Part shown: piece after piece, positions 1 to 64,000 of the stretch
Numbering within the stretch: position 1 is the stretch's first letter
Layout: each line of letters opens with the position of its first letter
From: Monodelphis domestica
Taxonomy: Eukaryota; Chordata; Mammalia; Didelphimorphia; Didelphidae
Assembly: GCF_027887165.1 (NCBI RefSeq)
Contig: NC_077230.1
Span: 34,237,351-34,301,350, forward strand
Direction: 5' to 3'
DNA length: 64,000 nt
Notes under the pieces: generated by a model
What the model was told of the DNA's origin: nothing
Database searches by the model: none
The model's input: only the letters and a program-made list of their open reading frames with translations
Position numbers and translations under genes: made by a program

Positions 1-306
1 ATTGTTTCAATAGCACAAGCATCATTGGACTCCCATCCAGATGAATAACAATTAATACATGAAATCCCAAAACATTTCACAACGGCGAACTATTACGGTA
101 GTTCCTTAATGAATTTTAGGATTGTACGATGTAATTTTTTACTTCATCCAGACCTAGGGAATATTTTTCTATTCTTGGAAAATCTTTGTTCTTTAGAAAT
201 GATCCTATAGCAGCATCATTTTCAGGTTCATTATGTAAAGAATTAGAAAATCTATTCATCTGAATAAGTAGATGCAAAATTACACTTTTAATTTTTCTTT
301 CCAAAG

Positions 307-408
307 GAAATCGAAGTCAACAAGAAGAAAGACCGCCGGAAAATACTTAAGGCTATTAAGAAAGTTAGAGATTTTTGGGAAAAAAATCATCATTTCGTCT
401 TATTATAG
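307..408 (+). CDS. Gene A: terminal exon, neurabin-like PDZ-SAM protein (partial)
   Basis: Last coding exon of a gene that lies mostly left of the window. It follows a tttctttccaaag acceptor and codes for 33 residues and TAG in phase 0: the last helix of a SAM domain ([15 protein letters not shown]) and a short tail ending FVLL. The same exon recurs at 49718-49819 (gene C) and, more diverged, at 23410-23490 (gene B). SAM domains bind other SAM domains or peptides; in neurabin-1 the SAM sits at the C-terminus, as here. Against gene C I count 9 substitutions in 102 bases, 8 of them changing an amino acid, which is more than in the flanking intron. The neurabin-like assignment rests on gene C, where the PDZ is visible. 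The exon call is firm; the name is inferred. Confidence 0.8.
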   Translation, partial: EIEVNKKKDRRKILKAIKKVRDFWEKNHHFVLL

Positions 409-462
409 AAATTGATGGAAAGAAGACACAGAACCTGAAAGATGGCAAAAATGGAAAATGCA

Positions 463-2411
463 ATTACTTTTGTTATATTGACTTTTCATCATTTTACTTC
501 TGTTACTTTTGTTATATGAACTTTTAAGGGATTTTACTTCCATGTTACTTTTGTTATATGAACTTTTAAGGGATTTTAGTTCCATGTTACTTTTGTTATA
601 TGAACTTTTAATCATTTTATTACTGTTACTTTTGTTATTATTAACTTTTAATTATTTCACTTTCATGTTACATTTGTTATATGAACTTTCAAGGGATTTT
701 ACTTCCATGTTATTTTTGTTATTACTAACTTTTAATCATTTCACTTCCATGTTACTTGTTATATGAACTTTTAATCATTTTATTACTGTTACTTTTTTTA
801 TTAATTTTTAATCATTTCACTTTCGTGTTACATTTGTTATATGAACCTTTAAGGGATTTTACTTCCATGTTACTTTTGTTATATGAACTTTTAAAGGATT
901 TTACTTCCATGTTACTTTTGTTATATGAACTTTTAAGGGATTTTACTTCCATGTTACTTTTGTTATATGAACTTTTAATCATTTTATTACTGTTACTTTT
1001 GCTATTATTAACTTTTAATCATTTCACTTTCATGTTACTTTTGTTATATGAACCTTTAGGGATTTTACTTCCATTTTACTTTTGTTATATGCACGTTACT
1101 TTTGTTATTGTTAACTTTTAATCATTTCACTTCTATGCTACTTTTTTATATGAACTTTTAAGCATTTTATTACTGTTACTTTTGTTATTATTAACTTTTA
1201 ATCTTTTCACTTCTATGTTACTTTTGTTATATGAACTTTTAAGGGATTTTACATCCATGTTACTTTTGTTATATGAAGTTTTAAGGATTTTACGTCCATG
1301 TTACTTTTGTTATATGAACTTGTAAGGGATTTTACTTCCTTGTTACTTTTGTTTCATGAACCTTTAGGGATTTTACTTCCATGTTACTTTTGTTATATGC
1401 ACGTTACTTTTGTTATTATTAACTTTTAATTATTTCACTTCTATGTTACTTTTGTTATATCAACTTTTAAGGGATTTTACATCCATGTTACTTTTGTTAT
1501 ATGAACTTTTAAGGAATTTACTTCTATGTTACTTTTGTTATATGAACTTTTAATGGATTTTACTTCCATGTAACTTTTGTTATATGAACGTTTAAGGTAT
1601 TTTACTTCCATATTACTTTTGTTATATAAACTTTTAAGGAATTTACTTCCATGTTTCTTTTGTTATATGAACTTTTAAGGGATTTTACGTCCATGTTACT
1701 TTTGTTATATGAACTTTTAATCATTTTATTACTGTTACTTTTGTTATTATTAACTTTTAATCATTTCACTTTCATGTTACATTAGTTATATGAACCTTTA
1801 AGGGATTTTACTTCCATGTTACTTTTGTTATATGAACTTTTAAGGGATTTTATATACATTTTACTTTTATTATATGATCTTTTAAGGAATTTACTTCTAT
1901 GTTACTTTTGTTATATGAACTTTTAATCATTTTATTACTATTACTTTTGCTATTATTAACTTTTAATCATTTCACTTTCATTTTACTTTTGTTATATGAA
2001 CCTTTAGGGATTTTACTTCCATGTTACTTTTGTTATATGCACGTTACTTTTGTTATTATTAACTTTTAATTGTTTCAATTCCATGTTACTTTTGTTATAT
2101 GAACTTTTAAGGGATTTTACATCCATGTTACTTTTGTTATATGAACTTTTAAGGATTTTTCTTCCATGTTACTTTTGTTATATGAACTTTTAACGGATTT
2201 TGCTTCCAAGTAACTTTTGTTATATGAACTTTTAATGGATTTTACTTCCATGTAACTTTTGTTATATGAACTTTTAAGGAATTTTACTTCCATGTTACTT
2301 TTGTTATATGAACTTTTAATCATTTTATTACCATTACTTTTGTTATTATTAACTTTTAATCATTTCACTTCTATGTTTCTTTTGTTTCATTATTAACTTT
2401 TAATTATTTCA
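463..2411. repeat. 42-bp minisatellite, 3' region of gene A (about 47 units)
   Basis: Tandem units of 39-42 bp begin 54 bases after the gene A stop codon. Three main unit types alternate. All share ttacttttgttat and differ in the second half: tatgaacttttaagggattt..., tattaacttttaatcatttc..., or a 39-bp form ending tttattactg. Because 42 is a multiple of three, long meaningless open frames appear on both strands. The array lies between the stop codon and the region where gene B has its polyadenylation signal, so it is probably transcribed as 3' UTR. Gene B has at most one diverged unit at the same place (about 23561-23600). Confidence 0.95.
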
Positions 2412-3300
2412 TTTTTAAGTAAGTATTATTTTGATAGAGGATAATTTTTGCACAGGTTAATAATTGTTAGTATCATACATATAACATATGAAAAAATGGT
2501 CATAATATGCACGTATACTTTTTTATAAGAACCAATATGGAATTTCCTCCATATGACCATAATGTAAAAAGCAATCATTCTAATCTAACAAAATATTTAG
2601 TTATTTTTCCTTTTCAACTTTTCATTGCCACTGCCACCAGCTTTAAATAATCTGTCTCAAGTACTCTTTATTAGTTCATAATCCCAGAGAACTCAATAGG
2701 CTTTAGTCAAGCCCTCATGATGCTCTGTTACTTTTGTTTCAGAATCTATATATAAACAAAAGAAATGCATATAAAAATCAGTACATGTTATAGATTTCCT
2801 GTAAGGATTCATATTGTTCATGAGAATCTCCTTATTACCTTACTTTTTTGTCATAATCCTCTCCAAATCATATTTTAAGAGCTACAAAGTATAGTTTTAT
2901 ATTCATCACTCTCTTATAGAATTTAGTTTAAATTTCTATCAAAATATTTTAAATAACAATGAAAATAACTTCATAAAACTTTCCCCCTTAAAATTTCAGT
3001 TCATTCTCTCATAAAGGTATAAAAGCTCAGTGGAATAAGGATACCTCTATAGGATTCATACATAGGCACAGGCAGCACTTATGCTTTGGGACATGGGTGA
3101 ACAGAACACGTTGGAGGGCAATGAAATTAGAGCTAAGAGATATCCCAAAACTATCCTCATTAAGGACATTGTAACATGTAAGGCATCCATTGATGTTAAG
3201 TGAGCAGCCTAGATGTAATCATAAAACTGACTGGACAGGACCCTTCCTCCTGATAGGGAATATTTTAATATGGATACTTGCACACACATATGTATTTCCA
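2412..3300. other. Unique 3' flank of gene A
   Basis: No exon seen. The sequence matches 51229-52110 closely, and up to about 3110 it also matches, more loosely, the 3' flank of gene B at 23600-24400. It is therefore ancestral flank of the gene family. The AATAAA present in gene B (23685) is changed here to a run of A with no hexamer. Confidence 0.6.
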
Positions 3301-3319
3301 TTTAAGTGTGTATACACAT

Positions 3320-4130
3320 ATATACAATAATCTATACTAATAAATAAGCATCATATGAAACTGAGAAACACTAGCAGCTATCCCAATAAATATAAGAGTA
3401 ATGAAAAAATACCAATTCTCCCCAATACTATTTGAAATTTTTCTGGAAATACAATAGTAAGAAGAAAGACAAATCCAGGACCTAAAGGGATGAAAACAGG
3501 AGTATATCTAGTTATTCTTATTTGCTTATAACTGACAGATGTCTTAGACAATCCTAAAAAATCAGGAGATATTGTAACTGAGATGAGAATTTATAGCAAA
3601 TTTCCATTCTACAAAGTAAACCCTCAAAAATCAATTCTATTTCTATATAATAGCCAAAAAGATTCAATGGGAAGTAAAAGAGATAAAAATCACATTGTAA
3701 ATAACTATAAATAGCTGCAAATAACATGTTAGGATCAAACTACTGAAATATACAAACTAATTGTATAAACAACATTATAAAGTGATCCTTCAGGAAGAAA
3801 AGAAAACTGTAAATAGCTGGAGGGAATATTCATTATTCATGACTGGTGATCATAATTTAGGGCAAGTGTCAGTGCTACTCTACTTAACTAATTTCTAGTG
3901 CTATGTCAATCAGATTTTTAAAGGTTACATTATGAAATTCAATAGAATTATAACAACTCAAATTAAAAAAATATATATAAAGGGAAATAATGAATGAAGA
4001 CTGGGAAATATAAAGTCTGTAAATTAAATACTGAGTCCAGACTTCATACTGTTATATGGAAGCAATCACCAAAGCCATACTCTAACGATTAAAAAACTGA
4101 AAATTAAATTTTGTATATATAGTCAGTGAA
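3320..4130 (+). mobile_element. Old L1 ORF2 fragment, sense
   Basis: Decayed sequence resembling the L1 reverse-transcriptase region in sense orientation (blocks resembling accaattctccccaatac and tttctatataatagccaaaa). No open frame remains. Repeated at about 52130-52930. Confidence 0.5.
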
Positions 4131-4139
4131 GGGTGGTTT

Positions 4140-5540
4140 AGCATAAATGTTTGTTCTATTGTGACAAAGGCTTTTTTCTATATCAAAAAATTATGTGGTT
4201 TAGGTCGTTTTTCTTTTCTATATGATTGTCTTTACTCTTTTCCTTATGTTAAACTATCTTTTGTATTCCCCCCATAAATCTAATTTTTTTAACCACAGAT
4301 TGGTTTTTGGATCAATCACTGTATTTTGTTGACAGAATTTTACTAAAAATTGTTAAATTAAGTTTCATTAAATGTCTGGACTTCTGTAATTTTTCCTTCC
4401 CTTGTTTAGGTGTTAGGATTATAATTATTCAGTGAAATTTAATAGTGCTTTCTCAATGTTTTGAAAATATTTTATGTGTATAGTAATACTATAATTATTC
4501 TTTGAAAGTTTGACTCAATTCAGGACTAGGAATTTTTCACCAATATCCCCTGAATTCCCACTTTGGCATGGCATTTCATTTATACTTTGATTTCTTTCTC
4601 TCAATTGGATTATTAAAGAACTTTATATGGGATTCTGTTAGTTTGGATATTTAACATGCTCGAAGATTTTTCTCTATTTTGTATTTTCAGTTTTATCATC
4701 ATAAAATCATATAAAGTTGGAAATTATTTGATTCCAGTTTTGTGTTTTATTATATTTTCTAGATTCTTAATTGGATTTTCTTCCATCTTTCTAATCATGT
4801 TGATGATTTGTCAAATTTGTTCATCTTTTTCAAAAAATCAACTTGTAGTTTTATGCATTATTTTCATCATTTGCAAAGTGGATTTTTTACTTAGTTTTCT
4901 CTAATTTTTCATAGTTCATTTTTCTATATTTTCTATTTATTAGCTGCGTTTCAGATATTTTAGTATGTTATTTCATCCTTACAATTTCCAATTGCATTTC
5001 CTGTTTTACCTAAAAGTTTATCAATTAAAAAGTCATGTTGGTTTTCCAAGTTATGTCTCTTAAAATTGTTTTATGTTATTTCAAATTTTTTAAATTGTCT
5101 TTTCTTTTTCCTATAAAATGTGGGAAATGAATAATAAACTCTTTTATGAATTTATATTGTCAATCAAATTTCTATATTGGCCATGTTGAAAAAATACGAA
5201 TGTCTTATTCTGTACTCTTGAGTCTTTGATTTATCAGGAGGCAAATAGTATGCTTTTTCATTAAGCATCTTGAATGATGGTTGGTCATTACACTGATTAG
5301 AATTCCTAATTTGTTCAATGTTTTTGTCATTACCATATTGTTCTCCTTGGCTCTGTTTACTTGTCTCTCCTTCACACTTTACAAGTCTTCCCATTATTTT
5401 CTCAAACCTTCTTCCATTATTTATTGAAATACAATACCATTCTATCATATTTCCATCACATAACTTTCAGCCATTCCCCAATTTGTGGGCTTGCCTTCAA
5501 ATTTCTATCCCTAGCCACATTAAAAAGGTATATAATATAT
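4140..5540 (-). mobile_element. Old antisense L1 fragments
   Basis: Up to about 5060 this reads as the reverse complement of the L1 endonuclease/RT region (for example tttttcaaaaaatcaacttg). From about 5180 to 5540 it resembles the reverse complement of an L1 3' end, including cagccattccccaatttgtg. Heavily decayed and probably more than one insertion. Second copy at about 52960-54360. Confidence 0.55.
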
Positions 5541-5689
5541 TTTAAAATATGTATGCAAATACATATATGTGATATATAATATCCTGATGTATATGACTAT
5601 CACTCCCTTCCTCTGGCCTCCCTCTCATTACCCCATTTTCCCACAGTAAGGCCAGCTACATCTCTCACTATGAGTTCTAAGGGGGTAGT

Positions 5690-5870
5690 ATCCTTTTTTA
5701 TACTTTTTAAACTTTTACCTTATATCTTAGTACCAATACTAAGTAAAAAGTTCCAAGGCAGAAGAACAGTAAGGTCTAGGCAAAGTTGCCAAATTTGAAT
5801 GCAGGACCTGTCTGTAGGTCTGGCTCTCTAACCATTGAAAAACCCAGCTGTCCTGGTATGATCCCTTAAT
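5690..5870 (-). mobile_element. tRNA-derived SINE, antisense
   Basis: Reverse-complement match to the SINE at 37100-37305: it begins with the tail region (aacttttaccttat), then ccaaggcagaagaacagtaagg, then the diverged head ending near cccagctgtcctgg. Second copy at about 54525-54685. Confidence 0.75.
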
Positions 5871-6129
5871 AATAAAGTCTTCAGCCATCATATCAGTGTG
5901 TTACGTTTACCCTATTAGGTGATTAGGAGCTGGTTACTTTAACACTATGAACATCAATTAGACTTTGGTAAGAGATATTTGCTTCAACAATATAGTAAGA
6001 AAAGAATTCCAAATATTACCCCAACACGTTTTCTCCTATTTCAACACAATCACAGGCAAGGATGAGATCATACTTAACTTGGATTTGATCCACCAAATTT
6101 ACTTACAAATCTCTCACTGAACAATGGAA

Positions 6130-6800
6130 GACTCTCTCTCTCTCTCTTTTTTTTTTTTTTTTTTTTTTTGCTTTTAAGCATAGCCCAGCCTGGACCCCAG
6201 GCCCCAGACTTTCTGTAAGTGGCTAGAGCTTCTGAACTTTTAAAATGCACAAGGCCTGGCCATCTGCATTCTCTTTCACCTAAAAGAAGGCAAAAAAGAC
6301 ACAAAATGACAAAAGTCACAGCATGGCATGTACTCCCAACTTTAGCTCAAATCCAGGTATCACATGATCTGAGAGCCCTATGGCAACTGGCCATCCTCAC
6401 ACACTCTACAGGAAGGGAAGGGCCTTGACCATGTTTCCCATTGGATACTTTTGAGTATACCCCAGTTCTACAGCCCATCAAAAAGGCTCCTCTTCACCAC
6501 ATTGTCAGAGGACTCAAAACAAATACCTTGCAAATACTCCACAGCCTGCAGGGAGATCAACCTATGCCAGTTCATAGATGGATCTGTTTGGTTGGCTTTC
6601 CATTATGATCACAATAAATGTTTCTGAAATAAGAAAAGTACCCCAAATGCCTAAGATTAACCACTATTTCATGATGGAAAATCCTTCATCAAGGGACTGA
6701 AACTACAGTTCTCAAAAGAAAAATTGTAAGTTATCATCAACTTTATTAAACATGATTGCAAATCGTTAATAAAATTGTATGCATTAACAGAATGGGGGCT
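6130..6800. other. CT/poly-T tract and unclassified repeat-like sequence
   Basis: A (CT)n run and a poly-T of more than 20 bases at 6132-6169 suggest the 3' tail of an antisense retrocopy. The following GC-richer 600 bases are shared with copy 2 (54950-55610), and I could not assign them to a family. No convincing protein is encoded. Confidence 0.35.
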
Positions 6801-6829
6801 CTACCTCAGGAGGTAGCATTACAAAAGGT

Positions 6830-7010
6830 CAGAACTGCCAATTTTGGAGAGGATATATAAAAATTAGCACAATGAGTTGTTCTACCTTTGACATGGCATA
6901 TCCATTTGGGAAAACAATTTGGAATTATAATTTTGAAAAAGTGACTTAAAATGTCTATCCCCTTTGAATATTTTACTCTCAAGCATACATTCCCAAGAAA
7001 CAAAAAAACT
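6830..7010 (+). mobile_element. Old L1 3' ORF2 fragment, sense
   Basis: The stretch around tttgggaaaacaatttggaa followed by aaaaagtgacttaaaatg matches the usual L1 ORF2 end pattern. It is short and decayed. Copy 2 lies at about 55640-55820. Confidence 0.5.
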
Positions 7011-7049
7011 AAAAAGTTCCCCCTGACATCTAAATATTCATTATACCCT

Positions 7050-7205
7050 TTATGTTGTTGGAGGCAATTAGGGGAAGAAGTGGTTAGCATGCCGGGCATG
7101 GTGTCAGAAGACACAAGTTCAGATCTAGTTTCAGTTACTCATATCCTAGGCAAATCGCTTAAATGTTATATTGCCTGTGTCTTGGCTCAAATTTTGCTCA
7201 AATAA
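7050..7205 (+). mobile_element. tRNA/CORE-type SINE, sense
   Basis: A gaggcaattaggggaagaag head, a gttcagatctagtttcag B-box region and a ctaggcaaatcgcttaaat block follow the layout of marsupial MAR1/WALLSI-type SINEs. Diverged. Copy 2 lies at about 55865-56020. Confidence 0.6.
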
Positions 7206-7489
7206 ACTCGGACAGTATAACATTTAAATGAAGTAGTTTCTGGGAATTTTTTAAGGTTTACAATCCTAACCTTATGAAGTAGGTTCTGAGAATTTCTAAG
7301 GTTTACAGCACCGAGCGGGCAACCTGGACAGAGCTACAAAGACTCCACATATTGCTCTAGCCTTCCAGGAGGTTTTGGCCTCAGGACATATCCAGTACAA
7401 CCCAGCTGAATTTAATCCCATCAAAAGTGTTCAGAGGTCAGGGAAGTCCAAACTCCAAGATCCCTTCCTCACAGACTTCTGGACTTTAA

Positions 7490-8775
7490 TATAAAGAAGG
7501 AAACAATAAGTAAATTAGGTGAACACAGAATAGTATACCTGGTAGACCTTTTGGAAGGGAAAGATTTTAAAACCAAGCAGGACATAGAAAGAGTCACAAA
7601 ATATAAAATAAATAATTTTGTCTACATCAAATTAAAAAGTTTTTGTACAAAGAACACCAATGTAACTAAAATCAGAAGGGTAACAACAAATTGGGAAACA
7701 ATCTTCATAAAAACTCTGACAAAGGTTTAATTACTCAAATTTACAAAGAGCTAAATCAATTGTACAAAAACCCAAGCCATTCTCCAATTGATGAATGGGC
7801 AAGGGACATGAACAGGCAGTTCTCAGCCAAAGAAATCAAAACTATTAATAAGCACATGAAAAAGTTTTCTACATCTCTTATAATCAGAGAGATGCAAATC
7901 AAAACAACTCTGAGGTATCACGTCACACCTAGCTGATTGGCTAACATAACAGCTATGAAAAATAGTGAATGCTGGAGTGGATGTGGCAAAGTAGGTACAC
8001 TAATTCATTGCTGGTGGAGTTGAGAATTAATCCAACCATTCTGGAGGGCAATTTGGAACTATGCCCAAAGGGCGATAAAAGAATGTCTGCCCTGTGATCC
8101 AGCCATAGCACTACTGGGCTTGTACCCCAAAGAGATTATAAGGAAAAAGACTTGTACAAGAATATTCATAGCTGCACTCTTTGTGGTGGCCAAAAATTGG
8201 AAAATGAAGGGATGCCCTTCAATTGGGGAATGGCTGAACAAATTGTGTATATGTTGGTGATGGAATACTATTGTGCTAAAAGGAATAATAAAGTAGAGGA
8301 ATTCCATAGTGACTGGAACAACCTCCAGGAAGTGATGCAGAAGGAAAGGAGCAGAACCAGGAGAACATTGTACACAGAGACTGATACATTGTGGTACAAT
8401 CGAAGGTAATGGACTTCTCCATTAGTGGAGATGCAATGTCCCTGAACAATCTGCAGGGATCTAAAAAACACTATCCACAAGCAGAAGATAAACTGTGGTT
8501 GTAAAAATACAGATGAAAAGCAACTGCTTGACTACAGGGGTGGAGGGGATATGACTGAGGAGAGACTCTATATGAACACTCTAATGCAAATACCAACAAC
8601 ATGGAAATTGGTTTGAATCAAGAACACATGTGATACCCAGTGGAATTGCGTGTTGGCTGTGGGAGAGGTGGTGGGAGTGGGGGAGGTAAGAAAAGAAAAT
8701 GATCTTTGTTTCCAATGAATAATGTTTGGAAATGACCAAATAAAAATTAAAAAATAAATAAAAATAAAACCCTTT
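7490..8775 (+). mobile_element. 5'-truncated L1, sense
   Basis: Carries the last part of L1 ORF2 (recognisable residues include SKLGEHRIVYL, then [15 protein letters not shown], then [18 protein letters not shown]), broken by a few stops and frame changes. A 3' UTR follows and the A-rich tail ends near 8768. Copy 2 (60655-61943) is nearly identical, so the insertion predates the tandem duplication. Confidence 0.9.
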
Positions 8776-9500
8776 TCTCTCCCTACTCAAGTTTGGGGGA
8801 ACTCAGGCTTTGGCAGCCTGAGCCCCCTGCTAGTCAAGTTGACTGACCCTGGGTTTGGCCCCTTGGCCACAGTTCAGAAACAGGGCAATAGGAGCTGAGG
8901 TAAAGCCTGACAGAATCAAAATGCCTTTTTTCAGGTTTCTCTTCTCTCAGTCCCTTCAATTGAGAAGTGTTGGGGGGAAATTTCCTGTCACAAGCAGGAA
9001 AAAGTGGGTAACCCTCAGGATAAAGTCTTATTCCACCTTCTCTCTTCAGCTTCTCCCCACTGAAAGACCAATTGCTCTTCTGAAGATAACCTTCTCTTCC
9101 TCAAGATTCCAACCTCCTGTTCCTGGTGCCCCTTCCCCAATGAAGTGATCAGATCCACACACTCTTCAGCCTGGCACTTTTTGTTTAGTGCCTGCCTCTG
9201 TCACAAGATCTAATGTTGGGCATTTTAAGTGAAAAATTCAATTATTTAGTTTTTTATTTAAAATTATTCATCTAGTGTGTCATAGAATGATTGAAAATAT
9301 TTCTTTATTCTGAACTTAAGCATTACATAAAGTGAGCATGTCTCAAAGTAGAAAAGTGGTTTGTATATAGAATTAAGAATCTCTACCATATGGAGCTAGA
9401 ATTATTTTTATTGGTATATAATACATTCAAAATGTTTCTTTCAAATTTATCCTGTTTCTATGGTTTATAAAAAGGTTAATTCTAGGCTTCCTTCTGTTAT
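8776..9500. other. Unassigned non-coding flank
   Basis: GC-richer than its surroundings up to about 9200, then AT-rich. Short open frames are not convincing. This stretch and 7236-7489 may be two halves of one older element split by the L1 at 7490-8775, but I could not identify it. Copy 2 lies at about 61944-62690. Confidence 0.3.
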
Positions 9501-9509
9501 CTTTTATGG

Positions 9510-11490
9510 AGATCCTAGGTTTTTTTTTTTTTTATAAGAACCCAATATTTGATCAATTACCCCAAATCTATACCACTGAGTCTCCAATGTCTCTTAGACA
9601 GTACCATAATGTTGAGATGATCACTGCTTTATAGTACAGTTTAAGATCTGGTACTGGTAGGCTCCCACCATTCACATTTTTCCCCCATTAGTCCCCTTGA
9701 TATTCCTTTGTACTTCCAGATGAATTTTGTAATTATTTTTTCGAGTTCAATAAAATAGTTTTTTTAGTAGTTTTATTAATATGGTACTGAAAAAGTAAAT
9801 TAATTTTTAGGTAGGAAGTATCATTTTATTATGTTAATTCATCCTAGCCATGAGTCATTGTACTTTCCCAATTATTTAGATCTAGTTTTAATTGTGTGTT
9901 TTGTAATTGGGTTCATATAATTCCTGCTTGTCTTGGCAAGTAGATTGCTAAATATTTTATATTGTCTAGGGCAATTAAAATGAAATTTCTTTTTCTAAGT
10001 CTTGCTGCTGAATTGTTGTTGGAAATATGGCTGGCAGAGGGTTTCTCCCACTCCCATCTTCTGTGCTAGTTTTGTTGATTTCAGAATCTTAGCAGTAGAT
10101 AGAAAGCAAACAAGAACAGTTCTAACTTTCAGAAACTGGTTGGGCCTGTGTCTTTGGGCTGAATTGAGAAGAGGCACTCGGAATCAGGATTGGGAAGCCA
10201 ACACTCCTCCCACCTCCAACACCAGGAAGGAAGTAACAACCAGGCAGGAATAAGGGCTAGTCACAAGACCCAACTGCCACTCCCAGTTGCCCCTTCCCCC
10301 ACCAACTATCAGTCTTGTTTCCTTTCCAAATAGCCTTCTTACCCTTCCCCCTAACTTTTTGATTTTAGTCAGTCTCTCTCTTTTCCCCTCCCTAATGTTA
10401 CTCCTTTTCCAATGTCCTCCCCTCTTATTTATTCCCCTCTTACTATAGTGCCTTTTAAATGACCCCCCAACCTCTCCCTCTCTTGTGTAGCTCCCCTCCC
10501 CACATGCCCATTTATTATCCTTCTACTTCTCCATAAGAAACAATACAATTCTCTGCCCCAATGGATCTGATTGTTCTCTCTCTGAGTCAATTTCAGTGTG
10601 TATAAGATTTAAGTATTACATGTTGCCAAACTCTTCCATTCTTCCATTGAATTGATCTTCTCCCCCTCCCCCATGAGCTTCTTTATGAAAAATATATTTA
10701 CCCCATTTTATCTCTTTCCAATTTCTCTTAGTATTAACCTATGTTTACACCTAGTTTTTTAAATACATTTTGACATATCATCCTATACAGTTTGTCACTG
10801 TACCCTCTTTCTAGCTAACCTGATGAAAATAACATTTTTTAAGTGTTATCAATATCTTTTCTTATAGAAATACAAATCATTTTTACCTCATTGGGTCCCT
10901 TAAAAAGTTTGGTTTTCTTTCTTTTTTCTTTCTTACCTTTTGGTGATTCTCTTGAGTTCTGTTTTGGGGTATGACATTTTCTGTATAAGTCAGGTCTTTC
11001 CTTTAGGAATGCTTGGAAGTCTTTTTAAAATTAAATTACCAAAATTTCCAGTGCATGACTATAATCAATATTGCTGGGTAGTTGATTCTTGGTTGTAGAC
11101 CCAGTTTCTTCATATTCTGTAATATCATATTTTTTGCCTTGCAGTCCATCAGAGTGGATGCAGCCAGTTCCTGTGTATCCTAACTGTGCATCCATGATAT
11201 CTGAATGGTTTCTTTGTAGCATCTTTTCCTTAATCTGGAAGTTCTTGAACTTGGCTATAACATTCCTTGGTGTTGTCAATTAGCTATTAAATGCAGCAGG
11301 TGGTCTGTGGATTCTTTCAATCTCTACTTTATCCTCTTGTTCAAGAATGCCTGAGCAGTTTTCTTGAATAATTTCCTGTAGAATGATATCCAGACTTTTT
11401 TCTTTGGTCATAATTTTCTGGTAGTCCAATGTTTCTTAAATTGTCTCTTCTGGATCTATTTTTTAGGTCTTTTTTCCCAACGATCCCTTT
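9510..11490 (-). mobile_element. Old antisense L1, internally rearranged
   Basis: 9510-10010 is the reverse complement of the ORF2 RT region; it parallels 57550-57970 of the young L1. After about 270 unassigned bases, 10280-11490 continues with the pyrimidine-rich spacer between the ORFs and ORF1-side sequence, like that in the antisense L1 at 15300-16400. It ends next to the first gene B exon. Copy 2 starts at about 62690 and runs off the window. Confidence 0.65.
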
Positions 11491-11501
11491 TTCTTCTGCA
11501 G

Positions 11502-11598
11502 AGAACTGGAATTAAAAAATGAAGAGATGGAATTGAAAAGAATAATAGAAGAAGAAGGTCAGAAATATAAAAAAGACCTCAAGGAAATTGATGAAAGT
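11502..11598 (+). CDS. Gene B exon block 1 (coiled-coil linker)
   Basis: Acceptor ttcttctgcag, donor agt|gtgaga. Phase 2 in, phase 0 out, exactly as gene C exon 38748-38835. The peptide is charged and helical (MELKRIIEEEGQKYKKDL) and aligns with [16 protein letters not shown] of gene C. It is three codons longer than the C exon. Confidence 0.65.
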
Positions 11599-11610
11599 GT
11601 GAGAGTACAG

Positions 11611-11650
<40 letters not shown>

Positions 11651-14600
11651 CTGTATCTATGATTAAAAACCCAGTGTCTGGCTCACATATTTTCCCTCTT
11701 CTTTGTGAATAAAATCTAAATTCTGTGACTTCCAAACTGAAACCAGAGGGTTCTACAATTAATATCCAGTGTACCTTGAAATAAATCTTATTATATATAC
11801 ATATATGCATATAAATCTCATATACTCACAGCTTAGCAAAGGACCAGACACATAAAAAGCATTTAATAAAGGTCATTTTTTTCTTTCTATATACACATGA
11901 CAAGATGTATAAATATATACATACACACATTTATATATGTGTCTCTGTGTGTGTAACTTACATCTATATATACACCTCTATCAAAGAACAGGATACATTT
12001 TTATCAAAACTCTCCTAACATCATTCTAACTGCAAATGGTCTGGTCCCTGTAATTTCCCAGTTCTTATGGCACTTTCACTAATTTTGTCTTTGAACATCT
12101 TTACTAGTCCATTCTACAAAATTATAATCTCCCTGGAGACAGAATCTGTCTTTTCCCTTTCATATACAATACTACACACAGAGAGTGGTTTCATTTTATA
12201 ATATTAAGAAGGAAGACCTACAATGAAGTCCTCCTTCTAATGTCCATCCTGGATGTCTAAACCTCACCAAGTTGGTAACATCTTAATGCTCTGGGAAACT
12301 CTCTGCAACTAGAGAGCAATGGAAGTGACACTTTCCTTCAAAAAGTTAATTCTTCACTGGGAGATCTTTTTGCCTTTGAATTATATCCCTAACCTCATCT
12401 ACTATGTCTATTCCTATCCCCTTTCCCTTTCCCATCCCCATTTCGACCTCTATAAGAATGTCTATCCCTATCCCTAACTTCATGTTAATCCTTAAATCTA
12501 TTTTGATTATTATTCCCTGACAACCTATTCATGGAATTTGTGTATAAGTATTTTTCATGTATAGTATTAAGGGGTTAATTGGAGAGCAGAGAGGCCAGAT
12601 AAGTGGCTAGCAGGTACAAATGAGTTATTTATGGAATAGTTATGAATGCTGGAGAAAAAAAGGATTGAATAAATTGAAATTAATAGAATTATTATGATTG
12701 CACAAATTCCAGACTAACAACTTGATAGAGAAACTTAAAAAATACGTGAACATATCTGAAGTGAATATCAGAAATCAGCCTGAGGAGACAGTAAAAGAAG
12801 ATATAACAACAGGGCAATTATTGGCCGCAGAGGATATCAGTTTAGGTAAGAGTTTGATTCTTGATTAGGCTGAAAGGAATCAATTAGTGTCAAGAAAAGA
12901 GGCAGCAGAGGTTATAATGTAAATATGGAATTTTAGCTGATAAACATTCTGTTGGTCTATTAACACAAATATTTTTAATTTTTTAATTGTACAATTTTAA
13001 TTTTAAATTAAAAAATTTTTTAAAATAAAAAAAAATTTAAATGTTACATGGAGAAACAATTTTGGACAAGTTTTTTTTTTTACCATTTTAAAATTCAGAT
13101 TTGCTACTTACCCTCCTCCCGCTCCCAGACAAGATGATTAATAGGAGAGAGGAGCATATACCCATACTTTCATGTTATACATACTTCCATGTTATTTCTG
13201 TCCATAGATGATAGAAGACACCTATCACTCTTACAATATAAATCTCATGAAGGTTATATTATAGGAGCAGATGTCAGGTTTTGATCTGTCCTTAGCTTCT
13301 AAAATTCTGTCTTTGGCTACAGACACTATTTTCTTCATGAATCCCTTGCAGTTATCTTGGAGACTTACTTTACTGATAATGGTTTTAGTCCTTCACAGTT
13401 GATCATGGCAAAATACTTCTGTTACTATATACATTGTTCTTCTGGTTCTGTTCACTTTTTTCTGAACTCACTCTTTCACTGTTTTTTTATGGTACAATAG
13501 TATTTCATTATAACTATATAGAACAACTTGTTCATTCTTCTCCCACATGATGAATAACCCCATAGTTACCAATTCTTTGCCACTACAAAAAAAGGTGCCA
13601 ATAATATTTTGGTACAGTTAATTCCTTTTATTCTATCTTTGATCCATTTGGGATACTAAGCCTGTAATGAGACTACCGGCTCAAAGGGTATGCATAGTTG
13701 TCTTTGGGTATGGTTCCCTATAGCTCTCAAGAATGGTTGTATCAGTTCATAGTTCCACCAACAGCATATCAGTGTTTCATTTTTCCCATGTCTCCTCCAA
13801 CATTTATCATTTAAGTCAGTTTAGCTAATATGAAAGTTAAGAAGACATATCTCAGAATTGTTTTAATTTAACTTTCTCTCATCAGTAGTGATTTGGAGCA
13901 TTTGTTCCTATAACTGAATAATTTTAATCTCTTCCTCTGAGAACTGCCTGTTGATATCTATTTCTTGATTGGGGAATGTTTTGTATTCTTATAAATTTGA
14001 CTTGGTTCTCTATATATTTGAGAAATGATGCTTTAGTCAGATACTTTATATACCCCCCCCCATTGGTTGTTTCCTAGATTTGTTGTTTCCTTTCTCATTG
14101 GTTTTATTTCAGTAAAATCTTTTAAATTTAATTAAATTAAAATACTTTTTTAAATTAAGTAAGCCATGATTTATATATTTGATTTATTTTTTCAGAAAAC
14201 CAAATTTTTTTCTTATTTGTTAGTTCTATAGTTTTATTTCAATTTATTCATATCTCCCTTGATTTTCAGGATTTCCAAATTGCCGTTTAATTATGGGTTT
14301 TTAATTTGTTTTTTTATAGTTTTTTTACTTGCCTAACCAATTAATTGATGTTCTGTTTCTCTATTTTATTAATATAAGCTATGAGATATGAATTTCCTTC
14401 TAAGTAGTGCTTGGTTACATCCCATAAATTTTGTTTGCATTCCATAAATGTTGTTAATGAAATTGTTATTTGTTTCTATGATTTAATCTTTGATCCATTT
14501 GCTCTTTAGGAAAAGATTGTTTCTAATTCTAAAAATTAGTTTCTAATTTATTTTTAGTCTTCTGCATTTTGTGTCACTTTTCTAGCATTCTGGTCTGAAA

Positions 14601-17600
14601 AGTATGGATTTAATATTTCTGTTTCTATACATTTGGATGTGAGGCTTTTATGACCACTTATGTGGTTGATTTTTGTGAAAGTCACACATATTGCTGAGAA
14701 AATGTGCATTCCTTTCTATTTCCCTTCAGTTTTCTCCAGAGGTCTATCATGTCTGGGTTTTCTAAAGTTCTCTTTACCTTCTTAACTTCTTTCTTGTTTA
14801 TTTTCTGGTTGGATTTATCTACTTTTGACAGGGGAAGGTTGAGATATTCCCCACTAGTAATATTCTTATTTTATTTTTCCTTCTGTAACTTCTTTAATTC
14901 TTCCTTTATGAATATGGATGCTATGCCATTTGATGCATAAATGTTTAATAATGATATAATTTTCATTATCTATCAAACCTTTTATCATTATGATATTTCT
15001 TTCCTTATTTCCTTTGATCAGATCAGTCTTTGCTTTTGATTTGTCTGAAATCAGATTTGCTATCCTGGCTTTTATTACTTTATTTGAGGCATAGTATATG
15101 CTACTCGAGCCTCTTTTATTCTGTGTGTGTTGTCTCCATGTTTTAAATGTGTTTCTTGTGGGCAGAATAATGTGGTGTTCTGGTGTTTAAACAACTCTGC
15201 TATCCTTTTCTGTTTTATGTGTAAGTTCAGTCCATTCACATCCACATTCCATATTACTAATTGTGTTTTCATGCATCTTATTTTCCTTGTTTATTCTTCT
15301 CTTTCTCTCTTTTCAGCCTTTCCATGTTCATAGATGTTTTGTTATTGACTATCACCTCCCCCAATTCAACCCTCCTTTTTTGTTCACCCTCAACACCTTC
15401 TTCTCTCTAACCTCCTACTTCCCTATAGGGTAAGATAAGTTTCTACAGATGAATATGGCTGTTATTTCCTTTTTGAGCTAGTTCTGATGAGAGTAAGGTC
15501 CAATCAGAGTTAAAGCACATCTCCTCCACTGGATTTGCTGTTTATGTGCCTGTTAATGAGAAATAGTTTGCCTCCTTCTAGATCTCCTTTTCTCTCTTCT
15601 CCATTTATTCTTCTTTCCCATTCCCTCCCATTTAATATCATCCCATCTTATTTAGCTTCCTTTCTTTGATGCATACCCCTTTTATTGCTCCAATATTAAG
15701 TATTTTAGATACTTTAATCTTAAGTATTATTTTCAATATTAAGTATTTTAGATTCTTTAGCTTTAGCTTGCCTTTGAAATATTATAGATGTCTTAATTAT
15801 TTCAATGATCATCTTGCCAGGTATGAATGAACTCAATTCAACTTTCGCAAAACTATCATGTATTATTCCTCTCTTGAGTTTTGAATTTAGTCATCAAATT
15901 TTGTTTTCAACTTTTTTGCATGAGAAAAGTCCAAATTTCTCTATTTCATTAAAGAGCAGTTGTTACCTTTTGGAAGTTTAATCTTGGTTTTACTCGGTGT
16001 ATAATTCTAGGTTGCAGTCCTTTGAATCTTTGCTTTTCAGAATGCCATATTCTGTGCCTTCCAGTCCTTTAATGTAAAAACTGCTATGTCCTGGAGAATC
16101 CTGACTATGGCTCCTCAATATTTAAAATGTTTCCTTCTGGCAGCTTCTACTACTTTTTCTGTGGCCTGAAAGTTCTGGAATTTGGTTATAGTAGTACTGG
16201 GGTATTTTATTTTGGGTTTTCTTTCAGGAAGAGAATGGTGGATTCTGTCTATTTCTATTTCCCCCTCTTGTTTGAGGATATCGTAATATTCCCTGAGGAC
16301 TTCTTAAAATATGGAATTCAGGATTTTCTATTGATCATGGTTTTCAGGTATTCTGATGATCTTCAGATGATTTCTCCTGGGTCTATTTTCTAGGCTGGTC
16401 ATATTTACAATTGAAGTATTTCAGACTTTCTTCTATTTTTTTTTAATTTTGGATTTTGTTTTATTGTTTCTTGCTTATGGTTTCATTAACTTCTATCAGT
16501 CCAATTCTAATTTTAAGGAGTTTTCTTCCTTGAGTTCTTGGGTTTCCTTTTCCACTTGACTGTCTTTTCTTTAAAGGGTTGTTTCCTTCAGGTTCTGTTT
16601 TGTTTTTTTTTTTGTTTTGGGTTTGTTTTTTTGTTTTGTTTGTTTGTTTATTGTTGTTGTTTGGTCTCTATTCCCATTTGGTGGATTCAATTAATTAGGA
16701 AGTTTTTTTCTTCAATGATTTTTTTCCCCCAGCTGTTGAGTTTTTCAATTAATTCCCTTATATTTTTTAACTTCTTCCAGGGATTCTTTTTAAGATCTAA
16801 ACTCCTTGCCCACTTTCTTTTGAGGCTTCACATGTTTAATTTATGGCATTGTTGTCCTCTTCTGAGCCCATATATTGATCTTCCTTGTCACTAAAGTACA
16901 TTTCCCAGGTCAGTTTTTTCTTTTTTTACTTGTTTTTCCATTTTTTTCTTTCCTTTGTAACCATATTTATCTTTTGAGATCCTTCTCTGTTCCTGGAGTA
17001 AAAGGGTATATTGTTCTAAGATTACAGAGTACTCTTCTCTGGTATTTGGTGTAGGACTAGCTGCCCTTGTTCCTCGTGGTTTGCCTGTCACGGAGACAGC
17101 AGTACTGGCATGTTCTGGGGAGGTTGGCAACTGTTTCATCCAACTATATTTAGCATAATGACTTACCAGTTCCCCCATTGTTTTGTGGGTTAGTCTGGTC
17201 CCCACTATGTTGCTTCACTGCCCCTACCAAGTAGCCTGGGTGGAGAAGGCTCCCTGTTTTGATTTCTACTGCCCCAGGCTTTCCCCCACCACATGTAAGT
17301 AAGCAAATTACTTCACTGTAGTTCTAATTCCCCCTTCTTGCATCCCTGTAACCTCAAGATTCTTTTGCCATTTGGAAGTGGATAGTTCATTGTTAATTCT
17401 AGTTCCATCTTTACTCCTTTGGAGTCCCAAGGCTCTGATGTCACATGAGAGTTTGAAGGTTCCTTACCTTCTCTACCTGTATAGAGTGACTCCAGCTGGG
17501 TTCCAGGATCTGCCAGTACTATCAGATTGCTCTCTTCTCTTACCTACAGTGAGATGTTGCTCCAACTTTTCTTTGTTTTGAGGCAATTTGTTTTGTTTTG

Positions 17601-20600
17601 TTTTTGCATTGAGGAAATGGAGTGCCTTTTCTTCCTACATCTTATCTTTCAGCATGCAACTTTTGTCTTCATGCAAAATCTGAATAAAAGTGAAGAGGGC
17701 AGTTCTAAAGAAAGGAAGCTGCTGAGGTATCTATACACATAAATGTACATAAACACATATGTACCCATATATACATCCATATATACATACACATATCTAT
17801 ATGTCTGTACGTATATGCATGTGTGAGCATAGAATGCCTTCCGCATTTTAAAGATTTTTTTCATAGACATTGAAAATGTTTTTTTTTACCAAGAACTCCT
17901 TGAGAGCAGAGATTGACTTTTTTGTCTTTTTCTGTATCCTTGGTGCTGTACCTGGAACACTTGAGGCACTTACTAATGATTGCTGACTTATTCAAAACCT
18001 AGGATTTGTTTTTTTTAAGATATATTATCTATAAAAAGAAGAATGTGCATTTTTCAAAGACTTTCAAGTTTTTGAACTATAACACTCAAGGATGAGATAG
18101 AACACTTTATTATCCCTATTACTACAAGAAGAACCTAAGAATCAGAGATGATGATTACCTTTGGCTTATATGTTTCTGTGCCAAGAATAATCCCATGTGC
18201 CTTACCACCAAGTTTATACTCTGCCTGATTATAAGTAAATTTTCTGGGAAAAAGAAACATATAGACATACACACACATACAGACAAAACACAAATACACA
18301 TATAAATGGTATCTAGGTTGGTGCAAAAACTGAAGCTAGTGAGTGGGGAAAAGATTGCAAAAACAGAAAATTACTCATGAATTTATAAATTACTTATAGT
18401 TAAGATCAACGCTGCCATACTCTTAAGAGATGTGCATTATAAAATGTCACATGCATCTGATTTCTTTTAATGTAAAATACTCTCTGTAAGGCTTATTATC
18501 TTGTTTTATCTTCATGACAACGCTGTGGAGGAGGTTACATAAATATCATTTTCCAGATTTTATGGAAAACAAAAACAGGAAGATTCTGGAAATAAGACAG
18601 TACTTGTTCAAGTACACCCAGCTAGTAAATGGACAAGCCAAGATTCTGTAGAAAGAATGCATTGTCACTTTAAAGATATATTACAGAATCCAAATTGTAA
18701 GAAGGAATGGAATACATTCTCTCCCTAGTTAATCTGTGTCACCCTAAGATTTTATTAAGCGTGGGACTCACTCTAATTCCCTACTTAAAATGAATGTGTA
18801 AACTCTAGCTTGAGTCTCTAGCTGCCTTTCTAATGAGACTCACCTTTGTCAGAGACCTTTGTCAGAGTTATGCAGAAAGTGAGGCAGGTCAAGATTCTTT
18901 TGAGAAAAGTGAGGTGGGGGGAAGATTCAGTCTATTTCACCTTCTGCAGATTTAACTATACCATTTACTAGCTGTTTGGAACTTTGAACAACTTACTTAA
19001 CTACTCATGTTCTTTAAATCTCATATGAAAAGTAGTACTGTGAGAAGACCAATCTGACCTTTCGGTGTACATAGTTTCAAAGGAGAAATGCTTGGAAAAG
19101 ATATTGGACAAATTAAATAAAGAAGTATTATATATACATTTACATATACATATACATATATACATATTCTGAAAAGAATGAGTTCCACATACCAACCAGT
19201 GAAGTTTTTTAAAGAATACAGTTCTTTCAGAACAAAAATGACACAATAGAGAAAAGAGAAATGGATCCTATTTTGACTCTGGCAAAGGCTTAAAAGTACT
19301 GGTGAATTTGGAACAACGAATGCCCAGGTGCCAAGAGGAAAAGATCATGAAAAAGTGGTTGGAATGGAACAGAGAGGATATTATAGAACAGAGATGATGT
19401 TATAAGCATCAGTGTTTGATATTAATAAACATTTTAATCACTGACATAGATGAAATAATAGATTCCATATGAAATTTGCAAATAATTTGTTTTAGCTATA
19501 ATTTTCCCAAACCTAGTACTATGGAAAATATATTTTTGAATGTTTTAAATGAATATTATTTTAGATATATCTGTATCTATCTCTTTAGATCTATATGACT
19601 GTCCATCTAAATTTAACTGTTGGCAAATAAGTTAGAGATGGCTTCCTTTCTTAGCTATAGATGTTAGACAACCTATATAGATGTTAGACAACCTATCTAT
19701 ATAGAAGGTTCATTAGAAATCACTTTGTTGGGTGTCATCATTTACCTGAATTTGTCTGGTATTGTGAATATGACAACTTTTGGAGCATCATTGCCATTGC
19801 TAACAGTAGGCAATCTGGTTCAGCCTTTTGAGTCTGGGGTGAATGAGTCACAGTGGGAAGTGGATGATGCACTTCAGGGGCTGTTATTTTTTTGGCTGCT
19901 GAGTACCATTATTATGGTGATATGTTCAGTTGGTGTTCAGGGAGGGTTAGAACCTCTACTGTGAGAGCTTGCTGAATGCTTTTCAGGGCTGCTTATCCCC
20001 ATTTGGTGTCTACCTCTTTCCCAGCTCTTACCTGTGGCTCCAAGCTATAGTTTTCAGCAGCAGCCTGTTAAAACTGTCCAGGCAGATGGGTTAAGCTTGG
20101 GTTTATGTCTAACTCTAGGCTTGTGAAGACCTCTCCTGCCAGAACAGATTGATGAGGCAAAATTTGTTTCAGAAGCCATGAAGGTGGCTGAAGCAAACAC
20201 TTTCGAGTGCTTAAAACTTGGACGGCTATTAGAGACACTGACATCATTCAGGTGATTTTTAATTATCCTGACTTTTGTCTTGCCACAGGATTTAGATGAC
20301 TCTGGAAGAAAGAGTGAGGCTGACAACTCTGGGCAACTCACTTAAATCCAATTCACACATAAGTTAAGATATTACCCTGTGATGTCACTGGTATTCTTTG
20401 AAATGAAGGATCACCACCACCACCACCAATTGATGGAACATATTTTTTATTGACTGAATCATCCTTTTATCTTCTTAAATCTAGCTTTGTTTTAAACTGC
20501 CCTTGCAGCTGGCTAATATTTTCTTGTAGATTCCAAATGATCAGTTTTTCAGGAGAAAGCTCAAAAATTATCTATTTAATCCACTCATTTTGTAGGTGAG

Positions 20601-23490
20601 GAAAATGAAGCCCAGAGAATACATATAGATGACTAGCTCCCCTGCTAAGACTTCAAGTGTCTTGCCTCTAAATCCAATGCTCTATGTTCTTACCTCTGCA
20701 TGATAATATAGAGGGTCATTAGCAATAGGAAGCAATTAAAGGTTGCTGTTGCCTCTGGTTAAACCTAAGAAGAAACTTATACTGTTCTACTCATTGAATT
20801 ATTCATATTCTTAGATATCACAATTAAAAAAGAACAAGTAGAAGAATTACTAGAACAGGAGATCAGCAGTGGCAAACCTGCAATGGGAAAAGCTCCAATG
20901 CAGTTTTCCTGGTTTTGTTAAGAGATGTGCATTTTATAAATGGATAACAAAATTCTTAACAGACAAAATGATTTATTTCTGCTGGATTTTACCCCAATTG
21001 GCTACCATTTTGCTGTGTTTTTCCTTTATATAAAAGAACCTCATTATTTCTGTATGGTTTCTCAGTTGTTCACATCTTCCTCAAATGGACTCTGGCATAG
21101 AGGTATCCAACTCACAACCTATGGATGTGGCCCCAAGAGATCCATTTCTTTTTGAGTTTGACAACACCAACATAGAGGAAAAAATATAGGACATAGAGTG
21201 TATCTAGGGTCAAATTGGAGCTTTGTCACTTCAACTTGTGTGATTGAGGTTATGTGATTTCTGATCAATACGTTTGAGATTTCTCATCTATATAAAATGA
21301 GGGGATGGCACAAGTTGGCATCCAGTGTTACTTCCAAATCTACATCAGGGAAACTTCAACTCCTTACAAGACAAATCATGTATTAGTTGTGTTTAATGTA
21401 GAGGAGGAAGCGGTAGAGAGAGATGATACCATGCCACATGCACAAAACTTTTAACTTAATTGACTTCCATTTCTTGTTTGTTTCTTTTTTTTAACATAAA
21501 AGTCAAGTTAGGTTATACCTATTGTCTTCGATATATGCCAACATAGACATGTGCCCCATAAAAAACCAAAGTTCCTTTAACATATGGCTTTATCTTTCTT
21601 ATGGAATTGAAATTTATGAATTTTTATAGTGTGTTTCTCTTTAGGTAACTTTTTGCATCATAATAGAATATATTTTATGCTTTAATTATTTCCCTCTCAA
21701 ATCTTGGATGATTCTAGCAATGTCCAAGGATACAATTGGCGGAGTTTCTTTTGTTTTAAAAAACATGATAAACAAGTACAGAATGTGCGCAAGCAGGAAG
21801 AAACTGACCTAAAGGTAAATTTTCATTATGTGAAATTTGTCATAAAGATTTATGTGCGTATCTCCATTTTAATTACTAGGGAATGAGCTTTTAAAATAAT
21901 CTCTAAGACCCTTTCGCAGTTTTCACTGTCAAGGGTTATATTAGCATAGGCCAATCTAAGCTTTTAAATATTGTCTCTCTTGATCTCTAGCTATTTGATG
22001 ACGCCTCTGCTTCTTTTATACCCCAAAGCTGCTGGTGTCTGACTGGACAGAAACTCAAGTTGGCCATTGGTTAAAGAGTATTGGAATGAAAAAATATATT
22101 CTGAAATTTGATTATAAAAGAGTAAGCAGTCAAGAACTTCTTGAATTAGACAATGATGCATTAAAAGTAAGCTTCAGAATTGGCTTTTTATATATGCTAC
22201 ATACAATTATATATTAACTTATTTTATGGTGGGCATTGGATGAAAAACAGTACAAATAATGGGATTCCTATATATGGCCTATTTGACAACCTTATGGTTT
22301 TAAAGAAAACATGTTAACTACTTTTTTGAATGTAGTTTCAAGAAATGTTTTTAATGTGATTTGCTCCCCCTTATTTTTAGTATTCCTGCCATATGGTCAT
22401 TCCTTTTTATTTCTATTTATTTATTGAAACCTTATACCTTCCGTCTTAGAATATATAACATATAAATTTCCAAAGAAAAAGAATTTTAAGGGGTGGGCAA
22501 TGTGAGGCAAGTGACTGTCTAAGCATCATACTTCTAGGGGGTCACATTTGAAACCAAGACCTCTTTTCTCTAGGTTTGGTTCTCAATCTATTGAGCCACC
22601 ATTCTTTTTTTTTTAAGAATTCTATTTATTAACAAACACTGGAAAGCAGAAAAGCAATATTTTAATTTTTGACCAGGCAGATTAACTTCACTGAAACAGA
22701 TTAAAAAACAGTAATCATGGGAAATGGCAAGCTTTCATTTCATTTATAGTAAATACAATATCAATATTTTAAGCTTTAAATATCAAATATTGGTTAGTAT
22801 AACATCTTTGTCATTGACTAGAGGTACTAGAGGAATATGATAATTGACTACAAAAAACCCTGAAATATATTCTACTTGGATTCATTTGCCACATAAGAAA
22901 ATATTAGGAGGATTTTTTAAAATATAGCTTCTTTCACAATTATTTCTAAAATGTTCCTAATGTATTCTATTTAAGTATCTCTAAGCTATAAATTTCTGAT
23001 ATTCTGGGTTCTTCAATTTGAAGACAAATGAAAATTATGCAATTAAAAATAATAAAAAAATGCATAGTGTTTCAAATGCAACCATCTCTGGGCTCCCAAC
23101 CAGTTAAGCAAATAAAAATTAATAGATGAGAAATGTAGCTTCAAGTATAATTATGATACCAATAAGAAGTACCAACACTCTTCCTATAAAAGATAGTTTT
23201 TATGTGAATTCCTTAATGCATTTTAGAGTTCTACAATGTAATTTTTTTACTTCATTCAGAGATATTGAATATTTTCCTAGTGTTGTAAAATCTGAGTTCT
23301 TCAGAAAGGATACTTAATTTAATGTTCAGGTTCATTATGTAAAGAGTTATAAAATATATTCATTTGAATGCATGCATGTAAAGTAACAGCTTTCATTTTT
23401 TTTCCAAAGTGCATTGGAATCACTAAGAAGAGAGATCGCAAGAAAATCCTTAAGGGAATTAAGAAAATTCAACAGACAGAAAAAAATTAA
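11502..23490 (+). CDS. Gene B: older SAM-domain paralogue, damaged or partial
   Basis: Six exon-like blocks (11502-11598, 12713-12845, 20815-20917, 21718-21814, 22029-22166, 23410-23490) match gene C exons 6-11 in order, phase and splice sites. They encode a helical linker, an acidic stretch, the [10 protein letters not shown] aromatic-basic motif and a good SAM domain (DWTETQVGHWLKSIGMKKYI to RKKILKGIKKI). No PDZ exons were found in the 11 kb upstream, which is instead 3' flank of gene A. The third block has TT where gene C has a GT donor, and the SAM exon is open only from an acceptor 38 bases inside the expected one. This may be a 5'-truncated pseudogene. Alternatively its exons could serve as alternative 3' exons for gene A, since the first block starts in the right phase. 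The homology is clear; whether it is expressed is unknown. Confidence 0.6.
11606..11655. repeat. Perfect AT palindrome
   Basis: tacagttcatata at the left is the exact reverse complement of tatatgaactgta at the right, joined by an uninterrupted AT run, so all 50 bases can fold back on themselves. It lies 7 bases after the donor of gene B exon block 1. Gene C has about 880 bp of intron at this place. Confidence 0.9.
11656..12712. other. Gene B intron homologous to a gene C intron
   Basis: Aligns with 39715-40847, for example around aacccagtgtctggctcaca and the ccctatccc-rich stretch at 12410-12480. It contains L2/MIR3-like tails (about 11840-11880 and 12110-12180). No further exon seen. Confidence 0.6.
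12713..12845 (+). CDS. Gene B exon block 2 (acidic linker)
   Basis: Acceptor aaattccag, donor ttag|gtaaga, phase 0 in, phase 1 out. Encodes 44 codons ending KEDITTGQLLAAEDISL, aligned with [18 protein letters not shown] of gene C exon 40848-41058. The C exon has 26 extra codons in its middle. Confidence 0.65.
12960..17690 (-). mobile_element. Nearly full-length antisense L1 in gene B intron
   Basis: The reverse strand runs from a decayed 3' UTR (about 13090) through ORF2 to its endonuclease start near 15272 (VNGLNLHIKQKRIAELF, CPQETHLKHGD), then ORF1 and 5' UTR to about 17690. It has many stops. The same insertion is present in gene C at 41690-43205, so it predates the B/C split. The GTTT-rich run at 16600-16665 lies within it. 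Confidence 0.8.
17700..19610. other. Gene B intron, non-coding
   Basis: Contains an L2/MIR3-like tail (about 17890-17990), a short CA/TA-rich run (18260-18305) and a MIR (18485-18655). No exon seen. Together with the 5' part of the L1, the whole stretch is missing from gene C. Confidence 0.55.
18485..18655 (+). mobile_element. MIR SINE
   Basis: Shows the MIR core order: acaacgctgtggaggaggtt, then tcattttccagattttatgg, then caagtacacccagctagtaa and gacaagccaagattc. This is a mammal-wide, very old family. Confidence 0.8.
20130..20435 (+). mobile_element. Marsupial-type retroelement with CAC tail
   Basis: Ends with gatgtcactggtattctttg, gaaggatc and a (CAC)n tail. The matching element is at 43720-44040 in gene C with the same tail. 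The family name is uncertain; I recall similar trinucleotide-tailed repeats in marsupials. Confidence 0.5.
20565..20695 (+). mobile_element. MIR SINE
   Basis: MIR core around cattttgtaggtgaggaaaa followed by a degraded 3' half. The same insertion is in gene C at 44190-44310. Confidence 0.65.
20815..20917 (+). CDS. Gene B exon block 3 with damaged donor
   Basis: Acceptor catattcttag. Phase 1 in, expected phase 2 out. Encodes a glutamate-rich peptide and ends with QFSWF, aligned with GFSWF of gene C. The base after the expected exon end is T, giving TTAAGAG where gene C has GTAAGAG. A GT one base earlier (20917-20918) could be used only with a frame change. Confidence 0.6.
21718..21814 (+). 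CDS. Gene B exon block 4 (aromatic-basic motif)
   Basis: Acceptor gattctag, donor aaag|gtaaat. Same length (97) and phases as gene C exon 45358-45454. Encodes [20 protein letters not shown], almost the same motif as in gene C. Confidence 0.7.
22029..22166 (+). CDS. Gene B SAM exon
   Basis: 46 codons in phase 0 from acceptor ataccccaaag: LLVSDWTETQVGHWL... to LLELDNDALK, donor aaaa|gtaagc. The acceptor that matches gene C is at 21989-21990 but gives the wrong frame. The downstream ccccaaag acceptor, with its pyrimidine tract, restores it. The fold is the usual first four SAM helices. Confidence 0.7.
22425..22605 (-). mobile_element. tRNA-derived SINE, antisense
   Basis: Begins with aaaccttataccttccgtc, passes gggcaatgtgaggcaagtga and ends with ctattgagccaccattc, the reverse of the SINE head. 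Remains of the same insertion lie at about 48790-48855 in gene C, interrupted there by L1. Confidence 0.7.
23410..23490 (+). CDS. Gene B terminal exon (end of SAM)
   Basis: After acceptor tttccaaag: 26 codons and TAA. CIGITKKRDRKKILKGIKKI keeps the usual SAM LGIT-like turn, which genes A and C have changed to IEVN. The tail is shorter than in A and C. Confidence 0.75.
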   Translation, partial: CIGITKKRDRKKILKGIKKIQQTEKN

Positions 23491-23684
23491 TACAATCTAA
23501 CAATTAAATATATCAAAAAGATAATTCTGGAAGATACAGCAAAAATGAGAAAAATATAATTACATGATATTTACCTTTAATCTACTACTTCAACATATTA
23601 TTTTGATATAGAATAATTTTTCATTGTTGAAAAATTATTAATATCATCCATAATAAGCATTACACATATTATACTGTATTTCTG

Positions 23685-23690
23685 AATAAA
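23685..23690 (+). terminator. Candidate polyadenylation signal of gene B
   Basis: AATAAA 195 bases after the stop codon of gene B. The aligned place after genes A and C no longer has the hexamer. Confidence 0.45.
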
Positions 23691-24954
23691 CTGATTATAA
23701 TATACACATATGCTCTCATTTTTGTAGGAAATGGATATGGAATTTCCTCAGTACAACTGAAGGAATAGTGCAAAAAGCAATTTTCCTAGTATAACAGAAA
23801 CTCTTAGATGTTTTCAATCTTGTTCAACTTTTCATTACCTCTGCCTAGACCACCTGTAAAAAATCTGCCTCAAACATTGAATTGTTGCTTTCTTATTGTC
23901 CCAGAGTCCTTAATAGACATTAATTGCAGAACCTTAATGTTCTTCTCTCCAACTCCAGCCCTCTCTATTCTTTGTTAATTTTGCTTCAGAATCCAAATAT
24001 GAACAAAAGAAATAAATGTATATAAAAATTTATACATATAATAAATATATATCTATACGGTATATATGATATGTGTGTGTGCATACATATATATTGCCCA
24101 TGAGACCTCCTTCTTACCTTCTCCCATTAACTACTACATTGACTTCTCCATAGTTTTTTGGTCATAATACTCTCCAAATCATAGCTCAAGTGCTCCAAAA
24201 TACTGTTTTACATTTATCAATCTGTTAAAGAATGTTATTCAGTTAAACCAATGGCCAACGAGGTGCTTTTGTTGTCCTCTCCCAGGACAATATCTTTAAC
24301 AACTCTGCCCACTTCTGCTCCCAAAGAGATAAAAGAAAAACGTGCTTTAGGACATCGACAACATGAAGCAATAGTTGTAAAGAGTGAAGAACTATAGAAA
24401 CATGCATGGACTATATGCTATAGCACCCTTGAGCTATTTAGCTTTAGAATCCTTGCTTTTTAATTCTTACTATAAGCTTTTAATAGACACAAGGATCATT
24501 TGTTTTAGTTTTGTTTTTAGACCTGTGGCCTGAAGGAGCCATGTGCACTAGGAAAGAAAATAGGAAAAGTTACTTGGTTTAGAGGATCATATGTATCATC
24601 TAAGTTTCCCTAGTGCATATGGAAATATAAATGATCCAAGATAATTTCTTGGGATCTGAGAATGTCCATGAGAATAATAGTCCACGGGAAGATCTCCATT
24701 GACTGGTGCTGCTGAAAGTAAGGACAAACCTGAGAACACAATGACAGTTTTATTCTAAAGGCTAAAGCCAGAGATAGGGACTTGTGTATTTCTAAAGGGA
24801 CCGACTTCTGTATGCATGATGTGGCCTAGGAAGAAGAATCAAATTTCAGTTCAACAGGACTAAAACAATAGGAGATTCATGAATGCCTGATTCCCTTTTG
24901 TATGTGAATAAATTCTGTCACAAAGGTAAGTTTAATTAGAAGTTAAGGTGGCAG

Positions 24955-24956
<2 letters not shown>
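23691..24956. other. Spacer between genes B and C
   Basis: Up to about 24400 it is diverged 3' flank related to 2412-3110. The rest shows no exon and no repeat I can name. Confidence 0.4.
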
Positions 24957-25044
<88 letters not shown>

Positions 25045-25052
25045 GTGTGTGT
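24957..25052. repeat. GT microsatellite
   Basis: About 48 GT units with two or three GC interruptions. Confidence 0.98.
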
Positions 25053-26780
25053 TTTGAATCATTTTCAATTGCAAACAATATTTAATACTAAATCTAGGAG
25101 GAGATAGGAAATCTTTACAGACTACTGTGTAGAAAGACAGACATAAGGTGACATAGTTATACCTTTGAAGCTCAATGCTGGAAGCACTGGATTAGGGAAG
25201 GATATGGCAGATTTTGCAGCAATAATGCAGGCTTCAGGGGAGAAAGACCTGCTAAGAAGTTTTGTGTGACAGAAGGGCAGGCCATGTTAGAGAGAAATGT
25301 TGGAAACGTCTCCACAGATAAGCTTTGGCAACTGGCTGGATGGAGGAGGAATGATGGACTGAGCCTGTGAAGAAGACAATATTTGGTGAGGCAGGATGAT
25401 GAAATAGTGAGAGAGAGAAGAGGAAGAGGGGAGATTTTCTGATTAGAAAATAAGAATTTCAGCTTTGGAAAAACTGAATATCAGATGTTTATAGGACAAT
25501 GGTATAATTTAGAGAGGCATCACCTACCAAAAATTCCAGACTGGGATCTGGAAAGCTTACCACAATCTCAACACCCAAAGATTAAAGTCCAAATATTTGG
25601 AGAACCAAAAAAAAAAAAAAACAACCCACCCCAATATACTTCTTTTTCACTGTCCTCTGATCAGGACTGATCTTCCTTCACCACTCTGCCTACTGCTGCT
25701 GTCATAGAGCTAGAGAAAACATGCTTTTTGATGTCAGCAATAATTCACATTAGCTGTTGGGAGTGGAGCTATGTGGAAACGTGAGAGTGGTTTGGGTCCC
25801 TGAGTTGATTACATTAAAAAAATTCCTTTAAAAAATCTTTTTCTCAACACTTTTCACATTTACATAAAATGTTTTTATTCTTTTTAAGTTTACATAGTTA
25901 CAAGAGCCTTAGTTTAAAAGCCCTGGTTCACTTAAAAAATAAAACAAACAAAAAACCCTTACCTTCTCACTTAGAATCAATGCTGTGTATAGTTTCCACA
26001 GCAGAAGAGTGGTAAGGGCTAGTCAATGGGGTTTAAGCGACTTGCCCAGGGTTACCAAGCTAGGAAGTGTCTGCGGACACATTTGAACCCAGGACTTGGC
26101 TCTCAATTCACCGAGTCACCCAACTGCCTCCAAACTGGTTCATTCTTGAAAGAAAATTGAAAAAAGTTACTTTTCTTTTGATGAGTTACATGAATGATTC
26201 CAGTCATCCAAGTATCCCTGAAACTCATAAATTCTTTTAGATGGTTTCTGAGGAACTGAAGCTAACATGAGAAAAATGTTCCCTAGAAACTTACCCAGTC
26301 ACCTGTGGGGAAACAATAACAGCAGATTCTAAAGAATGCCAGAAAAAGGAGTCTATGAATTTGTAAGAACACATATTTCTATATATATGATATGTCTGAG
26401 GAAGCAGAGACAGTTCTGTTCTTGCTACCTCTGGACTAAGCCATATTATCCTCCTTGAGGGCAGGCTGTTTCTCTCAAGCTCGGTGCCCACCATAAATAC
26501 TTGTTGGCTAACTGGATTGATAAATGGAATTGTTTACACACTCGTTGCTAGGGGAGCTTGTTTTGAAACTTAGGAAGTAAAATTATGTAAGTCTCAAGAA
26601 AGAAAAAGAAGTCTAAATATTAAATGTATAAAGGTGGTAAAATGGAAAGATTGGTAGGCCTAAGCTGAGGTATCTGTTAACTTTTACTGCTGCTTTTTGA
26701 CTGCTGGCTGACCATTCCGAGTTTCAAGGCAACTGAAGAGTTGATTCAAAAGAAATGACTGGTGGTTCCCTTAAGAGGGC
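25053..26780. other. Spacer upstream of gene C
   Basis: Contains an antisense SINE at 25955-26130 and an L2/MIR3-like tail at about 26440-26530. A poly-A run lies at 25606-25621. No convincing exon. Confidence 0.4.
25955..26130 (-). mobile_element. tRNA-derived SINE, antisense
   Basis: Starts aaacccttaccttctcactt, contains gcagaagagtggtaagggct and gacttgcccagggttacc, and ends caccgagtcacccaactgcc, the reverse complement of the SINE at 37100. Confidence 0.85.
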
Positions 26781-26794
26781 CAAACACTCAACAG

Positions 26795-26906
26795 CCAATA
26801 AGAGATCATAGAACATAGAACAACTGTCAGGTTACCAAGGAATCAGGAGGATTATAAATAAAGGGAGGAGACTGGGGAGGTCATTCCTGCAAAGGAAACC
26901 AAGGAG
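26795..26906 (+). promoter_or_regulatory. Candidate promoter and 5' UTR exon of gene C
   Basis: CCAAT at 26795-26799 and TATAAATA at 26853-26860 have normal promoter spacing and predict a start near 26885. A purine-rich stretch then ends in a usable donor (aaggag|gtagga, 26906). Spliced to 29321 this would put the first ATG of the mRNA at 29385, in frame with the PDZ. An old LTR promoter could look the same. Inference from motifs only. Confidence 0.3.
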
Positions 26907-27399
26907 GTAGGATGTGTTAAGGGTTGGAAGGGTGGCAGTTTGATAAATTGTGGAATTATTTGTTTTAGAGTAGTTGCTGGGGATTTCTTTTTGTTGTGGA
27001 ATGGTTTGATATGGAATTGGTGATTTTTGATGTATACATTTTTAAAAAATATTGATAAACAGAATCCTAAAGGGGATCTCAGAGATTTTGTCCATTTTCA
27101 AAGGAATTGAAGATTATTGAGGAATCTATAAATATTATAAAATACTATGGCAGGTTCCAGGGGGAAAATATATCCTAACCAATATCTTCTAATGTGTTTT
27201 CTTTTTTATTTTAATTCTTTTTCTTTTTAACTTTTAAACATTATTTCATGTTTTCTGTTTCATATGATTTTCACAATTTTGGTCAGTCCTCTAGTGAAAA
27301 AATATAAGAATACTGGGGAAAGAAGGAGTGGGATAAATCCTGGAAATTCATCTTTATATAAATATTTAGAAACAGAAACCAATCTATATGTATGTACTA

Positions 27400-28920
27400 C
27401 ATTTAAATAAATATATATAAGTCTGAATATAAAGATTATATCCAATTAATATCAATTATTAATTAATGATTATCAATTAGTAATTGTCACTAACCAGTAA
27501 TTGATTAATTAATGATCATCAAGGTGTAATAATCAAAAATTAATAATTGGTTAATATAAATTATTTATTATAAATCACTAAATTATTGAATTATTTTAAT
27601 TTTATTTATATACATTTAATTAATTAATTTATTTTTTATTAATTTTATTTTTATATATTTATATATTATTTATTAAAATGTTTATTTTAATTTATTTTAA
27701 GATAACTTATAAATTCATGTAATTTAATTTTTATAGGTATTTTAATTCAATTATTTATTAAAATAATAAATACAATATAATATTATTTATTAATTAGTGA
27801 CAGCCATTAATTGATGATCATTAATTAATAACTGGCAATGATTATTTTTTTAACCCTCATTAATATTAAACAATTATTGGTTAATCAGCATTGATTAAAA
27901 TTAATCTTAATCAATTAATAATTAATGATCATTAATGAATCTATTCATGATCATTGATTACTAACTATATTAAGTGAATTTAATGGATGGTTATTAATTA
28001 ATAATTGATCATCATAATTATTCATAATAATTATTAAGTGATATTAAGTAATTATTGATTAATGGTGATTGATATTAATTATTTTATAGTCATTATTATT
28101 AATTACATCAAACAATTATTGATTTATTTCATGAATTAACATTAACCAATTATTATTTGATAATGTTTAATAATTAATATTAACAGATTATTGATGATCA
28201 GCAATTTATCCTTAATAAATACTTGTTTAATATTAAATAATAATGATTGTGGAAAATAATAATGAATAATGATCATCAATTAGCATATGTCCCTAATTAA
28301 TAATTGATTAATATTAATTATTGATTATTAAATTATTGTATTTTAGAGTATATTTAATTAATTTATTTATTTTAAAATACATTTTCTTTTTATATATGTA
28401 TATATAAATATATTTTATTCATTTTTGAATTTAATTTTATTTATGTATTAATTTATTTAATTTAACTTTTAAATCAATTTAAATAAAGTATTTATTAACT
28501 TATTAAAATAGTAAAGTATTAATCATTAAATATTGATTGATATTATTACTAATTAATGACAATTGCTAATTGATTATTATTAATTAAAATCTTTTAGTAT
28601 TTACTATTAATGAATTAACAATAATTAATAATTGATTCTTAATAATAAATATCAATTATTAATTAATGGTTGAGAATTAATAGTCAATTAATAACAATTA
28701 TTAATTAATAACAATTATTAATGATAATCAATCAATAATTGATTATGTAATAATTAAATTATTATAATATAATGTGTTATGTTGTATAAATATAATAATA
28801 TGACAGGATAGGATAGGATAGGATATAATCATTATATTATAAATTCTGATTAATTGAAGATAATAATTTATTAATGATCATTAATAATTAGAATTCATTA
28901 ATTAATATTAATATTTAATT
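27400..28920. repeat. Extremely AT-rich low-complexity block
   Basis: About 1.5 kb made almost entirely of shuffled ttaattaat, gattaatta and aatgatcat words, with many self-complementary stretches and a short (GGATA)n run at 28804-28823. No coding capacity. Confidence 0.9.
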
Positions 28921-29320
28921 AACATTAAAGGATGGTTTTAGAATATAAAGAAAAGAATGTTAGTCAATGTGCCTTGTACCACTTACCATAAACATTAATT
29001 AGGCTATAGCAAAATTGTATATACCTTTAGAATTCCTCCCCTTCCATTAGGTATAATGCTGATTTTCCCCCCTCAAATTTAATCAACATACAGGAGTAAA
29101 TTTGAACATATGAGATACATTGTGAATGGAAATATTATTCTTTTGTATCTTGGGGTCTAACACTAAGATAAAAAGAATTTTTAAGGGGCATATCAATTAA
29201 TGTCAAAAGACTGATCAAGAAAACTAATTTTTCTAAATAAAATTAACACACCACTGTACTTTGAAATTATTTATAATTTGTTTGCCCATGCACTTAAATT
29301 TTTTTTTAATTTTTTTCAAG

Positions 29321-29439
29321 TAAAGATCGAATATTTTCTTGTTCAAGAAGCTTGTTGATAGCTTTTAATCTTCTCTGTGAAAAAATGATGCAAAGAAGAG
29401 TCCAGAACCTCGATTTATTTTCTTGTCAAATAGACAAAG
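29321..29439 (+). CDS. Gene C exon 1 of those seen (start codon, PDZ strand 1)
   Basis: Acceptor ttttttcaag, donor aaag|gtaagc. From ATG 29385: [19 protein letters not shown], matching the neurabin RV-LELFPVELEKD segment just before the PDZ loop. Upstream of the ATG the frame is open through [11 protein letters not shown]. This resembles the neurabin KIKFSCAP PP1-binding site, but the RVxF spacing is lost. Confidence 0.7.
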
Positions 29440-31282
29440 GTAAGCTTTAACTATAAAATTGCTTATTTCATACATGTATGCCATTTTTCATCAATTTTAT
29501 TTTTATTAATTTGTTTTTCACATCAATAAACATCAAATCTAGAAAATATTAAAAATATTAGGAATAATTCCCAAATGAAGATTAAGGAGTGTAAGTTTAA
29601 CTGATTAATATTTTTGATATCATAACTGTTAAAATAATTTCAGAAAGGTGAGTTATATTAATAAGACACTATTTCCATTGATATTCTTGTCCTTGTTTAG
29701 TGAAAAATAATATGATAGAAGATGATCTAACCATACCAGATACCAAAGTGTATTATTATAAAGTACTTATCTTCAAACTAATCTATTATTGATGAAGAAA
29801 GAGTAGTGGATCCGTGGAATAGAGTTGGTACACACAATATGCACAGTAGAAATGACTTTAGTAATGTTGTGTTTCTTACATGCAAAAATCCATATTTTAG
29901 GATCAAGAACTCACTGGGTCAAAAACTGCTGAGAAAACAAGAAAGCATTTTGGCAGAAACTAGATGTAGACCAATGCCGCACATCATGTATCAAAATAAG
30001 GTCAAAGTGGCATTTGATTTATGCATTCAGGGTAATGCCAGATTTAAATTAGGGGGAAAAGAATTATCAAATAAAGGACAGAGAACATTATAGGAGGTGC
30101 AATGGATCATTTTCATTACCTTTAAAAGTTTTCCACACAAAACCAGAGAGAAAGAAGAAAAATGGGAAAAAATTTAAAGATCTGATTAAGGCCTCATTTC
30201 TCAAAGATATAGAGCACTGGATCAACTTTATAAAGAATACAGGTTGTTCCCCAATTCATAGATGCTAAAATTATATGAATAATCAGTTTTCAGATGAAGA
30301 AATAAAAACTGTCTCTAGCCACATAAAAAAGCACTAAATCACTATGAAGAATACAAATTTAAACAACTCTTACTTTTCATGCCTATCAAATTTTCTTAAC
30401 GAGACAGGAAAGGAAAATGAAAAATGTTGGAGGTGATGGGGGAATATTTGAGACACTAAGGTACAGATGGTGGAATTGTGAACTGATTCATCTATTCTAG
30501 AGAACAATGTGGACATATGCTCAAAGAGCTATACAATTGTGCATATTCTTTGACTTGGCAATATCACGACTAAGACAGTATCCCAAAGAGATTAGAAATT
30601 TTTAAAAGATGAAAAAAAATGTCCCTATATGTACAAAATAATTTATGGCAGGTCTTTTTTGTGTTGAAGAACTTAAAATTTCAGGGATAACATTCAATTG
30701 TGAAATGGCTGAAAAATTTGTGGTATGTGATTGCAACAATATTATTGTGCTACATGAAATGATGATTAAGATGATTTCAAAAAACCTGGAACACTTATAT
30801 GAACTGATACATAATGAAGGGAGCAGAAGCAGAACACTGGGTGCATGAACAGCAATGCTATGCAATGATCAACTGTAAATGACTTTGCTATGCCCAGAAA
30901 TACAAAGATTGAAAGACAGTTCTGAAAAACTGAAAAATCTTATCCACTTACAGTGGAAAAGGTGATGGAATCTAAATGCAGAGCAAAACATATTGTTTTT
31001 TACTTTATTTCCCTTTTTTCCTGGTATGTTTTATTTCTCAACATGATGAATGAGGAAGGAAATATGTTTTACATGACTGCATATGTATAATCTTTATCAA
31101 ATTGCTTACCTTTTTAATGAGGTTGGAGACCAGGGTGAGTAGGAAAGAATTTGGAACTTAAAATAGATTTTATATGTCCTTAGAAAAAATTTTAATCATT
31201 AAAAATATTTTAATGTGCTTACATGCTGAAAGTTAGAAAGTTCAGCAAAATCATTGGTCTAGGGCAGACTGTAAACAGAGTC

Positions 31283-31338
<56 letters not shown>

Positions 31339-34300
31339 CTAATTATTAAGGAAAAGATACCGGTAAAGTATAGGTGGATGGCTTATAATTCCATTGCAAA
31401 CCTAGAGTGACCAGGCCAACTGTACTGGGAGGAAATTTTATTCTTACTGTTGCTTCAGATGTTTTAGGCTTTCATTATTATTACTATTATTATTTTTGTA
31501 TTTATAGGTGACAACGAACTGGGGCTTTGTACTTGTATCTTCTTTGATCCAGCAGATGAGGATGGAAAGGAACCAGGGGTTTTTATAACTGAAATTATTG
31601 AAGGAGGTGCAGTTCACAAACTTGGATGGTGAGTTTGGTTTTGTAATTTTATAAGAATTGACTTTGTAGGGAGGATTTAACATCATTCTAAAAAGGGTTA
31701 ATATTGTAAACATGGAAAGTGACTACACAAATAAAATCTCTGAAAAATACAGAAATATCAACTTTAAAAATATTGTCATGACCAAGCTAGTAAGGAAATG
31801 GAATTGGCTTGGAAACAAAGATTCTATAATTCCACTCCAACTTGGTCTGTAAACTGTGACTTTATTCTTGATCATTGAGAAGGTCTTTAATAATTGCCAT
31901 AATGAGCCCATTGTAAACATGTGCCCAGCTATTTCCAAATCAGGTCAAATTAACCAGTATTTATAAATCTATACCATTCCAGAACCTGTGCTCTCCATGA
32001 AGGGATATAAAGAAAGTGGGAAAATAGTTCTTGATTTGGAGAAATGAAAAACTGAATTGACTAGGCAACAAACAAGTTACTATTGTGTGCAGAAAAGATC
32101 TATACTAAATAAATGTGAGAAAATCTGGGTGTGGGGGATACTTTGGTTGTATTAGAAAAAATGGTATCCATGAGACACTGGCAACTATCTTCAGAGATTA
32201 TTGAAATTTGACTATACAATAAAATAATTCCTGAATTGAGAGAGGGCTTCCTAGATATAGGAATGTAGGAATATACATTTAAAATATTACTATAAACTGC
32301 CCAAAGTGAATCCTTGAGAAAGGAAAAAAATAAGAAATGCAAATAGGTTGCCAAATCATAACTTTAACCTTGTAAGAATTTACTATGCAACTGAGGTCAA
32401 ATGGTACCCTCTATGTCCTTGCTCATGATGTAATTTTGGACTTTAAAATGGAATTCTTCCTGAGATGACACTCTGTTACATAGAACTGAAAGCAAAAAAC
32501 GCCATCAGGCTTTCTGTTTCAAAGCCTGAGGCTCATTACTTCTTCATCCCCAACTCACTTAGCCCAGATGGTTTTAGAATTTTTTCCTGCTTCCTAGATT
32601 GTAACAGAATTGATTTCTTTAGCTGCCCATCCTGAATATCCCAAATAAATGGTGGAAATTTTCTCCTCTTAACCTCCCAAAGTTGTTTTCTTTTCCTCAG
32701 TTTCTATGATGACATTTATCTGTTTATTATCACCCAAGGTCTCTACAATAAAAATATCAACTAGAAGTTTCCTTCTGAATTATCCTCTCCTTACTCAGTC
32801 TTCAGTCAGTGGGGCATTGTCTGATACCTCAGAAGAATCATTTGTTTTAGTTTCTGCAGATCCTATTGACTTTCTGAAGAATATTAAAATTGAAACAATA
32901 CTCTGATAATTGTTTGTAGGAGGGCATCTGTGTTTGTGGATGATTTCTCTTGGATCCTTCTCACTGTGTTTTCCAAGATCTGCCAAAGTCCTTTCCTTTT
33001 TCAATCTCATTTCATTATTGAGACTTAGCCAGCTGGAAAGGCTTGGAGTACAGACCCAGTAATGAACACTAATCATCCTTGAAGCCTACTTAAAAAAAAA
33101 AAATATTCAGGGATGAATCCCTGGAAGAATCCCCAGACAGGCTGCATGGTAATGAAATTATTGAGACACACCAGCCCTCTAAGTCTTCTGATTAATTTGT
33201 AGAGAAGTGGTGACTGAAAAATTTGTAAGTGGCAGCCATTATAGTAATGGTATGATGAGTCATTGAAGTCTATCTCTTAAATTAGTACCATATCTTCTAA
33301 TCATACACATGCATTGGACTTTTAGGTCATAAAAATCTTCAATGTAATTTTAATTACTATGAAATTCTATTTTTCAGTATCCGTGTATTTGACCAGATTA
33401 TTAAAATAGGTGACATCAATCTAATTGGATTGGATGAAGCAGAAATCGTCTCTACTTTTAAAAAAATGGACGATTCTCCTTTCCAGTAAGTAAATTTTCC
33501 CACATTTCTTTAAGATGCAGAGATTGCTAGATCATTGTTTTTGATTTGGAAATTTCTTTAGCAATGTGTTCAAACAGAAAAATTGGGGAGAAAGAAAGCC
33601 TAATTAACATGTTTAAATAGTTTCTCTTTTTGTCTTCTTTTGCTAAGAAATGACCCTCTTTTTTTCTGTTCAGCAGTTCACAAGATATTTTAGGACCCAT
33701 TTGCACCTTCCTTTCTGAATACTCTATCACATCTCAAGCAAACCCTTGATTTTCATTTGCATTTATTTTTAGTTAATGAATTTTTATTTTCTTGGCAAAT
33801 AATGCTCCTTGAACCGGAAGAGGTTTTTTAATTTTGTTTTGTTTTGTTTTGTTTTGTTTTTGTAAGAATGACAGCTTAGCTGAATTTCCCCATTCAGCTC
33901 TTTGCATGGCTATGTCTTAATCCAAAGTACATAAATTAAATGTGGATATTTTGTACCTAGGATTGAAATTGGCCGCGAACCACCTGAAGTGAAGTCAGAA
34001 CTTATCGAACTCCTCGAGTTGTCAGAGGAAAGGAAGAAATATTTTATGGATTCGCTCATAGTACAGGTATTATGTGAATCAAATAAAAAAATGCAGAAAC
34101 GCAAAATTCTTTCTTTTTTTATCATAACAATATTAAAATAAAATTTTTGTTCTTTAAAACGTTTCCTTTCCTACTCTTCAGTAACTTCATCTTAATTTAT
34201 TACATACTTTTTTATTGTTGCTCTTTTATGCAATTTTATCAATGTCTCTGAGATTTACATTCTAATCTTCTCTGATGTACTCCAACCTTCACCACTGAAT

Positions 34301-37300
34301 TATCATTTGTGGTATAGAGAATGAATTAAGCAAAACTGAACAATAAATACAGCAACTGAATCTGATAGTTTTGCTCCTTTCTGAACAACGGAGATATATA
34401 CATGTGTGTATGTGTATGTATATTTTTATATCTCTAGCTTTTGTCCCAGTCTAAGATTTTCCATTACAATTAGTCAGAGGATGGCAATCTTTTAATGCTG
34501 CTTTAATTTACCTTAGTTTTAAAGAGCCTTCTATTTCTGCTTACTTTACATTATTTAACATGGGTTTTTTTAATGTCTTGTAGAATTCTTATTGTTAATT
34601 TCAAAAACTTAATAATATCTCATTATATAATATATCACAGCATTTGTTCAGGTTTTCCCAAATTAACGGACACTTTGTATTCAGACAAAGAATGTGTAAG
34701 TGTACACATATTCCCTTGATTTCCTGCCTTTGATGACTTTGGGGTTTCACTTCTATTCTAGTTGCATTGATTTTGTTCATGTTAAATCTTTCTCAGTAGT
34801 GCAAAATTTCTATTTTTTCTTTTATTATGATCACAAACCCCCTAGTTTTTTACCATCAATATGCCTCAGAAATATTGGTCTAAGAGGTCTTATTCCTGTT
34901 GTTTTTCTAATTTTGAATGCTGTATGGGTATTGGTTGATATTAAGGTTGTATATGCAACTTGAATTCATTATGGTAAATTATATAGCCCTTTCCTATTCA
35001 AACTTTCATTTGTATCACATGATTTCCAGTTTTTCTCAGGCCTTCCAGAATACAGAATCCTTCCTCTCTCATTTTTGTTTTTGGGTTTTTGAACCCCTGG
35101 ATTGCCGAGTTAATTATCTTCTGGGACTTCCTCATGGTAGAATATTTTATGAACTCTTAATTATTGTCAAGTAATCCTGAGTAATTTTATTAATTTTGAA
35201 GGTTCAGTTTGAGGACCTGTTAATTTTAGACCTCTTTTATTATTCTTGTTTTTAACATTTCCATTAAGATTACTTTTCACAACAATCTCTGACCAACAAT
35301 CTTTTTTCTTATGTCTTTCTGTATCCTATCTCTAAGGCTTTCCCCAAAATGCTGGTCTACCAATCTGTAAGCCCCTGGAGGTGAAGGAATGTTTTATCTT
35401 TATATCCCCAGGACAACACACGGACTTGCACTTTTTAGATGCTTAAGAAATTATGATTGAATTAGTTGCTCATGTTGTTATGCTGATGCATAAGCAGGCT
35501 CTTGCTTTTTATTCTGTGCTATTTTGCTAGATGTTTTGGCAAACACTTTAAAATGTTTTACTATAATTTTGAAATGACCATCTGTCCTCTAATAATGATA
35601 ATGTCTTTGGAAGAAAGATCAAAGAATATATTTAATCTTTCAAAGTGTGTATATGGGTATATTTGTATATATTTCATTTTGCCAAAAGTATAAAAGTATT
35701 TACTACTGCCTCCTTAAAACCTCTTTCCTATCCAATTATGAAATCTTTAAACATTAGCACATTAGGAGAGTGGATTTTGTTTGTTTATTTTAAGCATGTT
35801 CTTGAGATTTCTTAGCTTTAGGCCTATATTGTAATTACACTTTCTAAACATTTTCTCCATTTAAAGGAAAAAATTAGAGATATCACTATTGTGAGAGGAC
35901 AAGCAAGTATTTGTAGAAGTCCAAGAGTACCATGGTACTGGATGGCCAGGTATATATATATGTGTATATATAGGTATAAAGATATATATGTAAGCTTTTA
36001 TTGAATATGTAAACTAGTGGTTTTTTTAGACAAAACTTAGTGAAAGGTTAATAATAAAATAACAATATGCTTTTGCCTCTAAATTCCATTTACTGGGAAG
36101 ATTTCCAAATTGGAGAATCAATTTAAAAATGTATATATTCAGTGGGTTTTTTGGATAATATTTTCCTGATGAGGAATGGCCTCATCACTTCTGGCTTATA
36201 AATATATAGAATGAAATAATATAATGCATTAAAATAAGTAAATATAAGGAATAGAAGAAATCTCGAAACATCTTGATACACTTTGATGTATAGCAAATAG
36301 AACAGATAAAAACAAAAACAAAAAGAATGTTTTTTTTAACTTTACCTTCTGTCCTATAATTGAAGCTAAGTGTCAGTTCCAAAGCATAAGAACCAGCTCT
36401 CCTCCCACTACTGCTACTGCCACCCACCACCAGATCTTAGGAGTGGTTTCTCCTCCCCCTGCATGCTCTTGGGAAGAGTGCTCAGCTGTAGTCTCCCACT
36501 GCTATTTCTGATTCAAGTGTCTGCACAGAGGGTGAGATTCCCCAATTTTTGGCCAGTCTTTTCCCCACTCCAGGTGGGTTTTTGAGCCTGTGCTAGCCAT
36601 TTTTCAGTGAGGAAAAGTGACACCATGCTATTCAGCCCCACCCCCTTTAGTTTATAAACTGAATTCCTTAAACTGACCCTTGGCACCCGGCTTGCAACTC
36701 AGGATTTTTTTTCACAGGAAAGGGGACCCCTCTGCTGTTTTTTTTTGAGGGCATATTAACCCACATCAATGGATTTTAGATTTTATTTTTCTCCCTCCTA
36801 CCCAAAACATCGAGGACTAATCTTTCTTTTATATGAAAATATGCTATTGTTCTCCCTTGAAGTTTTGCCCTTCTTTGAGTTTACTCTTTAAATAAAATCT
36901 ATTCAGTCTTCCCCTTTTTTTTTTTTTGGAGGAAAAATGCTTTTACAAAGCATGCTAGATATTCTCACAGAACAGTTTGAATTGCTTGATGTCTAACTAG
37001 TGCATATTAGTTCTTGTTTTTTTTTTTTTTACTAGCAGTTTGTTTTTGCACTGCCCATTTCCCATTTTGTTTGCTTCTCAAGAATATGCAACAGGCTAGG
37101 GGGCAGCTGGGTAGCTCAGTGGATTGCAAGCCAGCCCTAGAGACGGGAGGTCCTAGGTTCAAATCTGGCCTCAGACACTTCCCAGCTGTGTGACCATGGG
37201 CAAGTTACTTGACCCCCATTGCCTAGCCCTTACCACTCTTCTGCCTTGGAGCCAATACTCAGTATTGACTCCAAGAAGGAAGGTAAGGGTTTAAAAAAAA

Positions 37301-40300
37301 AAAAGACTATGCAACAGGCTAGACTGCTTAAATTAGAGACCAAACTGAAATATTCTGACAAAGTGTTATGGGGTTCAGATGTGTACCCCTGGGGTTCAGG
37401 AAGGATACCTTTGGGAAGAATGCAAGACTCCAAAACTTAGCTTAAAAACAAAACGAGAAATTTATTAGTTTAGGAGGCAATGTTGAGAATGGCCAGGAGG
37501 ATAGCAAGGTTGAGCAGCAAGATGGGGAGCAGTTCCTTGGGAGGACAGCATGAAAGGAAAGGCTGCTCCCCTAAGGACAGCATAGATGGAAAAGCTGTCC
37601 CCCCCAGACGACATCAGTTCTGGGGATTTTATACTCTTTACAACAGATGCTATGTCATGGTGTGGACATGACCTAGAGTGTTAATAATCACTTAGGCATT
37701 TGGTGGGGTTGAGGTGGTCATCTGACTTGGGTCTGCCTGGAGGCATGAAGATTCCTTAACAAAAAGATATCTTGAGATATAGCCTGATAGGATCTTGGTG
37801 TAGCCTGGAGGTGCATCTCTCTGTCCAAAATAGTTTGCCTGAGTTTCTGGGGGTACAGTGCCCATGTCAAAAGTTTTGATATTCTTAAATATTCTCAACA
37901 CACAGAGTAGAGAATCCTGCCCATTGCTTCTATCAGAAATTTCCGAGTTCTGAGAAATGAAGTGCAAATAGTTAATAAATAGTGCGGAGGGGAATGAACT
38001 TTAAAAGAGATCTGGAAGTTTATTGTTTCCTAACTACTTTTAATTTATTAACCTCCATGAGAGTTAAAAGAAGTCTATTGGAATTGGAGAAAAGGATTTT
38101 TCACGTCCCTGCCTATGTCTTTGTTACGCTTATTTGTTGATTGCTTGTGTTGAGTTAATTTTTTTAAAGTTCATATCTTAATCAAATCAATATCTTTCTG
38201 ATATACAGAATCATTTCAAGCTAATGTTTTTGCCTATTAGATATATTCTATTATATTGATTTTTGTACCTTTCCCCTCTGACTGTACTGAAGAACATCAT
38301 TATGAAAGCCCATAAACACCTTTTTCAGTGGCAAAATCATAACTCATTAGGGATGTGCTGCATTTTTTCACATAGATAATGATGGATGGACTTCATCACA
38401 ACTGGTTACAACTTGTATACAACCTTTAGAGAATTTAATGAGCTAAGAATTTCAATTGCAATTTTAAGAGGTCTACAGAAATTACTTTAGATATCTAGGA
38501 GATTTCTGGAATGATATTTAAAATATATATGCATACATATATTTTAAAAAATGTTGAACTAAAAGGTAGAGAACCAAATAGATGTTCCTACCTAGCCTAG
38601 AAAGGCTAAGTGACTTGCCCAAGTTAATACAACTAATTAGTGGCAAGTTACAACTAGGTTCTAGAACTAGAACTTGAGTCCAAATCTCTTTAATTCCAAG
38701 ATGGTTTGATTGCCAGTTGTATGAAACTGCTACCTTTTCTTCCACAGTGACCTGAAATTTGTTATTGGGGCACTGAAAATATTAATAGAAGAAGATCAGG
38801 GATGTAGAAAAAACATCCAAGCTATCTTTGAGCAGGTAAGACAGCACAGTTCCTCCCCATTAATCAAGTTTTATTGAATGTTAGTTGTGTTCACAGTGAT
38901 AAAAGTGGTGGAAAGCAAAGCAGTCAGTGTGAATGGTGCCCATAATAATGCATGAAATAAATGCTTCCTATTTCATTCATCCATTCTTTTGATCAGTCCA
39001 AACAAAACTTTTCAATCTTACTAAAACTCTTCTTGGCCTAAGAGGACTGCTTCATGAAAGGTGAATTGACCAAAACTCCCATATCACTACTCTCTGCCTA
39101 GTTCTACTTATGACTCTTTAGAAAATCTAGTATGGAAATCATTTGGGAACCCCAGCCTACTACTACTACTAATCCATGAATTGTGTCTACATGATCAAGA
39201 GAAAGGATCATCGGCTGGGGTATCCTTCTTCCTTGCTTCCCTTACTCCGTTGCAGCTATTAACTACTCTTACGTCTTAAGATGTGAATCAGTAACTTTCT
39301 TCCTTCTGAAGTGAAGAAGGCCCACCAGGCTTTTTTTATTATTATTTTCTCTGTGAATGTGCCTCTGAAGTCTGCTAGAATGTAGGCTTTACAATCGATT
39401 TCCCCTACTTTTATGCTATCATTGTAACTACTAATTGAAGTACCTCTGGATGTGTGCAAAATGCTGCTAAGCGCTGGAGACATAAAGAGAAAAAATGAAA
39501 CATTTCCTGATCTTGAGACACTCTTACTCGATACTCTAAGTGGAAAGTACAACATTTAAAATAAGGTTCAGCTGAAGCACAAGATGGAATGCTTCAGAAG
39601 TCCTGGGGTCTCAGTGGTAGAATGGATGGAATGGATAGCAAGCGCCATTTGGCAATGATTTCACAAAGATTAGTTAGACTGGTTCTGCCATCTATCACAT
39701 CAGTAAATTCTTTTTGTATTTGAGGATTAAACCCAGTGTCTCGGTCACATATTATCAAGGCTTTCCTGTTGTTATTGGATAAAGTCTAAACCCAGTACCT
39801 TCCATACTCTGACACCAGAGGGTTCCATACTTGATTCCCAGAGTACCATGACATAATTTATATATATATATATATATATATATATGCATATATCTATATC
39901 TATATCTTTGTAGTCATATAAATCTTATATACCCAGAGCTTAGCTGAGGACCAGAAGACCAGACATGGAAGAAGCTCTTAGTAGTGAATATCATTTTTCC
40001 TTTTTTCTATACACATGTAAATCTGTGTGTCAGTATATACATATATATGCACATAAATGCATGCACACATTTATTTATATATGTGTATGTGTGTATGTGT
40101 CGATATCTATACCTCTATCTAAGGCCAGGTTACTTACTCATCAGACCTGCCCTAACATTCTTCTCGTTTGCAAAAGGGCTTGTCACTGTAATTTCTCAGC
40201 TATTATGGTATTTCCACTGACTGTTTTTGAACATCTCTTGGAGTCCATTTTACTAAATTTCAATCCTCCTAGAAGCAGAAACTGTCTTTCCCCCTGTATA

Positions 40301-43300
40301 TACAGAACTATGCAGGAAGAGAGGCTTCATTTTGTAGTGTTAGGAAGTGATATGTATTGAAGTGGTCCCCCTGATGTCCATCCTGGATGTCTGAAGCTCA
40401 CCAGGTCAGTAACATCTTACTGCTTTTGGCAGCTTCCTGCAACTAAATGGCAGTGAAGGTGTCACCTTGCCTTGAAAAACACAATTCTTAACTGGGAGAG
40501 CTTTTAAGCTTTGGATTCTATCCCTAACCTCATTCCTATCTACATGCCTATCTCTTTCCCTCTTCCCATTCCCATCCATGTCCCCATCTCAATTCCCAAA
40601 CCTATCCCTGTCTCTAATCTCATGTAAATCTCTCGTCCTATCCTGATTGGTTTTACTCAATAGCTACTAGTCATGGAATTTGTGCATATGTTTTTGAATG
40701 TAATAGATCTTAAGGGGTCATTTGAGAATAAAGAGGTCAGATAAGTGGCTAGCAGGAATAAATGAGATGGTTGTGACTGTTGGAGAGGAAAAGGATTAAA
40801 TAGCGTGTAATTAATAGATTTATTTTGGTTCATTTGGTAAATTTCAGGCTAACATTTTTCAAGACAAATATAAAGACATGAACACATACAAAGTGAATAT
40901 GGAACAGAAACCTGATGAATCAAATAAAGAAGGCACATTTTTACCATTGGCCCCAGAAGAAGAATTATTACTAGAACAATTTAAAATAAAACCTAAAGAG
41001 ATAAAAAACGAAGATTTATCACCAGGGCAATTATTAGCCCAAGGGGATTTCAATTCAGGTAAGACATATATCCTTGCTCAAAACATTTGACCCTAAAGTT
41101 TTCTGATAGAAAAGAGAAATTTAGAACAAATGTTTTTATCACTCACCGAATCTCTGGTCTCTATTCCTTTTCCCTTCATATCTCTAATAATGAGAATGCT
41201 AGCTGCTTTATAAGGCTTTCTCAACTATTGGTGATCCCACTCTTGGTGATTGAACTATAAGGGACCTTGGAAATATTAATCTATCCTATATGTATGTCAG
41301 AATGTCATTTAGCGTCTGCTTCAAAATATGCAGTGATAGGAAACTCATTTTCTCAACATCCAGGCCACACTATTGCTAAATTACTTAAGGTTTTAGAAAA
41401 GATTTCAGTTCAATTTTTTTTGCTCAGGCTTTTTTTTTTATAATTTTGTCCTTTTCCCTTCTTTTGAAATAATACAGAAAAAGATCTTGTTCCTCTTTCC
41501 CTATTACTATCCATTTGACCTATAAAATCAACTTATTTTCCACCTAAGACATTTTTTTAATCTCTATGATCATGTTTAGCCTGAAGACAATCTTTATATG
41601 ATTTCTTATTACATCGTTGGGACATGGTTTTGTTTAGAGTCTATTATCCATCCTACTTTAATGACATCCATTTTGGTTTATCAACATTCTGTTGGTCTCA
41701 TTGCAACAAAATCTTTTTTTTTTAATTCAATTACTTATAGGAATAATTTTGGCCATTTCTTTTGACATTTTAAAATTCAGATACCCCCATCTCCCTTTCC
41801 CTCCCTGAGGGGGTGAAGAATCTGATATAGGTTATACTCATACTCTCATGTAATACCTATTTCCATATGGTTCCCATCATGATAAAAACACATAACACAC
41901 ATATTCAATAGAAATCTCATGAAGATTTATAATATAACTTATAATTTATAATATAACTATTATAGTAGAAGATGTCAAGTTTTGATCTACACTCAGATTT
42001 TTTTTTTGTAGCTTCCTTGACCATTGATAGTATGTTCTTCATGTGTTACCTTGGAAGCTCAATGATAATGGTTTAGTCCTTCACAGTTGATCATTGTATA
42101 ATATTTCTGTTATAGTCTCTAGTTATAGTTGTTCTGCTCACTTTTTCTGAATTCATCCTGTTCATTGTTCCTTATGGCATAATAGTAATCCATTACAACC
42201 ATATTCCACAGCTTGATCATTCAACCACTAAATAATGGACAACCCCTCAGTTTCCAATTCTTTGCCACTATAAAAAGAGCTGATAATAATATTTTGGCAC
42301 AGTTAATTCCTTTTATTCTATCTTTGATCCATTTGGGTGAGATTGTTGTATAGACCTTTGCGTATTGTTTCATATAAGTCTCTAGAATGGTTGTATCAAT
42401 TCACACTATCACCAATGAAGTTTATTAGTGTTCCAATTTTCCCACCTCCTCTTCAACATTTATTATTTTCCATTTTGGTCATGTTAGCTAATCTGAAGGG
42501 TATGAGATCATTTTGCAGAGTTGGCTTAATTTTCATTTCTTTCATCAATAGTGATTGGGAATTTTTTAAAATATGGCTATGTAAAGTTTTAATCTCTTCT
42601 GAGAAATGCCTATTCAAATCCTTTGACCATTTCTCAATTGAGGAATGTTGTGTATTATAAATTTGACTCAGTTCTCTTTATATTTAAGAAATGAGACTTT
42701 TATCAAAAATTGCTATAAATTTTTCCTCAGAATTTCTTTTTCATTTCTAATCTTAAGTACATTTGTTTTATTTGTGCGAAACCTTTTTAATATAATGAAA
42801 TCAAAATGCCCTTTTAATCAAGTATGCCGATGATTTATTTATTTTATTTTTTCATAAAACAAATTATTTGTCTTATTTTATTAGTTCTATGGTTTTCTTA
42901 CTTTCAATCTATTCATCCCTTGCTTGATTTTCATGATTTCCAATTTGCTGTTTAATTGAGGATTTTTAAATTTGTCCTTTTCTAGGATTTTTAGTTGTAT
43001 CACCAATTCGCTTATGACCTGCTTTTTTTCTACTTTACCTGATATAAGCAATAAGAGATGTGAATTTTCCTCTAAGTACGGCTTTGGCTACATGCTAAAA
43101 AATTTGATATGTTGTCTCCTTATAATCATTGTCTTTAATGAAATTATTGATTGTTTCTATGATTCATTCTTTGACCCATTTATTCTTTAGGCAAAAATTT
43201 GTTTATATCTATCATATGCCATATGCCATAAATTTATTTATTGGCAAATAGAGAAGGTTTCCTATTTTAGCTATAAATATCACTTGTATAAATGGTTCAT

Positions 43301-46300
43301 TAGAAAACACCTTTTTCCTGGGTGCCATCCATTACTTGCATTCCTTTTGCACTGTGAATCTTTGAACATTTGGAGTATCACTGTCATTGCTAACAGAAGG
43401 AAATCTGGTTCAGACTTATGAATCTGAGATCTGGAAGAATGAATACTGGTGAATTGAGCAACAGTTTGAAAATGAATGCTGTACTTCAGGGGCTGACTTT
43501 TTTTTGGCTGCCAAGTACCAACAATTAATATGATTGTTGTTCAGAGAATATTAGAACCTCTAGTGTGAGGGCTTGCTGAACGCTTTTCAGGGCTGCTTAT
43601 CTACCTTTGGTGTCTACTTGTCACTCAGCTCTTACCTGTGGTTCCAAGAAGTTGTAGCATGTGTTGCAGCCTGTTAAAACTGAACAGATGGGTTAAATTA
43701 GGTTGATATCTACTCCAGGCTTGTGAAGACCTCCTCCTGGAATAGGTGGATGAGAAAATTTGCTTCAGTAGCCATGAATGTAGCTGAAGTAAGCACTGTG
43801 GAGTGCGTAGAGTTTGGTTGGACATCTAAGACAATAAAGTCATTTAGGTTCAGTGTCAATCAACTAGGTTCAGTGTCAGTTATCCAGACTTTTGTCTTGC
43901 CAAATGATTTAGATGATTCTGCAAGAAAGAGTGAGGCTGACAATTTTGTGCAACTCACTTAAATCCAATTCATACACAAGTGAAGATATTACTCTGTGAT
44001 GTCACTGGTACTTTTCAAACATAAGGATCACCACCACCACTGCCAACTGATTAATCAACATTTTTGACTGTCTCATCCTTTTAAGTCTTCTTCAATCTAG
44101 CTTTACTTGTTTTAAACTGCCCTTGCAGCGGGACTAGTATTTTCTTGGTAGATATCCTAGATCATCAGTCTTAGAAGGAACCTCAAAGACCACCCACTTT
44201 AATCCCTTCATTTTGTAGGTGAGAAAAATGAGGCCCGGAGAAGATATTCAGATAGTTACCTTCCCAGCTGTGACTTCATGGCTTCTGGCTCTAAAATCAA
44301 GGCCAAAGGTAGGTTCTTCACTTTATAAGATGTCTAAGACTTGGTCAGCAATAGTAACCAATGAAAGATTGCTGTTGTCCCTTGCTAATCCTAGTAAAAT
44401 ATTTGTGTACTGTTGTACTCATTGAATTATTTATTTTTCTTAGAGACCCAAATAAAAATAGAAAAAGAAGAAGAAGAAATAGTAGTGGAGGAAGAGATTA
44501 TTAGCACTGGAAAACCTACAGAAGGAAAGGCTAAAAAGGGATTTTCCTGGTTCCGGTAAGAGATGTACTTTTTATATATGGATAACAATATTCTTAATAA
44601 ACAAAACATTTTATTTCTCCTGGAATTTACCTCTTTGGCTACTGTTTGCTATGTTTTTTGCCCCTTTCTACAAAAGAACATTATTTATATGAATTTTCTC
44701 AGTTGTTCACATCTTCCTCAAATGGGTGCTGGCATAGAGTAAAGGTGTCAAATTCACAGTTTATGGATGTGACCCAGAGAGATCCATTTCTTTTTGAGTC
44801 TGATAATAACAACTTAGTGGGAAAAGTATAGGACATGGAATCTGAGTTATCTGCATTCAGACTGGAGTTTTATCACCTAGTCATGTGTTCAAATTCAAGT
44901 ATTTTCTGATCAATAGGTTACAGATTTCCCATCTATAAAATATTACATGTTGACATCGAGCGTAACTTCAGATCTAAATCAGTGACCCCCTCGCTCCTTA
45001 CAAGACAAATCATGTATTAGTTGTGTTTAATGTGGAGGAGGAAGAAGTAGAGAAATGATATTGTGCCATATGCACACATATTTAACTTAACTGGCTTCCA
45101 TATCTAGTTTTATATTTTTACCTATAGCGCCAAATTTGATCTTGCCCCTTCTCTAATACATGTGCTGACATAGCACGTATCCTACAAAAAGTGTAACTCC
45201 AAACTTTTTTCACATGTAGCTTTGTCTTTTTTTTCAGAATTGAAATTCATGTAATTTTTATAGTGTGCATCTATTTAAGATCTTTTTTTTGTGTCATAGT
45301 AGAATGTATTTTTGTGTTTTAATAATTATTTCCCTTTCAAATGTTGTATGATTCTAGCAATATCAAAGAACGCAAGCTGTGGAACTTCTTTCATTTTAAA
45401 AAACATGACAAACAAGTAAAGAATGTGCACAAGTGGGAAGAAATTGATCAAGAGGTAAATTTTCATTATGTTAAATTTATCAAAGATTTAAGTTTGTTTC
45501 CCCATTTAAATTACTAGAGAGTGAGCTTTTTCTTGAATTAGAAAACTATAATTTACCTTGGATTGAGGAGTTAACATTCTGTCATAATTAATAATCAGTA
45601 TTAATCAGGAATAAAATTACCCGAGTAAGGAGCAAAAGTACCATAGCGGCAACTGTTTGGCCTTGAAGTCACTTTTTTGTTCCCAGAGATCATTCAAGAA
45701 CCTCTCTCAAGAAAAGGGAATGATTAAGAACTCTTAAAACATTTGAATTCTCTGTATTTGGATGTTCTAAGGACAAAGGATAATTGATTCAACTTTTGGC
45801 CTCAGAATATTGTTGGCTGAAAATTTTCTAAAATGATGGCACAGAGTATTGAAATACACTTAACCTAGAGAAAAGTGCAAGTTGAATTGTTATGGGCTGA
45901 TGCAGGTAGGAAGTGATAACATATTAGGATAATTTTCCCTCCATGAGACAGAAGGGGTCTCTGAAGGGGCTGTACAATATTTAAAAAATAACAGGTAGGT
46001 AAAATGGTAAAAGTTTACCAAGAAATACCACTGTTGGTTGTTGGCAAAATAAGAGGAGAGATTGCATGTGTATGTCTTGATTGACTGTGCCTGTGTTACT
46101 GAGCAAAAAAAAGAACATGAGAGCCACAGATGGGCCAATATGACAATGAAGGAAAATAATAAATGTTGAAGGGGATATGGCAGAATTGGGACACTAATGC
46201 ATTGCTAGTGAAGTTGTGAATTAAGACAAGCATTCTGGACGGAAATTTGGAATTATGAGCAAAGGGCTCTAAAAGAACACATTTGATCCTTTGATCCAGC

Positions 46301-49300
46301 AATACCACTGCTGGGTTTGTACTCCAAAGAGATAATAAGGAAAAATGCGTATGCAAAATATTCATAGCTGAGCTCTTTGTGGTGGCAAAAATTGGAAAAT
46401 GAGGGCATGTTCCTCAATTCAGGAATGAATAAACAAATTGTGGTATATGTTGGTGATGGAATACTATTGTGTTATAAGGAATGATGACCTACTTGATTTC
46501 TATATGAACTGGAAAGACCTTCATGAACTGAAGCACAGTGAAATGAGCAGAACCAATCGAATGATATACACTGAAAGTGAAACATTGTAGAACTATCCAA
46601 CATAATGAACTTTACTACTAGCAGCATACAATAGTTTTTGCTGTCTATGGTTATATTAACATATAGCCATGGAAGCTTTTTAAATATTGTGTCTCTTGAC
46701 CTCTAGGTATTGGATGATTACTGTCCTTATTCTACTGAAGCCCCTAAAACATTGCCAACACAGTGGACAAATATTGAAGTTGGTAATTGGTTATGGAGCA
46801 TTGGAATGGAGGAGTATGTTGTAAAATTTTATTGTAAAGGAATAAATGGTGAAAAACTCCTTATACTGGACAATCGCTCGCTAAAAGTAAGTATGCTATT
46901 CTAGGTGATATAGATGAATGTTTACAAAAATATAAATTGCCTAGATTAACATATGAAGAAATAGAATTCTTAAATAATCCCATATCAGAAAAAGAAATTG
47001 AACAAGCCATCAAGGATCTCCTTAAGAAAAACATCCCCAGGGCCTGATGAATTAACAAGGGAATTCTATCAAACATCAAAGAAAAGCTCAAAGTTCATTT
47101 GGAGAAGAACAAAAGATCAAGGATATCCAGGGAAATAATGGAAAAAAAAAAGCAAAGGAAGGTGGCCTTTGTAGTACCAGATCTGAAACTATGGTAGCCT
47201 TTGTAGTACCAGATCTCAAACTATACTATAAAGCAGTGGTCATCAAAACAATTTGGTAATGGCTAAGAGGCAGAAAGGAGGATCAGTGGAATAGACTTGG
47301 GATAAGTGACCTCAACAAGACAGTCTATGACAAGCCCAAACATCATAGCTTTTGGGACAAAATGTAAAATAAATAATTTTGATTACATCAAATTAAAAAA
47401 GTTTTGTACAAACAAAACCAATGCAACCAAAATTAGAAGGGAAATAACAAATCGGGAAACAATCTTCATAAAAAATCTCTGACAAAGGTCTAATTACTCA
47501 AATTGACAAAGAAGTAAATCAATTGTCCAAAAAAATCAAGCCATTCTATAATTAATAAATGAGCAAGGGACATGAATAGGCAATTTTCAGTCAAAGGAAT
47601 CAAAACTATTAATAAGCACATGAAACAGTGTTCTAAATCTCTAATAATCAGAGAAATGCAAATCAAAACAACTCACCTCATACCTAGAAGATTGGCTAAC
47701 ATGACAGCAAAAGAAAGTAATGAATGATGGGGAGAGGGTGTGTGGAAAAGTTGGGATATTTGCATTGCTGGTAGACTTGTGAATTGATCCAACCATTCTG
47801 GAGGGCCATTTGGAACTATGCCCAAAAGGGGCTAAAAGACTGTCTGCCCATCGATCCAGCCATAACACTGCTGGGTTTGTAACTCAAAGAGATAATAAGG
47901 AAAAAGACATGTACACGAATATTCGTAGCTGCACTCTTTTTGGTGGCAAAAAATTGGAAAATGAGGGGATGCCCTTCAGTTGGGGAATGGCTGAACAAAT
48001 TATGGTATATGTTGGTGATGGAATTACTATTGTGCTCAAAGGAATAATAAAATAGAGGAATTCCATGGGAACTGTAACAGCCTCCAAGAAGTAATGCAGA
48101 GTGAAAGGAGCAGAACCAGGAGAACATTGTACACAAAGACTGATACACTGTGGTACAATCGAATGTAATGGATTTTTCCATTAGTGGCAATTCAGTGATC
48201 CTGAAGAACCCAGAGGGATCTATGAGAAAGAACACTATTCACATTCAGAAGAAAAACTGTAGGAGTAGAAACACCAAAGAAAAACAACTGCTTGATTACA
48301 TGGGTCTAGGGGGATATGTTTGGGGATGTAGACCATAAAGGAACATCCTAGTGCAAACATCAACAGCATGGAAACAGGTTATGATCAAGGACACATGTAA
48401 TACCCAGTGGAATTGCGCATCAGCAATGGGAAGGGTGGGAAGGGGGAGGGGAGGGAGGAATAGTATATGATTTTTGTAACCAAGGATTAATGTTTGAAAT
48501 TGAGTAAATTAAAAAATAAATAAAATGAAATGAAATGAAAAAAAAAAGAGTATATAAGGCCACATTTGAATTAATGACTTTTTAAAAAATTTAATTTATT
48601 TAGTCAATTTTTAGAACATTATTCCTTGGTTACAAGAATTATATTCTTCCCCTCCCTGCCCTCTCCCCACCCTTCCTGAATCTATTGCTCAATTTCATTG
48701 GGTATTACATGTATCCTTGATCAGAACCAATTTCTATGTTGTTGGTGTTTGCATTGTGATGATCATTTAGAGTCTACCTCCCCAGCCATATCTGAGTTAA
48801 GGACCTCTTGTTTCTAGGCCTAGCTCTCAATTTGCTAAGCCACCTGTCATTCTTTTTTAGAACTCTGTGCATTAAAAAAAAAAAAACCCACTGGTAACCA
48901 GGAAAGCAGTTTTGTAGTTTTTGAACAGTCAGATTAATTTCACTGAAACAGATTAAAAAACATTAATCATGGAAAATGGCAAAATTTCATTTCATTTATA
49001 GTAAATAGAATCTCATATTTTATAAGGCCTAAATTGCAAATCCTGGTTTGTATAATACCTTTGTCTTTGACTAGAGATACTTGATCCATGAAATATGATA
49101 ACTTACTAGACAAAAAAAATTCTTCTTGGATTCATTTATTTCCTAAGAGAATAGAATTTTGAGGGTTTTAAAATATACTTTCTCTCATAACATGTTTCTA
49201 GGATTTTCCTAAAATATAGTATTTGATTTAAGTTCCTTTAAGCTGTAAATGTCTGATATTCTGAGCCTTCAATTTTAATTTAATTTTTAATTTTAAAAAT

Positions 49301-49819
49301 AAATTATTAATACATTTAAGTATTGATTGATTTTATTATTCATTCTTTTACTTAAGTAAACAGGAATGTTTTAATTAATTTAATTTTCCATTTAATTTTT
49401 TTTCAATTCGGGATTGTTTCAATAGCACAAGCATCATTGGACTCCCATCTAGATAAATAACAATTAATGCATGAAATCCCAAAACGTTTCACAAAGGCAA
49501 ACTATTATGGTAGTTCCTTAATGTATTTTAGGATTGTACGATGTAATTTTTTACTTCATCCAGACCTAGGGAATATTTTTCTATTGTTGGAAAATCTGTG
49601 TTCTTTAAAATGATCCTATAGCAGCTTCATTTTCAGGTTCATTATGTAAAGAATTAGAAAATCTATTCATCTGAATAAGTAGATGCAAAATTACACTTTT
49701 AATTTTTCTTTCCAAAGGAAATCGAAGTCAACAGGAAGAAAGACCGCCGGAAAATACTTAAGGCTATTAAGAAAATTAGAGATATTTTGGAAAAAAATCA
49801 TATTTGGGTCTTACTATAG
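29321..49819 (+). CDS. Gene C: neurabin-like PDZ-SAM protein (complete C-terminal gene)
   Basis: Eleven exons with canonical splice sites and compatible phases. From ATG 29385 they give 420 residues. Residues about 11-97 form a PDZ domain: NELGLC carboxylate loop, [24 protein letters not shown], then [10 protein letters not shown], with the order and IGRE-P ending of the neurabin/spinophilin PDZ. A short helix ([16 protein letters not shown]) matches the start of the neurabin coiled coil. Residues 158-327 are a charged linker with a [10 protein letters not shown] motif, and about 346-408 are a SAM domain. Neurabin-1 is about 1,100 residues; this gene lacks its actin-binding N-terminus and most of its coiled coil. 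By analogy it would be a cytoplasmic scaffold. No exon is broken. Whether the frame starts at 29385 or continues from an upstream exon is open. Confidence 0.75.
29700..31200 (+). mobile_element. Old L1 3' half, sense, in gene C intron
   Basis: Decayed ORF2 end (about 29750-30860, with many stops) followed by an L1 3' UTR ending near 31200. It occupies most of the first intron. Confidence 0.7.
31284..31336. repeat. AT microsatellite
   Basis: Uninterrupted AT dinucleotides, about 26 units. Confidence 0.98.
31508..31628 (+). CDS. Gene C PDZ exon 2
   Basis: Acceptor gtatttatag, donor gatg|gtgagt, phases 1 in, 2 out. Encodes the carboxylate-binding loop (NELGLC) and [17 protein letters not shown], the second and third PDZ strands. 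Confidence 0.8.
31629..33377. other. Gene C intron, mostly unassigned
   Basis: Parts of 31730-32360 may be old L1. The stretch 32500-33120 is not recognised; opposed open frames there look like chance. Confidence 0.35.
33378..33485 (+). CDS. Gene C PDZ exon 3
   Basis: Acceptor atttttcag, donor tcca|gtaagt, phases 2 in, 2 out. Encodes [20 protein letters not shown] and the helix that lines the peptide groove. Confidence 0.8.
33832..33862. repeat. GTTTT microsatellite
   Basis: About six gtttt units in the intron before exon 33961. Confidence 0.9.
33961..34066 (+). CDS. Gene C PDZ exon 4 and short helix
   Basis: Acceptor ttgtacctag, donor acag|gtatta, phases 2 in, 0 out. Closes the PDZ with [10 protein letters not shown], then [20 protein letters not shown], matching the neurabin segment GREKP...LISQTLEQERRQRELL. 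Confidence 0.8.
34067..35866. other. Gene C intron
   Basis: An L2/MIR3-like tail lies at about 35345-35460. 34690-35200 may be old LINE sequence. No further exon is required by the phases. Confidence 0.4.
35867..35949 (+). CDS. Gene C exon 5
   Basis: Acceptor tccatttaaag, donor ggccag|gtatat, phases 0 in, 2 out. Encodes [20 protein letters not shown] and a tryptophan-rich end. It has no match to neurabin that I recognise. The phases require it to join exons 4 and 6. Confidence 0.55.
35950..37084. other. Gene C intron, unassigned
   Basis: 36400-36760 is GC-richer and repeat-like, possibly an L1 5' UTR or LTR fragment, with poly-T runs. No exon seen. Confidence 0.3.
37085..37322 (+). mobile_element. 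Full-length tRNA-derived SINE with target-site duplication
   Basis: The element (37100-37305) starts gggggcagctgggtagctca, has a tRNA-like A box (tagctcagtgg) and B box (ggttcaaatctgg), and ends in poly-A. The 15-bp repeats tatgcaacaggctag at 37085-37099 and 37308-37322 are identical. It resembles the marsupial SINE1/WSINE type and is the youngest-looking SINE in the window. Confidence 0.93.
37363..38030 (-). mobile_element. Possible solo LTR fossil
   Basis: A GC-richer block with LTR-like composition and no coding region. Exact ends and family are not determined. It looks old and alone, with no internal part beside it. Confidence 0.3.
38555..38715 (+). mobile_element. MIR SINE
   Basis: Contains aggctaagtgacttgcccaa, then ttaatacaactaattagtgg, the MIR core, just upstream of a gene C exon. 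Confidence 0.7.
38748..38835 (+). CDS. Gene C exon 6 (helical linker)
   Basis: Acceptor cttccacag, donor gcag|gtaaga, phases 2 in, 0 out. Encodes [18 protein letters not shown] and [10 protein letters not shown]. Matching exon in gene B at 11502-11598. Confidence 0.7.
38836..40847. other. Gene C intron
   Basis: From about 39715 it aligns with 11656-12712 of gene B. It has a TA run at 39857-39885 and a ccctatcc-rich stretch at 40500-40620. Confidence 0.55.
40848..41058 (+). CDS. Gene C exon 7 (acidic linker)
   Basis: Acceptor aatttcag, donor tcag|gtaaga, phases 0 in, 1 out. 70 codons of low-complexity charged sequence, including [16 protein letters not shown] and [12 protein letters not shown]. 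It is 26 codons longer than the gene B exon. Confidence 0.75.
41690..43205 (-). mobile_element. Antisense L1, same insertion as in gene B
   Basis: Left junction (attctgttggtct) and sequence match 12960-14523. The L1 then stops and gene C intron resumes near 43238, at the place matching 19615 in gene B. About 5.1 kb is absent. Confidence 0.8.
43720..44040 (+). mobile_element. Retroelement with CAC tail, shared with gene B
   Basis: Matches 20130-20435 in sequence and place, with the same (CAC)n tail. Confidence 0.5.
44190..44310 (+). mobile_element. MIR SINE, shared with gene B
   Basis: Core at cattttgtaggtgagaaaaa, followed by gaggcccggagaag. Same place as 20565-20695. Confidence 0.65.
44444..44555 (+). 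CDS. Gene C exon 8 (glutamate-rich)
   Basis: Acceptor tttttcttag, donor ttccg|gtaaga, phases 1 in, 2 out. Encodes [19 protein letters not shown] and ends KKGFSWF. Confidence 0.78.
45358..45454 (+). CDS. Gene C exon 9 (aromatic-basic motif)
   Basis: Acceptor gattctag, donor agag|gtaaat, phases 2 in, 0 out. Encodes [20 protein letters not shown], highly similar to gene B exon 21718-21814. Confidence 0.78.
45535..46645 (+). mobile_element. Insertion in gene C intron with L1 3' end
   Basis: Gene B has only 214 bp between the matching exons, whereas gene C has about 1.25 kb. 46110-46640 is a 5'-truncated sense L1 (ORF2 end, decayed). 45540-46110 is not identified. Confidence 0.65.
46707..46886 (+). 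CDS. Gene C SAM exon
   Basis: Acceptor gacctctag, donor aaaa|gtaagt, phase 0 both ends, 60 codons. After a proline/threonine lead comes [20 protein letters not shown]... to [10 protein letters not shown], the first SAM helices. It resembles the neurabin-1 SAM (WTVQQVSHWL, INGE/ITGEQLLQLDG). Confidence 0.85.
46907..48548 (+). mobile_element. Internally deleted sense L1 next to the SAM exon
   Basis: Starts inside ORF2 (LQKYKLPRL) about 20 bases after the SAM exon donor. It jumps near 47090 to a later ORF2 part and runs to a 3' UTR and A-rich tail (aatgaaatgaaatgaaaaaa). Absent from gene B. Many stops. Confidence 0.8.
48560..48855 (-). mobile_element. Antisense L1 3' end inside an antisense SINE
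   Basis: 48570-48790 is a reversed L1 3' UTR. 48790-48855 ends with ttgctaagccacctgtcat, the remnant of the SINE seen intact at 22425-22605. Confidence 0.6.
49718..49819 (+). CDS. Gene C terminal exon
   Basis: After acceptor tttccaaag: 33 codons and TAG, ending the SAM with [15 protein letters not shown], then a tail ending IWVLL. In phase with the SAM exon 46707-46886. Copy of gene A's last exon. Confidence 0.85.
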   Translation, partial: EIEVNRKKDRRKILKAIKKIRDILEKNHIWVLL

Positions 49820-49876
49820 AAATTGATGGAAAGAAGACACAGAACCTGAAAGATATGGCAAAAATTGGAAAATGCA

Positions 49877-51228
49877 ATTACTTTTGTTATATTAACTTTT
49901 CATCATTTTACTTGTATGTTACTTTTGCTATATGAACTTTTAATCATTTTATTACTGTTATTCTGTTATAATTAACTTTTAATCATTTTGTTACTGTTAC
50001 TTTTGTTATTATTAACTTTTAATCATTTCACATTAATGTTACTTTTGTTATATGAATTTTAATCATTTCACTTCTATTTTACTCTTGTTATATGAACTTT
50101 TAAGGGATTTTACATCCATGTTGACTTTTGTTATATGAACTTTTAAGGGATTTTACTTACATGTTACATTTGTTCTATGAACTTTTAATCATTTCACTTC
50201 TATGTTACTTTTGTTATATGAACTTTTAAGGGATTTTACTTCCATATTACTTTTGTTATATGAACTTTTAATCATTTTATTACTGTTATTCTGTTATTTT
50301 TAACTTTTAATCATTTTATTACTGTTACTATTGTTATTATTAACTTTTAGTCATTTCATTTCCTTGTTACTTTTGTTATATGAACTTTTAAGGGATTTTA
50401 CTTCCATGTTACTATTGTTATATGAACTTTTAATCATTTTATTACTGTTATTCTGTTATAATTAACTTTTAATCATTTTATTACTGTTACTTTTGTTATT
50501 ATTAACTTTTAATCATTTCACTTCCATGTTACTTTTGTTATATGAACTTTTAAGGGATTTACTTCCATGTTATTTTTGTTATTATTAACTTTTAATCATT
50601 TCACTTCTATGTTACTTTTGTTATATGAACTTTTAAGGGATTTTACATCCATGTTGACTTTTGTTATATGAACTTTTAAGGGATTTTACTTCCATGTTAC
50701 TTTTGTTATATGAACTTTTAATCATTTTATTACTGTTACTTTTGGTATTATTAACTTTTAATCATTTCACTTTCATGTTACATTTGTTCTATGAACCTTT
50801 AAGGGATTTTACTTCCATGTTACTTTTGTTATATGAACTTTTAAAGGATTTACTTCCATGTTACTTTTGTTATATGAACTTTTAAGAGATTTTACTTCCA
50901 TGTTACTTTTGTTATTATTAAGTTTTTAATCATTTCACTTCTTTGTTACTTTTGTTATATGAACTTTTAAGTGATTTACTTCCATGTTACCTTTGTTATA
51001 TGAACTTTTAATGGATTTTACTTCCATGTAACTTTTGTTATATGAACTTTTAAGGGATTTTCTTCCATGTTAATTTTGTTATATTTACTTTTAAGGGATT
51101 TTACTTCCATGTTACTTTTGTTATATGAACTTTTAATCATTTTATTACCTTTACTTTTGTTATTATTAACTATTAATCATTTCACTTCTATGTTTCTTTT
51201 GTTTCATTATTAACTTTTAATTATTTCA
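49877..51228. repeat. 42-bp minisatellite, 3' region of gene C (about 33 units)
   Basis: Same unit types as 463-2411 but about 595 bp shorter, roughly 14 units fewer. It begins 57 bases after the gene C stop. Confidence 0.95.
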
Positions 51229-54200
51229 TTTTTAAGTAAGTATTATTTTGATAGAGGATAATTTTTGCACAGGTTAATAATTGTTAGTATCATACATATA
51301 AAATTTGAAAAAATGGTTATAATATGCACGTATACTTTTTTATAAGAACCAATATGGAATTTCCTCCATATGACCATAATGTAAAAAGCAATCATTCTAA
51401 TCTAACAAAATATTTAGTTATTTTTCCTTTTCAACTTTTCATTGCCACTGCCACCAGCTTTAAAGAATCTGTCTCAAGTATTCTTTATTAGTTCATAATC
51501 CCAGAGAACTCAATAGGCTTTAGTCAAGCCCTCATGATGCTCTGTTACTTTTGTTTCAGAATCTATATATAAACAAAAGAAATGCATATAAAAATCAGTA
51601 CATGTTATAGATTTCCTGTAAGGATACATATTGTTCATGAGAATCTCCTTATTACCTTACTTTTTTGTCATAATCCTCTCCAAATCATATTTTAAGAGCT
51701 ACAAAGTATACTTTTATATTCATCACTCTCTTATAGAATTTAGTTTAAATTTCTATCAAAGTATTTTAAATAACAATGAAAATAACTTCATAAAACTTTC
51801 CCCCTTAAAATTTCAGTTCATTCTCTCATAAAGGTATAAAAGCTCAGTGGAATAAGGATACCTCTTTAGGATTCATACATAGGCACAGGCAGCACTTATG
51901 CTTTGGGACATGGGTGAACAGAACACGTTGGAGGGCAATGAAATTAGAGCTAAGAGATATCCCAAAACTATCCTCATTAAGGACATTGTAACATGTAAGG
52001 CATCCATTGATGTTAAGTGAGCAGCCTAGATGTAATCATAAAACTGACTGGACAGGACCCTTCCTCCTGATAGGGAATATTTTAATATGGATACTTGCAC
52101 ACACATATGTATTTCCATTTAAGTGTGTATACACATATATACAATAATCTATACTAAAAAATAAGCATCATATGAAACTGAGAAACACTAGCAGCTATCC
52201 CAATAAATATAAGAGTAACGAAAAAATACCAACTCTCCCCAATACTATTTGAAATTTTTCTGGAAATCCAATAGTAATAAGAAAGACAAATCCAGGACCT
52301 AAAGGGATGAAAACAGGAGTATATCTAGTTATTCTTATTTGCTTATAACTGACAGATGTCTTAGAAAATCATAAAAAATCAGGAGATATTGTAACTGAGA
52401 TGAGAATTTATAGCAAATTTCCATTCTACAAAGTAAACCCTCAAAAATCAATTCTATTTCTATATAATAGCCAAAAAGATTCAATGGGTAGTAATAGAGA
52501 TAAAAATCACATTGTAAATAACTATAAATAGCTGCAAATAACATGTTAGGATCAAACTACTGAAATATACAAACTAATTGTATAAACAACATTATAAAGT
52601 GATCCTTCAGGAAGAAAAGAAAACTGTAAATAGCTGGAGGGGAATATTCATTATTCATGACTGGTGATCATAATTTAGGGCAAGTGTCAGTGCTACTCTA
52701 CTTAACCAATTTCTAGTGCTATGGCAATCAGATTTTTAAAGGTTACATTATGAAATTCAATAGAATTATAACAACTCAAATTAAAAATATATATATAAAG
52801 GGGAATAATGAATGAAGACTGGGAAATATAAAGTCTGTAAATTAAATACTGAGTCCAGACTTCATACTGTTATATGGAAGCAATCACCAAAGCCATACTC
52901 TAATGATTAAAAAATTGAAAATGAAATTTTGTATATATAGTCAGTGAAGGGTGGTTTAGCATAAATGCTTGTTCTATTGTGACAAAGGCTTTTTTCTATA
53001 TCAAAAAAATATGTGGTTTAGGTCGTTTTTCTTTTCTATATGATTGTCTTTACTCTTTTCCTTATGTTAAACTATCTTTTGTATTCCCCGCATAAATCTA
53101 ATTTTTTTAATCACAGATTGGTTTTTGGAACAATCACTGTATTTTGTTGACAGAATTTTACTAAAAATTGTTAAATTAAGTTTCATTAAAAGTCTGGACT
53201 TCTGTAATTTTTCCTTCCCTTGTTTAGGTGTTAGGATTATAATTATTCAGTGAAATTTAATAGTGTTTTCTCAATGTTTTGAAAATATTTTATGTGTATA
53301 GTAATACTATAATTATTCTTTGAAAGTTTGACTCAATTCAAGACTAGGAATTTTTCACCAATATCCCCTGAATTCCCACTTTGGCATGGCATTTCATTTA
53401 TACTTTGATTTCTTTCTCTCAATTGGATTATTAAAGAACTTTATATGGGATTCTGTTAGTTTGGATATTTAACATGCTCGAAGATTTTTCTCTATTTTGT
53501 ATTTTCAGTTTTATCATCATAAAATCATATAAAGTTGGAAATTATTTGATTCCAGTTTTGTGTTTTATTATATTTTCTAGATTCTTAATTGGATTTTCTT
53601 CCATCTTTCTAATCATGTTGATGATTTGTCAAATTTGTTCATCTTTTTCAAAAAATCAACTTGTAGTTTTATGCATTATTTTCATCATTTGCAAAGTGGA
53701 TTTTTTACTTAGTTTTCTCTAATTTTTCATAGTTCATTTTTCTATATTTTCTATTTATTAGCTGCGTTTCAGATATTTTAGTATGTTATTTCATCCTTAC
53801 AATTTCCAATTGCATTTCCTGTTTTACCTAAAAGTTTATCAATTAAAAAGTCATGTTGGTTTTCCAAGTTATGTCTCTTAAAATTGTTTTATGTTATTTC
53901 AAATTTTTTAAATTGTCTTTTCTTTTTCCTATAAAATGTGGGAAATGAATAATAAACTCTTTTATGAATTTATATTGTCAATCAAATTTCTATATCGGCC
54001 ATGTTGAAAAAATACGAATGTCTTATTCTGTACTCTTGAGTCTTTGATTTATCAGGAGGCAAATAGTATGCTTTTTCATTAAGCATCTTGAATGATGGTT
54101 GGTCATTACACTGATTAGAATTCCTAATTTGTTCAATGTTTTTGTCATTACCATATTGTTCTCCTTGGCTCTGTTTACTTGTCTCTCCTTCACACTTTAC

Positions 54201-56065
54201 AAGTCTTCCCATTATTTTCTCAAACCTTCTTCCATTATTTATTGAAATACAATACCATTCTATCATATTTCCATCACATAACTTTCAGCCATTCCCCAAT
54301 TTGTGGGCTTGCCTTCAAATTTCTATCCCTAGCCACATTAAAAAGGTATATAATATATTTTAAAATATGTATGCAAATACATATATGTGATATATAATAT
54401 CTTTATGTATATGACTATCACTCCCTTCCTCTGGCCTCCCTCTAATTACCCCATTTTCCCACAGTAAGGACAGCTACATCTCTCACTATGAGTTCTAAGG
54501 GGGTAGTATCCTTTTTTATACTTTTTAAACTTTTACCTTATATCTTAGTACCAATACTAAGTAAAAAGTTCCAAGGCAGAAGAACAGTAAGGTCTAGGCA
54601 AAGTTGCCAAATTTGAATGCAGGACCTGTCTGTAGGTCTGGCTCTCTAACCATTGAAAAACCCAGCTGTCCTGGTATGATCCCTTAATAATAAAGTCTTC
54701 AGCCATCATATCAGTGTGTTATGTTTACCCTATTAGGTGATTAGGAGCTGGTTACTTTAACACTATGAACATCAATTAGACTTTGGTAAGAGATATTTGC
54801 TTCAACAATATAGTAAGAAAAGAATTCCAAATATTACCCCAACACCTTTTCTCCTATTTCAACACAATCACAGGCAAGGATGAGATCATTCTTAACTTGG
54901 ATTTGATCCACCAAATTTACTTACAAATCTCTCACTGAACAATGGAAGACTCTCTCTCTCTCTCACTTTTTTTTTTTTTTTTGCTTTTAAGCATAGCCCA
55001 GGCTGGACCCCAGGCCCCAGACTTCCTGTAAGTGGCTAGAGATTCTGAACTTTTAAAATGCACAAGGCCTGGCCATCTGCATTCTCTTTCACCTAAAAGA
55101 AGGCAAAAAAGACACAAAATGACAAAAGTCACAGCATGGCATGTACTCCCAACTTTAGCTCAAATCCAGGTAAGACATGATCTGAGAGCCCTATGGCAAC
55201 TGGCCATCCTCACACACTCTACAGGAAGGAAAGGGCCTTGACCATGTTTCCCATTGGATACTTTTGAGTATACCCCAGTTCTACAGCCCATCAAAAAGGC
55301 TCCTCTTCACCACATTGTCAGAGGACCCAAAACAAATACCTTGCAAATACTCCACAGCCTGCAGGGAGATCAACCTATGCCAGTTCATAGATGGGTCTGT
55401 TTGGTTGGCTTTCCATTATGATCACAATAAATGTTTCTGAAATAAGAAAAGTACCCCAAATGCCTAAGATTAACCACTATTTCATGATGGAAAATCCTTC
55501 ATCAAAAGATTGAAACTACAGTTCTCAAAAGAAAAATTGTAAGTTATCATCAACTTTATTAAACATGATTGCAAGTCATTAATAAAATTGCATGCAATAA
55601 CAGAATGGGGGCTCTACCTCAGGAGGTAGCATTATAAAAGTTCAGAACTGCCAATTTTGGAGAGGATATATAAAAATTAGCACAATGAGTTGTTCTACCT
55701 TTGACATGGCATATCCATTTGGGAAAACAATTTGGAATCATAATTTTGAAAAAGTGACTTAAAATGTCTATCCCCTTTGAATATTTTACTCTCAAGCATA
55801 CATTCCCAAGAAACAAAAAAACTAAAAAGTTCCCCCTGACATCTAAATATTCATTATACCCTTTATGTTGTTGGAGGCAATTAGGGGAAGAAGTGGTTAG
55901 CATGCCGGGCATGGTGTCAGAAGACACAAGTTCAGATCTAGTTTCAATTACTCATATCCTGGGCAAATCGCTTAAATGTTATATTGTCTGGGTCTTGGTT
56001 CAAATTTTGCTCAAATAAACTCGGACAATATAACATTTAAATGAAGTAGCTTCTGGGAATTTTTT

Positions 56066-59000
56066 TTTTAAATATATTTTATTTGATCATTTCCAAGCAT
56101 TATTCGTTAAAGACATAGATCATTTTCTTTTCCTCCCCCCCACCCCCCATAGCCGACGCGTAAGTCCACTGAGCATTAGATGTTTTCTTGATTTGAACCC
56201 ATTGCTTTGTTGATAGTATTTGCATTAGAGTGTTCATTTAAAGTCTATCCTCTGTCATGTCCCCTCAACCTCTGTATTCAGGCAGTTGCTTTTTCTCGGT
56301 GTTTCCACTCCCATAGTTTATCCTTTGCTTATGAATGGTGTTTTTTTTCTCCTGGATCCCTGAAAGTTGTTCAGGGACATTACACCGCCACTAATGGAGA
56401 AGTCCATTACGTTCGATGATACCACAGTGTATTAGTCTCTGTGTACAATGTTCTCCTGGTTCTGCTTCTCTCGCTCTGCATCACTTCCTGGAGGTTGTTC
56501 CAGTCTCCATGGAACTTCTCCACTTTGTTATTCCTTTGAGCACAATAGTATTCCATCACCAACATATACCACAGTTTGTTCAGCCATTCCCCAATTGATG
56601 GGCATCCCCTCGTTTTCCAGTTTTGGGCCACCACAAAGAGCGCAGCTATGAATATTTTTGTACAAGTCTTTGTGTCCATTATCTCTTTGGGGTACAGACC
56701 CAGCAGTGCTATGGCTGGGTCAAAGGGTAGATATTCTTTTGTCGCCCTTTGGGCATAGTTCCAAATTGCCCTCCAGAATGGTTGGATCAGTTCACAACTC
56801 CACCAGCAATGAATTAATGTCCCTACTTTGCCACATCCCCTCCAGCATTCATTACTTTCCTTTGCTGTTATGTTAGCCAATCTGCTAGGTGTGAGGTGAT
56901 ACCTCAGAGTTGTTTTGATTTGCATCTCTCTGATTATAAGAGATGTAGAACACTTCTTCATGTGCTTGTTAATAGTTTTGATTTCTTTATCTGAGAACTG
57001 CCTATCCATTTCCCTTGCCCATTTATCAATTGGAGAATGGCTTGATTTTTTGTACAATTGATTTAGCTCATTATAAATATGAGTAATTAAACCTTTGTCA
57101 GAGGTTTCTATGAAGATTTTTTCCCAATTTGTTGTTTCCCTTCTGATTTTAGTTATATTGGTTTTGTTTGTACAAAAGCTTTTTAGTTTGATGTAGTCAA
57201 AATTATTTATTTTACATTTTGTGATTCTTTCTATATCTTGCTTGGTTTTAAAGCCTTTCCCCTCCCAAAGGTCTGACATGTATACTATTCTGTGTTTACC
57301 CAATTTACTTATGGTTTCCTTCTTTATGTTTAAGTCACTCACCCATTTTGAATTTATCTTGGTGTAGGGTGTGAGGTGTTGATCTATTCCTAGTCTCTCC
57401 CACACTGTCTTCCAATTTTCCCAGCAGTTTTTATCGAATAGTGGATTTTTGTCCCAAAAGCTGGGATCTTTGGGTTTATCGTATACTGTCTTGCTGAGGT
57501 CTCTTTCCCCCAGTCTATTCCACTTATCTTCCTTTCTGTTTCTTAGCCAGTACCAAATTGTTTTGATGACTGCTGCTTTGTAATATAGTTTGAGGTCTGG
57601 GACTGCAAGGCCCCCATCATATGTGTTTTTTTTCATTATTTCCCTGGATATCCTTGATCTTTTGTTCTTCCAAATGAACTTTGTTATGGTTTTTTCTAAA
57701 TCAGTGAAGAAGTATTTTGGTAGTTCAATGGGTATGGCACTAAATAGATAAATAAGTTTGGGTAGGATGGTCATTTTTATTATATTGGCTCGTCCTATCC
57801 ATGAGCAGTTAATGTTTTTCCAATTGTTCAAGTCTAGTTTTAGTTGTGTGGCGAGTGTTTTGTAGTTGTGTTCATATAGTTCCTGTGTTTGTCTTGGGAG
57901 ATAGATTCCTAGGTATTTTATTTTGTCTAAGGTGATTTTGAATGGGATTTCTCTTTCTAGTTCTTGCTGCTGAGCTGTGTTGGAGATATATAGAAAAGCT
58001 GATGATTTATGTGGGTTTATTTTGTATCCTGCAACTTTGCTAAAGTTGTTGATTATTTCAATTAGCTTTTTGGTTGAATCTCTAGGATTCTTTAAGTAGA
58101 CCATCATGTCATCCACAAAGAGTGATAACTTGGTCTCCTCCTTGCCTATTCTGATGCCTTCAATTTCTTTATCTTCTCTAATTGCTACTGCTAGTGTTTC
58201 TAGTACAATGTCAAATAGTAGAGGTGATAATGGGCATCCTTGTTTCACTCCTGATCTTATTGGGAATGCATCTAGTTTATCCCCATTGCAGATGATATTA
58301 GCTGTTGGTTTTAGATATATACTGTTTATTATTTTTAGGAATGACCCTTCTATTCCTATGCTTTCTAGTGTTTTTAATAGGAATGGGTGTTGTATTTTAT
58401 CAAAGGCTTTTTCTGCATCTATTGAGATAATCATGTGGTTCTTGCTAGTTTGCTTGTTGATGTGGTCAATTATGTGGATGGTTTTCCTAATGTTGAACCA
58501 GCCCTGCATCCCTGGTATGAATCCTACTTGATCATGGTGAATGATCCTTCTGATCACTTGCTGGAGTCTTTTTGCTAGTATCCTATTTAAAATTTTTGCA
58601 TCTATATTCATTAGGGAGATTGGTCTATAGTTTTCTTTCTGTTTTTGACCTGCCTGGTTTTGGAATCAGTACCATGTTTGTGTCGTAAAAGGAGTTTGGT
58701 AGAACTCCCTCTTTGCTTATTATGTCAAATAGTTTGTATAGTATTGGGGTTAACTGTTCTCTGAATGTTTGATAGAATTCACAGGTGAATCCATCAGGCC
58801 CTGGGGATTTTTTCTTAGGAAGTTCTTTGATGGCTTGATGGATTTCAATTTCTGATATGGGATTATTTAAGAATTCTATTTCCTCTTCTGTTAGTCTAGG
58901 CAGTTTGTATTTTTGTAAATATTCATCCATTTCTCCTAAATTGGTGTATTTATTGCCATATAATTGGGCAAAGTAATTTCTAATGATTGCCTTAATTTCC

Positions 59001-60392
59001 TCCTCATTGGAGGTGCTGTCCCCCTTTTCATCTTTAATGCTGTGAATTTGCTTTTCTTCCTTCCTTTTTTTAATTAGATTGACCAGTACTTTGTCTATTT
59101 TGTTTGTTTTTTCAAAGTACCAGCTTCTTGTCTTATTTATTAAATCAATAGTTCTATCACTTTCGATTTTATTAATTTCTCCCATAATTTTTAGGATTTC
59201 TAATTTGGTTTTCTGCTGGGGGTTTTTAATTTGATCGCTTTCGAGTTTTTTCAATTGCATTTCCAATTGATTGATCTCTGCTCTCCCTTGTTTGTTAATA
59301 TGAGCTTTCAGGGATATGAATTTGCCTCTGATTACCGCTTTGGCTGCATCCCAAAAGGTTTGAAAGGATGTTTCGCCATTGTCATTTTCCTTGATGAAAT
59401 TATTAATTGTTTCTATGATTTCTTCTTTAGCTAAACGGTTTTGGAGTATCATATTGTTTAATTTCCAATTGGTTTTAGATTTGGTTTTCCATGTACCATT
59501 ACTAATCATTATTTTTATTGCCTTGTGATCTGAGAAGGCTGCATTCATTATTTCTGCTTTTTTGCATTTGTGTGCTATGTTTCTGTGACCTAATGTATGG
59601 TCAATTTTTGTGAATGTGCCATGTGGTGCTGAGAAGAAGGTGTATTCCTTTTTATCCCTATTTATTTTTCTCCATATGTCTATTAATTCTAATTTTTCTA
59701 AGATTTCATTCACTTCTTTTACCTCTTTCTTATTTATTTTTTGATTTGATTTATCTAAATTTGATAATGGTTGGTTTAAGTCTCCCACTAGTATGGTTTT
59801 ATTGTCTATTTCTTCCTTCAATTCTCCTAGTTTCTCCATTAGAAATTTGGGTGCTATATTATTTGGTGCATACATGTTGATTAATGATATTTCCTCATTG
59901 TCTAGAGTCCCTTTTAACAAAATATAATTACCTTCCCTATCCCTTTTGATCAGGTCTATTTTTGCATTGGCTTTATCAGATATCATGATCACCACTCCTG
60001 CCTTCTTTCTATCAGTTGAGGCCCAGAAGGTCTTACTCCATCCTTCAATTCTGACCTTGTGGGTGTCAAACCGCCTCATGTGTGTTGAAGACAACATATG
60101 GTAGGGTTTTGGATTCTAATCCATTCTGCTATTCGTCTACGTTTTATGGGTGAGTTCATCCCATTCACGTTCAAAGTTATGATTGTCATTTGTGGACTCC
60201 CTGGCATTTTGATTGCCTTCCCTAATTCTAACCTTTTCTTCTTCGGCTCTACCTTTTAGTCCAGTGATTTACTTTGAATCAGTCCCCCTTGTCCCCTCCC
60301 TTGATGTTTCCCTTTTTAGTCCCTCCCTTTTTGTTCCCTCCCCCTCCCCCCTCTCTTTCCCTCCCTTTTTGTTCTCCCTCTCCCCCTCCCTT
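56066..60392 (-). mobile_element. Young 5'-truncated L1, antisense
   Basis: About 4.3 kb on the minus strand: T-run (poly-A tail) at 56060-56070, 3' UTR to 56406, nearly whole ORF2, then the purine-rich spacer upstream of ORF2, where it is cut off. The target-site duplication gggaatttttt is at 56055-56065 and 60393-60403; copy 1 has the empty site at about 7242-7252. A short extra aaggttttt repeat follows the right end. It inserted after the tandem duplication. Confidence 0.95.
56407..60189 (-). pseudogene. L1 ORF2 (endonuclease-reverse transcriptase), two frame breaks
   Basis: Reading starts at ATG 60189 (MTIITLNVNGMNSPIKRRR). Endonuclease residues are visible, including the [11 protein letters not shown] and SDHKAIK motifs. 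RT blocks follow: [39 protein letters not shown], and [10 protein letters not shown] near 58108-58119, where FADD is usual. The C-terminal part ends at the stop near 56407. Two breaks interrupt it: a loss of about 4 bases near 60088 (CCLQ-THMRR) and a single-base frame change near 58625. Otherwise open for 734 and 490 codons. Confidence 0.92.
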
Positions 60393-60654
60393 GGGAATTT
60401 TTTAAGGTTTTTAAGGTTTTTTAAGGTTTACAATCCTAACCTTATGAAGTAGGTTCTGAGAATTTCTAAGGTTTACAGCACCGAGCGGGCAACCTGGACA
60501 GAGCTACAAACACTCCACATATTGCTCTAGCCTTCCAGGAGGTTTTGGCCTCAGGACATATCCAGTAGAACCCAGCTGAATTTAATCCCATCAAAAGTCT
60601 TCAGAGGTCAGGGAAGTCCAAACTCCAAGATCCCTTCCTCACAGACTTCGGGAC

Positions 60655-61943
60655 TTTAATATAAAGAGGGAAACAATAAGTAAATTAGGTGAACACAGAA
60701 TAGTATACCTGGTAGACCTTTTGGAAGGGAAAGATTTTAAAACCAAGCAGGACATAGAAAGAGTCACAAAATATAAAATAAATAATTTTGTCTACATCAA
60801 ATTAAAAAGTTTTTGTACAAACAAAACCAATGTAACTAAAATCAGAAGGGTAACAACAAATTGGGAAACAATCTTCATAAAAACTCTGACAAAGGTTTAA
60901 TTACTCAAATTTACAAAGAGCTAAATCAATTGTACAAAAAACCAAGCCATTCTCCAATTGATGAATGGGCAAGGGACATGAACAGGCAGTTCTCAGCCAA
61001 AGAAATCAAAACTATTAATAAGCACATGAAAAAGTGTTCTACATCTCTTATAATCAGAGAGATGCAAATCAAAACAACTCTGAGGTATCACCTCACAGCT
61101 AGAAGATTGGCTAACATGACAGCTATGGAAAGTAATGAATGCCGGAGGGGATGTGGCAAAGTAGGGACACTAATGCATTGCTGGTGGAGTTGAGAATTAA
61201 TCCAACCATTCTGGAGGGCAATTTGGAACTATGCCCAAAGGGCAATAAAAGAATGTCTGCCCTTTGATCCAGCCATAGCACTACTGGGCTTGTACCCCAA
61301 AGAGATAATAAGGGAAAAGACTTGTACAAGAATATTCATAGCTGCACTCTTTGTGGTGGCCAAAAATTGGAAAATGAAGGGATGCCCTTCAATTGGGGAA
61401 TGGCTGAACAAATTGTGGTATATGTTGGTGATGGAATACTATTGTGCTAAAAGGAATAATACAGTGGAGGAATTCCATAGAGACTGGAACAACCTCCAGG
61501 AAGTGATGCAGAAGGAAAGGAGCAGAACCAGGAAAACATTGTACACAGAGACTGATACATTGTGGTACAATCGAAAGTAATGGACTTCTCCATTAGTGGA
61601 GATGCAATGTCCCTGAACAATCTGCAGGGATCTAAAAAACACTATCCACAAGCAGAAGATAAACTGTGGGTGTAAAAATACCGATGAAAAGCAACTGCTT
61701 GGCTACAGGGGTGGAGCGGATATGACTGAGGAGAGACTCTAAATGAACACTCTAATGCAAATACCAACCACATGGAAATTGGTTTGAATCAAGAACACAT
61801 GTGATACCCAGTGGAATTGCGTGTTGGCTGTGGGAGAGGTGGTGGGAGTGGGGGAGGGAAGAAAAGAAAATGATCTTTGTTTCCAATGAATAATGTTTGG
61901 AAATGACCAAATAAAAATTAAAAAATAAATAAAAATAAAACCC
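60655..61943 (+). mobile_element. 5'-truncated L1, sense (copy 2)
   Basis: Duplicate of 7490-8775. Slightly better preserved: the ORF2 pieces at 60861-61193 and 61290-61580 are open for 110 and 96 codons. Confidence 0.9.
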
Positions 61944-64000
61944 TTTTCTCTCCCTACTCAAGTTTGGGGGAACTCAAGCTTTGGCATCCTGAGTCCCTTG
62001 CTAGTCAAGTTGACTGACCCTGGGTTTGGCCCCTTGGCCACAGTTCAGAAACAGGGCAACAGGAGCTGAGGTAAAGCCTGACAGAATCAAAATGCCTTTT
62101 TTCAGGTTTCTCTTCCCTCAGTCCCTTCAATTGAGAAGTGTTGGGGGGAAATTTTCTGTCACAAGCAGGAAAAAGTGGGTAACCCTCAGGATAAAGTCTT
62201 ATTCCACCTTCTCTCTTCAGCTTCTCCCCACTGAAAGACCAATTGCTCTTCTGAAGATAACCTTCTCTTCCTCAAGATTCCAACCTCCTGCTCCTGGCGC
62301 CCCTTCCCCAATGAAGTGATCAGATCCACACACTCTTCAGCCTGGCACTTTTTGTTTAGTGCCTGCCTCTGTCACAAGATCTAATGTTGGGCATTTTAAG
62401 TGAAAAATTCAATTATTTAGTTTTTTATTTAAAATTATTCATCTAGTGTGTCATAGAATGATTGAAAATATTTCTTTATTCTGAACTTATGCATTACATA
62501 AAGTGAGCATGTCTCAAAGTAGAAAAGTGGTTTGTATATAGAATTAAGAATCTCTACCATATGGAGCTAGAATTATTTTTATTGGTATATAATACATTCA
62601 AAATGTTTCTTTCAAATTTATCCTGTTTCTATGGTTTATAAAAAGGTTAATTCTAGGCTTCCTTCTGTTATCTTTTATGGAGATCCTAGGTTTTTTTTTT
62701 ATAAGAACCCAATATTTGATCAATTACCCCAAATCTATACCACTGAGTCTCCAATGTCTCTTAGACAGTACCATAATGTTTAGATGATCACTGCTTTATA
62801 GTACAGTTTAAGATCTCGTACTGGTAGGCTCCCACCATTCACATTTTTCCCCCATTAGTCCCCTTGATATTCCTTTGTACTTCCAGATGAATTTTGTAAT
62901 TATTTTTTCGAGTTCAATAAAATAGTTTTTTTGGTAGTTTTATTAATATGGTACTGAAAAAGTAAATTAATTTTTACGTAGGAAGTATCATTTTATTATG
63001 TTAATTCATCCTAGCCATGAGTCATTGTACTTTCCCAATTATTTAGATCTAGTTTTAATTGTGTGTTTTGTAATTGGGTTCATATAATTCCTGCTTGTCT
63101 TGGCAAGTAGATTGCTAAATATTTTATATTGTCTAGGGCAATTAAAATGAAATTTCTTTTTCTAAGTCTTGCTGCTGAATTGTTGTTGGAAATATGGCTG
63201 GCAGAGGGTTTCTCCCACTCCCATCTTCTGTGCTAGTTTTGTTGATTTCAGAATCTTAGCAGTAGATAGAAAGCAAACAAGAACAGTTCTAACTTTCAGA
63301 AACTGGTTGGGCCTGTGTCTTTGGGCTGAATTGAGAAGAGGCACTAGGAATCAGGACTGGGAAGCCAACACTCCTCCCACCTCCAACACCAGGAAGGAAG
63401 TAACAACCAGGCAGGAATAAGGGCTAGTCACAAGACCCAACTGCAACTCCCAGTTGCCCCTTCCCCCACCAACTATCAGTCTTGTTTCCTTTCCAAATAG
63501 CCTTCTTACCCTTCCCCCTAACTTTTTGATTTTAGTCAGTCTCTCTCTTTTCCCCTCCCTAATGTTACTCCCTTTCCAATGTCCTCCCCTCTTATTTATT
63601 CCCCTCTTACTATAGTGCCTTTTAAATGACCCCCCAACCTCTCCCTCTCTTGTGTAGCTCCCCTCCCCACATGCCCATTTATTATCCTTCTACTTCTCCA
63701 TAAGAAACAATACAATTCTCTGCCCCAATGGATCTGATTGTTCTCTCTCTGAGTCAATTTCAGTGTGTATAAGATTTAAGTATTACATGTTGCCAAACTC
63801 TTCCATTCTTCCATTGAATTGATCTTCTCCCCCTCCCCCATGAGCTTCTTTATGAAAAATATATTTACCCCATTTTATCTCTTTTCCAATTTCTCTTAGT
63901 ATTAACCTATGTTTACACCTAGTTTTTTAAATACATTTTGACATATCATCCTATACAGTTTGTCACTGTACCCTCTTTCTAGCTAACCTGATGAAAATAA

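What the first reader, a model, noticed from the sequence alone, without database searches (positions are those of the whole stretch)
307..49819. Tandem family of small neurabin-like PDZ-SAM genes
Three related loci (A, B, C) sit head to tail in one orientation. Gene C joins in phase over eleven exons into a compact protein that keeps only the PDZ and SAM of a neurabin-1-like ancestor and drops the actin-binding N-terminus and long coiled coil. Neurabin is normally a single-copy conserved scaffold, so a stripped, fast-changing, locally amplified version would be a new gene family. Seen: exons, splice sites, phases, domain motifs. From family knowledge: neurabin PDZ/SAM pattern (recalled, not searched). 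Inferred: that it is expressed and has a new role.
Basis: partly seen in the sequence, partly recalled or inferred. Interest (0 to 1): 0.85.

Follow-up and report, generated by a model that had tools for sequence, protein, structure and literature searches.

The report
Tandem array of neurabin-derived PDZ–SAM genes
In what looks like an opossum genome, a small gene derived from the brain scaffold protein neurabin has been multiplied side by side about thirty times; the copies read so far keep intact protein-coding frames while changing fast, which points to an undescribed job in this animal group.

Summary
Gene C joins over 11 GT–AG exons into a 420-residue protein with PDZ and C-terminal SAM. 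Among solved structures neurabin is the best single-domain match for both. PPP1R9A in the same genome shares five intron positions and phases with C, so C derives from a neurabin gene by DNA duplication. Contig C4, 33.6–38.3 Mb, carries at least 31 C-type PDZ exons, 31 C-type SAM exons and 31 B-type SAM exons, which nearly alternate. In 94 C-type exon copies I found no stop, lost splice site or frame-breaking gap; exons carry 20-fold fewer indels than introns. Between the subfamilies dN/dS is 0.20–0.33; among C-type copies replacements run near the neutral rate. In the window, A is the 3' end of a C-type gene; B lacks the PDZ exon and one splice donor. B-type coding status is doubtful. Expression and function are untested; I infer PDZ–SAM adaptors uncoupled from actin and PP1. 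My literature searches listed no paper on such a family.

The parts
29385..29439 (+). gene C exon 1 (start codon; RVxxLxLF lead into the PDZ)
   Evidence: the frame stays open upstream to an acceptor-like AG near 29320, so an upstream exon is not excluded
31508..31628 (+). gene C exon 2, PDZ core
   Evidence: 31 copies at 98-100% identity on C4, C included
33378..33485 (+). gene C exon 3, PDZ
   Evidence: both borders match PPP1R9A, phase 2
33961..34066 (+). gene C exon 4, end of PDZ (IGRE-P)
   Evidence: its 5' border matches PPP1R9A, its 3' border shares only the phase
35867..35949 (+). gene C exon 5, no recognised domain
   Evidence: open in the three other copies fetched
38748..38835 (+). 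gene C exon 6, no recognised domain
   Evidence: 5 other copies open
40848..41058 (+). gene C exon 7, acidic linker
   Evidence: 27 other copies open
44444..44555 (+). gene C exon 8, acidic linker ending FSWF
   Evidence: 4 other copies open
45358..45454 (+). gene C exon 9, basic linker
   Evidence: 5 other copies open
46707..46886 (+). gene C exon 10, SAM domain
   Evidence: 31 copies at 97-100% on C4, C included; both borders match the PPP1R9A SAM exon
49718..49819 (+). gene C exon 11, last SAM helix and stop codon
307..408 (+). last exon of gene A (C-type copy whose other exons lie upstream of the window)
12713..12845 (+). locus B exon 7 (B-type)
20815..20917 (+). locus B exon 8; donor GT lost (TT at 20918-20919)
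   Evidence: 4 of 4 other B-type copies sampled keep GT
21718..21814 (+). locus B exon 9
21991..22166 (+). locus B exon 10, SAM; from the old acceptor the SAM frame meets two stops, from a second acceptor-like AG before 22029 it is open and in phase
   Evidence: 31 copies of 22023-22166 at 94-100% on C4, B included
23410..23490 (+). locus B exon 11 and stop
464..2403 (.). about 42-base minisatellite shortly after gene A's stop codon
49878..51226 (.). the same about 42-base minisatellite shortly after gene C's stop codon
1..10832 (+). duplicated segment, 3' end of A to upstream of B
   Evidence: pairs with 49413-64000: 85.7% (1-1801, mostly minisatellite), 95.3% (1089-7252) and 98.3% (7247-10832)
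49413..64000 (+). the second copy of that segment, split by a LINE-1
   Evidence: LINE-1 open frames at 56407-60115 on the minus strand

Best explanation
A neurabin-type gene (PDZ plus C-terminal SAM) was duplicated as DNA, introns included, onto the chromosome held here as C4. It lost the recognisable N-terminal actin-binding and PP1-docking part and the long coiled coil, and has unrelated linker exons between PDZ and SAM. Two subfamilies arose: C-type (PDZ–SAM) and B-type (SAM, with the PDZ exon detected in a minority). As neighbours they were co-amplified by tandem segmental duplication into about 31 nearly alternating pairs. Shown: anatomy, homology, copy number as a lower bound, and preservation of open frames and splice sites in the C-type exons examined. 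Inferred (about 0.3): the products are small cytoplasmic adaptors. The PDZ would bind C-terminal tails of partners and the SAM would join copies to each other or to other SAM proteins, without bringing in actin or PP1. Near-neutral replacement rates inside preserved frames would then reflect diversification, as in reproductive or host-conflict families.
For: Phase-perfect 11-exon gene; Pfam PDZ and SAM. PDZ: neurabin-1 at 44.4 bits is the best single-PDZ match, against 32.0 for the best other single-PDZ chain (DLG2). SAM: neurabin-1 at 40.6 bits against 25.2 for the next single domain shown. Five shared intron positions with phases, and a sixth shared phase, with the genome's own PPP1R9A. PDZ tree 94/94 with PPP1R9A and PPP1R9B. 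31 C-type PDZ exons, 31 C-type and 31 B-type SAM exons, 57 of 61 neighbours alternating. Three complete 420-codon genes. 94 of 94 further C-type exon copies without stop, lost splice site or frame-breaking gap. 2 exon indels in 13,937 aligned bases, both multiples of three, against 355 in 126,062 intron bases. dN/dS between subfamilies 0.27-0.33 in the SAM core and 0.20-0.24 in PDZ exon 2. No credible hit in the window for the recalled neurabin N-terminal, PP1-docking or coiled-coil segments.
Against: No transcript was seen. Replacement substitutions among C-type copies are not depleted (72 N, 21 S distinct, 1.04 times the neutral ratio). Against the three diverged single SAM exons dN/dS is 0.57-1.39. 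Exon 1 was not found in 7.8 kb around PDZ exon 2 of copy 34323659, of which 5.0 kb lie upstream, nor in a 331-base slice of gene A. Only 9 PDZ exons at 88-91% identity were found against 31 B-type SAM exons, and window B is broken. In 12 of 12 B-type copies fetched, and in window B, the SAM frame read from the old acceptor meets two stops. The SAM tree did not resolve the neurabin grouping. Multi-PDZ DLG4 chains outrank neurabin by summed score. A role as an adaptor is inference.
Confidence: 0.82

Rival explanations
1. A young segmental-duplication array carries passive copies of one neurabin-like gene; the open frames persist only because the copies are recent, and the family has no role.
For: C-type copies are only a few percent apart and replacement changes run at the neutral rate; window B has no PDZ exon and has lost a splice donor; B-type SAM exons have stops in the old frame at their start; no expression data.
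Against: Introns of the same copies have 355 aligned indels while exons have 2, both in frame; the older split between subfamilies shows dN/dS 0.20-0.33; PDZ exon 2 is 98-100% identical in 31 copies.
Confidence: 0.13
2. The C4 genes are not a mammal-era copy of PPP1R9A but a surviving third neurabin paralogue from the early vertebrate genome duplications, later stripped and amplified here. (A variant of the best explanation on origin, not exclusive with it.)
For: In the PDZ tree the C-type branch is not nested inside PPP1R9A; the fork joining it with PPP1R9A and PPP1R9B is open. Both PPP1R9A and the PPP1R9B/SAMD14 pair were still found, at one place each.
Against: The branch is very long (2.14 changes per column), so its position is unreliable; no other vertebrate could be searched here.
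Confidence: 0.3
3. The PDZ and SAM come from another scaffold family (for example DLG, SHANK or CNKSR) and resemble neurabin by convergence.
For: DLG4 multi-PDZ chains rank above neurabin by summed score.
Against: Per single domain neurabin leads by about 12 bits for the PDZ and 15 for the SAM, and five intron positions with phases match PPP1R9A.
Confidence: 0.02
4. The copy number is an assembly artefact (unmerged haplotypes).
For: Some copies score alike in the exons searched (for example 38.04, 38.10 and 38.17 Mb).
Against: The copies lie in series on one contig, differ in intron length by kilobases and by about 2% in introns against C, and one lies on the other strand.
Confidence: 0.03

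Closest known systems
Neurabin-1 (PPP1R9A)
   Same: PDZ of the same type, C-terminal SAM, same order, same introns within PDZ and around the SAM exon
   Different: No recognisable actin-binding N-terminus, PP1-docking region or long coiled coil; 420 residues; many tandem copies where PPP1R9A was found at one place
Spinophilin (PPP1R9B) with its neighbour SAMD14
   Same: PDZ about as close as that of neurabin-1 (43.8 against 44.4 bits); the SAMD14-like SAM shares the intron at the LK border
   Different: In this genome PDZ and SAM parts lie about 30 kb apart on C2 (that they are two genes is recalled); spinophilin itself has no SAM (domain list of PMC5503268, passages seen)
Lineage-specific tandem gene families such as the Abp genes of rodents
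   Same: Local amplification with rapid duplication (PMC2291036: search listing and start of abstract only)
   Different: Those encode secretoglobins; here the starting gene is a conserved intracellular scaffold

Membership tests
Neurabin family (PPP1R9) | PDZ domain of neurabin type | tested here: met
   Best single-domain match neurabin-1/2; tree 94/94; three PDZ intron positions and phases shared
Neurabin family (PPP1R9) | C-terminal SAM (neurabin-1 only) | tested here: met
   Neurabin-1 2gle best by about 15 bits; SAM exon start and end match PPP1R9A; the tree alone is unresolved
Neurabin family (PPP1R9) | N-terminal actin-binding region | tested here: not met
   No credible hit of the recalled human segment in the window (best E 0.018, minus strand, outside gene C); an unseen, diverged upstream exon is not excluded
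Neurabin family (PPP1R9) | PP1-docking motif before the PDZ | tested here: not met
   The recalled segment aligns to C only just before and from RVxxLxLF onward
Neurabin family (PPP1R9) | Long coiled coil between PDZ and SAM | tested here: not met
   The coiled-coil exon that matches the recalled human sequence at 89% (C5) and 67% (C2) has no counterpart in C
Neurabin family (PPP1R9) | Synaptic scaffold function | not testable with these tools
   No expression or binding data; domain description from PMC5503268 (passages)

The most novel reading that the evidence does not exclude
The array is a two-gene amplified system. Each unit holds a PDZ–SAM gene and a partner that is mostly SAM only. The SAM-only product caps or tunes assemblies of the PDZ–SAM product through SAM–SAM contacts. 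The pair is co-amplified and diversified under conflict (germline, placental or immune) in this marsupial lineage.
Probability: 0.2. Interest if true: 0.85.

Novelty: new variant of a known kind. Interest (0 to 1): 0.68.

Why it matters
Neurabin is a conserved synaptic scaffold, found at one place even in this genome. Turning it into a stripped adaptor present in about 30 tandem pairs would show how a slow scaffold can seed a fast family. It also gives a ready test bed: natural PDZ–SAM proteins without actin and PP1 coupling, in a laboratory marsupial if the species guess is right.

Tried and rejected
A third vertebrate paralogue as origin could not be tested: no other vertebrate genome is held. 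SAM tree: unresolved, long branches. The first PDZ tree included two translations of the wrong strand by mistake; it was rebuilt without them. One script returned nothing because of a wrong option and was rerun. A candidate exon 6 for B near 11502 was seen but not proven. A start of gene C upstream of 29385 was considered and left open. Structure prediction was not used, because the spliced protein is not contiguous in the DNA. The opossum gene-complement paper (10.1101/gr.6093907, recalled) is not held. A look into PMC6124049 failed for a too short term and was not repeated. A review that names PPP1R9A and opossum (PMC3820666) was seen only in the listing.

One stop was counted in exon 6 by single-site classification. 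In the translated copies no stop exists; I take it that the site lies in a codon with more than one change, which I did not trace.

Rows left out of counts: L014 and L036 (gene C itself) and L062 (diverged); exon copies cut by a locus end; one exon-7 copy with a 6-base in-frame gap (L027) and one partial exon-10 copy (L063).

Full report
What the window shows. Gene C runs from 29385 to 49819 in 11 exons. All ten introns have GT–AG ends, the exons add to 1263 nt, and the product has 420 residues and a stop. Pfam finds PDZ (27.5 bits, cut-off 23.2) and SAM (41 bits, cut-offs 20.5 and 23) in that order. Against solved structures, the PDZ part matches neurabin-1 at up to 44.4 bits and neurabin-2 at up to 43.8; the best other single-PDZ chain is DLG2 at 32.0. 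Five multi-PDZ DLG4 chains rank higher (52–58 bits) by summing domains; their best single domain shown scores 27.8. The SAM matches neurabin-1 (2gle) with a 40.6-bit domain; the next best single domain shown scores 25.2.

Homology to neurabin is more than domain likeness. The same genome holds PPP1R9A on C5 (327.08–327.10 Mb) and a second place on C2 (202.62–202.67 Mb) that carries a spinophilin-like PDZ and coiled coil and, about 30 kb away, a SAMD14-like SAM (86 of 3988 first candidates scored; the gene names and the PPP1R9B–SAMD14 neighbourhood are recalled). PPP1R9A and C share these intron positions and phases: after ELEK/IDK (phase 1), after the DG/LG of the PDZ (phase 2), before FVIGRE/IEIGRE (phase 2), the start of the SAM exon (xLDD, phase 0), and its end (LK, phase 0). 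The end of the exon after FVIGRE shares the phase (0), but that exon is about ten residues shorter in C. So C came from a neurabin-type gene by DNA duplication, not by retrocopying. A PDZ tree joins C-type genes with PPP1R9A and PPP1R9B at 94/94 (not starred). The SAM tree was unresolved.

What is missing. The recalled human segments for the actin-binding N-terminus, PP1-docking region and coiled coil have no credible match in the window. The frame of exon 1 stays open upstream to an acceptor-like AG near 29320, and from that AG on the sequence is unchanged in the three copies compared, so further 5' exons are possible.

The family. A search with the C product found 100 matches, all on C4 (only the best 100 of 509 candidates were scored). 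DNA searches per exon gave cleaner counts. PDZ exon 2: 40 matches, 31 at 98–100% and 9 at 88–91% (40 of 43 candidates scored). C-type SAM exon: 33 matches, 31 at 97–100% and 2 at 74–75%. B-type SAM exon: 35 matches, 31 at 94–100%, three single diverged places, and one weak match to a C-type copy. All lie between 33.6 and 38.3 Mb of C4, in two blocks with none found between 35.46 and 37.14 Mb. Ordered along the contig, C-type and B-type SAM exons alternate in 57 of 61 neighbour pairs; median spacing of C-type SAM exons in the main block is 60 kb. The tool states that such counts are lower bounds. One C-type PDZ exon (34540328) has no listed SAM exon, and one C-type SAM exon (38012126) has no listed PDZ exon.

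Are the copies genes? Two further copies were fetched exon by exon: both give 420 codons with intact splice sites. Gene A shows 9 of 11 exons, all open; exon 1 was not in the slice taken, and exon 5 was not fetched. Copy 34323659 shows 9 of 11; exon 1 was not found in 7.8 kb around PDZ exon 2 (5.0 kb of it upstream), and exon 11 was not found in the 4.1 kb after the SAM exon. Over the C-type loci held, leaving out C itself and L062, 94 exon copies that lay whole in a locus were checked: none has a stop, a lost GT or AG, or a frame-breaking gap. Limits: some loci overlap, so a few copies count twice; only exons still similar enough for blastn were checked; and many loci were brought in by a protein match to exon 7 or 10, which favours open exons there. 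The DNA searches for exons 2 and 10 do not have that last bias.

Selection. Aligned to C, 107 pieces (identity at least 88%, length at least 150) give exon indels of 2 in 13,937 bases, both multiples of three, and intron indels of 355 in 126,062 bases. Substitution rates are 0.018 and 0.021. Distinct exon changes are 72 replacement and 21 silent, 1.04 times the ratio expected from the intron spectrum. By exon, exon 7 has 15 N and 3 S in 26 copies, and exon 10 has 7 N and 4 S in 14. Between C-type and B-type, dN/dS is 0.27–0.33 in the SAM core (41 codons, dS 0.88–1.0) and 0.20–0.24 in PDZ exon 2 (39 codons, 6 copies). Against the three single diverged SAM exons C-type gives 1.39, 0.57 and 0.65. 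My reading is long-term constraint with fast protein change in recent copies; positive selection is possible but not shown.

The loci in the window. A is the end of a C-type gene. B is B-type without a PDZ exon. Its exon-8 donor is TT, while 4 of 4 other B-type copies sampled have GT. In 12 of 12 B-type copies fetched and in window B, the SAM frame read from the old acceptor meets two stops; an acceptor-like AG 15 bases before the first SAM tryptophan would give an open frame in the old phase. Use of that site is inference, and B-type may as well be decaying. The segment 1–10832 recurs as 49413–64000 at 85.7–98.3%, split by a LINE-1.

Species. The contig sizes (C1 761 Mb, C2 545, C3 538, C4 455), total 3.586 Gb and the SINE type fit the gray short-tailed opossum from memory; no tool named it.

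Literature. Searches for neurabin with marsupial, with Monodelphis, or with gene family, tandem duplication and paralog; for PPP1R9A with opossum; for neurabin-1-like; and for opossum with PDZ/SAM family expansion listed no paper that by title and start of abstract describes such a family. The main text of a marsupial imprinting paper (PMC9937046) has no occurrence of neurabin, PPP1R9 or PDZ (term search). The library is partial, and public gene annotation may already name these loci neurabin-1-like (recalled possibility).

Mechanism, inferred. A PDZ and a SAM joined by charged linker exons, with no actin or PP1 module recognised, suggests an adaptor that gathers PDZ ligands into SAM-linked assemblies. 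The tandem, fast-changing pattern suggests reproductive or conflict biology. Neither step was tested.

Noticed in passing
56407-60115, minus strand: A LINE-1 with two long open frames (752 and 496 residues, stop to stop) splits the second copy of the duplicated segment.
   Followed up: no
464-2403 and 49878-51226: A minisatellite of about 42 bases begins within about 60 bases of the stop codon in both A and C, so it may lie in the 3' untranslated region.
   Followed up: partly
G000 C2:202.62-202.67 Mb (L040, L045, L048-L050, L052, L053, L055): A spinophilin-like gene and a SAMD14-like SAM lie near each other, with a SAM intron at the same place as in PPP1R9A, as if one PDZ–SAM gene had split in two.
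   Followed up: partly
G000 C4:35460336 (minus), 37512582, 37697826 (L062, L088, L081): Three diverged single SAM exons within or beside the array, perhaps older family members; the one at 37697826 has a stop in the read frame.
   Followed up: partly
46900-48535: LINE-1-like fragments fill much of intron 10 of gene C (similar to 7596-8763 and to the LINE-1 at 58754-58938).
   Followed up: no
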